A DNA stretch of 64,000 bases, from positions 1-64,000 of the forward strand of contig BDIU01000363.1 in assembly GCA_002118135.1 (NCBI GenBank), given 5' to 3'. The notes below the pieces were generated by a model. That model saw only the letters and a program-made list of their open reading frames with translations. It was not told the DNA's origin and searched no databases. Made by a program: the position numbers and the translations under genes. The stretch's first letter is position 1. Each line of letters opens with the position of its first letter. Shown here piece by piece: positions 1 through 64,000 of this stretch. The DNA comes from Trebouxia sp. TZW2008 (lineage: Eukaryota > Chlorophyta > Trebouxiophyceae > Trebouxiales > Trebouxiaceae).

Positions 1-149
1 TCCTCATCACATGCCATGATATGTGATCCCATGTGCATACACACTGTGCTGCAAGCATGTCCAATGGTCCCTGAGCCTGTGCATAGCTTGTCGCTTTGCG
101 TGCATGCCACCGCTTGCTGCAAACATGCTAGCTGTGGCTGATCTGTCCT

Positions 150-860
150 GTTGAACATTGTTGTCATTGCACTAGTACTGCAGCACATTGTAGATCATAC
201 TGCCCAAGTCAACAGTGCACCACTGTCAGCCACGGGCACTGCAAGCAGCAAAGCGCAAATAAGGCGCGCTCTGAGCGCCAAGGGCAGGCAAAACAGTATA
301 CGAATGTTGCTTGTATCGTGTTTGATAGCTTGGAACTGGAACGCCGTGTTTGGTGTCCCTAAGAACCAAGCAGCTAGCACCTGCTTCCTTACCGACTCAG
401 GTGCTTGCGCTTGTGTTGTCATGTTGTCGTTGAATTGTACGACACTGATGCACGTGACGAAACCGAGGACCCACGTGACGAGACCGAGGACGAAATCCGA
501 GAACAGCCCCCGGCACTGTCGTCTTGCTAAGAATCACAGACGGCTCTCCCCGCGCCTGCGGTCACTTTGATGTGGATGAAAGCCTATTTCAACGTCTGCC
601 AATTGGGATCAGCTACTGTGAACCATGACGCGCTTGACTATTCGCGAGCGTCGTCCAGCAAACAGTATGTAGCTCTGCAACTTACGCTTCACAGCAAAAG
701 CTCCGGTGCAACTCCATCAAATCGCTTAGGGCTTGTCGCAAACGGTTTTCTCTCCCTTGCATTGGTTGCGGGATCTTCTTTGGCAAGCACAGCGCTCACA
801 TTGCGCCGAGCACTGCAGTCAAGTGGAACGCACCCTGGGCCCAGCTTGTGACACTTGGTG
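150..860. promoter_or_regulatory. CpG-rich block, probable gene start or end of an off-window gene
   Basis: This block holds many CpG dinucleotides, unlike the TG/CA-rich DNA on its right, and resembles the CpG-rich stretches over the gene starts elsewhere in the window. Two weak coding candidates lie in it. On the minus strand an ATG at about 421 opens MTTQAQAPES and then meets a GTAAGG donor, which would be a first exon running left. On the plus strand a frame ending in a stop near 532 reads an acidic stretch (DARDETEDPRDETEDEIREQ) built on a 21-bp tandem repeat (near 453-495), and could be the last exon of a gene entering from the left. Neither can be confirmed here. Confidence 0.35.
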
Positions 861-3800
861 AGATGATGAGCTTGAGGCAGGGACAGGGTCTAGGGCCTGG
901 AGCAGTGGCAGAGTAGGGCACAAACTAGAAACAGGCGTCTGGTCAGCCCAAAATATCGCCACCTGAGTGCCCATGCATGCCACGCACACCACAAACACGC
1001 CAGCAGGCATGCAGTGTTGCATGACACTAACATGCAAGGCAAATGAGCCCACAAATCAGGGCAGACTTGCTGGGTCTCAGCTGACCTGGTCAAGGTGAGG
1101 ACTCAGCTATCGTACAAATAGTTAAACCCAAAGCAGTTGCCATGGCTGCCATCATCTATGCCATGATGCCAGTTCCTCCAATTGCAAGCATGTCTGGACA
1201 TGGCTTCAATGCTGAAGCTTTTGACGGCTGTGCCTGAGCTGACCCAATACTTGCGTCTCTCTGTGTCCTTGACTTTGTCCATAATGCATAATCAAACTCC
1301 GCACAGCTGTCCTTCTGCATCGACGTGATCAACAATTTGCAATGACTATGATCTTGCCTTGAATGTGTCATGGTGACTTCAGCTTGACATTGTACTGCAA
1401 ATGCATAGCACTCTGGTTTTTGCACACTCCCTGTGATCTGCAAGCTGAAAGTGTACCCAAGCATCAGCTGTCAATTTGAGCTCATCATGAATATCACCTC
1501 TTGATGCTGTCTAGGTTGTTACAACATCATCACCTCTGGATTGATCATGGCAAGGCTGTCATGTTGCAATTTAGTGTAGAAAGTGACATGCAAAATGTCG
1601 CGTTGACTGGCACGGTAAATGTTTAGATGCACCAAGCTGGTTCCTTGTGCTGTCAGCAAATGGGTAATCACGGCACTGACTGCAGGTCATTGAGGTTGTC
1701 AGTGAGCTTTTGTCATCCATTGATTGCAAGTTCTTCCCCAGCTGTTGTTGAGTCAGGAGTGCTTTGTCCTGCCACATCCAGGACAACCATCCAAAAGGAC
1801 GGTGACAATACTGAGCTTTCTGTGCCCAAACCATCATGCTTGCCAATATCCATAAAACCTGATGTTTTGTGAGGTCATGGTCAGCGCTTGACAATTGGCA
1901 TTGCTTCCATGCAATGCGGCAGTCTTGTTATGTTCTTGCACCTTGTTGCAACTGCAGGCACTTCTGAATGCTCACTGAGCTCTGTGTTTTGCCTCACAAC
2001 CCAATCAGAAGCTAGGTGCCTCATCTCCTTTATTGGCAGCAATTTTTGAACAGCAGAGCATTTGCTTGCTGCATATCAGTTAACCACGCCTGTATGGCTG
2101 ACACCTGCTCCAACCATTTACTGCATTCAAGTGTTGAGTGCATACAAAACCTGCAGTAACAGGATACTGAACCTGTTGAGGCTAATCTGGTCAAGCTGGG
2201 AGCAATGCGCTGCAAAGCTAAGCATGTCAGCCTCATGTCAATGTCAGGAGCATGCGGTGCCCTCAATGTAAGCAGTGCCAAATCAGCCACAGTCTGTGTC
2301 TTTGATTCTGTCAGCTTGCTGCCAAACAGTTTTAGACCGTCTGCCCTTACGATACCATACATTGCAGCCTGGTACCAGACTCAGCCCCAAATCACTGGGC
2401 CTACAGCTGTCACAATCACTGACGGCCGTGCTGGCGCCATGGCCTCTCATTGTTGCCCATCTGAGACACCAAGAGGTAAGGCTTACAAGTTAGTATGCCA
2501 CATGTGCTCAAGCTGGCTCTTCTGTGACAACAAGAAGAGGAACTCAGCTTACGATGCATGAATCTTGTCTAGCTCGTTGAAGGGGCCATGAGTCATCGCA
2601 TCAGGACATGGGAGAGCATTTTACAGGATGTCCTGCCCTTGCTGGACTTCTGCCACCCTGACCACCAAATTGTACAGCAGCTGTGATGCAGCTGCATTCT
2701 TGTTCAGACCCTTGGAGTGTATGGTTCACAGGTGAGCCCTGCAAGCCAGCAATCTTGCTTTGAAAAGCATTGGAGCCATAGCTGCAGTTGCCATAAGATG
2801 GCAGCAAAACAGGCTTGGTGTTCATGACGCAGCTTTTGTCCAGGCCTGTAGTTGATCGCACAGATGTTGTCAACCCAGGTGACAAATTAGTCCTCTTTGC
2901 ATAGCGCTCTGCCCTGAATCGTACAGCCCCAATTGATCAATGCCTCTACTGCAATTGCCCTCCTGCAGTTCACTAGGTGTGCAACCACAGGCTGCCATCT
3001 CTTCCTGCCGCCATGCTGCACAAGGTCGATAGCAGCAATGCTTGTTCCTAGTTCTGCTGCTGATGCAAGTTGTCACAAAGCTTGTGGTTGGCAAGCTTGG
3101 TCGCTTTTGCACCACATACATTGTGCTCTATGAGCTATGTGCAAAATGCCCTGTTCCATGGCAAACCGCCCCTGGTACAGTCTGCAGTGTGTTTCCCTGT
3201 GTCCTGATAGCTTGTCAAACCTGCCTGTGGTCAAAGAGTTCAGCTGTGCAGTCTTGTGGCGGCGTAGCCAATATATGTATGCTGTGCAGAGCTGTCAAGG
3301 TGATTACAACAGCCAAAATGTTCACTTCATGGCGGTATTGTGGGCTTGGAGCTACAGCTGTTTTGTGCTGACATGCTTGTTGTTTGGCTACCTGCACCCA
3401 CTCAGGCTCATTGTCCATGAGGCTAGATTGCAGAGTCAACCAGCCAGCAATGCAGCAGCAACAGCCTTTGCAGCTTATGATTGGTCTGCAACACAACAAA
3501 TGTGATCAATTGTGTGTACAGCCGAGTTCACATTGTAGTGCCAGGAATCTTAGCACAGCTCGTACGTTGGCTTGTGGACAGACTACCAAGTATCCTCAAC
3601 ACAGGCCAAAGGTTGCCCAAATTTGCTCGTCAGCAAGGCTGATTCAGGCGTTGATGACCCACAATGTAGCCCATGCTGGTGTGCTTGACTGTGGTGCTTG
3701 CTTATGGAGGCGCAGCCGTGGCATGCAGTAAGCTCAGCTGTTGTTCAAAGAGAGGGGAATTGTGGGCCATCTACCAAGGTCAGCAGAATCATCTGATGTT

Positions 3801-6303
3801 GAAGAAGCTAGGGTCATGCTGCACTTACCTGAGCAGAGCATACGCAGACTGTACATCATGCATTGTGTTTGATGTATGATGCACACCTATGCCAAGGGGG
3901 ACACAGGATGTTGTTCACATATCAATGATACCACAGGCACCTGAACGCACAGCAGCTGCAGTCGGTTGCATAGTCCAGCAGTTGGCTGAGAGCATCAATT
4001 TGACAGAGATGAAAACTAATTATGCAACCATCACTGACGAAGATTTCAGTGTTTCTGTTGATGTATCGCACATAGCTTATACTTTGTGCGAGCTTTGCAA
4101 TGATTGTTCTGCTGTTGTATCACTGAGATGCTAGTCAAACGTCAATGCACGCTGCTATGTAAGCCCGAACGAATGAAGTTTTGTAACATACACAGCAAAT
4201 GACGCAGCACTTACGTCGCCTTAGGTGCAGTGTGCTGATTACTGAGCATGTCAGACAACTTTGCTTGATACAACCACCCGCAGCGTGTCAAAGCCATCAA
4301 ATCACAAAAATGACTTGGCACTGCTGCTGCTTGCAAATATGATGTGCTCAGCATCCAGCAGTGATGTTGCAATATAAGGCTCAGAAGTGACAAAGTCTGA
4401 AGAGTCTGCAATACTGTACACAATCAAAGCACTGCTCAGGTGTTGGTTGTCTGTATAGACATCAAACTCACAGATGAAAGACACCTGTGCGCAAGCTGGG
4501 TACCGAAAAAGCTGCTGACTGCTATTGCATCGATGCTGCCACTGACCATCACTGACTACCCTTCTGCAAACTGTGGCTGCAAGCTTTCAGTTGATGTCTT
4601 GTGCAATTGTGACTTTGGGTAAGCACTTGGTGTGTGATGCACAGCTCCCTCACAAACATAGCAATGGCCCAATGACTATTATTTGCTGTTGAACGCTTCC
4701 TTCGCGCTCCTGCATAACATGGAACTTTCTGAAAATGCGTTTGGCGCAAGCAACAACGTCAGGGGCTGCTTCAAAAAACCAAAAGCGGCTTGCTGTGCTT
4801 GTTGCAAAGCTCAATCAGCATGCTCAAACAGCATGCAAGGATGTTGAGCACTTGCACTCAAGAAGACTGACCTTGCTCAAAGCCATCTTGATTTAACGCT
4901 TGAACACATGCCACTCCTCATATACTACAGACCTTGAGCAGGCCTGCAGTCACAGTTTGCATCAAAAGACTTATCTTTTGAGCTTGCTGAAATTTGCTGC
5001 AATAATTAGCCAGAGCAGGCTTGAAAACTTCAACAATCAGATCAGCCAGAGCTGGAGTTGCGCATGAAGTTGGTCAAGACCGGAAAGCACGTTCTGCAAA
5101 CAATCAGCTTCAACCCTTGCACACGTGTCGACTGCTCATGTCTGGCGAAACTGCAATGCCAGCATGCAGCAAAGGAGGGTCTCTCAAACGCACAACTGGT
5201 ATCTCAAGTTGGATCAGCATTGTCTTTCTCAGCTTGAGAGATCAAGACGGGATGCACACATTGCACTCTGCCTTTTGCATGTTGATAGCAAAGGGCCAAG
5301 ACAATGTTTTGGACAAGGCATGCTCCAAGGGTGTGCGCAAGCGCAGACTGTAACTTTGACAGCTTATGTGTATGTAACGCTGCAATATTCATGTGACACA
5401 TGTGCTGTAAATGTATGTGAAACTTTTGGGAATGCAAAGCAGCAAGCAAGCACCACTATCCAAAGCAACAACAGCTGAACGTGATCACCTGTTGCATGAC
5501 GTCAAATGTAGTTGACCTTGCTGTATGCATCTTGATGGTTTTCTGTTGGTGAAGGGAAGAAGCTCAACAGGATTGCCAGATGCGACTGGGGCTTGCGTGT
5601 GCAGGGAGGTCTGTCTCAATGACAAGTGGCGTTGGCCTCTAGGCCAGTGAACAGCACTGCCATGCTCAAACCTTCCCCATGAACACGCTGACACCAATGT
5701 TCAAGCCTGTGACAATGTACAAGATTGTGTGTCAGGCATGGTGTAGTTGCATCTTAACAGTCCATGAGTATTTGTCAAGGCAAGGTGCACGCGCATGACT
5801 TCTCATTCAGAAGCATTCATCTTGCTGACATAGAGGACTTGAGCCATCAGACTGGCTCTGCAATATTCGAGCTATTGCTGTAGCCTGGCAGAAGTTGGCT
5901 ATGAACACCCAGTGGTCAGGCTGGAACACATGCATTGGCAGGACTTGATTGAACTTGCTTGCAGCTGCAGACGGCTTGTTGACAGCCAATGACAGCAACA
6001 TTCACAGAGAGTGGTGCTTCTGTTAGCATCTGATCAGGACTGCAACTGCATGTAAGAGGTAACGGTGTTTGACAGAGAATGTCAAGAGATGGCCTTGGTT
6101 AAGACTGGCTCATGACACAAAACTGCTTGACAACTTGAGCAGCACTCATTGACAAAACAGGGACATCAAAGCACAGTGCAGCAGTTGCAGAGTACGGCTG
6201 TGGGAGCAACAGTCATTGACAAGCTGGCATATTGCAACATGTTGTTGGATGCATGCCTTATTACTTCTGAATAGTGCCATGAGCTGACTGGGCAGCTGCG
6301 GGG
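861..6303. other. CpG-poor stretch without a supportable gene
   Basis: About 5.4 kb of TG/CA-rich DNA like the introns further right. Only short frames occur, and I could not join any into a spliced gene with a recognisable product. The most protein-like piece is minus-strand 2030-2362, where a frame with an in-frame AG acceptor and a GT donor encodes a helix-like stretch (ADLALLTLRAPHAP). It could be an isolated or decayed exon. No RNA gene or transposase was seen. Confidence 0.4.
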
Positions 6304-8684
6304 CTACATGTAGTAAGTAGCCAGGGTGCCTTCAGTTGCAGCATCCAGCCTGGGTGCAAGGTAAGCTGCCAAAACATCCACACCCTGGTCAGACTCTTCA
6401 CGCGGAACCTCGACCAGGATGCCTCGCCCTAACAACAGCTTGCGGCAAAATACTGCACGCCCTGTCAACCTGCGCATGCAGGAACAAACACCTGGAGCAT
6501 AGCTATCCCACTTGCATGTGAATACAAGATGTTTGCATGTAGCCACAGATTCTGGCTGCATGGAGAGTTTGGAAACATACCGCATAGAAAACAGATAAAG
6601 CACGGCACTGCAGGTGTTGCATTGTAACGCAGAAGACTGCAGCACAAGATGCAGCAATACATCATCACACTTGTCTTGACTGGAGTCAGTCAGAGAAAAC
6701 AGAGGCGCAACAGATGACTTGTTACCTGTCAGGCTGATTGGCAAAGGTCTCAGCATCGAAGTATGCAATGAAGAGGGGCGGCATTGATCTGACCATTGGC
6801 ATGACAGCAGCAGTAATGGTATAGCCTGCAACAGCGTATGTGGGTTGGAACTTCAAGCCCAGCTTTTGAAGCGCCATGAACAGCGTGGTCATGCTGTATG
6901 TAGACATCTTCACAGGTTCTGGTCTGTGCCCTATACTTTGTAGCTCTGCTTGCAGCTGCTGCAGCGCCTCATTGTTCTGCGGGCTGTCAACAATGGTGGA
7001 CAGCAACCAGTCCAAGGCTTGGTACAGCTGAAACATTCCTTCTGTGCTGCGATAACCTGAGCTTCTGTGCACAGCACGCAAGAGCTGCTGGAAGTTGTCC
7101 AGCTGCAGGAGGCCCGCCACAGCAAGGCTCCATGCTGTGTTGCTTAGGGCTTGGAACGGCTGCTCTCTGCAGGCAAGAAGTTGCCTGACCAGGACGTCAG
7201 CCTCACGACGTGTGATTTGCAACCTGAGGTCAGCGAAGGCAAGCAGCAGGTTGCTGTTGTTCTGTGGCGCAGGCTGCAGGCGATCAAAGTGACACAAGGA
7301 CAGCATCCTGGCCAACATGGCTGCTGCAAAGGCTGGTGCAGGCACATGTTTATGCTTTTGCAGAGCCCACGCAAACAGTCCAATGCCCTGAGCTGTCGGG
7401 CGAGTTTGTGCTGACGGCGACTGTATCCTTCCCTGAAAGTTGTCGCAGAGCGCATCAAGTAGCTCTGCTGACAGTGTGGTCTGTGGTAAACTGACAAAGC
7501 TGTAGATGAACATTGACATCTCTTTTGCTTTTGGACGTTGCTTCTGTTCTGGGGAGCGAAGCCTTTTTAGAAAGCAATCACACAGTGCATCAAGCAACTC
7601 AAGAGATGGCTGAGCTTGTGGCATCTTAGCAAGCGCATGGGCGAAAGATGCGACTCCCTGATTTTGGGGGTCATATGCCACTTGCAGCTGCAGCTTTGCA
7701 AGAAAGCTGTTGCAGAGGACATCAAGCAGCTCAGGCGATGTGTCAGGGGCTGGCAGCGTTGCAAGGCTCCGCGTGATCATCACAATAGCTTGAGAGCTGA
7801 AGTTTGCTGCGCGCGTGCGTCTTAACTCTTGCGAGATGGCCTTGATTAGAGCTCCCTCACAGGGGTCAAGCTGCAGACTAGAGCATGCCACCAGCAAGGA
7901 TGAGTAAGCTCTGTCGGTGGCATGATCAATGTCATCAATGAATCGCTGACACAAGCTGTCCACAGTGCCTGGCTGCAGCTCATCAGGGTCAAGGTGCATT
8001 TTGGAAAAAGACCAGAGGATACTGCTAGCTTCCCGGCAGCCCAGATGTGGCAGGAAGCGTGGTGTCATGGCCAGCAATTTGAAGAGGAAATCTTGCAAGC
8101 CAGAGTCTGGTGGCGGAGCCTGCCACTTGTTGCCGTATGAATCTTGAGCTGCCATGTACACCTGAGCTGTCCCGTATATGATGGCGCTGAAGTTTACGGC
8201 ACTCAGTTGGGTCTCAAAAGCAGAGCAGAATTCATCCATGCTACTGATGTAGTTGGGCAGTACTTTGAAGGGTCCAGCACGTCTGATGCCAAGAGTTGCG
8301 TCTTGCCATAATCTCATGAGCTGTGCAGCTACCCGCTGTGGCGCCTGCTCTTGGGGTGGTGGTTCCTCTCTGAAGCGCTGTGCAAGGCATACAGGATATT
8401 TAAAGGAAGAGGGAGTTGAAAAGACACGGTAGGTTGCAACAGGCAGAAAGACTTACCGTTTGTCCAGAATTGTTCTTGCTGGCCTGCGTGGGCAGCGGCT
8501 GCTGAAAAGCAGGAGACAGCTGCCTTCTTTCAAAAACGGGATTTGTTCGTGCCTGATGCAGTGCAAGGATCATTTTCGCAGCTGTTTCAATTGAAGCAGA
8601 GCACTGCCCAGAGCACCAGGAGAGGTTGACGTGATACCTGTTTTGCTCGGACTTGTTCCGCAGGGTCTGATGAACCCGCCTCAC
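6304..8684 (-). CDS. RAP-domain helical-repeat RNA-binding protein (organelle)
   Basis: Predicted organelle RNA-binding protein. Exons (minus): about 8684-8457, 8377-6726 and 6469-6304; all junctions keep frame (T|R, then AG|G). The body is alpha-helical with repeated motifs such as LLDVLCNSFL, LLDALCDCFL and LLDALCDNFQ spaced about 40-60 residues apart, as in RAP/OPR-type and FASTK-like proteins. The C-terminus fits the RAP domain: PLFIAYFDAETFANQPDR, then TGRAVFCRKLLLGRGILVEV and a short tail ending at a TGA/TAG-class stop at 6304. Family members act in chloroplast or mitochondrial RNA maturation and translation; the target RNA cannot be told. The first codon is uncertain, because the frame at 8684 opens on GTG, so the exon must begin near 8666-8700 after an acceptor. 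A transit peptide is expected upstream (see 8809-8985). Confidence 0.8.
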
Positions 8685-8808
8685 CGAACAAATCTTGAAA
8701 CCCTTCTACAGCTACATTCTCGTTGATGCGAGACTTGAGGGGGTAGTGCTTCCTGCAAAGACATGCTGCGCTTCAAGTCGTCCTATTCGAGGCGTTCCGC
8801 TCCGTAAC

Positions 8809-8985
8809 GGCAAGCTTGGCAGTCTCCAAACTAACACACCCGGGGTTGGTGACAGAGCACAGCGTCAATTGCCGACTTCTCCGAGGGCAAACACGCAAGC
8901 CCAGAAACAGGTGAGGCTGCTTCGATCCAAGAGTCGGATGCCCGTGTGCCGCTAAGCCAGCACCAACGACGCTCATGTTGGCCAT
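8809..8985 (-). other. Candidate first exon (transit peptide) of the RAP protein gene
   Basis: An ATG at 8985 opens a frame beginning MANMSVVGAGLAAHG and later reading LRVCPRRSRQLTLCSV. It is Ala/Ser/Arg-rich and poor in acidic residues, as organelle transit peptides are. It lies just upstream of the RAP gene inside a CpG-rich island. I could not fix the donor: several GT sites of fitting phase exist (after codon 44, codon 48+2 nt or codon 59), so the right-hand limit given is only one choice. Confidence 0.35.
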
Positions 8986-9560
8986 GCAGAGTGACACTGG
9001 TTGCGCTTGTACGCTTTTACTGCTGCACGCACAACATGCTGTTATCAGCGTGCCTATGCTTTTGACAGGCTGGGCTTAACCGGACAACTTGGTTCCGGAG
9101 CACAGCTTGCTAGCAAGCACTGCTTGAGAGACCATATGCATATTGCCTGTCCCTGCACATTAAATCCAGCCGCTTTTAAGCGTTTGTCTCAGCCTCTGGA
9201 TCAAAGTGCTCGATACTGCGCGCAATTGCATTGTTTTGGAGCTCAGACCCGTTCTCAAGTGCAGCTTGATGTTGGCTTGTCTTGGCGGCGTGTTGGCCCT
9301 GAATCCGGTGTAACCACTACAGCCTGTGACGCCGACGTGTTTCGCTTCAACACGCATCCAATGGTCGGCATCTGTTGTGACACAACTGATACCAAACTCC
9401 AGTTCACGACGCGAGTCGAGCAAGTCAGCTTTCTCCCGAATGCAGCCGGCTGCAAGGTCTACACAGGGCTTTGCAGCGATATTCTTCCGGATTGCAAGTG
9501 AAGCTTTCAAAACATAACTGCAAGCCTATCGTGCACAATGTCACGGCGGCTTCATTAGCG
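8986..9560. promoter_or_regulatory. CpG-rich upstream region of the RAP gene
   Basis: CpG density is high from about 8690 to 9560 and falls off on both sides. As at other gene starts in the window, this marks the 5' end and promoter of the minus-strand RAP gene. Plus- and minus-strand frames here open only on TTG or GTG and are not supported as genes. Confidence 0.5.
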
Positions 9561-11488
9561 TTGAGGCAACAGCTGCTTTGGCTGAAAACAATGTAACAGC
9601 GCCAGCTTTTTAAACCATGTTGCACCTATCTCTTTTCCCTTCTTTGGCTCATGTCATGTCTTTGAGGGCGTACAAGGGTGCTACAGCATCGTCTTCTGCC
9701 TTGCACCTGGTCAGCCAAATGTTGATTCAGTGGCAGGCCTGAAGCACACGGCAACACAACCAGAATTTGCATGTGCTTTATTCCATTGCATGCAGAATGG
9801 TTGTATAGCGCATTGAAATCAGATCAAGCAAAAGCCATATATCCTCATGCAAGCATCTGACACAGATCTCTGCAACTCCTTGTTTCCTGCAACAGGTGTC
9901 AGCCTCTGTTGCCATTGGCAGTTGATACAGAGACATGAGCTTGGATGTCAATCAAGAGGGCAGACTGGATTGCAAAGCCAAGAGAAATTGTGCTATGTCA
10001 GGTGAGCTCACTTGCATTGTCGTCACTGTCATGGTGCCATCTGTTTGATATGCATTGTAGCTGCTCCTTGTGAGCAAGAAGCACTCCCATTGCTGCTGAC
10101 ATGGCAGCATGGCAAGGTCAGGGCCCTTGTGCTGGTCTTGGTTCTGGCGCAAGGGTTTTTATAGGCCGTGCCAAAGCAACCTCTAATCTCCTACGGTGCT
10201 GCACAGCTTCATCTGTACAAGCACAACTTATTGATAGAGAACAGCTCACAAGCCCAAAAGATGTTATGTGTTCTGAGCAGTATGTATTGCCAGGCAACAA
10301 CATCACTTTGCTCAAACGTTCATGCCAGCAGCAGCGTACACAGCATTGCAGGACATACACCCCTTCTGACTTTTGGCCAAGGTCTTGATCAAGCGTGTGC
10401 AGAATGCAACCTGACAGCAAAAAATCTTTTTTGACACACAACCCTGAACGTGTGCATTGCATTACATGCAGGGTCAATGCAGTTGCCTTCAGCTGTCAAT
10501 GATATGACTCAGGCTAGCTCCAGAGGGTATGCTGCTGGCACAAAGTTCAGACACCAAAGCAGAGATCAGAGCAGACCAATTGGTTCAAGTTGCGCTCAAG
10601 CACACTAGCTGCAAGCCATAAGGCATCAATAAAGCTATTTGTCAAGCAGTGCAGGATTGACCTATCGCCGTAAGACCTGCAGGATGGGTGTTGCTCAGAA
10701 GTCTGCAAAACTGTTTTCTCGCTGCTGTCGAGCAGGCACAACATTACACCTACAGTATCGCATTCGTTCAGTCTTGCAAGGAGCACTGAATGGCAGCTGT
10801 TGTACATATGCTCGTTTACAACAGTGACTTCAGAAGCTGCTGTTCAATGTAACATGATCAAACAACATTTGAAAGGTGTCATGAGCTCAGTATCTCCATC
10901 GGAGTTCCCATGAGGATTGATACTGGCCAACTCAATCTCACTACGCATGTACTGGCAGACAGCACGTAGCCATGGTGATGCACAAGAAGAATTCGGAAGT
11001 CTGCGGCTTTCAGGCAAACTCAGCCAAAAGTCAGCATTTCCACGCTCTGTCTCCATCAAAATTTTCTAACTTGACCCTAAGAATGAATGTGACCAGTGTA
11101 TGACAATAAAAGGCGACATGGTGTATACATGATGAGCAAGCCCGTGACACTGTGACACAGCTGAGCTGGTCTGCAACAAAATCCTGCGTACTCCTCCAGC
11201 CCACGATGCTGATGCAGGTTCAACAGTTACTTTACTATAAAGACACTCAAACTGAACAAGTTGGACACGACTCTTGCTTCAGCATTCGACTGGGCTGACT
11301 AGGAGCTGACTGCTAATACGGTCAAAATTTCGTCAGCGCTAAAGCTTGACTCTTGTGCTTTCCAGACAAGAATGCTAGCATGGCTGAACGCGATGAAATG
11401 CTGAGAAACAGCTGATTGCTTTTGTGCATGCCTGCCTGTATTTCCAGCTTTTCTAGAATGTACACAGTTTGCAGTCCAGTCTGTTCTT
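9561..11488. other. Intergenic, likely 3' region of the MFP1-like gene
   Basis: CpG-poor DNA between the upstream region of the RAP gene and the stop codon of the MFP1-like gene, both transcribed leftward. It must hold the 3' UTR of the latter. A TTACA (TGTAA on the minus strand) occurs near 10743, but it is too far from the stop to be assigned. No coding exon was recognised. Confidence 0.45.
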
Positions 11489-14400
11489 TCATGCATCAGG
11501 GCCTGTAATGTTTTGCTTTCGTACTGATGTTGCTGCCTTTTGCGCAGCTGGAGCGGCCTGCACATGCAAGCACATGTTCACGCGAAGTTGCAATGTCAGT
11601 GTGCATATATAAGACTTTGCCTGAAACCTGCAAAGGCAACTATTCACTTTCTTTTGCCTTGTGCACAACATACACAAGCGCGCAAGGCGTGAAAGTAGCC
11701 GTGGAGAGCTCCTTTGCCTCCAGTGATGCACATTCCAGCAACAAATGCGCAAAGCATGCATGTCATACCTCAAGTATGCTGTCTTCTATTGCCTCCACCA
11801 GCATGGCAGCCTGGGCTCGCGCCTCTGCATCCTGCATTGATGGAGTCTGCTGACTTGCCGCTGTTTGCCTGGGCTGCTGGTCATTTGGACCCTGTTCTGT
11901 AAACAATAACATTCTGAGGACTGGTACAGTCTGGATCACATGCAACTCAAGCCACAGGGCAGGCATAATAGCAGTTTTTGAATTCTGAAGCTCAGTGACC
12001 TGACCAAAGTGGCACGTCATATATGCTATCATGAAATGGATTGTCATCACAGCAGATGCAACTGATGTTTGCATAATCAAGCAATCCTCTATTTTGTGCC
12101 ATCACAGTACCCACCTGCAGGTGGCTTGGGCTTGCGGCCCTTTCGCTTGGCTGAGACTTCTTTGCCTGTTGCCAAGTCAGGCTTTGGAGGCAAGGCTGCT
12201 TCTGGCACTGTATCCTGCTGCTCAGCGCCTGCTTGCAACGCTGCTTTGCTGCTCTCAAGCAGCTCCAAAGGGGACCCTCCCATTTCTTGTGTAGCCTGCT
12301 GTTGGATAGGCTGTGACTCAGGCCTTGCAGCTGACATTTCCTGTCCTGTGATCAGGTCAGGCTTTGGCAACAACATATCTTCTTCCTTTTGCAGTGCCTC
12401 TTCTTGTTCAGCTGGCGCCTGTGAAGCTGTTCTCTTGGCTGACACCGTGACACCGGCAGCCAAATCAGGCTTAAAAGGCAGTGCAGCTGCAGTATCCATG
12501 TCTGATTGCTGCTGTAGCGGCTCTGCTGCTGCTCTCTTGGCCGAGACTTCCACACCTGTAGCTAGATCAGGCTTGGGTGCAGCTGCCAATTCCAGCTCTG
12601 ACTGCTGTTGAACAGACTCTGCTGCTGTTCGCTTGGCCGACACTTCCACAGCTATAGCAAGATCAGGCTTTGGAAGCAATGCAGCTTTCGTGTCCAGCTC
12701 TGGCTGCTGCTGTAGTGGCTCTGCTTCTTTTCCCTGCACTGACGCTTCCAACCCGGTAGCCAGATCAGGCTTTGGAAGCATCGCAGCTTCTGGTTCCAGC
12801 TCTGATTGTTGCTGTGGTGGCTCTGCTTTGTCTCTTTGAGCTGACACTTCCACCCCTGTAGCCAGGTCAAGCTTGGGAAGCAACGCACCTGCAGTTTCCA
12901 AAGGTGACTGTTGCTGGAGTGGCTCTGCTTCGTCTCTCTGAGCTGATGTGTCCACGCCTGTAGCTAGATCAGGCTTGGGAAGCAATGCAGCTGCACTTTC
13001 CAAATCTGATTGCTGCTGAAATGGCTCTGTGTCTGCTCGCTGGGCTGACACTTCCACACCTGTAGCTAAGTCAGGCTTTGGCAGTAATGCATCTGCTGCT
13101 GATCGCCCCAGTGGCTGGCCATTATTTGTCTCTGCTGCGGCTCGCTTGACTGACCCCTCTTGCCCTTGGAACAAGTCAGGCTCAGGCAAGGCAGCATCTG
13201 CTTGTGTCTCCAGCTGCTGCTGAAGTGGCTCTGCTGCTGCTCTGTTGACTGACACTTCTTGGTCCTTAGCCAAGATAGGCTTAGGAGGTGATGCAGCTTC
13301 CCGCAATGCGCTGAGCCGTTCAGCACGCGCTCGCAATGCGTCTTGGCCTCTTTGCAACAGCTCAAATGGAGCCTCAAAGGCAATGTCATCCAGCAGCTTT
13401 GCATTGGCCAGGTCCTCTTCAGTGAGCTCTGAGGAGGGCGGGAACAGGCTGTCCATCCAGCTGACAAACGCTGACTCAGCTGGATTCTGATTTGCAGAGA
13501 AAGCAACTGCAGTAGGGGGTTGCATCAATGGGCTGACTTCAGGGTTCTTGACTTCAAGTGTGTCTGCAGCTGACGTCGTACAACTCTGGGAACCTGAGGC
13601 AGCCTGTGCTGTACTGACCTTGGCAACGTCGCTAGCATCAAGTCCAGCAGCAGCAGTGGCAGCAGCACTGTCTGGAGAACTGGCAACTTTGGTAGGAGGG
13701 CTGATTGTGAAGCTGTCTGATGTACTGGCAACATTGCTGGCAGGTGCACTGCTTGGTGTGCTGACGCGTGGAGTGGGAGCAGTAGCAGTATCAGAGACAA
13801 AGGGTGAACTGCTGGCAGCAGGGTCGGCAGAGGCCCTGGGTGGAGAAGTGGCTAAAGTGCTGGCAGCATCACTAACTGGAACAGTGCTCGGAGTAATGAC
13901 TGATGAACTGAGGGAAGCACTAGAGGCAATGGCTAAAGTGCTAGCAACAGGACTGGCAGAGGCACTGGGCGCAGCAGCATCTGAAGTGCTGGCAGCACTG
14001 CTGACTGGAGAACTGTTTGGAGTGATGACTGGTGCATTGAGAGCAGCAGCAGAGGCGTTGAGTGAAGGGCTGGCAGCAGGACTGGTGAAACCTCTGGGTG
14101 ACATGTTGGTCGCAGAACTGGTAGGGGCCTCAGGGGGGTTGTCTGCAGCAACACTGATTTGGTGTGGGGGTCATGTGCTGACAGGACAGGTAGAGACACT
14201 GGAAGGCTTGTTGGCACCAGCACTGATGTGGCGTGGGGGTGGCAAAATGACAGGGCTGGTAGAGACACTGAATGGGACATTGCTAGCTGCACTTGTAGAG
14301 ACACTGGTTGAAATGCTGGCAACAGGACTGGCAGGGGCGCAGGTGTGGATTGAGCAGCAGCACTGGCTGGGGGTGGGGATTGGGTTTGGGGTGGGGTTGG

Positions 14401-17400
14401 GGTACTACCGGGACTGGTAGAAACGCTAGGGGAGATGTCAGCATTAGCACTGATTGGACGTGGGAGTGGCAACATGAGAGGACTGGTAAAGACACTGACA
14501 GCACGTTGGCAGCAGGGCTGAAGGCGATACTTGTTGAATGCTGGCGACAGGACTGGGAGGGCGCGCAGGCAGACTTCAAGCAGCAGCACTGGTTGGGGTT
14601 GGGGGTGGGGGTGGCGTACCAACAGGACTGGTAGAGACGCTGGGTGGAATGTTGGCATGAGGACTGGCAACAGCCTCAGGTTGAGCCTGGGCAAAATCAC
14701 TGCTAGGGACTTGGGGTGGCGCACTGACAGGGGTGGTAGATGCGCTGGCTGAGGTATTGGCAGCAGGACTGTTCAAACCCTTAGCAAGATCCTCGGCAGC
14801 AGCACTGGTGGGTAGAGGGTTTGATGTACTGACAGAACTGGCAGAGACACTGGCTGCATCATTGGCAACAGCACTGTCTGGTACACTGGTAGAGGCACTG
14901 AAAGGATCGTTAGCAGCTGCACCTTCAGGGACACTGGTAGAGGCACTGGCTGGAGAAGTGACAGCAGGACTGCTAGGAGCATCAGCTGGGCTGCTGGATG
15001 TGGCCTTGGCGGAAGCATTCGTTGAGCCATCAGCAGCAGCACTGGTCAGGGCACTAGCAAGAGCACTGTCTGCAGCAGCAGTGGGATCGATGGTTGGTGT
15101 ACTGTCAGCAGCGCTGGCGGGGATGCTGCTTGTGTTGGGTGCATTTGCTGAGCTAATTTCAACAGCGCTGACTGGAGCTTCAGCAGGAATTTCTAGCGGG
15201 GCACTGGCAGGAGGAGGCGTACTGGCAGCACTCTTGCTAGAGGCGTCAAGGGGAGCGTCAGCTGGGGGAGGGGCAGTTGCAACATCAGCAGGATTGGCAG
15301 GGGCAGCACTGAGTGGGGCGTCAACTGGGGCATTGGAAGCAGCAGCATCAGGAGGGTCGATGGGTGCATTGATAGAAGTACTGGTAGCAGCATCGCGTGG
15401 AGTGGCGGCTGGGGGAGCGGAAGTGGTTGCATTGGGAGGGTTGGCGGGTGCATTGCTAGCAGTGCTGGCAGGATCGCTGGCAGGAGCATTGAGAGGTGAA
15501 TCAGCTGAGGCAATGCCAGCAGTGGCACCGAGAAGAGTGGCACTTGTAGCAGTACCAGTAGGAGTATTGACAGGACCGTCAGCTGGGGCCATGGTAGCAT
15601 CAGCACTGGAAGGAGCACTGCTGCTTGATGCCACAGCAGGGCGCTTGTCAGTTGACTGAGATTCGGTTTGCTCCAGGGTGGTTTTGGCCTTGTCTGCTTC
15701 CTCAAGGGTGGTGAGGTGGGCCTCCAAATGGATGAGGGAGCTCTGGGTGGCCTCAAGACGTGCTTGTGTCGCCTCCAGGTCCTCCAGCTGCTGCTTTAGG
15801 GATCCCTCCAGCCGCTGAATGGTTTCAGCCTGCTCCTTCACCTCCTCCTGCACCGCCAAAGCTCATTCTTGAGGTTTGCCGCCAATGCTCGAGGTATGCA
15901 AGCTTTTTCAACAACTGTCAACCTCATGCGCACAGAGAGGAATGCCATGATGCTGAGGCAAAATTTAAACCATCAACCCGTTTTGTTTTACATGCCTTGC
16001 TGTACACCTCAACACGGCAAAGCCCATCTGGATCTCCTTTCTGCTTTACATAGAGCAGTGTAGCATGAACTTGGTGTGATTTGCAGATCTTGGGCTGAAA
16101 TACCTGGAATGACTCTTGAGTAGCTTGCAGGTTGGCTTGTGCCTGTGCATGATACTGCTGTCGCTGGTCATCAGCAGCCTTCAGTGCCAGTTTTGTACCA
16201 TCCTTCATCTTCTCCAAAGCCTCTTGCAGCTGCTCAATCTGCAAGCCAGCAACATTTTGCACAACCAGTGTGGGAAATGAGTCTGGGCAGCAGCAGACGC
16301 TCGTGAGATGCATCACTATTGTGCCTCAAAAGCAAGCGTATTGTGTATGCCAGGAAAAAAAACTGATGTTGAAGCCAACCTGAAATGCTGCTCAACATAA
16401 CAAGCTGTGTTACAATGCTGCAGACAGGCAAACTGTGCACAACCCTGCATTGCTCAATAAAGTATCGTGTTCTGCTGAATGCGCAGGCTGGCTCAGGCTT
16501 CCTAAGGGGTGCTGGAGTCAAGAGCAGCGTGAGAGTTTTAGTCAGATCAAGATATGCAACAACATGATCAGGGCATTCAGGCACTCACTAGCTGCAACAT
16601 GCATTCATGCATGAAGTCGTACCCGTTTTTCTGCCAAGTCAAGATCCTTGGTCACATCCTGCAGGTGCTCACGCTCAGCCTCAAGCTGTTGAATCTGCTC
16701 AGACATCTCTGCAGCGTCTGACTCTTGGCTTTGCACTACCTGCAGGCCAGTCTCAACATTTTATACATGGCACTGTGCTAAATGCAATCTCTGAAAACTT
16801 CATGCGAATGATGCCATCACGACTAGTCACCACAACAGAATGTACTGCTGCCGTGTCAGGCGCAGACCAGCCTCCAAGCAATGCAACTTGAGTTTCAGCA
16901 GGGTCACCTATTGGATGTGCGCATTGCAAACTGAGGCAGTCAAATGCAGACAGCAATGCATAACAGCTGTGTTCAGCAAGAAGTTGAGCTGTGGAAGTGC
17001 AAATGAACTAGCATTACATGCATTAGCGCTGCATTTGAAAAGTTGAGCATGCTGAGGCTACTGGAGGAGATCCAAAAGCTTGTGCCTGTGCTGACACTTC
17101 AAATGCAGCACAGGTCCTCAGTCATCATGAACCTACCTGAGTGAGTTGTATTTTGACTTTGTCCAGGCTGTCAAATTTGGAGTTTGCGGCTGACAACTCA
17201 TCTGACAGCTCAGCTGTGCGGCGCTGGCTGCCCATGAAGTCAGCTTGGGCCTGCTGCAGCTGGGCCGACACATCAACAAGCCTCTGCAGTACAACAAAAA
17301 TCTAGATGTCAAGCGTCTGTAGCAGCAGCAGCAACATGCTGTATGTGGCTTCATATACATACCAGATAACAGCAACTCATTGCACTGAGCTGGGTGCAGC

Positions 17401-20400
17401 AAAACAACCATGGGGCTGGCATCTGCTGCTTTTAAGGAAAGAATGAAGCAAATTATGCAGGGCTTGAGTGAACGCAGCCTAACGCTGGGGGTTTAGAGAC
17501 CTTTCAGCAGTGTTCTCCTGGATGACTGATGGGGACAGTGAGCACAGAGCACATCGTCACTGCTGTACTTGTAGGTGAAAGCTCTACAACAGCACCACAA
17601 CATGCTTTTGAGAAGCCTGTGCTGAACTGTCAATTCATGCTGTTTGCTCTCTGCATCACAATCTTTATGCACCAAATTCAGAGCATTTTGTGTTCAGATT
17701 GACTTGATGTACATCAACACAAGCATCTCACAATGGGTGACAGCCTCAAAAACATTGCAAAAAGGGTACCTTGTCTTGGGCTTCCAGCTGCGCCACGATG
17801 TCCGCCTCGCGCTGCAAGGCCTGCTTGCTGTCCTTCAGACTGGCGGCCAGGTCCTTCTGCAACACCCCGCTGCGCTCCTGCTCTGCAATCAGCTTTTGCT
17901 CCAGCTTCCCAGACTCACCCTGCACCGTGACCTGGACTCATGGCCTAATCCTTGTCAGCTACAGCATGCAGGCAGTTGTAACAAGGTATAGACATTCACC
18001 ATCAGCTGCGCTAGGCAGACTGCCTTGACCAGACTTGTGCTGCGCAGCACTAGATAGCATGCAAGCAATGCTCAGCAGACTTGATATGAGCAAACAGTCA
18101 TTGTGCCAACTACAACCTTTAGCAGAACCTGTGGAAAAGAAGACAATGTTTCAAGACTTGAGTTCTGCTGCAGCATGCGACCTTTGCCAACAGCTGCGCA
18201 GCACTGAATTTTATAAAATTACCTTGACAGCTATGTAGTGGAAGGAGACAGGCTTTGCAGCACGCGGGGCTGACAAACTGAACATGGGCAATGTCTTGAC
18301 GAGGTCGAGGGTGGTGACATAGTTACTGCATTGGCAAAACATTGCATCCACAGCACATGAGAGAGAGAGAGACATTACACGCTTTGGCCAGCCAACAAGT
18401 CTGGTTGCATGTGTCAAAACTCAATCAAATGTTGAGACAACCAAGACAGGTGTTTACGAGGGCATCGCGCAGACCTGAGCAAGGCTGAGCTCATCCAAGA
18501 GGTGCTGCTGCTGCTTAGCCTGTGCAGCAACCACCTCTTGCAGCTTCCCGCTTGCCTTTTCAGCATCTGCCAGCTTTGCAAGGCTGCCCGCCAGCTCAGC
18601 TTGCAAAGCCTCAAACTCCTCCTTTCGCTCCTCTGCGTCAAAGTCGGCATCTCTGAGCTTTGCCAGCACCTCCCTTGTGTTCTGCAAAGCATCGACTTTT
18701 TCAGCAGCAAGCCCCAATCACAACAATATGCAATCTGCAATGTGTTATTTTGTCATTCGAACTCAGACAGTCTGATGCTGCTTGAAGTCAGGTTTCACTT
18801 TGTGCAATTGCAGCATGACATCATTGCAGCATGACATGGTCTGGAGCGAACTGCTTGCAGCAAAGAGGTGCAACTTGGCTTGTGTGCTACCTTTGCTGAT
18901 AGGCGACTAGTTTGCATTGTTGAACTGCTTGGTTCAAGGAAGCATTACAATACTTGGCCATGCAAGCAGTGTAACGGCCAAGTTGGGTTTGCAAAGCAGC
19001 TGTGCAGACAGGCATGAAAATCTTCAGATAAGCCGCTGCATGAGAGCAGATCCCACCTCGATGCCTAACAGGGAACTTGACAAAGCGTCTGCTGATCACC
19101 AAGTTGCAGACACCCCAACTAAGCAATAGCACAATGATGTGCAATCAGCACTTACTATGATGGCTGCATCTCTTGCTTTGACCAAGACCGCTACTTCTTG
19201 CCTTTCCTTCAGCACAAGCTCCTTGGCAGCATTTGCAGTCTCCACTGCTTCATCCAATGTAGTCTGCATCACCACCAAATGTCAATGGTGGGCAAACTTG
19301 ACAAATGACTTTTGTGAAAATTGTGCAGCTGTTTTAGGAGACAAAGCAGAGGTAACATGCATTCCTGATGCAAAACATTTGTTGATTAAATGCTGGTTTG
19401 TACAGCAGCCATGGGCATAGCAACTGAAGTACATGTTGCACAAAGCGCTCATTTTGCAAAGGCACCTCCAGGTACACTTACTGCACATGCTTGTCACACA
19501 GGCACATGCGTTTATACTCACCTAAACATCCTTCGACTGCAACACTACAATTGTACCACCCAAGTGTGCCGTACTAGAAGCAATAAACAGGTAAAGGGCA
19601 ATAAAGGTGCCGTACTGGAAGAAATTGACACTTGCAACGCCAATGCGTGTGAAGGCATGCAACCCACAAACCCTGCCAGCACCACTGTGTTTCCATGTGT
19701 GTGGATGCAGTGGCAGGTGTACCTTTTGGTCTGCCCCAGCAGCCTGGGCAATGGCCAGCTGCTCCATCAGCATCTCCGCCTGGGATTCACTCTGCTGCTT
19801 GTCTCTGGTGTTGCGCTTGCCAGCGGCCTGCAGCTCCCCGCGCATGGTGTCCACCTGCTGCTGCCGGGATCGCAGATCTATAGACAGAGACGCCACCTGT
19901 ATATGTTGACAATATCAGCACAGCTGCATGCATACAGCTTACACCACAGCATTGCTGTTGCTGCTGCAATTGCAATGCTGTGGTGTCAATGAGCAGAGAG
20001 CCACCTGCCTGTCCACAAAACACTTGCGGTCGTGATCGATAGACTGTCAACTGACTTGTTTCCAGGCATTTTACGTCACAGCATTGCTGCCAACATTGCA
20101 GGTCTACAGACAGAGAGGCCACCTGCTTGGCAAACATACACTCGTCCACATGATGAGCCTGTCACTGTTTCATGCACAATCATCATGCAATCATGCATCT
20201 GATGTCAATGTCATCAAGCACCCCAAGTGCCATTCAAGGGCTTTTGCTGAAACAGGAAGAAGTGTGGCCTTTTTGCATGCTGCACAAACCTGCAGTGAAG
20301 CCTGCACTTTGCTCTTCTTCAGCTCTGTCTCCACCTCATCAAGCCTCCCTTTCAGGTTGACAACGCCAGATTTGGCAACCTCTAGTTGCTGCTCAGCATC

Positions 20401-22369
20401 CTCCTTGCTCTGACCCGCTGCATGCAGCTCAGTCTTCACAGACTGCAGCTCGCTGTTAGCTGCAGACAGCTGATCCTTGGTGTCTGTGTAGCGTGACTGA
20501 ACCGACTTCAGACTGGCGCTGATGCTTTCCAAGTCTGACGTTGATGATGCCTGAAGCTTCTGTAGTTCTGTCTTGAATGAAAGCTGCGCCTGTTCCAGTT
20601 GGAAACACTCTTGCAAGTTTGTCTGCAAGTTCTTCTGCAGGCTTTCTACTTCAGACTGGGATGAAGACAGGTCAGACTGCAGCGCCTCTTCCCTGGTTTT
20701 GGCTGACTCAAGTTCACTGAGCAGTGAAGACGCCCGCTGCTGCTCTGTTTTCAGCTTGGCCTGAAACATTGAAAGCTCAGATGACGCTGTCTGCTGCTTG
20801 TCTGCTGCTGACTTGACGTCCTTCTGCAGGCTTTCTGCTTCAGACTGGGATGAAGACAGATCAGACTGCAGTGCATCCTCCCTGGTTTTTGCTGACTCAA
20901 GTTCACTGTACAATGAAGCTGCCCGCTGCTGCTCTTGCTTCAACTTGGCCTGAAACATCGACAGCTCAGATGACGCTGTCTGCTGTTTGTTTGCTGCTGA
21001 CTTGATGTCTTTCTGCAGCGTGGCTACCAACTCTTGCTCTTTCTCCAAGCGAGAGCGGGATTTGGAGAGCTCAGATGCTGTTGTCTGCTGCTTAGCTGCC
21101 GCTGACTTGATGTCATGCTGCAGAGAGGCTACTAGACGCTGTTTCTGCTCAAGCTGATCTTGCAAGATTTTCAGCTTGGAGGATCTGCCCTCATGCTCAT
21201 TTGCTGCTGACTCAGCGTTGCGTCTGAAAGAGGCGGACAGCTGCTGCTCTTGCGTAATGCTGCGCTGTAGATCAGCAACTTTCTGCTGCGCCCTGTCAAA
21301 ATCGCGCTGCATAGTGACTACCAGCGTCTGCTCTTGCTCTAGCTTAAGGTCAGACTCTCGCACCTCCCGGTCCTGTCATCCAGTTCATTCTTAGAAATCA
21401 AGTATCATGCAGATGTAACAGCTAGCATCCGGTAAGAGCTAACTTTGTTTGAGATATTTGATGCAATACTGCAGGCATGTTGTGGGAATTGTATATCATG
21501 TCGATTATCATGATTTTCAGCAGTGCTCAAAACAGGAAAAGCGCCATGCCATACTGCATGCAAGTTGTGCAACTTGGATGTTTCGTTAAACATCATGGTC
21601 TTCAGCAGTGCTTGAAACAGAAAGAGCGTTGTGCCGGGACAATGCTTGCAATAAGCAAGCAGTTCTGGAGTTCATACTGTACCTTCAAGGCAAACATGGC
21701 TGCAGCTCCAACACCAGGGCCTATAATGTACTTCAGAGCCTGACCACCAGAGGAAGGAGCATCTTCAGGCAAGCTTGGGCTGAATGCTGGGAAGTCAATA
21801 GGTGGCAGTGTGGCATCTGGGCCTGATATATCAGTCCTTGAAGGTGGTATTGTCGCTTCTGGTCGTGACGCGGCTTCGTCTTGGAGATCAAAGCTATTGG
21901 AGCCATCTTGCTGCTGGTAGTCAGCGTACAACCCTGCGGTGTCCTGGCCTTCGGAGTTAGCGAATTCGCCTTCTCGGTTGTTACGATCGTCGTTGGCCAG
22001 TGCAGTCTGCTCCTGGGCCTGCACCCGCCGCCATTTGGACTGAACATCGGGCTTAGTCGTGCAAAACTGTGCAGTGATCAACGCCAACAGACGTACCTCG
22101 TCTGCTCGACTCGCGACCGCGGGTTGGACAAGAAGACAAGTCAACGCAGCTATTGCACTGCGTCGCGTTGTTCGCAGGACACTGCTGTCATTGGAACTGT
22201 TTGTCGCGTTCAGCACGTGACCACAGCTTCTTCTGCGAGATGATCGTGCGATAAACTTGGCGGGTCTTATCCAGGTCGTGCCGGGTAGCAGGTAAGCATG
22301 CGATCTTGGTGGCACGAGAGTCGCTGCAGGATACAGACGCTTTGCGTGCAGCACGCTCGGCTGCAGCAT
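11489..22369 (-). CDS. MFP1-like thylakoid coiled-coil protein with long repeat tail
   Basis: Thirteen exons (minus): 22369-21683, 21372-20290, 19896-19723, 19263-19156, 18681-18475, 17931-17770, 17283-17137, 16739-16623, 16238-16104, 15847-14620, 14142-12115, 11896-11769, 11557-11489; 6,273 nt, 2,090 residues. Residues 1-60 look like a plastid transit peptide. Residues 69-89 form a twin-arginine signal (TTRRSAIAALTCLL...AVASRA), and a second hydrophobic stretch, YIIGPGVGAAAMFAL, lies near 214-228. Residues 230-940 are coiled coil with internal repeats (AKQQTTASELS, ELESAKTRE). Residues 941 to about 1560 are Ala/Ser/Pro/Thr-rich, then come about eleven PKPDLATGVEVSAKR-type repeats ending in a basic KRKGRKPKPP. 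Plant MFP1 is a thylakoid-anchored, nucleoid-associated filament-like protein of about 700 residues; targeting signal plus coiled coil suggest the same class. The identity rests on architecture, and the tail has no counterpart I know. The first nine exons all have lengths divisible by three. Confidence 0.72.
12115..13300 (-). repeat. Tandem PKPDL repeats coding for the MFP1-like tail
   Basis: About eleven imperfect units of roughly 33-40 codons lie within one exon. Each carries a core like KPDLATGVEVSAKR followed by an acidic, Gln-rich linker (AEPLQQQSELE). The early units are degenerate (KPILAKDQEVSVNR, EPDLFQGQEGSVKR). The last is the only one that ends in the basic string KRKGRKPKPP, which resembles an AT-hook-type or nucleic-acid-binding tail. 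Confidence 0.85.
14147..14619 (-). repeat. Intron holding copies of an exon's 3' edge and donor
   Basis: This intron of the MFP1-like gene follows the exon that ends SVSTSPVG at 14620 with donor GTACGCC. Within it the segment recurs: near 14415 a second copy again reads SVSTSPG followed by GTAGTACC, flanked by matching GT-rich and CA-rich DNA. The two copies are offset by about 200 bp. The intron is taken as phase 1, joining G to AC of the exon that starts at 14142. Confidence 0.6.
19897..20122 (-). repeat. Two decayed copies of an exon start inside the upstream intron
   Basis: The true exon begins at 19896 with CAG then GTGGCGTCTCTGTCTATAG (VASLSIDLRSRQQQ). Upstream in the same intron, copies begin after CAG at 20122 (VASLSVDLQCWQQC) and at 20004 (more diverged, with an inserted CAG/CAA-rich run). 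Each keeps an AG acceptor and the first 12-15 codons. This is direct sequence evidence for repeated duplication of the intron-exon boundary. Confidence 0.75.
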
Positions 22370-22880
22370 CCTTCTCAACGATCACACGTATGGCTTGTGC
22401 GCCAAGTGCGCCGTGCAATTCTGTTCGAGTCGCGACTTCACTGCAAATTTGAGATATAAAGAAGAAGAGCGTCGAGGTAGAGCTCTAGGCTAGCGCAAGA
22501 GGCTGCATGCAGAAACTTTAACACCTTGGTAAACTTGGATTCGTAAATGTCGTGCCTTGACTGTCATGCAGCGAGGAACGCCGCAGAAAGGTTGCTAATC
22601 GTGACTGCTTTTTCACGTTGTCAATGCTTCTCGTCGCTCTGTAAAGGTCCCGACACGACTTAACCAACCCCAAGTTTCCTGAATGATGAAATTCAAAGCA
22701 TTGTAGCATTTATCTGATCAATTGCAGATTGGAGCACGCTGGAGCACTAATGACGTCCTGCCACAAATCATGTCATGATCATGACTCACTGGTAGTCGCC
22801 AAATGAATTCCTATAACAGTGGCTGAATGCAGATGAACAAGTATATCTGATCAGAAGGCATCATCCTGATGCCTCTGCAG
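22370..22880. promoter_or_regulatory. CpG-rich upstream region of the MFP1-like gene
   Basis: This lies between the start codon of the MFP1-like gene and the stop codon of SART1, both on the minus strand. CpG is dense from about 21850 to 22680, covering the first exon and the promoter; the part next to SART1 is CpG-poor and should hold its 3' UTR. No open frame here starts with ATG and looks coding. Confidence 0.5.
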
Positions 22881-25800
22881 CTAGTCCTGCCTGGCCTTCT
22901 TATTCGGCCTGCTGGCTGGCGGGGGCATGGAGCCATTGCCTGCACGTTTCTGAATGCCGAGCATTGCTTCAACCTTGCGGTCCCCTGTCAGAGGGGTTCT
23001 GCCTCCACTGAGCATGGGGGTCAGAGCCACCTGGCTGTCAACAGTGGCATACCCGCTCTTGGGATCACTGCTCTGCCCTGGCCTGATGTTGCCAGTCAAG
23101 ACAACATATGGAGCATTGCTCTTTGCCTGCAGTGCATGTTTTGATTGAGTAAACTTTCAAGCACATGTGCTGGGTGTGCGTGGCATGCATTGCAGCATCA
23201 CCGGGCAGTCTCAGCTGCTCTGCTTGACAGCAGCATGCGCGTAACGCTTGCAACAGGCTGTCCAGCAAAGCTCGCCTTCAAGCAAAAAACTGCAAACAAC
23301 GTACTGGTTGGCAGAAATGTGCTGAAGAGACCTCTGATCAGACATGAAAGTGCATGCTGATGCATAGCTTGGTCGTAAGCTGTCCACTCACTACAATGAA
23401 CGAAGACAGACAGAACAAATTTGACAAGCAGTGGCTGCTGCTGGGCATACAGTGCCTGAGGCAGGGAGGTGAAATTGATATTGGCTCACCTGAGCATTTT
23501 TGAGATGGCTGAAGCTGCCAGTGGGCTGCTCAGAAGTGGCCATCTTCTTGGCAGCCATCTCATCCCGCACCTTGCGCTGAATCTTCTCCTTGCTCTTCTT
23601 GCTGGGCTCAATCCCATGAAACCTGCAGGGTGCATGGCAAACCCTTCCACCCATGATATACATAAAGCCTGATATAGCAGGTGTTTTTGGAGATTGAATG
23701 AGCAGTGTCTCAAGGGCTTCAAAAATTGTCTAGTTCCAAAGCTCCGTTTGTGAAGGCCTCTCATCCTGTTGATGTACTATCACAATCAAGCTGCCTGACT
23801 GTCATGAGTGATCAAGGCGTGGTATTATGACGCCATGCCAGCTGCTAGCACCTGCATGTCCACAAAACGGCTGCAGCTCTCCCCGCTTGAGATACACAGA
23901 TCAGCTGTGACAAAGGTCAATTGAAACTTGCATGTTGACTCCATGACATTGCTTGAGTTGCATCACTGAATGCAGGTACAATTCCTGTATTGAGTAATTG
24001 CCTGTGGAGTTGAACAATACCTCCTTGTTCATAATGCATCAATTTTTGTGTTAACCAAACAAGGAAAGACAACTGAGAATGCTGCTGCAAGCGTCTATAC
24101 TCGGCACATGCAAGACACTTGAAGCAGCTGACCTGTAGGACACTTCTCTGAAGGCCTGCTTAGGAGTGAGCACCCGGCCATACTCGTCCCTGCGTGTCAG
24201 TGCCAGCTCAACCCGGTTGGCCACCTCATTGGTGTGAGCCCCGGACTGGTACACATCCTCCAGGCCTTGCAGCATGACAGGCTTCATGTCGTTGGTGCGG
24301 CCGGCCCACTGCATGCGCTGCTGCAGCTCCCCACGGTTCTTCAGCAGGCCCAGCACCCCAGCCATGCCTGGATATAAACAGTAAGAATCACTTTTAGCTG
24401 GCATGGCTGCATGCAACACCTGACCAGCTGACTTGTATGTTGTCAATTGCGCAAGATTTCAAGCTGTCACCCCAGATCATGACCACAGGTTACACATGGT
24501 AGCACGGGCGCTAGCCATCTTTGGACCTGAGCCTGCACACAACTTCAATGCTGACTATACATCAGGGCAAGTGAGCACTTTGTGTAAAGTACTTCACAAG
24601 GAAAGTATTGGAGGGGACGACTTGTCTACCTGGGCATGCTTTGACGCTATACACATCATGCAGCACCAGGCACATGATTTGAAGCAAGTGGAGTTTCCAT
24701 AGTACCTGAGCGTGAGCAACACTTGCTGAACACAGCACACTGCAATGCATTGCAAATGGGATGTTGCTTGCAGCTTTAGCAAGAGCAATTTACCTTTGCC
24801 AATGGCAGCTTCTCTGATCATGCTGTGCTCTTGCTCCTCTGCAGCAGGGTCAGTACTTGGCTGGGCATCGATCATCTCCTCATCCTGGTCTCCTTCTTCT
24901 GTGGCAGCAACCCAACTGCCAGTCCTGCAGCCAAAGCATTGTTGATGGCACTTACTGCACAGACGTCTGAAATTGTTCAAGTGGCAAGGAGACTGTTGGC
25001 CACTGGACCACACTTGGTTTGTTTTTCTCCAATTGGGCAATCCAGCAAATTGTGGTTGCTCGCACAGCCTTTGAGGGTTGCAGGCAGCCTCTCATGAGAG
25101 CTTTACCACAATCTGTTTGGCAGCAACGCAACATGTACTAGCTCATATACCAGATATGCAGGGCGTCATGTATAGCCCAGAGTGAGCAAGCTCATAAAGC
25201 CTTTGACTGCCCACCTGCTGCATTACCGTCTGTAAATGCAATGCAATGCTCTGTGACATGCAAATCATAACAAAGACCGTTGCATACTTATATTTGAATT
25301 TGGCTCTATGCTGGTCATAAATGCAGTGCAATGCTCTCCGATGTCCCAAATCACAACGCAAACATGTGCAGGCTCATACTTGGATTTAGCTCTGCGCTTG
25401 GGAGGAACAGAGGCAGAGACAAGGTCTGAGGTGGAGGCTGTGCCAGCTGGCGCTGAGGCTGCATTGACACCCATGTGATCTGCTGAGTCAGCAGGGCGCT
25501 GAGCATCCTCTTCAGGCTCCCTGAGCTGGATGCTGCGAGCAAACTCTGAAGCCTCTGTGAACTCTATCCCTGACCCTACAGTGCCAAGGATGAAGAGGTC
25601 ACCACTTGTAGAAGCTTGTCATTGCAAACATGCAATGCTGTTGCCTGTCAGCAGTGGAAGTCAAGCAGGTGGACTGTGCTAGCATACACATCCTCTGCAT
25701 GACAAGCCTTACCATATTTTCGCAGCAGCTGCCATATTAGCACACACAACTCATTGCAGAAAGCAAAGCTGCCTGACACTGCTTCCCATTGGAACACATC

Positions 25801-28800
25801 TTTCATCTGAAGAACTTGGCTGACGTCAAAAGTGTTATGCAAAATGTCAGGCCAAAATCTTGGGCTGCCTCTTCAGACAGAGGCTTGCGTCATGATGCCT
25901 AATGGTGTAGGCTTTTCGTTTTTCTTGTCTTTTCTTTCTGCACAATGCATGCATATTTCATGCTTTGCAGGCAGGCCACAATGGTGACAGGCAGCTGCTG
26001 ACCTGCAGTAGGCTCAGGGGCCATGGCCTGCTGGGCCTCCTCCTGCTCCCGCCTGCTGGCCAGCTGCTCAGCAAATGGGTCTGCTGCTCCCTTCTGCTGC
26101 TTCTCAGCAGCTTTCCTGGCACGAGCTAGTGACTCATACAGATCATCATCATCCTCACCTGCCAGGAAGATGAGTACTGAGCTTGCAAGCAAGTGGCTGA
26201 CTTTCTGTGCAAGGACGTGCCTCAAAGATGCAGCACGCTTTCAAGAACAATGCCTCAGCGTCAATGCAACTGAGATTACCACCACTGTGCAGATTGGCGA
26301 CGTTCTTGTGATGCATCAAATGCCACCGACGCGACTGTATCAGAGTGCATTCTGCATGTGAATGCCCAGCTATCAGTACTGACTCGGAATGCTTTGCGCT
26401 TACCTATCACCTCATCATCTTGTTTCCGCATTGCCAGGGCAGCATAGTTGGCCTTCTGCAATGCATTGTCATACCTGCAGCATGAACGCGGCTGTCGTTA
26501 GGAAAAGTCAAGCACGAAAGCACAAAATGCAGCAAACACCCGCAATAGCAGTCAACGTCATTAGAATGACACCCTTGTCACAGACAAGCTGAGCAGGAAA
26601 TTGACCAATTTGCTCTAGTTGGAGAGCACCTGATCACAGGCACAATGGCTTTCAAGAAATCAGCCCAACAATAAGGCTGCTTGACATTTGCGGGAAAAAA
26701 CCATGGCACAGACAAGCCAAGAAAGAGTCAGAACTGTCTTGGCGCAAAGTCATGACACCAGCTGCAGAGGACAGGACACTGCTTCCCTAGCGTGTCAGAC
26801 CCTGCTGCTGTAAGGGATTGACTACATTATTTGCTGATGCTTGATACTGCTTGGTTTATAATGCTCAATGCACAGGTCTGCAATGCATAAGAAGCAAGAG
26901 CATGAGGAATCCCCGTAAACAAAGCAAGGCGTACTTGGACTGTCGCTGAGCTTCATCAGCAACCTGGGCCTCTTTGGCCTTGGACTGCCTGTCTCCCAGC
27001 TGTTTCCTGGAGCCCAACTCAGAGGTGCCAGCAGCTGCTGCCTCAGCTTCCAGGGCTGCTAGGTCCAGCTCTGCCCCCTCCTCATCTGCTGCCTTGCGCA
27101 CACGCACCTTCTTCTTCACCTGGTGTAGCAATTGCAGCCAATGTTGAAAGTTGCTGCTTGACGAAAGGCCGCAGCTATACAGATGGTAACAGGTCAACAG
27201 CAATATCTTGTGCCAGGCTGCAGACAAGCACAACAACAGCAAATTCGGCAAGTTGGGTGCATGCTGTGCAAGTGCAGCTTGCCGGAGAGGCTTCCGTATG
27301 ATGTGCACATCTCACTTGTCAAAAAAAAAACATCCCCTTGGATAGCTCAAGACACATGTGTGCGAGAAAGCGCACCTTCTTTTTAGGCTTGAGAAACTGT
27401 GCAGCCTCTTCTGAGGTGTAGTAGTCCTTAGCCTGGTCAAAGCCAGGGCGCTGCCGGTTGTCTGCACTCTGCAGGCGGGCTCGGATCTCCTCCTGCCGCT
27501 GCCTTGCCTCATCATTGATGGCACCTGCAACAATAATCAGGTGGTTGTGAGGCACAGATGGGCACCTGTGTGAGATTGCCTCATCACTGATGGCACCTGC
27601 AACAGCAGTCAAGTTGTTGGTGAGGCCCAGATGGGCACCGTGATGAAAACTTGATCTGCTTTAGACGTAGTAGTGCCTGTTGGCTGTTGACGCTCTGCCA
27701 GCAGCTTTGCATGTCTCTGCTGCTGCCCCAGCTCATTGTTGATGGTCCCTGCACTGGTTGACACGCCTTGCGTGATGTGCGCAAAGCTTTCACTACCAGG
27801 CTTTGCGCTATTTCAGGCATGTCTGCGCTTGTCAGCACCAGACTTCAGCTCAATTACATATTTCAGATCCTCTAGCTGGCAACATAACTCCAGGCATAGG
27901 CAGCAAATAGACTTGCTTGTGCTCCTCAAGGAAGAATTCAGCATGCTTTCTGCATGTGTAGTTCACACGAGTTTCGACTGTGCTGATTGACTGATCTGCA
28001 ATAATTGCACCTAGTGAGAAAAATACATGCTTCATGTCATGCCATACTATTGTTGCACTAGCGGTGCAACTAAATAGACAGAACATGAACCATGTCTAAT
28101 TGAGCAGCACCAAGAGCATCCTGTTGCACACAATTGACATGTTTGGCTTGCCCTGCACAGTATGATCTTGTTTCAAGCAGCCAATGGCAACATCAGGTTG
28201 AATGGAAGAATGTTTGACAAACCTTGGTCACCAATAAGCATGCTTGCCTCCTCTTCTTCCTCATCATACTTGTTTAGCAGTGTCTTCTTAGCGGGTTCCT
28301 CTTCAAAGCGGGAGGGGGCCTTCTGCGCCTCCTTGCGTGCCTTGCTGCGCTTCTTCTGCTCAGCCTGCATCACACCAAGAATAGGTCACCGCATGCTGTC
28401 AAGTGCAATCAGGACTACATCATACCCACTGTTTCTGGTCACTCCTAGCAGGCTTGTGGAACCTCCCTGGCAGGTCAGCAGGCATGGTGGTAAACAAGCA
28501 ACAACCAAACAGCATCATAACCAGGTGTCAAAGGCTATGTACAGGCTGTCACTTGAGGAAAAAGCAGAAGTCAAGCTGTCTGACTTGCTGTAGAGGGCAT
28601 TGTATGGCTTTGGTCGGGATTGAGCCATGATCATGTGCAGCCTGAAAGAGCAATGCTCTGGTCAAAAGCCAACTTATGACATGTGGCATGGATAGAGATG
28701 CATGAGTCATCTACTGGCATCCTGCGCAGTGGCTTGCTGCAAGTAGATCACTGTAGATCGCTATGAATGACACATACTTAAGCTATGGTAAATGGGTTTC

Positions 28801-31637
28801 ACCAAGTGTTGCATACAGACTCAAGTGGCAAAAACAGGATGCAGATTTTAGACAGACACCTTCTGTGAAGGCAGTACACTTGCAAGCCAAGCGTTGTGAG
28901 TGCTTGCTCAAGAACTGACATAGCCACTTTGAACGCAAACTTATCGTGATACAGCAGCAACGACAAAGTGGAAAGATGTAAAGAGAAGCCATGGTGTGAA
29001 CTCTGATCAGAAGTACCCAGGGGAGCTGCAGGCTTGCCTGTGACAGCAAACATGCACATGCAATTTACAACCTGACAACTTGAGAGCGTAGTTCAAGTTG
29101 CCAGACTGTGCTTAAATTAGCAAGGTGTGTCGGGTTTGCTGCCATGGTTGGTAGTGATTTAGCATCGTCAAAGCCTCCTATGACATTTGATCAAGCAACA
29201 GTGTCACTCGAGCGTTCAATGCAGCATGCAGCACGTCTTGGGCACAACAAGAGAACACGCCACTTTTAAAGTAAGATAAACTTAGATGCTGTAAAGCACG
29301 TAAGCAGCGTCTCAGCACGTGGGCAGGTCATCTTGAATCACCCAGGTAAATTGTAAGCACATTAAATGCATGTCTGAGCTCATGATGACAGAAACAATTT
29401 TCAAAATAGCGCAGCTGTCGCTCAATGGCTGCAATGCAAGCATGCAGACTGTGCTGCCTGCATTCCAGACACTTCTTGTGCCAGCACACCTTTACCTCTT
29501 TTGATTTGCCTTCTTGCTAAAAAGTCAGCAGTGAGCACAAGCACGCTTGGCACACAGACAGGTAGCAGTTGACTTACTGCTAGGACATTCTCCAGCTCAT
29601 CTTGGTCCTCATCATCATCTAGGTCCCCCTTCTCATCAAGTATGTTCTTGTCTGCCAGGGTCAGAATCATGGTCTCGCCCTCCTGCAGCTCGTCTGCAGT
29701 GTGCTTCACCTTCAGCCCCTTCAGGCCCTTCAGTTCAGCCTCCTCATCATCTTCTTCATCCTGCAGTATAAAAGCAGCAGACATCATGAAGACTGCTCCT
29801 GCTGACTACGTATTGTGAACAGGCAGGAGCTATAAATGTGCATGGGCACAAACAAAGATGACGCAAACAGTGGGGGCAATCTGCAGACATGTTGATGAGA
29901 AAGTGTTGGACGGCTGGACAGAGGCCTGAGCTGATGAACAGCAAACAGCAGCCACCACATTGAAATGGATAAGGGCACGTGAGCTCCTGAATGCGACATT
30001 TGCCACACAATGTAAGCAAGTGCCTTTTACGTTTTGAGCGCAAAACTGATTTGCATCCTAGGACTGGCATAGTTTCCTTGAGGTCATGTCATGGCATTTT
30101 TGATACAGAGAAGATGCACACCTGTTCTCAATGTGGAAGTCAAGTTGCTGCTCAGCACTAATTCGTATCTTGCTTGACTTTGTTGGTCTCATCTTGCACA
30201 GAACAGAACCAGAGACACATTCATGCAATCAGGTTAATGCAGCCTGCAAGCTGTGCCATTGCTAACAGCAGCAGTTGGCGCACCTGCTGAGCTTGGCGCA
30301 GAGCTGCAGCCAGAGCCTCTTCTCGTGCTGACTCCTTCTCCTCCTCCTCCCTGCTACGAGACTTAGTCACCCATTTGGCCAGGTCATCAATGTCATCATC
30401 TGCTTCCCCGAGAGTCTTGGTCTTTCTGAGTGCCTCCTCCAACTTCCGCCTCTCCTTCTTCCTGTACAAGTAAGAAGTGATTTGATAAACACACTCAACT
30501 TTTGATGGGCATGCTGAGAACACTTGAAAAAGATGAGTGAACGTCTAGTCTGTTCAGTGCAAAGGGAAAAATGGCTTTCAGACAGCATTGTCAGTGCAAC
30601 CTCAGAAAAGTCTGCAGACTAAGAACACCAAAAAGGCGTAATCATCACTTTCTTGTTGTGCCATTGGCATTGCAGTGTCCGATCTGGTGTGGGCGCCAAA
30701 AACACTACAAATGCCCCAAGTGAGAATTGCCTCTCAGGTTGCGCACGAAGCAAAGTAACTGATTTGTCACAGCATCTGTCAGTTGCTAAATCAACATCAG
30801 GCAGCTCAATTGATCTTCCCTGGTCTCAGCACAAACTGGACTTGGACATGGCATATTGCACATGACACCAATATACCATGTTCAAGCACAAGCAAACAGA
30901 AAGTGCCTTACTTCTGGACTTTCTCCAGCAAAGCAGCAGTTTGCGCCTCTTTCTCCTGTTCTGCTTGCAGCTTCTGCCTCGCCTCAAACTCCTTGCGCTT
31001 TGTGTCAGCACTGTTCATCATGGACAGAGGCTTCAATCCCAGAGATATCCTTACCCTGTGCAGCAGCAGCAGCTTGTTAGGTGCCTTGTTGTACAGCTGG
31101 CATTTCATGCAACATGTGCAACGCCTGCATGGACACATACCTGTTGGTTTCTTCAATTGACATTGAGACCTCTCCGCCAGATTCTTGAACTTGCGCTTTA
31201 ATTTCTGCTACCTCTGCTGTGGCTGGTGCTGCTGGTGCTGCATCTTCAGGTGTGTCAGGAGCATTGCTTGGCATAGCTGCCTCTGCTTCAGAATCTCGAC
31301 GATAACTTTGCTCAAATGCAAAGTCGTCATTTGCATGCCTGCGACTTCTGTCTGTGTGTCTATCACCCCTGGCTTGAAGCTGATCTCTAGGTCTGCTGTC
31401 GGGGTCGCCCTGGTCTTCTCCGTCCCTATCAGTTCTTCGACCACTGTCTCTGTCAGCATGACGTCTATCTGTTTCTCTTGCCGGCTCCCTTTCTCTGTCT
31501 CTATCCCGGTGATTGTGTCGGCTTACTTCACGATCTTTATCTTTGTGCCTATCTCGGTCACGGTCGCGCTCCTTGTGCTTGTGTTTGTGCTTATGCTCCT
31601 TTCTGTCAGAGCGATGCTCTTCGTTTTCAGCTGCCAT
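22881..31637 (-). CDS. SART1: SART1/Snu66, U4/U6.U5 tri-snRNP splicing factor
   Basis: Component of the U4/U6.U5 tri-snRNP, needed for spliceosome activation in the nucleus. Fourteen exons (minus): 31637-31141, 31055-30912, 30461-30284, 29760-29578, 28364-28223, 27524-27376, 27119-26935, 26474-26404, 26158-26003, 25575-25380, 24924-24794, 24367-24133, 23622-23490, 23126-22881; 2,646 nt, 881 residues (human protein about 800). The N-terminus is rich in Lys/His/Arg/Asp (HKHKHKERDRDRDR). Residues about 158-176 read SMSIEETNRVRISLGLKPL, a Hub1-interacting (HIND) element split by intron 1. Family blocks follow in order: KTLGEADDDIDDLAKW (about 228), EGETMILTLADKNIL, DYYTSEEAAQFLKPKKK (about 414), GIEFTEASEFARSI, DEYGRVLTPKQAFREVSYR (about 737) and APYVVLTG (about 805). 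It is head-to-head with GLYR across 127 nt. Several introns carry exon-edge copies. Confidence 0.93.
25281..25380 (-). repeat. Copy of a SART1 exon 3' edge with its donor
   Basis: SART1 exon 10 ends CGCAGAGCTAAATCCAA at 25380 before GTATGAGCC. About 92 nt further into the intron the same junction recurs as a diverged copy (reading RAKFKYKY against RAKSKYEP) followed by GTATGC, and the next 60 nt of intron are also repeated. It is a tandem duplication spanning the exon end, donor and start of the intron. Confidence 0.7.
27525..28012 (-). repeat. Copies of a SART1 exon start inside the upstream intron
   Basis: The true exon 6 starts at 27524 after TTGTTGCAG with GTGCCATCAATGATGAGGCA. A near-identical start, GTGCCATCAGTGATGAGGCA with its own GCAG, lies at 27596, about 72 nt upstream. 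A more diverged one (GGACCATCAACAATGAGCTG) starts at 27748, and a faint one (GTGCAATTATTGCAGATCAG) at 28010. The flanking text (GATGGGCACC) is repeated too. Confidence 0.72.
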
Positions 31638-31764
31638 TCTCAACGACACCCAGCTGAGTTTGCAGCGACAAACCCACACACACAGCTGCTACAGCTTACA
31701 ACATATTAGTCACCGCAGACGAGAAGAGCGGTCGCTTCACGCCATCGATGCCCCTCGGCGATTC
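31638..31764. promoter_or_regulatory. Shared promoter of SART1 and GLYR
   Basis: Only 127 nt separate the start codons of two divergent genes, so their promoters and 5' leaders must overlap. The surroundings (about 31320-31990) are CpG-rich. I see no clear TATA box. Confidence 0.6.
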
Positions 31765-34323
31765 ATGCTCATGGCAATGCCATTGATCTTGTCGTCTGCT
31801 TTGCCAGTCCAGCATTCGTGCGCGAGATCAAGGCCTGACCCACCCGCTGTTCGACAGCGCATCCCCCTTGTCCTGTCGATCACGCATATCAGCAAACGCC
31901 GGTCGGCTTCGCAGTGTCGACCTGCGCCAAGCCAGCACAAGCCTTTTCAGCGAGAGAGCTTGAGGTGTCTGGCGCAAGCGAGCAGCTCAGACGCAATGAA
32001 GGTTGGCTTTGTCGGAGTCGGAATCATGGGATTGGCCATGGTATGGGTCCAGATTTTCAGCACATATGGATTCTTTCGATGAGCAACGTTCAGAAGTACG
32101 GAGCAGCTCTGTCTGCTGCCTGCAGGCCGACAATTTGATCAAAGCTGGATACGACCTGACCGTCTGGAACAGAAATCCAGACAAATGCAAACCTCTGCAG
32201 GAGAAAGGGGCCAAGGCAGGTCATTGCAGCATGCTAAGCACACTTGCCAGCTCCCCCGTCAGCAAACTGCCGCCACTCTTTTGCTATAGTGTTTAAGAGC
32301 CACTGCAATGCTGTGCTGGCAAGATGACCTTCTTCTGCTGATGCAGCAACTCCGCAAACATCCGCTTGCTGCAGGTGGCACAAACTGCAAAGGCAGTAGC
32401 TGAACAGTGCGACGTGACTGTAGCCATGCTAGCAGATCCTCAAGCAGCAGAAGTGGTTGCCACGGGAGCAGATGGCATTGCAGCTGGCATGCGTGAAGGT
32501 GCTGATTGCATGACATGATGACATGCGCTGTCATCGACAGCTCACAATTGAGTGGCCATTATGTACAGCTGACCTGCGTTTAACCACAAGGTGTCCTGCA
32601 ATCTTTCTGTGAAGCAACTTTGCTGCTGGCTGGAAGAGGCTCATACATGGTTGATCAATTGCAGGCAAAGGCTATGTGGATGTCTCCACTGTGGATGCTG
32701 GCACTGCCCAAAAGATCAGCAAGGTATGTTTCTGCCATCACCAAGGTGATACTGTGCATTTCTATCACACTCTGCCAGATGAGATGGTGCCAATCAATTT
32801 CTGAGCCAGCAAACAAATGTGCATGATAGGGCCAGCACTGAGAAGAGCAGCACATCAGACAAGACAGTGTTCATTGATGACTGAGGTTGCAAACAGCTGT
32901 CACAATAGAGTTGTCACGCTGCTTCATCAATTGAGAACACCAAAACTGTCTGAGTTGCAGGCCATCAAGGGCACTGGTGCTACATACCTAGAAGCTCCTG
33001 TATCCGGGTCCAAGCAGCCTGCAGAGAAGGGCCAGCTCATTTTCCTTTGCGGTGGTGACAAGGACTTGTATGACAAGGCTACACCTCTGCTGAAGGTCAT
33101 GGGCAAGGCCCAGTTCTTCCTTGGCGAGGTGACTGCTGCACACCTTTAGGGGCTTTTCTTGTCATGACAACACAAGCAAGACTGCACCAGCTTGCACATG
33201 CTTCAGAATTGTGGTTGTGAATTGACAGGAGACTTGTGTTGAGGCAGTATCACATTGCCATGCCAGTTGCATGAAGGCAACCTGTTGGCCTGTTGCGCAA
33301 GGGACAAGCTGCCTCAATCAGGCTGGCAGAGTTGCACAACCTTTTTTGAGCTGCAGCAATTGTCATTCTGCAGCATGTCTTAGCCATTGGCACTAGCCCA
33401 CATACCTTGCAAGCGCTCTTCAAAATCACTTCACAAAGGGATCAATAGTCCTTGACAAAAGGATCATCCTCTGAAGCGCAGTGTTTGCTGTTGGCAGGTG
33501 GGCAATGGGGCCAACATGAAGCTGGTGGTGAACATGGTGATGGGCACCATGATGACCACCCTTGGAGAGGGCCTCACCTTGGCACAGAAGTCTGGCCTCA
33601 GTCAAGAGCAGCTGATTGAGGTGCTGGGTCTGGGTGTGATGGCCAATGGCATGTTCAGCATGAAGGTCAGTTGATCGACACCCTTGCAAATCCAAGCTTG
33701 AGATTGCTGATGACACATAGAAAGTCTGGTGCTGTCTGCTTACATGGGTGACCCTGCGCCCGCCTTGCATTGTGTCATGCAGTCTCTTGGACGCTGTCAT
33801 AACAAGGCATAGAACAGCACTGCAGGGCTGTTTTGGTTTTGCAGGGTCCCAGTATGACGCAGCACAAGTACCCAACTGCATTCCCTTTGAAGCATCAACA
33901 GAAGGACTTGCGGCTGGCACTTGAGCTGGCGCACGAGCATGGCCAGGAGCTACCGACTGCATCAGCAGCCAACAGACTATATGAGCAGGTGTGACACATG
34001 CTCACCCTGCTTCAGCCACCAACAAGTGCTTATGGAAAGCGCTTTTTGCACTAGGCTGACGTTGCTTGAAATGCTGACCCTTATTGAAGCGGCTGCATGA
34101 TCTTGATTGGGCATTTGCAAGCCAGGCATTGATGGTCAGGACAACAGCATTTCTCACAGCTGTGTTTCCCATGATGTTTCTCAACAGCAAAGTTTTTCTG
34201 ATGTTGTGGGCAGGCTGACTTTGTGACAACATGCTGGATGCGCTGCAGGCAAAGCAAATGGACAAGGGCGATGACGATTTCAGTGCTGTTCTGGAAGCTA
34301 TCATTGCACAGAGCAAGCACTGA
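31765..34323 (+). CDS. GLYR: Glyoxylate/succinic semialdehyde reductase
   Basis: NADPH-dependent reductase of the beta-hydroxyacid dehydrogenase family; it reduces glyoxylate to glycolate and succinic semialdehyde to gamma-hydroxybutyrate. Eight exons: 31765-32040, 32126-32215, 32375-32498, 32665-32723, 32961-33128, 33498-33665, 33845-33988, 34249-34323; 367 residues. Residues 1 to about 75 form an Arg/Ser-rich targeting extension, so it is probably plastid or mitochondrial. The dinucleotide motif VGFVGVGIMGLAM is at 80-92, the substrate signature EAPVSGSKQPAEKGQ near 194, and the catalytic lysine of NGANMKLVVNM is K247. TAFPLKHQQKDLRLAL and a C-terminal DDFSAVLEAI also match the family. Intron 2 appears to use a GC donor (AAG|GCAGGT): the exon end fixed by frame and homology leaves no GT choice. 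ATGs at 31774 and 31780 are alternative starts. Confidence 0.92.
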
Positions 34324-34692
34324 CAGCGGCTACGCTAAGACCTCACGCATTGAGACTGGCATCATGCTTGCAAGCAATGCTGGACACTAAAACTTGTACT
34401 GCAGCTGCAATGATTGCAAGGCCACTCTAGCCAAATGCAACTTGAATGGGGTTCAAGTGGATGTGCAGGTCTGACGCAATACATCTTGCAGCCCTGATAG
34501 CTCTGAAAGTATTGTTGCACGCTCCTGGCAAATGCTGTCTGGAGTAAATGCATGCAGAAATTCGTAATGATCTGCAGTCAGGTGCTGTTTATGCTGCCCC
34601 ATAGTTTATTTTGATTCAAACATGACATGAAGTAAGTGACAGTAATATTACGTCAACAGTTGATCAATGACTAGTCAACGGGCAATGTATGT
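34324..34692. other. Convergent intergenic spacer
   Basis: Between the stop codons of GLYR (+) and the coiled-coil gene (-). It must hold both 3' UTRs. It is AT-richer near 34600-34680. I see no TGTAA on the plus strand and no other feature. Confidence 0.5.
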
Positions 34693-37600
34693 TCACTTTG
34701 CGTGGATGAGTTCGACATTGATGTCCTCAGGATACTTTCCCGCAAAGCCCATGCAGACTGCTGAGAAGCGTGCAGCTGATGGTGCAGCGTGTTGATTTCT
34801 GCCACATCTCTCAAACACATGCTCTCTAGTGCATGCACCCTGCATGCCACACACTTGCTTGCTGAGCTGCAGCTGCCACAAAAGGCAGCCGAAACTTTGA
34901 CACTGCATGGTCATGACTGTACTGTATAGCAGCTTGTTGCGTAGAAAACACGCAATATGCTGCAAGCTGCTTGCATGCAATGCGGCTATGTTGCGCATCA
35001 GCAATGCGCAAGCAACATGACTGCTTCTCACCTTCTCAACTCAACCTGTAATGATCGCATGACAGACACTTCAGCTTCACCAGCAGCAGCTGCTGATGCC
35101 TTAGCAGCAGCTTGGTCCCTCAGCAACCGAGCATTGCAACAAGCGTCTGCTGTCTTTGTGTCTGCCTCCTGCATCATCATGCTTGCATGAGCTGAAGCCA
35201 AGCACAAAATGACAAAATGGGCACAAGCTGTGAGCACTGGCTATCATTCATGGCTGCAAACGCTACAGCATGTCCAGCTTTAAGTTTGACTGCAGCGCTC
35301 ACCAGGCAGTGCAAAGCAAACTCAAGTGCATGCAAGTTTATTATCTTGTGTGTTTTGCACCAAAATGGTCACACTAGCTTCTGCTTAGTAATGCAAACTG
35401 ATACAATTCAGTCTGCATTCGGTCACTGACCTGATTGGCAGAGACAGCTGCATCTGCTGTGTGCAGACACAGAGACACGCTTTGGCCTCTAGGCTGCAGC
35501 ATGCAGTCCAATCTGTTGCTGCTCTGCATCACAACCAAGATAGTTTCAGACCTATATTGCTGCTGCTGCTGGTGCTGCTGCTCATTTTGCTTGCAGAAGC
35601 ATGCTGGTGATGCAGCATGTAAGCTTATGTCAAATTGCAGGGATGCTGCCTTGCATGAGATCAGACAACTGCAGCATGTGCAGTTGAAAACCAAACCAAT
35701 TGCAGCATTACGCAAGGTAGTACCAGTATGCAGATGAACAGCAGCAGTACCTGCGCTTCTTGTTGTGCGACAAGAATGCGGGCATGTAGCTGCACAATAG
35801 TGGCTTGTTGGTCACTGCAGCGCCTGTGAGCCTCCACCAGCTGATGCCTCACTTCTCCAATCTGCGACGTGAGCTTGCAATCAGTCTGTGTTTGATTTGC
35901 AGGATGTGAGACGAGAGATTGCCTAACATCATGCTCTTTGGTTACGATAAGGATTCAAACCGTTGGGGTCGGCCGAGGAAGATCTGGACCAACATTGTTC
36001 TTCTGATTTCAACAGTTGAACAGCAACTGTCCTTACCATGATGCTCTGAACAGGCCAGCCTGGCAAGATAAGACCTGGGCCACACACCTTCAGCACATGT
36101 GCTGGAATGTGTCATTGTTATCATCATTAGTCTTGGATCCAACCAATTTGACCAGCAGCAATAGGACTTAGATGAGCAAGCATCCAAGTCTTGTGACATT
36201 GTGGCGACAGACTATAGCAGCTGAAGCTGACTGTCGTGTTGTTGTAAAGCAGTGTTGTAAGCCTTGGGACCTTGTCGTGATGTCTGACGCATCTTATGGC
36301 ACAGGCACAGTAAACTGCATCAGCAAGTACTGAGTGTGTATGTCAGACAATGATACCTGTGACAGGCCAATATGCAGATTGCATTTCTTGGTCTCATCAC
36401 ATGTCTGTAGAGCCTTCATGCCAGCCATGGCAGCATCCCGCTCACACTGTGCGGCTGTCAGCTCAGATTGAAGTGACTGCACTTGCTGCTCAAGGCTGTG
36501 CTGGCATGCTGTGCTTTGCACCAGCTGCTCAGCAGATGAGCTCTGCAGTGCTTGCTGGCGTGCCTGTAAGCTGTGGTAGGCCTCAGCACCAGCAGCATCA
36601 CTAATCTCTGCAATGATACACACTGTCAAGCAGCTTCAATTGCTAGTGATCACTTGAAACCAATTTTGACATGGTCTGAGGCGCAGGCGCAGACAGAATG
36701 AGTACTTGAGAAGGGGTCAGTGTCTCTGAGACATTGATTACCTTGCGCTATTTGAGGCACATGTTGCTGTGTTTCTGATGCCCTGCTTGATTCAAAAGCA
36801 TGCCTTCTGCAGCGCTTGCATGCCAACTTGATTTTGCTTTCACTATATTTTTCTGCTTTCATCCGTGTTGTTAGTATTTACTGGGAGCATGCAACATAGT
36901 GCAACAAAGGCAGGGCATTGAGACGTGCTGAGGGGGGGTCACCGTGGCTCTCGCACACCTGCCGCAGCTGCTGGCAAGCATGAGCAAGATCAGCTTGTAG
37001 ACGCTGCTTCTCTTCTAGCCACCTTGCCTTGGCCTGGTCATGGGTGTGAGCTGCTGACCTGCACATCACCTGCTGCCTGGTGTGATATTGACTGAAGACA
37101 GCCCTCTGTTGCTTACCCTGGTGCATTTTGGTGCTTCCTTTGACTGGCACAGGAAGCAAATGCAAGCAGAGGCAGGCGTCTGTAGTGTAGCTGACAAAAC
37201 CTCACAGTTGCTGAGCCAACTTCTGACTGACGTAATATACATGCAGGCAGGGGAGGTGTCAACCTCAGGACATGATGAAGACATTCTCATCAAGACAAAG
37301 ATGCTGTAGTACAAACTATAACTGGCAGGCGCTGTTTGCACCTGCTTGCAAAGAGATGTCAGGTGAAAAGCTCTACCTGGCATGCTGCTGAAGGCCTGTG
37401 TTCTGAACATGAAGTTCTGACAGTTGCCGCTCACTGTGCTTGCTTTTGTCTTTGAGAAGCATCACTTGTCTTTTAGCTGACGACAGCTTGCTGCCTCTAT
37501 CTTCAGACTCTGACTACATGGCGATAAACCTCTTGTCAAGCATTTGACCTTGCGTGGTTCAGCAGCAAAGCAATAGAGTGGTGCATGACAGGTTGCTGCT

Positions 37601-38204
37601 CACCTTGAGGGACAGCAAAACATCTGTCATGTCATCTTGGGCTTTTTGCAGTTTGTCTAGCGAATGTGTTTGAGCTTTCAGACTGCTCCTGAGTCTGTAC
37701 ATGCAGCAGCAGTTCAGCATGCAGAGAGACGTTGCAAGCAGCCTATCAGAGATGTCAGCTGTACAGACCAATGTTGAGCAGCACAAGGTGATGCAGTGAA
37801 GCTGACCGGAAATGCCCTGGTATGCTTGCAGCTTGCGTAAGCAGTCCAAGGTTGCAATGCTGAGCTGCATTCGCACGGGATTTGATTGCATTGGGTACCT
37901 TTGCTGCTCCTGTTGTGCAGAAGCGAGTTGAACTTGCAGCTCATCTGCTCTTTGCTTGTCTGTTGCCGCAGCATGTTCTGCCTGCTGCTGTGCTGATTTA
38001 GCAGAGCCAAGCTTCTGCTCATGGCTGGCTTTTTGCGTCTAGAACAGCATAATGCAAACTGTTGAACGCGTGCAATGAGGAACGGTTCAGCCTATGCTTG
38101 CTGTTAGCCATAGGACTCTGACAGCATACCTGGAGGTCTTGTACAAGATGCCCTAACAGCTGATTCTCGGCCTGCACGTCCCTGAGCTTGTCTTCTAACT
38201 GCAT
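34693..38204 (-). CDS. Coiled-coil protein of unknown function
   Basis: Nine exons (minus): 38204-38130, 38038-37899, 37694-37604, 37513-37377, 37058-36943, 36607-36357, 35861-35751, 35168-35032, 34798-34693; 1,164 nt, 387 residues. Phases agree at every junction. The protein is Gln/Ala/Leu/Lys-rich and almost wholly coiled coil, from MQLEDKLRDVQAENQLL to the Ala-rich AAAKASAAAAGEAEVS region, with a short non-coil C-terminus (GFAGKYPEDINVELIHAK). No catalytic motif, signal peptide or membrane segment is visible. The start codon lies in a small CpG-rich patch (about 38190-38460), which supports it as the 5' end. The last acceptor has an in-frame alternative 10-12 nt upstream. A basal-body, centrosomal or Golgi tether would fit, but nothing singles one out. 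Confidence 0.65.
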
Positions 38205-39156
38205 CGTTCACAACATTGCGTAAGCGGAATGTTACATGATGCGTCAGGACAGTTGCAGGCTACTGACCTCCAGAAGGAGGACGGAATTACAACGGTATTC
38301 GAGCCCCGAGTATCCATGCAAGCCTTTACAAGGCTGTTTGCTTTCTAAGTTCTTGATCACGCCTGGCATGCTATGAGGGACGGCAAGGCCACAATGTCAT
38401 GCCTTTTGTCTGTGGAAGGCTTCAGCTGACGCGGAACTCGTGCCGCTTCGTGTAACAAAGTTTGTTGTGGCACCTATCAGTTTGAATTGGCAGTGATGAG
38501 CTAAAGCAGCAGCTACAGCTGCAGCTGTGACTTGAGCACTCTGGACTTATGACAGTGTTACAGATCTGCAAGCAGGCAAGGCATTGTACATCCCTCATGC
38601 CAGAATTATACAAGCTATTTTGTTCAAGTTTCAACGGGTCTCGTGTGTATGGAAGTTGTTCATCACGATCAAATCCTCAAAATACATGATTGTACGGCTG
38701 CAAACAACACAGCAGTCTAAGAATTCAACGTCGGACAACAGCAAACAGGCTGTGCACACCACTCTGTGCCCTACTGTTTGTACATGAAGATGTCCCTTTT
38801 GATATACACAGTCAATATTGATGACATGCACTAGCTGATCCATACACTACAGCCGATGCACCTGAGGAAAAGTACAGCAGGTATCGATCTTGAAGTACTG
38901 AACACAACAAGCTGAACTTGTCACATGCATTGTACAGAGCAACAACACATACAACCATCTGAAAAGAAGTTGAGCCCACTGCAGTACATACGAGTGTGGC
39001 ACTCAGCAGTTTGGTTGTCAATTTAGACAATAATGCAACACCAACAAACTGATGCAGCTTGCACCCAGGTAAGCCTTTGCATTCCCCAGCCTTTAGCTGC
39101 TCCATCTGTTGAACTTTTGTACAAGCTGACAGAGCTGTTTTGTCAGATGGTATCGC
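38205..39156. other. Intergenic: coiled-coil gene promoter and ETHE1 3' region
   Basis: The left part (to about 38460) is fairly CpG-rich and is probably the promoter of the leftward coiled-coil gene. The rest is CpG-poor and AT-richer and should include the ETHE1 3' UTR. No coding exon was found. Confidence 0.45.
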
Positions 39157-40705
39157 TTAGTACACTCCACATGCAAGGTTGGCTGGCACAGCTTTATCAA
39201 TCTTCTTGGGATACGGCAGCCCCAGGTTTTGCATCAGGTCTACAAATTTGTCCTCTGGCAGGGTCAGCCGTGGGTTGCTGGCCTTTTCATTGCCTATGTT
39301 GCTGCTTGTCCTGCCTTTGTAGTCATGAGCAGGGTACACAACTGTTGACTCTGGCAATGTAAACAGTTGTGTGTGCACTGACTTGTACAGCTGCCTGCAA
39401 CAGCATTGCAACATATAATATTATAATCACAAGCGCTATGTCAAGATGCACAATGATCGACACAAGATGGTAAAGCATTTATGCTGGAGAGCCAGACACC
39501 GTAGCCATTCTTTGTGCTGCTGCAATTTGAGCTGAACTGTTGCTGAGGTGCTGTACAATACGCCCCAGCACAAACTGTGAAATGGGCAGGTGTTATGAAT
39601 CAAGCAATCCTGTCATAGAAACCCACAAGAGGGTCACGCGGACAACTTTAAAGTCAATATCAACAGTTTAAAGTCATTACTAATCTATTGCATATGACAG
39701 CCAAGCTTAGTGTGCTCATGCCCTAAAACGACATGAGATGTCAATGGGTGGGTTGCGCAAGAAATGTTTCCTGTGAAGATTGCAGTTCCCTACGTATCTT
39801 CCAAACAGGCTGTGCTGGCTAGTGTTCAAACCGGATGCTACAGAGACATTTGCATCTGTTATGGAAGGAAGCAGAACAGCTTACCTTGCATTCCCTTCTT
39901 GGAAATCTGTACGCCCACAGCCCTGGATGAGGAGTGCATCGCCTGTGAATGCTGCCCCCCCATTTTCAGGTGAGTAGTATGTTACACAGCCGCCTGTGTG
40001 GCCAGGCGTTGCAAGTACTTGCAGGCTTGAGTCACCAAAATCCAGCTGAACATGTGCACAGGCAGGCAAGGCAGTCAGCACATGGATAGTCAACATATGT
40101 ATATCCTGCCCATCTCTAACCGGAACACAGTCAGAGTGTGCAAGCAGCAGAGCAGCTCTGCCTTGAAGCCTTACTTGATCTCCAAGTTTCACTAGGATAT
40201 CTGCTTTGCATTTGCTGGCAGCAGATATCACACTTTTGAGCTGAGGAAGTCGATGTTTGAGAGCACCAGTCCCGGTGATATGGTCCGCATGACAATGAGT
40301 GTTGATGGCAAACTTCACATGCAGTCCAGCCTTTTGCACAAAAGACATGTCGCGATCTACCTGCAGAAGCAACATTTTGAACGGCATTGACCAAAAAAGT
40401 ACTTGTGTATGTGCACTGCTTTGGGCCTGTTTGAGTTTTGCGTCATATTAGCAGGCAGCTCTCAACCAGGACAGTACCTGTTCCAGAACGGGATCAATGA
40501 CGACGGCGTTCTTGGTGCGTTCATCGGCAAGAAAATACGTGAACGTTGAACTTTCGGCGTCTTGAAGCTGCGTCAGAGAAAACGCCATAGCTATAGCTGC
40601 CGGCCTGCTTCTGGACCGGCGAGCTGTTGCAACAGTGCGGTGATGTGTTACTGGCAGTGCGATGAGCTTGCCGACGTGAACTGGCAGTCGGGCGCACAGC
40701 TGCAT
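39157..40705 (-). CDS. ETHE1: ETHE1 persulfide dioxygenase
   Basis: Mitochondrial Fe(II) persulfide dioxygenase of the metallo-beta-lactamase fold; it oxidises glutathione persulfide to sulfite in sulfide and cysteine catabolism. Four exons (minus): 40705-40478, 40360-40175, 40045-39885, 39394-39157; 270 residues (human 254). The first about 38 residues ([17 protein letters not shown], then Arg-rich) fit a mitochondrial presequence. The metal motif NTHCHADH gives H98, H100, D102 and H103. TPGHTGGC gives H154, [17 protein letters not shown] gives D174 and YPAHDY gives H215, so the iron ligands are complete. The end, [14 protein letters not shown], matches ETHE1 rather than glyoxalase II. Exon 2 is read to GAT CAA before GTAAGG; the longer unspliced frame would insert about 40 residues foreign to the family. 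It is head-to-head with the MFS gene. Confidence 0.95.
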
Positions 40706-41111
40706 ACGCACTTTTAAGCGTCTCACGTGCAGGCACGAGGGTTGATCTGGAGGCAAAATAGCGAAGCCTCAGCAAGCCGGGCAGATCTCGAGCACCAGAA
40801 CCGCTACACAGAAATTTCGGTGCAGGTCATCAGGACAACTGTGCGGCACGGCAGGAGCTAATGACACTCTCTCGTTCCGGTCGAAGTTCTTGACGAGCAA
40901 TTGACCTGTGCAAACTGATGCGATGACTCATCGACTGTGCGAGTTCAAACTGCACCGGCGGTGAAGGTCAAGTCGAGGCATCGAGAATGCAGTTCAGGCC
41001 TGGACCTCGGCCGTGCGAGGCGATGCCAGACATTGTCTAGTATGCTTGATTAGCCGCACGCGGGCTTGCCGCCTTTCAAGACCTTTGCAGCACCGCCGGC
41101 AGGCTGCAGAC
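40706..41111. promoter_or_regulatory. CpG-rich shared promoter of ETHE1 and the MFS gene
   Basis: This 406-nt divergent intergenic region is part of a CpG-rich block (about 40480-41130). By eye I count about 25 CpG in 40801-41100, against one in 49741-50040, an intron segment of equal length. Confidence 0.65.
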
Positions 41112-44100
41112 ATGGCTCGAGGTGCAAAAGAAACGGCGCGCTCAGGGCTGTCATGGCTGATGGAGGAGCATATCGCTAAGGTGCGTCTATGATGTTGTTC
41201 AAGAGCTTATGTGACTGACTGCCTCCTGACGCCGGTCGTTCAACAGCTCAAAGGTTGTGGGCTTAAGCAGGTCTGGAACATGGCTTACTACTCGGGGCTT
41301 GTGTGCATTGCACCTTACATGAATGTGTACTACAAACGTCTCAGCGTGTCAGAGAGGCAAATTGGTATTCTTGCTGCACTCTCTCCCTGGGTCAACGCGT
41401 CATCAGGTAATGCAAGTTTCCCTTTTGGCTGGAGGCTTCTTTTCATAGCCTCCCTGCCTGATCACTCACAAGTGCTACACACTGACTGCTGGTGGCTGGC
41501 ATGCAGGAGCTGCTTGGGCTGCTTTTGCAGACTATACATGCTGGCATAAGCCGCTACTGATCCTGACATCAGTGCTGGCTCTCTTGGCCAGAACCAGCAC
41601 AGCTTTTGTGTCCACGTTTGGCATGGTCTGCCTTGTGGCATTGTTGTCTGAAACATTCACAGCCCCTGTCAGCATCTTATCTGACATTGCGATCATGTCA
41701 GCTGCAAAGACGGTGAGACATGCCCTACTGTGTGCAAAGTGCCTGTGGCATGGCCAGCTCTGTCAATGTTCTGCAGCATGCTGCTTTTGCCTGAAGCTGC
41801 TCAATGTTGCAATCAGGACGCAGCTCAGGACCACTGCATGCACAACACAAGCAAGTCGACTCAGATTCAGCATGCACATCAATGCCACACTGAAAATTTG
41901 TGTGTTTCAGGATGGTCACTATGGTGAGCAGCGCATGTTTGCCTCAGCAGGATGGGGGATTTTCAGCGCTCTGTCAGGGTACTTGGTGTCCAAATACAGC
42001 ATATTCACAGCTTTTGAGCTTTACTTTGCCTTGACAGCTTTTGCCATTCTGCCAGTCTGCTTCCTCAAGTTTCACCCCAAACCACATCTGCAACAGGTCA
42101 GTTCTCAGCATTTGACACTTCCAACCATGTTACCTGAGTTCTCACTTGCATGCAGCAGACACGTCTAGGTTGATTGCTGGAGTTTGCATGTGTCCACTGC
42201 TGAACATGAGCATCAAAACAAGCAAGGCTGCTGACCCTTGCATCTGCTGTTCAGGATCAGCACGGTCACCAACAGACTGAGCCTTTAACAGGTACACCCA
42301 CAGACAGCCCTGCTGTTCAACAGAGCAATGACAATCAGTCACGGCAAGGTGCACAACACGAAGGCACTGGGCCTGCCAAAACTTTGGCAGACTTGTCCAA
42401 ATCCTCCTTATCTAGTGCACTGTCAGCAGCGTCAAGGCCTGCTGCATATCTGGCACAAAATGGACAACATGACAATGTGCTGAGTCCTCGAGCATCATTG
42501 GATCTGACCATGCACCCTGAAAGCAGCGAAGTCTGTGTAGTCAGAATCACAGCTGATCCAGAGCGAGCCCACTACCCTGCATGCTATCCCAAGGACAGCA
42601 TCATTGAAGACCCCACAGCAGCTGCTTTCCTTGAACATGCTTTTCAGCCAAGCATGCAACAGCCTGTTTTCCATGTCCACATGCCTTCAAGGCGTGGCAG
42701 TCTGCATGGCCAAGAGGAAGCTTCAGACCATGGTTCAGAGTCAGGAGACTTGCACCAACATCCTGCTCCCAGCCAGCATCCCAATAGTGACAGCCAGCTG
42801 ACAGAGCCTTTGCTGTCAAGTGCTGGACATCTGCACAGTGGTCATGCCCATGATGCAGCACCAGACATGGGTCTTTGGCAGCGTTGGAAGATCCTGTTGA
42901 GCAATCCTCAAGCAGTGCCCTTCTTTGCAATGTCGCTGCTGATGGGTTTTGGGACTGGCGTCCTGTCAACCTATCTCTTCCTCTACCTAGACGAGCTAGG
43001 TGAGTCTGGCCACCACAAGTGCATCTGCAGTAGCATACCTGCACCACACGGCTTGTATTCTCCTGTTGTAAGCATGAACTACGACTCCGCCACCTGGCAC
43101 ATAAGTTGTGCCCACTAGGGCTTCATACATGCTGCCGGCACAACTTCAAGTATGCTTCACCTGCACTCACCGTGACACCAATGCATGCGTACACCTGCCG
43201 TTAAACTATATGCCTCATCATTGAGTCCTCAGCAGCTGCAGGCATCTACAATGTTTGATTTTCATCACATTCTCAGTTGCTGGAGCGTGTTACAGGGGGG
43301 AGTGAGATGCTGATGGGTCTGTGCATCACTGTAACGTGCATTGTGGAGTTGCCCATATTTGCTGCCAACAACTGGATATTGCGGACACTGGGCGTCAACT
43401 CTGTGATTCACGTCACGCTGGCAGTCTGTGTCATCAGAATGGTACGCTGAATGCTTCTTTGTTGACCAAAAACTTTCTGAAAAACAGCTTCGCATCACAC
43501 TGCTGCCTTTTGGCTGCATCTATATTGCATGGGTCAGACTGGTAATCCTGTGTGATTGTCCAACAGAGCCCACCAACATGTCGACTAATGTTAAAGACAG
43601 CCGTGTTGTCCGGCTTCTATATGGATGCATGATCAATCTGAGCATTACTCACATGTTGGCATGCAGCCTCTTGAAGGCATACTAGCAGTGTCTTGTGGGC
43701 TGCACAGCCTGCAACTCGACACCAGGTGGCGACCGCATTTGAGGCGGCCAATACGCATGGGCAAAATCTGTTTTGCAGCTCTGCGGCTTGTTTACCAACA
43801 GTTGGGCTACACTTCTCAGATGTCCACGCATCTAAGAGTGCATTGTGTTTGAATGTCATCAGACAAAAGTAATGTGAAAACGTATGACATATTGCGCCTA
43901 CAGGCAGCTTACTCAACCATGCACAAGTGGAACTCCTTGTGGTGGGTACTGGCGGTGGAGTCAATCAATGGGATCACCTTTGCTTGCTTCTGGCCCGCTG
44001 GCACCTTGCACTGCACCAGAATTGCACCCCACGGCATGGCAGCAACTGTACAGGTATGCGCTCTGTACTGCAAGCTATTGCAAGCTACAATACTGATCCC

Positions 44101-44655
44101 GACCCCCCCCCACATCATAGTGACTCCCTGAGTCTGAACTGCTTCAGCGCAGTTGCCTTGGCATGGTGGCCCTGAATAGAAGTGCCTTGGACTTACACTC
44201 TTTACTGTGGTACGCTGCACGTACTTGTTGAATAGAGAACGCTTGTGCTGTATTGTTCCACTCTGACAGACTCTGTTTCCACACCAACAGTTTCTGTTTT
44301 TTTGTAGTGTTTGCTGGGCTGCTGAGCATTGTGGCAAGCTTTGCTGAACAGCATTATACTGCAAGTCAAGCCATGCAGGCAGCTTGCGCAGCCAGCTCCT
44401 GACACTGGACACGCTTGCTCAGCACTCATATGCATCTCATATGTGATGCAGGGTGTGTTTACCAGCCTGTATGGAGGTGTGGGGGGCGGCCTTGGGGGTC
44501 TGTATGGAGGATTTGTGTACAGCACTTATGGTGCAGCATCAGTGTTTCAGATTGGTTTGCTGGTCATTGTGGCGGGCTGGGTTGTGTGCAGCATTTGTCA
44601 GATTGTGGCCAGCTGTGTTTGCAGAACACCTCCCGTCAGTGACCAGCTGCGTTAG
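41112..44655 (+). CDS. MFSD6-like major facilitator transporter
   Basis: Multi-pass transporter of the MFS_1-like/MFSD6 group; substrate unknown. Eight exons: 41112-41180, 41247-41406, 41507-41712, 41911-42096, 42255-42999, 43296-43441, 43904-44053, 44452-44655; 621 residues. Family blocks: QVWNMAYYSGLVCIAPYMNVY near the N-terminus, RQIGILAALSPWVN, GAAWAAFADYT, GEQRMFASAGWGIFSALSG, LGGSEMLMGLCITVTCIVEL, NGITFACFWPAGTLHCTRIA and the Gly-rich GVFTSLYGGVGGGLGGLYGG. A hydrophilic loop of about 215 residues (from about 208, Ser/His/Gln-rich) separates the two six-helix halves and is encoded by one 745-nt exon. Helices 7-12 follow. A TGTAA at 44816 lies 161 nt past the stop and could be the poly(A) signal. 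The gene is convergent with RMT2. Confidence 0.88.
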
Positions 44656-45247
44656 GCCTTGATGGCTACAGGCATGACCAACAATGACATTGCCAGCTTG
44701 TTACTGTATCGCACTCAGCTTTCAGACCATTTGAAACATGCTGTATGGATGTAAGTCTCAACCAAAATGCTTTTCACCCATTATTATGGATCATATTGGC
44801 AGCTCTGAGTCTCAATGTAACTCTCCTTGCAAAGCAGAAGGTCTGACAATGACATGCCTAGGCAGTAGCTGCATTGATAGGCATCAACAGCTGATTCAGA
44901 TTCCGTCAGTCAGTTGTGATAGAATGACAGTGTCAGCCTAATAAACTGTAGGAGATACACTGTGAAGTTGCTATTTGAAGCAAATCAGTGTGCTCAATCA
45001 TCTTGAGCAAGCTCAAAAGGTTCTTGGCTGCAGCTCTGCATGTGATCTCAATACTTCTTCTGCACTGCTGCTCAATGCATGTCTGCGGCGTTCATGCGCC
45101 CAGACAAGCCCCCTAGAATGCATCTGCAGCCTGGCCAAATTGCTTATAAGAAACATTGAGATGTAAGCATGAATCAGCTGAACCTGCAGGCACTGACACC
45201 ATTTTGACACGAGCATGCATCATTGTATTTATACATATTGCAAGTGG
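44656..45247. other. Convergent intergenic spacer
   Basis: Between the MFS gene (+) and RMT2 (-). It contains TGTAA at 44816-44820 and AATAAA near 44940, candidate poly(A) signals for the MFS gene. Nothing else was recognised. Confidence 0.45.
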
Positions 45248-47469
45248 TTACTGCTTAGAATTTGAATCTGTGCCATCTTGTTGTGTGTCCTCCCATTGCA
45301 CAATCGGCAGCAGATATGTGTCCAGCTGCCAATACTTGTTCATTATGCCCTGCCAGATTGCTGAGTCAGAAACGTTGATAGGCAATGGTATAAAAGATGT
45401 GCTGAGACCCTGTGCAGCCAGCTCACACTTGACAACCTCACAAGACACCATATGAAAGAAAGCATTGTCTGCTGATAAGCCATTGAAGAAAGAATAAAGG
45501 CCGTCAGGTCTCAAAAGTGTTGCAAGCTGTTGGTGAAATTCCCTCAGGTCCTCATAATCTTCCCCAAAGGTGTCAAAGAAGATGCCATCATACTGTTTCA
45601 GCTGTGGAAGTACATCTTGCCAGCGCCCTTGGATTATGTGTACATTTCGCTTTTCGTTCCAGCCATCCTCCTTCATCTAAGACAGCACAAAATCCAATCA
45701 GCCTCTTAATGCAGCCCCAACGAATTCTGCTGAGACAAAAGGTCAAACCGCTGGTTTGAGCAGAATCACTGCTGCATGCTTTATTTTGTGCCAGCCACGA
45801 GCGCTAGTCTATTCAGAAGAGTGCCTGATAAGTACTGACTCGAACTTTGATGAGAGGTTGAGCTACGCGCTCAAGATGCCTGGATCAATGATGCATAGCT
45901 GTGTGCAAGCAATACACAGCAGCAATGCCTGGCACAGGCTACACACATACAGTGAGCATTGCAACAATCGGCATGCTCAATGAGCATTGTGCAATCAGTA
46001 CAACTTGACAAAAATGTGTGTAAACTAATATGTTCTTACAAACAATATGTACTTGAGGTGAAAGAAGAAGACCAACCTTGCGCAGCACATCTGGGTGAGC
46101 TTCTATGATGGTGTGGCTTCTAAATTCATTGCTCTGGATTGCTGTGTCCACCAGACCCAAGCCAAAGCCCACGTTCAGCACGTCACCCTTGCTGCTACAA
46201 ATTGCCTGCAACCAACAGAACAAGACGTGGTCAGTCTCTTGCTAATCCCTGTGCAAGGGACAGACAATGCACTGCAGCTTGGCTGTGACTGTGTCGGTGT
46301 CTGTTGTGAGAGTGCTGCTGTAAACCCTAGGCTGGTACAGCTGACTAAACAGGAGGGTTGATGCTACAAATTGCCTGCACCCAACTGGGCAAGACATGTC
46401 AAGTCTGTGGCCAGCGCGGAGCACTGGACACTCCATGCCTTACAGTCTGGGTGTGATTGCATGGGTGTCTGGTGTGACGGTTCTGTAGCGACTGGCTGTA
46501 TAACAAGCTCTGCATTTAGCTTGCTTACATTGGCTACACCCTTTTGTTGCATTTCACTGCTGCTGGTCTGGGGGCATGCCCCTCAAAATGCTGTTGACTC
46601 ATCTGCACAATAGCCAGTTTGCAGAAGTACTTTGCCATGTTGTCAAGATCGCGTCCGCCATGCATGTGCTGTACAAGCATGTGTTTGGACTCAAGCTGCG
46701 TCTAAATGGCAATTTCTGAAATGATGTGTGTTCTAATAGTTTTTTTTTTGGCTCTTGGCACAGAATCCAACAAAATAGACAACAGGCTGTAATGTCCACC
46801 TTTGCATGAGCCTGCATCAAGGGTCCTTCCCAGGCCATCATGACACCCTGACTGTCTTTGTCAATCAGCTGCTCACTGTTCTTCAGGTACTGCACTCTGT
46901 GCTCCAAGTACGCGCTGTTGGATGGCTGTGCTGAGCGGGCCTTGCGTTCAATTGCCCCTAGGATCAGCTCTGCTTGCACGCCTGGTCACATCAAAAAAGC
47001 TCCATTAAATAGAAGCAGCACATAATGTCATGTGCTTGAAAGTAACATATTTGAAACTCATTGCTGCGCAAGAGTATGCTCTTTCAGTGTACATGGTGGT
47101 AGCTCACCAGCATTCAGCAAGACCGCTGCACATTCTTCGTGCTGACCAGCAAGAGCATAGTCTCCAGCACAATTTGCCTGGCGGTCAAAGGCATTCCACG
47201 GTGCGCCTGCGGCCAACAGGGACCCCACCACCTCGGTCTGGCCCGCTGCAGCAGCCGCAATGAGAGCGCTACGTCCGTCAGACGGATCTTGGTATGCTGC
47301 ATCAACGCCAGCCCCAAGAAGCCGTTGCACCTGCAAAAGCAGTGCCCAGCTCAACCTTTGAGCCGGGCAGACGTCTGCAAGCAGTGCACTGCAGGTATAC
47401 CTGCTGCAGATCCCCCAGGCGAGCTGCTTCTATCAGCGCAAGACCCTGCGCACTGCTTTCGTCGGCCAT
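45248..47469 (-). CDS. RMT2: Ankyrin/RMT2-type arginine N-methyltransferase
   Basis: SAM-dependent methyltransferase; yeast Rmt2 methylates the delta nitrogen of an arginine in ribosomal protein L12. Five exons (minus): 47469-47401, 47330-47108, 46981-46800, 46205-46077, 45676-45248; 343 residues. The N-terminal third has ankyrin repeats ([56 protein letters not shown]). Then come [16 protein letters not shown], the SAM-binding loop [11 protein letters not shown] (168-178), the acidic strand [11 protein letters not shown], and [13 protein letters not shown] with [29 protein letters not shown] and [10 protein letters not shown] also match the family. It is head-to-head with MZT1, 269 nt apart. 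Its third intron carries a copy of the start of exon 4. Confidence 0.92.
46206..46540 (-). repeat. Copy of an RMT2 exon start and its acceptor
   Basis: The true exon 4 starts at 46205 with GGTTGCAG then GCAATTTGTAGCAGCAAGG. At 46374, 169 nt upstream in the intron, the junction recurs as GGGTGCAG then GCAATTTGTAGCATCAACC. The flanking 130 nt are repeated too (GTGACTGTGTCGGTGTCTG against GTGATTGCATGGGTGTCTG). The copied exon part is only a few codons long before it decays. Confidence 0.75.
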
Positions 47470-47738
47470 GTCAACAGCGAAGGTTTAAGTGCTGCAGCGA
47501 GCACTATGGCGAGGACCCTGTTTGACTCGTTAGACCCTACTTTCCAATCTCGGCAAAAAAATGCCAATACTTTCGAGACTGAATAGCCTTGGTGTAACAG
47601 GCATGTGCGCTTAGTGTCTTCGCAGTCAGAACTTAGATTTGCAGCGATCCTACACAGATAGGTCGTGATGCGTTGTGCACGTATGCAAGTGTGATCACTG
47701 TCGTCACGACCGACGCTTCACCGGTCGGTCTGCCGCAC
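47470..47738. promoter_or_regulatory. CpG-rich shared promoter of RMT2 and MZT1-NELFB
   Basis: A 269-nt divergent region within a CpG-rich block that runs to about 48130. A short upstream reading frame of nine codons (47668-47694, with a second in-frame ATG at 47683) precedes the MZT1 start if transcription begins to its left. No TATA box is evident. Confidence 0.6.
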
Positions 47739-48041
47739 ATGGAGCACGTAGCCTTGCAGGAAGCAAACCAAGCGTTGGACACTGTTCACGAGATATCACA
47801 GATTTTGGACACAGGCTTAGACAGAGAAACGCTGAACATCTTGATCGCTCTGTGCGAAACCGGCGTCAATCCAGAGGTGACTGGCGAAACCTTGGCACAC
47901 GCATGCACGTTTTCAGCCGCTCTGTGACGCATTGCGTTGCTTTTGCAGGCTCTGGCAGCAGTTGTTCGGGAGCTGAGGCGTGAGGCAGCTCGCTTGCAAC
48001 CCGAACAGAGCAAAAAGAATCAGCAGCAGGAACTGCAATAG
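47739..48041 (+). CDS. MZT1: MZT1/GIP1 gamma-tubulin complex subunit
   Basis: Small mitotic-spindle organising protein (MOZART1) that binds the N-termini of gamma-tubulin complex proteins and recruits the complex to microtubule-organising centres. Two exons: 47739-47876 and 47949-48041, joined in phase 0; 76 residues, the usual size. Family core: DTVHEISQILDTGLDRETL, then ILIALCETGVNPE, joined by the intron to ALAAVVRELRREAARLQ. The frame is open upstream, but the first ATG is at 47739, in a weak context (CGCACATGG, C at -3). The stop codon lies 8 nt before the NELF-B start on the same strand, and the spliced frame contains no ATG other than its own. Both points suggest it is the first cistron of a two-gene message. 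Confidence 0.9.
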
Positions 48042-48049
48042 CCTGAAGG

Positions 48050-51000
48050 ATGTCAGAGTCAGTACAACCATTGCCTCGAGGGTCTCCTCTCTATACAGCA
48101 ACCGGCAACGAAAGCCCATACACCAATGCACAGGTGTGTATTTCAGTTCATTCCGGTCCATGCTGCACACAAACAAAACGCTGTTCCTGCTTGCCTAGCA
48201 GTGCCTGTGAACCATCAGTCAGGATGAAGTTGCAGCTGTAAATTTTGCACACATCTCTTGGCAAGATTGGTTTGCATGCAGTACAAGAGATCATCAATGA
48301 ACACCTTGCTAGGGTCAGTGGCTACTCAAATGACTGTCCCTCAGACAAAGTCATGAGCCATCGCTTCACTGATGGTGCGCTGTGACATCACAATGTGTCA
48401 TTGCTGCAACAAGCATGGCATGCTTGATGGCCTGCAAACCTCTGGTTGGCAAAATAGTGCAGAGCATCATCCAGTGTGTGCTGAGCCACACAGAGCACCC
48501 GGGGCACACGTACTCACCTGTCTGTACCTCTGGCAAAGCATTGCAGCACATCACTGTGACAATCCTGAGGCCTACAGCAACCATTAGCGCGCCTTGCCAC
48601 AATGTGTTTGTAAATGTGATGACCATCATCAATATAAGCAAGCCTGGTATGCAGCAACCTTTGGTGGGGGAGCTGGGGCAGAGCACCATTCAGAGTGTGC
48701 TGAGCCACACAGAGCATCCAGGAAACGCCATCAAGGAGATTCAGGTGAAGGCCAGCCTGCGCAATCGCCACTGCCAGCCACTGCTCAGCCTGCTAGATGA
48801 ACTAGGAGTAACCAGGTAATTACGATGTCTAGTCTGATGTAGCTGCTTCACGCATGGTTTAGGAAACAGCAGGGTCGGGTCAAGGGTGCTTATGGCACAA
48901 GGGCAGTGAATTTTATGTGATTACTTGCAAGATGAAAATCAACACAAGCGAAGGCCACTGCTCAGCCTGCTACAGGTGATTACCATGTATGGTCTGGGTT
49001 TAGCTTGTTCAGACATGGTGAAGACTCCAACAGGGTTGGGCCAATGGTGCTTATTACACAAGGACTGTGAATCCCATGTGAGTCCTTTGAACGCAACAGT
49101 CAACAAGAGAGAAGCAACTGACTGCTCAGCCTGCTGATTGAGCTTGGCGTTGTCTGGTACAGCATCCAGTCTCGTAGTGATAGTCATCATCTTGACACTT
49201 TTCAGCATGTGGCACAAGCTATGTCTCTGCGTCAGCTAAGGCTGATCTAGGCAAGTATGGTGCTAAGGTCAAGGTCTGAGGCCTTAGTGTGCTTGTGGCT
49301 CAAGACCCAACGCATCATGTACATGTACCTGTTGAGAGAGAGGGAAAACAGCATCTGTCCACCTTGCATGAAACATTTGAGCCTGTACAAGGCAAGGTTT
49401 GCTCTTGCGCAGTCAAGCTTCTGCAGTTCATCAATGGTGCCCTTCACGGGGGTTTCAGAGATGGTCAGTTTGTGCAGCTGCAGTCTACATTGTCATGATT
49501 CTTCTAATTTTGCCAGCCTTACATCCTGAACTGTTGCTACCAGTGGTAACGTTACTGATGCCACTTGCATCAGGAATAGTGGACATTCTCAGGTTTGATG
49601 GACAGGAAGTGACGCGTCAAGCAACAACAATCCCACAACTGGCAAAGTGCCAGGTGAAATTCATGACACAAGGGGTGCATCAATGTCAGGAAATCGTGGT
49701 CAGAGTAGTGTGCAGCCTGCTGACTACCTTGATGGCATGTTTGCAGGCTGGACACTAACCCAACCACAAAATCATCATGTTGTTGCAGTTTTTGTACAAT
49801 GAAATGTTGTGGTCAGCATTGATTTAACTCACACATGAATCAACAATGGTCCCACAAATGGCAAAGCGCCAACTGCACTTCATGATGCAAGGGGTGCAAC
49901 AACATGAGGAAGTCATGGTGGGTGAATGATCTAGCCTGCTGACTTATGGCCTGATAGCAGGCTGGACACTCATCTAACCACAACATCCTCATATTGTTGC
50001 ACTCCTTGCATCATGCAATGTTGTTGTCTACATCAATTTGACTCACGCATGAATCAACAATGGTCCCACAAATGGCAAAGCGCTGACTGCACTTCATGAT
50101 GCAAGGGGTGCAACCGCATGAGGAAGTCATGGTGGGTTAAGAGTCCAGCCTGCTGACTTATGGCCTGATAGCAGGCTGGACACTCATCCACAACATCCTC
50201 ATGATGATGCACTCCTTGCATCATGCAATGTTGTTGTCTACATTATTTTGCCTCAAGCATGAATCAACAATGCTCCTATGATTGGCAAAATCACGACTGA
50301 ATTTCACCTGCATGTTGTCTCACTCCTCGCATCATGAAAAGTCGTTGTCAACATCAGTCCAAGTCATGCATGAGTCAACATTGGTCCCACAATGGGCAAA
50401 GTGCGAAATGGACTTCATGATGCAAGGGGTGCAACAGCATGAGGAAGTCAAGGTTGGGTAAGGATTCAGCTTGCTGGCCTGAGTGCAGGCTGAACATCGA
50501 TCTAAACACAACATCTTCATATTGTTTTCCTCCTCGCACCATGAACTGTTATTGTCAGCATCAGTTCAATGTGTGTGTGCATGAATGTACAGTGGTCCCA
50601 AGCTGGCAAAGTGCCGAACTTGATGATGCATGGGGCGCAACAAAAGAAAGAGGCCATGGTCATATAGGTCCCTGGCTGGCTGGCTACCTTCATGGCATTT
50701 TTGCAGGCAGGACCCATTCAACCGTGACTGCCTCGCGCTGTTGCACCCCTTACATCAAGAATTGTTGTTGCCATCATGCACAGGGCGCACATCACTTCCT
50801 TCGTGTTGCAAGTGTCCTTATTGATTGCTGCAGCCCCTGTTTGATACAAAGTGAAATCACAACTAGCAAAGTGCTGACTGCCCTTGCAACATCGCAAACA
50901 AGAGTTTCCACTGTAAGTTTCTGTTGTTGGAAATGCAGTAGTCATCACCAGTGTAAACTTGATTGACAAATTGGTGACTGCCTTTATGGCATGAGTGTGA

Positions 51001-54000
51001 GCCAGCGACTAAACTAGCCATGCCAGTGAGTTTTGATGACCCTGCCAGATGCATACAGAAGCAGTGGGCTACCTGCAAACAGACTTGTCCAAAGCCATGC
51101 TACATCAAAGTAACTTACAGTCAAGCCTTGACTCAGCCAGATCTGTGCACCATATTGTATCTGCATGACTGCAGGCTTGAGACGCATCTGGCCATGCTAG
51201 AGAGCGCCAAAAAGGTGCTGGCTGACAAGATTGACAGCATGCAAGAGGAGGGGCTGCTGGCCCTCCTGGAGGACACCTTCCCCTATGTGAGACGCTACCC
51301 TGCCTGAGGTCATAGAGTAATGCCATACTTTGCTCTCATGATGCATGGCACAGCTATCTCTCTTATAGGACATAGACTATAGAGGCCAGAGACGACTCCC
51401 GGTTGCCTTGAGTCATGTGCAGAAAGGTCTGAAGGCATATGCTGCAGAGGTTGCACTTCAACATGCAATGTTGCACAGACAAAGCCAACACTGGCCTTTT
51501 GCATTGTTGCGTGTGTCGAAAAAGATCGACAAAACCCTACTTGCAACTCAGACCTCTGCAATGAAACAAGTATGTTTGGACAGGATCTTGGTGTCAGTGC
51601 AGGTGAGCATCGATGGGCTGAGGTCAGTGCCTCTTGAGATTCTGAAGAGGCTGGAGACAGTGCCTGAGGCGTACCTGCAGGAGCTGGGTCATGACCACCA
51701 CCTCTTTGCTGAACTGCCTGTGGCTGTACAGCGCCAGGTATCCCTGTTGATTTCACATAGTGACTGCCAAAACAAGAGAACATAACGTAAATGCTCCGGG
51801 AAACAGCTTCCTCAGTGCCCGTGTGCTGCACATGTTTGCTACATGCTGCTTTGTTAAAGAGCAAGGTAGTGCTCATGTACAGCCTGCTGCCCGCGCTTTC
51901 TGCTTTGCATCTGCTGCATGACTGAATGCAAATCAAAGATTACACAGAAATACTGTTCCAGCCTAATGTTGCTCCTTCCACGCAGCAAAGCAGTAAGTGT
52001 GATGCCGACTTGACATCGTCCAAATGCACCAATACAGCTAGGAAGATGGCACACAAGCCGCAGTACGATTTGACTTACTGACTGCTGAAGCAAATTGCTG
52101 CAGGTGTACGAGGTGAACAGGAAGCTGCTGCAGGAGCATGCGGCGCCCCTGATGGCGGTGTACCTGCACGGCGTGGCAGTCGTGCGTCAGGAGCTCAACA
52201 TGGATGTTGCCCGCAACTCAGTCAAAGGTATTTGCCACAAAACTAAGAAGAAAAATCTACGCCTAACTGCGTCATAATAGGAGCCTCTGTCTATCAAGGC
52301 AGCCCGTCTCATCATGCCATCGAGCTAAGAGCTGTGACTGCTGAAGTAGGCAGCAAGCTGGGTCCTGAATCGCAGGTTGAACTCAGCTTGACAGGTCAGG
52401 CCTGCTGTGTGTCATCTGAAGCGCTACTTGCACTTTCATGAGCATGTGGCCCATGCCATCAAGGAGTGTCTGCCATGGTGAGACTTGATTGCGCTTATAC
52501 TCTCCTGTGTCCTTTTCAATATTGCTTTTTTTGGCACTCTTTCTTTTCCTTCGGTCTGTAAACAAGTCAAAAAAGTTTTGCTTTTTTTTCTCACATGAAT
52601 TACCACTACTTTCATCAATTATGAACCCAGCCAAAAAGCAAGATCAAAAGCCTTGCCCACATGCATTGCACTGAAGTACATAAAGCCTGCCTGTTGCTCA
52701 ACCTGCGTGATAGTATGCACTGCCTGAGATGCGAGCAAACAAGGAGTGCCCTACCCCACACAACACAATTTTCACCTCAGAGAAATGTCAACATGATTAG
52801 CATGTGCCTGTTTCACTCTTGATAAAGTTTTCGTCATTTTTCAATGGTAACCTTGTTTCATACGCGTCTTGTCTTGTTAGATTGATGCTGTACCAAAAAC
52901 TCTGGAAAAACTTTGGGAAGAAAGCAAGACAGGCATGGTGTGCAGGGCCGCCAAGGGGGACGTACCGCAAGACGCTGGCCCACCTGGTCAAGCTGGTCTC
53001 CATGATTGGGTCCTCTCGCAAGGCAAGCTCCACCCTCCTCACCCTCTGGGTCCCTTGCCTGAACTTCACTTGTTGTTCATTGAGGATGAAAACAGTCTCG
53101 CATTAGGGCGCAGAGCAAGATCTCTTTGGTGTGGGATACAGCCGCAATTTGCAGGTCACGCTTGATGTCCTGTTCTGCTTACTCACCTTCATTTGTGGTC
53201 ACTCACTTCTATGGGCTGTGTCACACACTTTCTGAGGGTTCATAGGATTCATATGATACTTATCTGCCTTGTCATGCTTGAGCAGAAAGCATGAAGTGGC
53301 AGCGTAATCTCTGCTTGCATACTGCTCAACCAGGAGAAGACAGATCACTCGTGTCCTTGTTCCTCAGAGCCCTTACTCAGTAGTATGTCAGGTCCAGCGC
53401 TTGCACTCCATTTGCTGCTGACTTTCGCATATGCCAGAGCAAACAGACCATCTTGGCAGCTGATAAATGGCTTCCAACCTGCAAGCAGTTGTGCAATAGC
53501 CGTGGCATCTCTAGACAGCATCGCAACAAGCTTTACAGACAATGTTGCTGCCTGATGTATGCTTGCTTTTCAGCTCTCAGCACATGATTGGAGGCTGCTA
53601 CTGAGCTGCACGCCTGCTGCTTGACTGTTGCAGGTGCCAAGGGCAGCTTGACACAGCCACAATGGACCTGCGTACTAGCAGGTTCAAGGAGAGTGTGGCT
53701 CCGTACAAGGGTCTCAATCAGCACTGCATTGTACCCAGCATGCAGATGCTGCTGCTGCGTTGCCTTAAGGGCTGCTGCCTGTGGTGATGCAGGTGTACAC
53801 AGCTATGACAGCCCCATGCGCAAGCAGGTTCAAAGGGTAAACCAAGAGAGAGAAAAAAGGAATGAAAATGCCCGTAGCAATGCCGGGCTCTGTTGCAGTT
53901 TGTAGCTGCAAAGAGTGAGCTTCTGTACGATGGCCTCAATCAGCACTGCAGCCTACCCAGCATGTAGATGCTGCTGCTGCGCCTTAGTGGCTGCTGCCTG

Positions 54001-57000
54001 TGGTGGTGCAGGTGTATACAGCCATGATGGACCTGTGCAACAGCCACATAACGGAGAGTGAGGGGTCGCACATCTGACCAGACCAGCACTGTATCTTGCA
54101 TCACACGCTGAGGCTGCTGATATTTCTGCCTGGCCGCTTGTCAAGTTTGGCGTGTATCAGCGCAGGTGTACACAGCCATGATGGACCTCTGCGTGAGCAA
54201 ATCAGGGAAGCAAGGGTCTGCACGGGAGCCTCAAGCACTGCACCTTGTCCAGCATGTAGACGCTGCTGCTGTGTTGCCTTAGTGGCTGCTGCCTGTGGTG
54301 GTGCAGGTGTACACAGCCATGACGGCCCTATGCGCAAGCAGGTTCAAGGAGAGTGAGGTTCTGTACAAGGGTCTCAAACAGCACTGCACCTTGTACAGCA
54401 TGTAGACGCTGCTGCTGTGCTGCCTTAGTGGCTGCTGCCTGTTGTGGTGCAGTTGTACACAGCCATGATGGACCTGCGTGAGCAAGTTCAAGGAGAGTGA
54501 GGGTCTTGACCTTGGCATAAAGCAACTTCAATTGTTCAGCTATGCAGTTCAGGCCATGTCTTCTGTTGCGTATTTGAGTGCTGAGCTGAGCATGTGGCGG
54601 TGCAGGTGTACACGGCCATGATGGATCTGTGCGTGAGCAAGTTCAAGGAGAGTGAGGGGCTGTATGTCGGCCCCAACCAGGCAGGCTACTGCCTGCTGCG
54701 CTCTCAGCTGCTCATGGCCTTCCATGACAATGTCCCTCATCTTTCCTCCTCCCGCCAGATTGCTAATGAGGTACAGTAGTTTCTTGGTACATGAACATTT
54801 GGTGTGAGCAAATAAATTCCAAATACAAGACAATGCAAGTGCGGATCCATCACTGTGTTCCAGCTACCTGTCACTTTTGAAGAGATTTTCATGTAAGTAC
54901 ATTTTCTTTGTAAACAATGCAGTCAGTACAAGGAGAAATTGTTGAGTTGTACATTCAGCAAACGTTTTCCTGTTGCAGCTCATGGACCTTCACAGCTGCT
55001 CATGGCCTTCCACGACAGCATCCCCCACCTCACCTCATCCTGCCAAATTGCAGATGAGGTAATATTCAAACTGCACGCAATCATGTGTTGCATATTGTTT
55101 GATGTGCTGCTGTGCCTTGAGTTTCTGTCTCAGCTCTGCAGCATGTCATTCCTGAAAGCTGCTCATGGCCTTTCATAAGAATGTCATCTACCTCTTCTCC
55201 ACCCGACAGATTGCCAATGAGGTGTTGTACAGCCAGCAAATGTCCTCCCATTGCAGCACAAGTTTTGTACAATTCCTGGTAGTCTTTAACAACAGTGTCT
55301 TTGACTTATCCACCTCCTGCCACTTTATCAATGAGGTATTGCACAATCAGCAAATATTCTCCGGATGCAGCACAAGATTTTTTAAAGCTCCTCGTGGCTT
55401 CTGTAAAGAGCCCATGATGCACTGCCTCATCAGAAAACATCCTTCTTATGCTGCATATGATCGCACTTATGACCCTATTGCTCCAGCACCTGTCATGTTC
55501 TTTACTGCCATGGTCTTATGCAATTACCTGGCTGCTCTTCATGCAGCTCTACCGTCATTGTAGCTGCCCTGCAAGAATTTCAAACAACGTATGTTGCTAT
55601 GCATGTGCAATTTCAACTTGCTGCAGCTGGTGGCACTGTGGTGCAGATGTTCTGGCAGCATTTGATACAATCATTGTCAGTGTCATGTGTTATCGCAGGA
55701 CCCATGTCATGACTTGGCATGGACTCTGGATGCAGCCATTGGGCACAGCCGCAGCCCCCAGGAGGGCGACCCCCACCCCACCGTCATGAAGCCCGCCCAC
55801 CTTGCCCAGCTTGGGAAATTCTTCTCACGCCTTGAGTCTCAACAGGTGATGGCCCCTTCTTGTTTTTGGAATGGATGCTTCCTGCAAAAGTAGCTGCTAT
55901 GGTGGAGCATTTGGAGCTCCTGTACTGGGTCATTGACTCTTTCCAGGTCGTGTGTTTGTGGGGCGGAACTTGAAGATCCTGTACTAGGTTATGTGCAAGT
56001 AAAGGCTTTACGATGCGAGGTGTCAAATGTCGCAACTGCTTCTGTGAGGGTAAGACACTGCCTTCTGTGCTTACTGATTGAGTTTGCTTGGCTGCCATGT
56101 CTTAAAAATGCACCTTGCAAGCATGTACAATAGTGTTACATTGACAACGTACTCATCGGAGATGATATGCAAGTTTGTTGGGCAGGCGGAAATCAGAAAC
56201 AGGCTATAATCGTCCACTCCTGGCCAGTTCAAATGATTTGCAACTTCTGTTGAATTGCTGTTCTACAGGACAGTGGGAGGGGCAAGAAGAGGAAGCAGGG
56301 GTCAGGGGAGGGAAGCCCCATGTACAGCGGGGGTGAGGGCTGGGGCCACAGCTCTGGCAAGAACATTGCCGAGGCCGGCATGATCCTGAGAGACCCTTCT
56401 GCCCTCCATATCATCATCAAACAGGTAAGTAACATGATCATGCATCCGCATGCGTATCAACTGTGGACTCTCAAGCTGACCCTTTGAGACGTGCAGAGGC
56501 TGACATGAATGTGAGAGACTGCACTACAGGCTTTGTATGCTAGCTGGATAGGATCATCTAGAATAGACACTGACTCCCTTCTGACCTTCATTTCATCATT
56601 GATCAGGCATGCATGCTGGTGCATCCATGTGCATACCGCTGCCAAGTCCCTCAACAGACCCTTCTGCCCTCGATATATTCATCAAGCAGGTCACTTGCAT
56701 ACTCCTGCAACCATATGCATATCATTGTGGACTCTGAAGGGACTGTTCAACACTTGCAGAGGCCGATATGATCCTGAGGGGCCCTTCCGCCCTGCATAAC
56801 ATGAGCAAGCTGGTGACTCGCATCTGTATCACTGCACAGTTTATAAGATGCCCTTTTGCCTTCCAGCATCAGCAAACAGGTCTGGTGTATATCTAATACA
56901 TTCATGAGCACTGAAATGTGAGGTTCCCGGCTATGTATGCACAGCAGTACTTGTGGCGTTGTCACCCTTTTGGGGTGCCCATTTGCTAGCGTTCAAGGCC

Positions 57001-60000
57001 AGTATTGCTCATATTGCTGCGTCTACCACACTGAGGATGCTTGCAAATCAGCTGTCGACATCTGGGCTGCCAGGTTGCGCACTGTGCATCATCATGAGCT
57101 CAGCAACAGGGCAAAACTCTTGTTATGACAGCACTGAAAGCGGCAATCTCTTGACAAACTTTGCAAACACTGCATTGGGCTTGTCTTGCCTCTTTCATGG
57201 GACACATGCATGTCACTTAGCAATCAGTCATCAAGAAGAACTTTCAGGCGTCAGGTTTGATGGGCTTAGGACCAGCATGCTGTGCTCACATCTGAGGTGT
57301 ACGCTGCAGGTGTTGCAGCGCTTGCCATCAATCATAGAAGCCATGACTGTGCCTAGCGAAGATGAAGAGCTAGTGTTCCTCACACGCTTACTTCAGGTAG
57401 GCCGGACTTGATGGCACGCCAACAAAAATAACCCTGAGTGGAGCACAGTTCAAAAATATTGCACTAAATGCTTGTGCTTGATGTCTTTATGACAAATGCT
57501 TTTGCTTGTAAGCCTGAATTTTGCTGCCAGGATTACTCTGCTGATATCATGAGTATTGCCGACTGGTTGTAGCATGCTTCAAACTCTGATTGGGCAATAG
57601 TTGTGCTAGCCACCTGTACAAATGGGAGGTACCAAGCACCTTTTCCAGGGTGCACCAGAAAACTGCTATGCAGTTGCCAGATCAATGCAAACAAGCTTGC
57701 CTTCAAATTGGTAAGGCACAGCACCATGACCCCGGCTTATGGTGCAATGCAGTTGGCAGTGGGTTGTCGCCAAATGCTGAAGGAGAAGAAGTATGCCTTC
57801 CCGCCTGTCAAGGCAGAGTTGGCGGGAACCTTCTTCAGCATTCTGATTGGCTTCAGCCTAGAGGCTGGCACCTCAGAGTATGACGCGTCAGGTGATGACT
57901 CATATTGACAATCAAAGACAAGTGTCATGATGTAAGTCATCAAATGATGCTCACGCTTGTGCATTTTGTCCGGCTCACATTCTAGGTCTGCGCAGCGCCA
58001 ATCTTGTCTTATCAATGACTCAGGTTTTGACTGCAAACAGCTTAAGCTCAATGCAACGGGCAGCTTGACTAAGACAGTATGTGGATTTGCACCAATTCCT
58101 GCTGCATGGATATCTTACTGACTCCTTTCGCGCTGACCAGCAACCTTGCTGCAGGCACAAGCATCAACCAGCCAAACAGGCAGGTTGGCGTTGCCAAAAT
58201 ATTTTAGTGTAGCCCAATCTTATCTGATAGGCACAAGTTGAAACTAGTCCAGCAGCTGAGATTTTCCTCTTGGCCAAGCCTTGTTGTTCTGACATTGATG
58301 ACACGCTGCATATGTTAATTTTCATCAGCTAAACGAGCAGCTTTTGTCCTTTGGAGATGCTTCATTTTCAAGAATCTTTGTTCTCATAGACTCTATGCTG
58401 CAGATGCAAGTCTTGATCAGCCAAATGAGCAGCTGGTGGAGTTGTTGGTGCATGAGGAGGTGGCGAGGCATGTGACAGCCATGTACACCCTGGAGCGCAT
58501 TGATGCCCAGGACTGGGGCCTCGCACGCACTCTCATGGCCTCCATTAACCAGGTCTGAGTTGTTGCATGATCTCATTTTGCCCTAGATTGAGCTCGTACA
58601 CTGTCCTATCTGTGTATGTCCTTTATCACAAGCACAAACTGCCTTGCAAGTTGGTCTTCAGCTGTGTCTGTTGTGTGCATAAGTTATGGACTGAAGTATG
58701 ACAAACAGCGTCAACTTGCAGCTCTGACAAGACAGTCAGTGGTGTGATGCCTGGCGCACACAAGTCAGCGTGGCCCCTGTGCGCATTAGCTGTGTGTCTC
58801 ACTTCATCACGCCATTTTCATCTCCTTTTCTAGTATATTATCCAGCAATTTCTGGCCTTGAAGCAAATGGACAAGAGGGCATTGTCAGAATGGGCTGCAT
58901 GCGCCGCTAGACTGAAACGCAAGCTAGCAATCATGCTGGAACATATCCTTCCTGATGTCACCTTAGAATACTGTGATAGTCTGGTCAATTTTCAGAATTA
59001 GCGAACTCTGATGATGCAGACTTTAGAGCAGTTAGATGAGAGGGCTTTGCCAGAATGGGCAGCATTTGCTGCCACACTGGCACGCAAGCTAGCTGATCTG
59101 CTACCTCGGGGGCGGGTCGCCCTGGGAGACCCTGTCTGGATTGCCTGTGTCGACAATTTTCTGCTCAAGGCTGTTGACATTGACTCACAGGTTGGTGTAT
59201 TGCAATTGCGTTTGTAGTAGAACTACTTCGTTGCAATGATATGCTATGCTAAACTCTTGTTGAAGATTGTTGACATTCACTCACAGGTTGGCAGTGCTAT
59301 GTTGCAGTTGAGCACCTTTTGAGCAGCCTGCATCGACACACTCTGTGCACCACGTTGTTGACATGCACTGAGAAGTCAGTCGTCCTCAACCCAACTTACA
59401 GGCAGTGTGCCTTGGCCACACGTCTGTGCAACCCTCTTGACATTGATTGAGGCCAGTCATCTTGAGGGAAGTGCCTGGTAGCTTAGGTCTTGAGCATCCC
59501 TTGCAGTGGCTTGCAACCTGTTGCATACTGTTGTTCAGACCATGACTTCAATCTTCTGAGTTCTGTGCTACAGCAACCTTGTAATCACAAAATCTCAACC
59601 CAATGTGTTCACTGTTGCAAGGGCAATGCAACTGGAAGACATTGCGTTTTGTTGCAAGGATATTCTTGAGTATTATCAGGGCTTCAATTTTTCAAGAAAT
59701 ATTGGTGTACCAGGTGCACGGGGAGGTAGTGCGCATCTTTGCTGAGGGCGCTGACCAACACTTGAAGCATGAGGAGCAGGCGCGCCAGGACAAAGCAGTG
59801 GCAGACAAGACCGGCACCCCTAACCAGCCCCGCCCTGACCCCTTCCCCGTCCCCCGCCTGGTGGAGTACCTGCACAAGTGTTTGGCAGCCACAAAACACA
59901 GCAGAAAGTAAGCATATTCTGCAAGATCTCAGAGTTGGTTCATGATCTGAGGCAGAAGTACAGCATGTCCTGGCAGCGATCAGCAGCATAAAAGTTTGCG

Positions 60001-61257
60001 CAAACAGTGCTGGCCTGAGTTATCCGGAGTCGAGTGCTTGATAGCCACAAAACACAGCACAAAGTACGCAGTGGTCAAAGCTCTTACACTGCTCTGATGA
60101 GGTGTTGCAGAAGTAGTGCTGCACAATCAGCAGCAGCAGCAGCAGCAGCAAAGCCAAGTTTGTTAGTGAGGTCCCATGAGCTGTCAAATGCACACGCGCG
60201 CACCAATCTGCCTGCAGAACACTCTTGTCATGAGCTGTCAGGAGCCCAGTAGTTGGCAGCCAATGCACATCGATGCGGTGTACTGTCCTCACCTTTGTCA
60301 ATCAACGGCGTTTGTGCTGATGGTTCAGAAAGCAACAGCAATTAGGTGCAACAGCAATTAGGTGCAACAGCACCCATCGTGCCAGACATGCCTTGGTTCC
60401 ATCAAACATTAAGCCGTTATGTCTTGTTTGCTGGAAGCATAGCAGTACACTGCAGGCGTCACAAGAAGCGTAAGCAGGAGGAGATGCAGTTCATTAAGGG
60501 CAGCGTGAAAAACAAGGGCGGCTACAGCTCTGGAGGCGGCCTTACCAGCAAGCCCCTCATTACTCAAGGTACCATCTGCCTTGATTTGTATACTGTTGTG
60601 ATGCATATGTGCAAAACAGCAGGCATCACCTGCCTTGCAATGTACATTGTTGTTTTGCATGTGCACATCACAGCAGGCACCACGTGCTTTGATTCAGTTT
60701 GTGATTTGTTGAATTGCATGTGCGCGTCACAGAAGGTAGTTTCTGCCTTGTTTTGCTGCCTCTATCCTTGTAGATCTTATTTTGCATATGCGCATCACAA
60801 ATCATAGCACTTGCAGCTGCCTTGTTTTGCAATCTCTTGTTGCTGCAGTTTGGTATCTTTTGAGATGTGTTTCTTCAGCAATAATTGCGCTGCTGCGTGT
60901 AGCGTCATTGCCAATGTAGGCAGAGTGTGACACTAATTTTTTGCGTTGGTGTTGTCAAACTTGATCCCTATTGAGCGCTGGCCATACAAGATGCAGCGCT
61001 GTTTGGGGCAACCATTTACAGACACCACTCTGAGTGGCAGGTTGGATGTATTTGACAGCTGCATCTTTGACCGTGCAGACACTGAGACAGAAGGGGCAAT
61101 GCATGTGGATCCAGACAACACAGACGGCGTAAGGAGTGAGTACGCCATACTAGCACCTTCCCAGAATAAGGAGGGCAGCGGCACATCTTTGGGAGACAGA
61201 CTGAAACTGACCAAGGACATGGCGCCAGAGCTCTTTGCCTATCTCAAAATAGACTGA
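48050..61257 (+). CDS. NELFB: NELF-B (COBRA1), negative elongation factor subunit
   Basis: Subunit of NELF, which pauses RNA polymerase II near promoters in animals. Sixteen exons: 48050-48133, 48655-48815, 51175-51286, 51603-51737, 52104-52227, 52946-53022, 54606-54770, 55699-55845, 56269-56424, 57310-57396, 57681-57891, 58404-58552, 59020-59190, 59714-59907, 60456-60568, 61022-61257; 2,322 nt, 773 residues (human 580). Family matches: SVLSHTEHPGNAIKEIQ near the N-terminus, LEILKRLETVPEAYLQEL, PPRGTYRKTLAHLVKLV, YCLLRSQLLMAFHD and, most telling, DPCHDLAWTLDAAI (from 287), then AEAGMILRDPSALHI and a helical C-terminal half. Residues about 336-370 and the last 115 are low-complexity or lineage-specific. 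Exon 6 ends AAG|GCAAGC, a GC donor fixed by homology. Its introns are the richest in exon-edge copies. Its ATG has A at -3. The gene span is 13 kb. Confidence 0.85.
48430..48654 (+). repeat. Upstream copy of NELF-B exon 2
   Basis: Exon 2 proper starts at 48655 (QPLVGELGQSTIQSVLSHTE). About 219 nt upstream, from about 48435, a copy reads KPLVGKIVQSIIQCVLSHTE and then HPGH. It lies in the same frame, but its acceptor CAG has become CAA, so it is probably a dead copy. The frame runs open from this copy into exon 2. Confidence 0.75.
48940..49170 (+). repeat. Two downstream copies of the 3' edge of NELF-B exon 2
   Basis: Exon 2 ends CCACTGCTCAGCCTGCTAG...GTAACCAG then GTAATTACGATG. At 48955-48990 CCACTGCTCAGCCTGCTAC is followed by AGGTGATTACCATG, and at about 49115-49165 ACTGCTCAGCCTGCTGATTG recurs with GAGCTTGGCGTTG. 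Both are decayed copies of the exon end; the first still has a GT donor. Confidence 0.65.
49490..50800. repeat. Tandem array of inverted-repeat units in a NELF-B intron
   Basis: About five diverged units spaced roughly 210-320 nt apart (left arms near 49661, 49880, 50094, 50415 and 50625). Each unit has a left arm like CATGATGCAAGGGGTGCAAC and a right arm like GTTGCACTCCTTGCATCATG, about 75-100 nt apart, so the transcript could fold into a stem of about 30 bp. The loop carries a smaller inverted pair (AGCCTGC...GCAGGCT). No target-site duplication or transposase was seen. Exon-edge origin could not be shown for these units. Confidence 0.6.
53640..54605 (+). repeat. Six copies of the 5' edge of NELF-B exon 7
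   Basis: The true exon starts at 54606, GCAG then GTGTACACGGCCATGATGG. Copies with the same junction start at about 53649 (edge decayed), 53793, 54012, 54166, 54307 and 54453, so units are 140-220 nt. Most keep GTGTACACAGCCATGA and reach AAGGAGAGTGAGG, about 50 nt into the exon. The intron part of the unit (GCTGCTGCCTGTGGTGGTGC) is repeated too. Several copies keep AG acceptors and open frames, e.g. at 54307 VYTAMTALCASRFKESE. Confidence 0.85.
54978..55340 (+). repeat. Three copies of the 3' edge of NELF-B exon 7
   Basis: The true exon ends at 54770: CTGCTCATGGCCTTCCATGA through CAGATTGCTAATGAG, then GTACAG. Copies of this end with a following GT occur with boundaries at 55058 (GCAGATGAG|GTAATA), 55221 (GCCAATGAG|GTGTTG) and 55335 (ATCAATGAG|GTATTG). 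Divergence grows with distance. A faint fourth trace lies near 55385. With the upstream copies, this exon is bracketed by echoes of both of its edges. Confidence 0.82.
56580..56880 (+). repeat. Four copies of the 3' edge of NELF-B exon 9
   Basis: Exon 9 ends at 56424: GACCCTTCTGCCCTCCATAT, CATCAAACAG, then GTAAGT. Decayed copies end near 56606 (ATTGATCAG|GC), 56689 (ATCAAGCAG|GT), 56812 (AGCAAGCTG|GT) and 56879 (AGCAAACAG|GT). The intron text after each (CATGCATCCGCATGCGTATC and similar) is repeated as well. Confidence 0.75.
58846..58983 (+). other. Diverged in-frame copy of NELF-B exon 13 (possible alternative exon)
   Basis: This segment resembles exon 13 (59020-59190) over about 30 residues: MDKRALSEWAACAARLKRKL against LDERALPEWAAFAATLARKL. 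It begins after a pyrimidine-rich acceptor (TCTCCTTTTC, TATCCAG) and ends CTG|GTCAAT. It is 138 nt, 46 codons, open throughout and phase 0 at both ends, so it could be included, or swapped for exon 13, without breaking the frame. The donor is weak. It may be a decaying duplicate or a used alternative exon; the sequence cannot decide. Confidence 0.55.
59191..59460 (+). repeat. Copies of the 3' edge of NELF-B exon 13
   Basis: Exon 13 ends GTTGACATTGACTCACAG at 59190, then GTTGGTG. At 59287 a copy ends TTGACATTCACTCACAG before GTTGGCAG. Weaker traces follow near 59355 (GTTGACATGCACTGAGAAG) and 59435 (CTTGACATTGATTGAGG). Confidence 0.65.
60028..60075 (+). repeat. Copy of the 3' edge of NELF-B exon 14
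   Basis: Exon 14 ends GCCACAAAACACAGCAGAAA at 59907 with donor GTAAGC. At 60044-60063 GCCACAAAACACAGCACAAA recurs, followed by GTACGC, about 156 nt further on. Confidence 0.7.
60128..60148. repeat. (CAG)7 microsatellite
   Basis: Seven perfect CAG units in a NELF-B intron. No coding role. Confidence 0.9.
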
Positions 61258-62092
61258 GATATGACCCTGCTTAAAGTGCATGATCAGCACTTGTGAACAC
61301 TGCAGCAGGTCAACAATCACTTCTCAGCTGCACTTGATGTATCCAAACATCAGGTTTTGCATGAGATATGCAGTGACCAAGGGTCGCTGTGAGAAAAAGG
61401 GAACCTACAAGCAAAACACTGAGGTAAATACAGCTTCCGCCAATGCAAATCCGTCAGCGCTCTTGGACGTGTACAATGGTGTGGCTGACAGCCTGGTTTG
61501 CTAGCTAAATGTATAGCCGAGTAGAGATTTCCATTAGCGGGTCTCACTGTATCCTGTTTTCAAGTTGTTTCGCCTTACTCTGGCAGGCTGGGGTCTCTAC
61601 CCTTTTTGACCTTTTTGACCCTTATTCCCAAAGACAGCATGCAAATCCTTGACCATCTTGGACTGCAACCTTTTGCCACATATACAGATATCATCTGCAT
61701 GGTACTATGTTTACGCAATGCAATAATATGTCAGGGCAAATAGATTTGCACATGTTGCCTGTCATTATTTTGCAAGCCGGTTGCAAAGACCGCATTCTCA
61801 ATGGAAAAAACGAGTGTGAAATATTAACATGCACAGTGAACGTGCTTATCATACATCAAGGAAGCTGCTGTATTGGCAACATAAACGACGTACAAAGCAG
61901 TAATGTCTGCCATGTGCTGTCAGGCAGCTGTACGCTCTGCACTGCATTGCAACTGGTCGACATACAGAGGGCAGTCAGGCTGGGACACTGCGACAAAGTC
62001 TCAAAAGCTTATCGTGAAGTGGCAAAAGTGCTCATGCACTGAGTCAGAGCTGCAGCTGTCCTCCTTGGTCTGTGCCTGATCATTGCCATGAC
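61258..62092. other. Convergent intergenic spacer
   Basis: Between the NELF-B stop codon (+) and the F-box stop codon (-). CpG-poor DNA with a short direct repeat (CTTTTTGACC twice near 61600). It should hold both 3' UTRs. No coding feature was recognised. Confidence 0.5.
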
Positions 62093-62923
62093 TTAAGTGT
62101 TGCACAATGTATGGACCCGTATTGCTCTTGTCACATCCTGTCCATCCTTAAGCTTCGTGAACTGCACAGGCACCCAATAAAGAGACGTATGCTCTTGGAC
62201 ATAATCGATCAGCTTATCATGAGGACCTTGGTAGGTGATGCATGACAAAAGGGCCGGCAGCTGTCTGTCTTGAAATGCGCATTCCCTCACAGACTTGATG
62301 TCAAGCTCTCTCAATGCTTTGCAAGCAGTCAGGTTGCCAAACTTGAAAGAGATGTCGTTGTGCGCTCTAGGATGAATGTGTACTTCGAGTTTGGTCAAAA
62401 CCTTGTTGATAGAGTCCTTGTAGGGCACAACGGCGTCCCCCCCTTCATGAACAGCCACAAACAGATGCAGCTGGCAGTCTTCACGTACAAACCTCAAGTT
62501 TGCACGAACCAGTGCGTTAGAGCTGCAAACTCCAAGTCTGAGCAGCTGCAGCTGTGGCATGTTTAGGACCAAGCCTTCCACCTGAGCAACTCCTTCAGGT
62601 GAATGGCAGTGGACTTCCAGCCGGCATATGTTCATCCAGAAGCCTCCAGCAGACAATGCGTCCTTCAAGACCATGCCGCACTCAATCAAGAGCAGGTTTG
62701 TCATAGCTTGTGCAGCAGGCAGAGAGAACTTGTCTCTGGTCCACAACTTGTCATGCTGGGATGTACGCAAAGACCATGATGTCTTTGATGCCAAGGCCTC
62801 TCGCCAGCGAGTGCATACGCCCCCAAAGTTCAATTTATCGAACCCAAAAGGGACACTAGCGAATATGAGTGAAAGCAACTCGATGGGTAGTGCGTTTGTA
62901 TTTTCGAGCCCCTGCGCTGTCAT
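62093..62923 (-). CDS. F-box protein
   Basis: Single-exon gene, 276 residues, starting at an ATG at 62923 in a CpG-rich region. The N-terminus matches an F-box: LPIELLSLIFASV, then CTRWREALAS (about residues 12-47), the segment that binds SKP1 in SCF ubiquitin ligases. The rest has loosely spaced leucine-rich motifs (LQLLRLGVCSS, LTKLEVHIHP, ALRELDIKSV), likely the substrate-binding part. The substrate is unknown. It is head-to-head with the SIMPL gene. Lack of introns sets it apart from every other gene in the window and could reflect a retrocopy or a young gene. Confidence 0.8.
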   Translation of the reverse strand: MTAQGLENTNALPIELLSLIFASVPFGFDKLNFGGVCTRWREALASKTSWSLRTSQHDKLWTRDKFSLPAAQAMTNLLLIECGMVLKDALSAGGFWMNICRLEVHCHSPEGVAQVEGLVLNMPQLQLLRLGVCSSNALVRANLRFVREDCQLHLFVAVHEGGDAVVPYKDSINKVLTKLEVHIHPRAHNDISFKFGNLTACKALRELDIKSVRECAFQDRQLPALLSCITYQGPHDKLIDYVQEHTSLYWVPVQFTKLKDGQDVTRAIRVHTLCNT

Positions 62924-63335
62924 CGCTTCTGTGCTTATATGTGAGACATCCTCGACCCCGCTTGCAAACCTGCTGAGTAGCTACTACAGGCTCTCTGGCA
63001 ACATGACAGCACGCGCCAACAAAAGTGCAACGACGCAAGCATGAAATCTGCCTAGCGGGCTGTCCTTGTGCACACCGCACGGTTTGCCTACCAAATCATG
63101 TCAGCCAGAGACAATTGCTCAGAAGCATACAGGCGAAGGTCAAAACTTCCTTGTCTTGCAACTTCATACACACATGCATCGATTACCTAATTATGAGGCC
63201 TATCCGCCAGCTGGCAGCTTCTGACTGCTACCAGATCTTGCTCGTACCATTCGAAATTGGCGCTCAAGCGGCAGGTGTAGAGGCGCAAGTCCTGTTGCCA
63301 TCTCCCGTGTCGGCGCATCTTCAGCTTTCCAAGGT
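62924..63335. promoter_or_regulatory. Shared promoter region of the F-box and SIMPL genes
   Basis: A 412-nt divergent intergenic region, CpG-rich at both ends (about 62740-63060 and 63230-63900). No TATA box was recognised. Confidence 0.5.
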
Positions 63336-63946
63336 ATGATGCAGGCTGCAATGATAAGCGGGATTGCCTTCGCACTATTGCTCGTCAGCTCAAGTGCTCA
63401 GATACTGCAGACAGCAGCACCTGCTCCACAAGCGGCAGTTCCCAGTGCCGGTAGCTGCATGAGCGGGCAACCTGCAGGGCAGTTGACCAATGCTGGCACT
63501 GGAACCATCAGCGTCGCCAGCGACGTCGCTACGGTGCGGTTCCTGCCCATGCTCGACTGTTTGCTGTTAGCGCGAAGCCGTTTTGCGAGGATGACCACTG
63601 CATGTCAAGAGCCTGCCTCTCTTTGGATCAAGGTTGCGCAAGTCTATTCAGCGTTCTCGCGCAGGTTCCCATCTCTATATCGGCAACAAGGCCAACAGCT
63701 TCGGCTGCAAGAGAAGATGCTGCCACGAGCGCTGCTGCCGTGATTGCCGCAGTTCGCCAGGTAAGTTGTGAAGGCAACCAGATCGCTCGCTGTCTGCAGC
63801 GCCGCCACCTTCGCCGGCTGCTTGACCGCTTCATTGCCTGCAGATCGCAGGAATCGCTGCAGACAACATCCAGAGCACCTCGCTGAGCTTGAACCCCATC
63901 ACAAGCTCTGATACTGGCAATTCCAGCAGTGAACCGCAAATCACAG
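63336..63946 (+). CDS. Secreted SIMPL-domain (DUF541) protein, 5' part
   Basis: Exons 63336-63533, 63665-63760 and 63844-63946, the last ending in phase 1 at GTGTCT; the gene continues past the right edge. It opens with a signal peptide (MMQAAMISGIAFALLLVSSSA) and a Pro/Ala stretch. The rest fits the SIMPL domain: AGTGTISVASDVATVPISI, then SAAREDAATSAAAVIAAVRQ and IAADNIQSTSLSLNPI. The domain is common in bacteria as secreted or periplasmic proteins of poorly known function; eukaryotic members are fewer. The introns show it is a resident nuclear gene. Confidence 0.75.
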
Positions 63947-64000
63947 GTGTCTGTGTGTCAGTTTTCTGTCTGTGAAACGTGCAACCTAAATTATACACAA

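What the first reader, a model, noticed from the sequence alone, without database searches (positions are those of the whole stretch)
11489..61257. Introns built from serial copies of exon edges ('exon-edge echoes')
In four genes (MFP1-like, SART1, RMT2, NELF-B) the intron next to an exon holds one to six diverged tandem copies of that exon's edge, always including the splice site. Copies of a 5' edge sit upstream with AG acceptors; copies of a 3' edge sit downstream with GT donors. At least ten separate cases are listed in the features. This points to repeated tandem duplication across intron-exon junctions as a main way introns grow here, leaving arrays of decoy splice sites and spare exons. 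I do not know of this described as a genome-wide pattern.
Basis: partly seen in the sequence, partly recalled or inferred. Interest (0 to 1): 0.85.

Follow-up and report, generated by a model that had tools for sequence, protein, structure and literature searches.

The report
Introns carrying decayed exon-edge copies
In a Trebouxia-like green alga, about one intron in eight of those sampled carries old partial copies of the edge of the exon beside it, usually with its splice site, most likely because short local duplications that straddle a splice junction do no harm and so survive as junk and as decoy splice sites.

Summary
I sampled 304 kb of the same genome (68.5 Mb; closest protein relative Trebouxia) and modelled genes with a self-trained gene finder (47 genes, 421 introns). 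Forty of 338 testable introns hold a significant copy of an adjacent exon edge. Among 182 strict introns, 20 echo the next exon's 5' edge and 14 the previous exon's 3' edge; introns of other genes gave 0 of 1,820, non-adjacent introns 0 of 322, edges facing away 0 of 162 (facing: 14 of 162). Copies reaching the edge mostly keep AG (26 of 31) or GT/GC (24 of 27). They are partial and decaying (39 of 39 gaps break the frame), in a genome rich in local direct duplications (203 direct versus 12 inverted pairs within 1.5 kb).

Best explanation: short tandem duplications persist where splicing at the copy joined to the rest of the exon restores the mRNA; that alone gives the up/downstream rule. "Main way introns grow" is not shown: 13.6% of intron bases lie in recognisable duplications. 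Unexplained: in 27 of 57 copies similarity ends at the splice site where simple decay predicts 1-2, which leaves room for a junction-linked mechanism.

The parts
48619..61257 (+). NELF-B gene (coding span as modelled; 17 predicted exons, of which 53142-53154 and 53793-53836 are probably false calls)
   Evidence: gene finder; PDB match; Trebouxia sp. C0009 protein P0001
54606..54770 (+). NELF-B exon (VYTAMMDLC...QIANE) whose two edges are echoed
54454..54506 (+). copy of the 5' edge of exon 54606-54770, 94% over 53 nt, AG kept, offset 153
54307..54365 (+). copy of the same 5' edge, 83%, AG kept
54166..54220 (+). copy of the same 5' edge, 85%, AG kept
54012..54065 (+). copy of the same 5' edge, 80%, AG kept
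53640..53833 (+). further member of the same upstream array (79-80% to two array members)
54990..55058 (+). copy of the 3' edge of exon 54606-54770, 80%, GT kept
55157..55221 (+). second copy of the 3' edge, 84%, GT kept
55267..55338 (+). third, weak copy of the 3' edge (61% to the reference); lies 114 bp beyond the second, and the adjoining stretches 55215-55280 and 55329-55395 align at 78%
56269..56424 (+). NELF-B exon with echoed 3' edge
56656..56689 (+). copy of its 3' edge, 88%, GT kept, similarity continues into the intron
56749..56808 (+). second copy of its 3' edge, 83%, GT kept
58874..58928 (+). copy of the 5' part of exon 59020-59133, 82%, stops 19 nt short of the edge; TG where AG would be
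60033..60063 (+). copy of the 3' edge of exon 59714-59907, 87%, GT kept
48437..48503 (+). copy of part of the first coding exon (48656-48722), 81%, upstream of the modelled start; no splice site in it
49612..50770 (+). 214-bp tandem array wholly inside NELF-B intron 1 (no exon part)
46358..46485 (-). copy of the acceptor region of RMT2 exon 46077-46205 (17 nt exon + 112 nt intron), 72%
27576..27639 (-). copy of the acceptor region of SART1 exon 27376-27524 (21 nt exon + 42 nt intron), 88%, offset 72
25233..25307 (-). copy of the donor region of SART1 exon 25380-25575 (14 nt exon + 62 nt intron), 74%, offset 85
20085..20122 (-). copy of the 5' edge of MFP1-like exon 19723-19896, 82%, AG kept
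21461..21628 (-). 85-bp tandem duplication (75%) wholly in an intron of the MFP1-like gene

Best explanation
This Trebouxia-like genome undergoes frequent short local tandem duplication (nearest copy spacing mostly 60-200 bp, most often 140-180). A duplication that straddles a splice junction is nearly harmless: if splicing uses the copy still joined to the rest of the exon, the mRNA is unchanged and the other copy becomes intron. Duplications inside an exon are mostly removed by selection. This survivorship alone yields the rule that 5'-edge copies lie upstream (with AG) and 3'-edge copies downstream (with GT). The stranded copies then decay, mostly neutrally, leaving near-authentic decoy splice sites; repeated events build serial arrays and lengthen introns. 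Shown: copies, their side, their frame-breaking decay, decoy strength, longer introns. Inferred: the molecular cause of the duplications, that decoys are not used, and that their position is random. The 140-180 bp size invites a nucleosome- or Okazaki-fragment-sized cause (inference only).
For: Side rule: copy upstream of a 5' edge 31 pairs versus 3 downstream; copy downstream of a 3' edge 23 versus 3 upstream. By my reading the six exceptions rest on probable false exon calls (four) or the MFP1-like coding repeat (two); some pairs on the expected side rest on the same weak calls, and pairs within one array are not independent. Edges of long exons facing the intron match in 17 of 235, edges facing away in 0 of 235. 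Local direct bias: 203 direct pairs within 1.5 kb, 5 direct farther, 12 inverted near, 9 inverted far, 0 in shuffles. Plain tandem structure in young cases: at C20 exon 27641-27876 the exon part of the copy is 87% and the 40-nt intron flank 88% identical, and the copy follows on the duplicated intron piece. Decay: 39 of 39 gaps break the frame, 9 stops in 1,471 codons; AG lost in 5 of 31 and GT/GC in 3 of 27, about what 0.10-0.12 divergence per site would give (my estimate). In the 30 copies whose similarity runs on into the intron, codon positions 1 and 2 differ equally (0.108, 0.109) and position 3 twice as much (0.225), as expected for a neutral copy beside a constrained exon. Single-pair clusters with at least 40 nt of comparable intron: 4 junction versus 9 intron-only, ratio 0.44 against 0.47-0.58 for random placement. 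Introns with a copy: median 623.5 versus 317 bp, p 5e-8.
Against: (1) In 27 of 57 testable copies the similarity stops at the splice site although the exon part is 77-95% identical; a neutral strict-tandem simulation expects 55.6 of 57 to continue. Intron pieces shorter than 60 nt account for at most 4 of the 27; one rests on a probable false exon. (2) 61 of 83 clusters join exon and intron and 13 are intron-only, against 46.3 (sd 4.0) and 20.0 (sd 3.7) for random placement and a simulated detected ratio of 0.65-0.84. Single-pair clusters alone give 32 to 10, 29 of the 32 with a strong exon, so the 4:9 count holds only where intron sequence was copied too and is not a neutral test of edge-limited copying. 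(3) In the 27 copies that stop at the junction, codon positions differ 0.129/0.070/0.286, a coding-like pattern; within arrays, copy-private changes are biased to position 3 (0.161/0.125/0.281, p 2e-9), though copies shed at different times from a slowly changing exon would also give that. (4) Overall, third positions differ 2.25 times as much as the mean of the first two (0.123/0.095/0.245), slightly above the 2 that a neutral copy allows. (5) Contig C120 has only 1 cluster in 40 kb.
Confidence: 0.63

Rival explanations
1. A junction-linked copying process (for example template switching or repair coupled to transcription or splicing) deposits copies of exon edge plus splice site into the neighbouring intron, so breakpoints fall at or near the junction.
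For: 27 of 57 copies lose similarity at the splice site, 1-2 expected; e.g. C20 exon 47439-47584: a 43-nt exon copy at 95% lies 176 nt away with no detectable flank similarity. Exon+intron clusters exceed random placement and the simulated ratio, also among single-pair clusters (32 to 10); among all clusters with a comparable intron part, 24 junction (strong exons) versus 12 intron-only at 70% identity, p 2e-5 to 3e-4.
Against: Where at least 40 nt of intron was copied too, single-pair clusters show no excess (4 versus 9), and long arrays touch exons more often by size alone; 30 of 57 copies do continue into the intron, up to 88% over 40 nt; intron-only arrays exist; faster intron turnover than I modelled would produce the same stop, and exon parts stay detectable longer because one side is conserved.
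Confidence: 0.25
2. The copies are, or recently were, working alternative exon ends (alternative 3' and 5' splice sites), and coding constraint preserves them.
For: Third-position bias overall (0.123/0.095/0.245) and stronger in the junction-limited copies and in several VPS41 copies; splice dinucleotides largely kept and decoy scores high.
Against: All 39 gaps break the frame; offsets are in frame in 15 of 58; copies are mostly partial with one splice site; the Trebouxia C0009 NELF-B protein lacks the extra pieces and the stretch of VPS41 that aligns to PDB 7zu0 (residues 816-986) runs through the echoed exons 24460-24657 and 23285-23472 without them; an ORF carrying two NELF-B copies found no relative (weak).
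Confidence: 0.08
3. Assembly artefact: haplotypes or strains collapsed into false local duplications.
For: The assembly has 527 contigs and its source is unknown; some copies differ in a coding-like way.
Against: Scored copies are 76-100% identical to their exon, up to about five or six in series, found on four contigs, obey the side rule and carry frameshifts; haplotype errors usually give long, near-identical duplications (general knowledge).
Confidence: 0.03

Closest known systems
[quoted passage not shown] not held; recalled, and seen only as a reference in PMC3443670)
   Same: Short tandem duplication inside genes that can include a splice junction.
   Different: Here the copies are partial exon edges that become intron, often in series, in 40 of 338 sampled introns, with a strict side rule; no new exon or intron is made in the general case.
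Intron gain by tandem genomic duplication (AGGT model; review PMC3443670, passages seen)
   Same: Duplicated splice-site sequence; mRNA preserved by choice of site.
   Different: That model makes a new intron out of exonic sequence; here copies mostly sit well inside existing introns (median 444 nt from the far end).
Tandem exon duplication and degenerate exon relics (Exonize, PMC12343006, part 1 of 3 read)
   Same: Exon-like sequence in neighbouring introns; Exonize has classes for intronic and boundary-crossing matches.
   Different: Its headline counts are full-exon duplications; here copies are edge fragments, mostly with one splice site and a fixed side.
Introner elements (PMC9860276, search listing only)
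   Same: A process that changes intron content across many genes.
   Different: Introners share sequence between genes; these copies match their own neighbouring exon and not introns of other genes.

Membership tests
Internal gene duplication across splice junctions | Direct local repeat in which one copy spans a splice junction of the gene | tested here: met
   59 of 83 clusters classed as junction/echo, 14 intron or intergenic only, 10 exon in both copies; 40 of 338 introns with an edge copy
Internal gene duplication across splice junctions | mRNA unchanged because the outer copy is spliced out | not testable with these tools
   No RNA data; consistent with the Trebouxia NELF-B protein lacking the copies
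AGGT intron gain by tandem genomic duplication | Copy of the neighbouring exon's edge sits at the far end of the intron (new intron inside former exon) | tested here: not met
   Distance from copy to the far end of the intron: 10th percentile 110 nt, median 444 nt; 4 of 74 copies lie within 20 nt, so single cases are not excluded
Tandem (full) exon duplication / mutually exclusive exons | Whole exon with both splice sites copied | tested here: not met
   Of pairs with exon in one copy only: 54 edge type on the expected side, 6 edge type on the other side, 34 inside an exon, 3 whole exon, 1 multi-exon
Tandem (full) exon duplication / mutually exclusive exons | Reading frame kept in the copy | tested here: not met
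   39 of 39 gaps are frameshifts; 9 stop codons in 1,471 compared codons
Introner elements | Similar sequence in introns of many genes | tested here: not met
   Exon edge versus introns of other genes 1 of 3,380; 5 far direct pairs against 203 near. Only within-contig repeats were searched
Minisatellite-type tandem arrays | Head-to-tail copies of one unit | tested here: met
   Met for a subset, e.g. 49612-50770 (214 bp); C1 14788-15237 (100 bp) and C20 18875-19312 (98 bp)

The most novel reading that the evidence does not exclude
Splice junctions themselves are duplication hotspots in this alga: a process coupled to transcription or splicing keeps copying 'splice site plus exon edge' into the adjacent intron, with breakpoints at the junction, so that introns grow by accumulating dated fossils of their own exon edges and splicing has to work among dense near-authentic decoys.
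Probability: 0.2. Interest if true: 0.88.

Novelty: new variant of a known kind. Interest (0 to 1): 0.6.

Why it matters
It gives a dense natural set of decoy splice sites next to the real ones, made of nearly the same sequence, so one can ask directly how the spliceosome chooses between them and how fast unused sites decay. It also offers a concrete route by which introns can lengthen without transposons, and each copy is a snapshot of the exon at an earlier time. If junctions prove to be duplication hotspots, it links splicing or transcription to mutation.

Tried and rejected
Rejected: chance similarity (shuffles, other-gene introns, reverse complements); a shared mobile element (almost no far repeats within contigs, and the 214-bp array matched only itself in a search of the whole genome); plain coding repeats (real at 12143-13300 and 20629-21018, but exonic); AGGT intron creation as the general route.

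Led nowhere: a search for relatives of an ORF carrying two NELF-B copies found none, which is weak because the frame may be broken in relatives. Whether the copies decay under constraint could not be settled: gaps say no, codon positions say partly. One search gave inflated identities for overlapping pairs; I replaced its cluster counts and use only its random-placement expectation. Echoes per gene are only weakly clumped (p 0.06), but 52 of 74 copies lie in four genes. No other eukaryote genome was available, so I cannot say whether the rate is unusual. Of the 421 introns, 338 (both exons at least 30 nt) or 182 (both at least 45 nt and coding score 8 or more) entered the edge test; of 74 edge copies, 16 that did not reach within 6 nt of the edge were left out of the splice-site counts and one more (too close) out of the flank test.

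Full report
What the window is. The window is the start of contig C341 (89 kb) of a 68.5-Mb, 527-contig genome. The NELF-B protein of the window is 72% identical, over 89% of the query, to one from Trebouxia sp. C0009, and six published Trebouxia genomes are 63-74 Mb with 49.6-51% GC (PMC11523091, passages seen), so I take it as Trebouxia or a close relative.

Gene models. No annotation was available, so I wrote a gene finder that trains itself on 304 kb (C341 1-84 kb, C1 1-100 kb, C20 1-80 kb, C120 1-40 kb). It converged on 47 genes, 468 exons and 421 introns, with clear splice motifs (CAG|GT and TGCAG|G) and a median intron of 336 bp. It recovers the NELF-B exons expected from the homologue, but adds two small, probably false exons, one of them (53793-53836) inside the echo array. 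It also calls some copies as exons in other genes, which mostly works against the claim, because a copy called as exon is not counted as an echo; one of the 74 scored copies rests on the false NELF-B exon.

The observation. In NELF-B, exon 54606-54770 has four scored upstream copies of its 5' edge, each with AG, and downstream copies of its 3' edge, the two scored ones with GT.

Is it more than chance? In the 304 kb there are 203 direct repeat pairs within 1.5 kb (40 bits or more), against 5 direct pairs farther apart, 12 near and 9 far inverted pairs, and none in dinucleotide-shuffled sequence. At 42 bits they form 83 clusters covering 34 kb. Comparing exon edges with the adjacent intron in 182 strict introns gives 20 matches for the next exon's 5' edge and 14 for the previous exon's 3' edge. 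Controls: other genes 0 of 1,820, non-adjacent introns of the same gene 0 of 322, reverse complement 2 of 364. For long exons in that set, edges facing the intron match in 14 of 162 and edges facing away in 0 of 162. In the wider set of 338 introns, 40 have a match, and facing and non-facing edges score 17 and 0 of 235.

Anatomy. Of 74 edge copies at 42 exons, 58 reach within 6 nt of the edge; AG is kept in 26 of 31; at donors GT or GC is present in 24 of 27, identical to the real donor in 19. Among those 58 the median exon part is 64 nt and the median offset 218 nt. Nearest spacing per cluster peaks at 140-180 bp (34 of 83) and is 200 or more in 8 of 83. Introns with a copy have a median of 623.5 bp against 317; their share is 4.7% in the shortest quarter of introns, 2.4% in the next, then 10.8%, 25% and, in the longest tenth, 35%. 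Longer introns also offer more room. Only 13.6% of all intron bases lie in recognisable duplication clusters. Decoy sites keep near-authentic scores; 7 of 26 acceptors and 6 of 24 donors outscore their real partner.

How it works. A duplication across an acceptor makes [intron end|exon start][intron end|exon start]rest. Only the second acceptor restores the mRNA, so the surviving copy must lie upstream; for a donor, downstream. Thus the side rule (31 to 3 and 23 to 3 pairs) is a footprint of selection on otherwise ordinary duplications. The copies then decay: all 39 gaps break the frame. Young cases show a plain tandem unit with intron and exon parts similarly conserved, e.g. C20 27474-27589 (87% exon part, 88% flank).

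What does not fit. If every copy were a strict tandem unit decaying neutrally, 55.6 of 57 should still show similarity on the intron side; 30 do. Short intron pieces could explain 4 of the 27 that do not. Those 27 also show a coding-like pattern (0.129/0.070/0.286 by codon position) while the 30 look neutral (0.108/0.109/0.225). Copies of one exon are 86% alike on average in the exon part but 61% in the 40-nt flank (35 pairs; the exon part is chosen for similarity). Within arrays, copy-private changes favour third positions. Either introns turn over faster than I modelled, or some copies end at the junction, or some were once translated.

Counting events gives mixed answers. Exon+intron clusters number 61 against 46.3 expected by random placement. 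Their ratio to intron-only clusters is 61:13 against a simulated 0.65-0.84; single-pair clusters alone give 32:10. With a comparable intron part the counts are 24:12 against 0.47-0.58 expected, but 4:9 in single-pair clusters; that last count by design leaves out edge-limited copies. I therefore favour random duplication plus survivorship, with less confidence than before the recount, and keep a junction-linked process as the main rival.

What is known. Tandem genomic duplication is a recognised route of intron gain (PMC3443670, passages), and exon duplication with degenerate intronic relics has a dedicated tool (PMC12343006, part 1 of 3). Of two Trebouxia genome papers searched for words, one holds neither 'intron' nor 'tandem' (PMC11523091) and the other no 'tandem' and 'intron' only in a reference (PMC12712428). 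In nine library searches none of the listed titles or abstract openings concerned serial exon-edge copies as a genome-wide pattern; the library lacks most subscription journals, and Gao and Lynch 2009 and Hellsten 2011 are not held.

Verdict. The pattern is real, frequent and found on four contigs, though nearly absent from one of them (C120: 1 of 49 introns against 39 of 289, p 0.017). The kind of event is known; its density, seriality and edge-only form look like a new variant.

Noticed in passing
window 49612-50770: 214-bp array inside NELF-B intron 1 whose members also match each other as inverted repeats (66-88% identity; five inverted pairs, longer ones).
   Followed up: partly
window 53023 and genome sample: GC donors seem frequent: about 9% of modelled donors have C at position +2; NELF-B exon 52946-53022 ends AAG|GCAAGC.
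   Followed up: no
window 12143-13300: Coding repeat of about 34 amino acids (spacing near 102 bp), 11 members listed, in a long exon of the gene modelled at 6304-14475.
   Followed up: no
G000 contig C120 1-40000: Similar gene and intron density but only one local duplication cluster and one edge copy; duplication density may vary along the genome.
   Followed up: partly
genome sample, 83 clusters: Spacing of local duplications peaks at 140-180 bp and falls off above 200 bp, close to nucleosome or Okazaki-fragment size (the comparison is recalled).
   Followed up: partly
C20 23000-28000 (VPS41 gene): Five of its 15 copies, picked by eye, differ from their exons mostly at third codon positions (45 of 61 differences), as if translated or derived from a diverged relative before being stranded; all 15 together give 0.119/0.068/0.263.
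   Followed up: partly
window 60332-60372 and 451-491: Short perfect or near-perfect tandem repeats (16-bp and 21-bp units).
   Followed up: no
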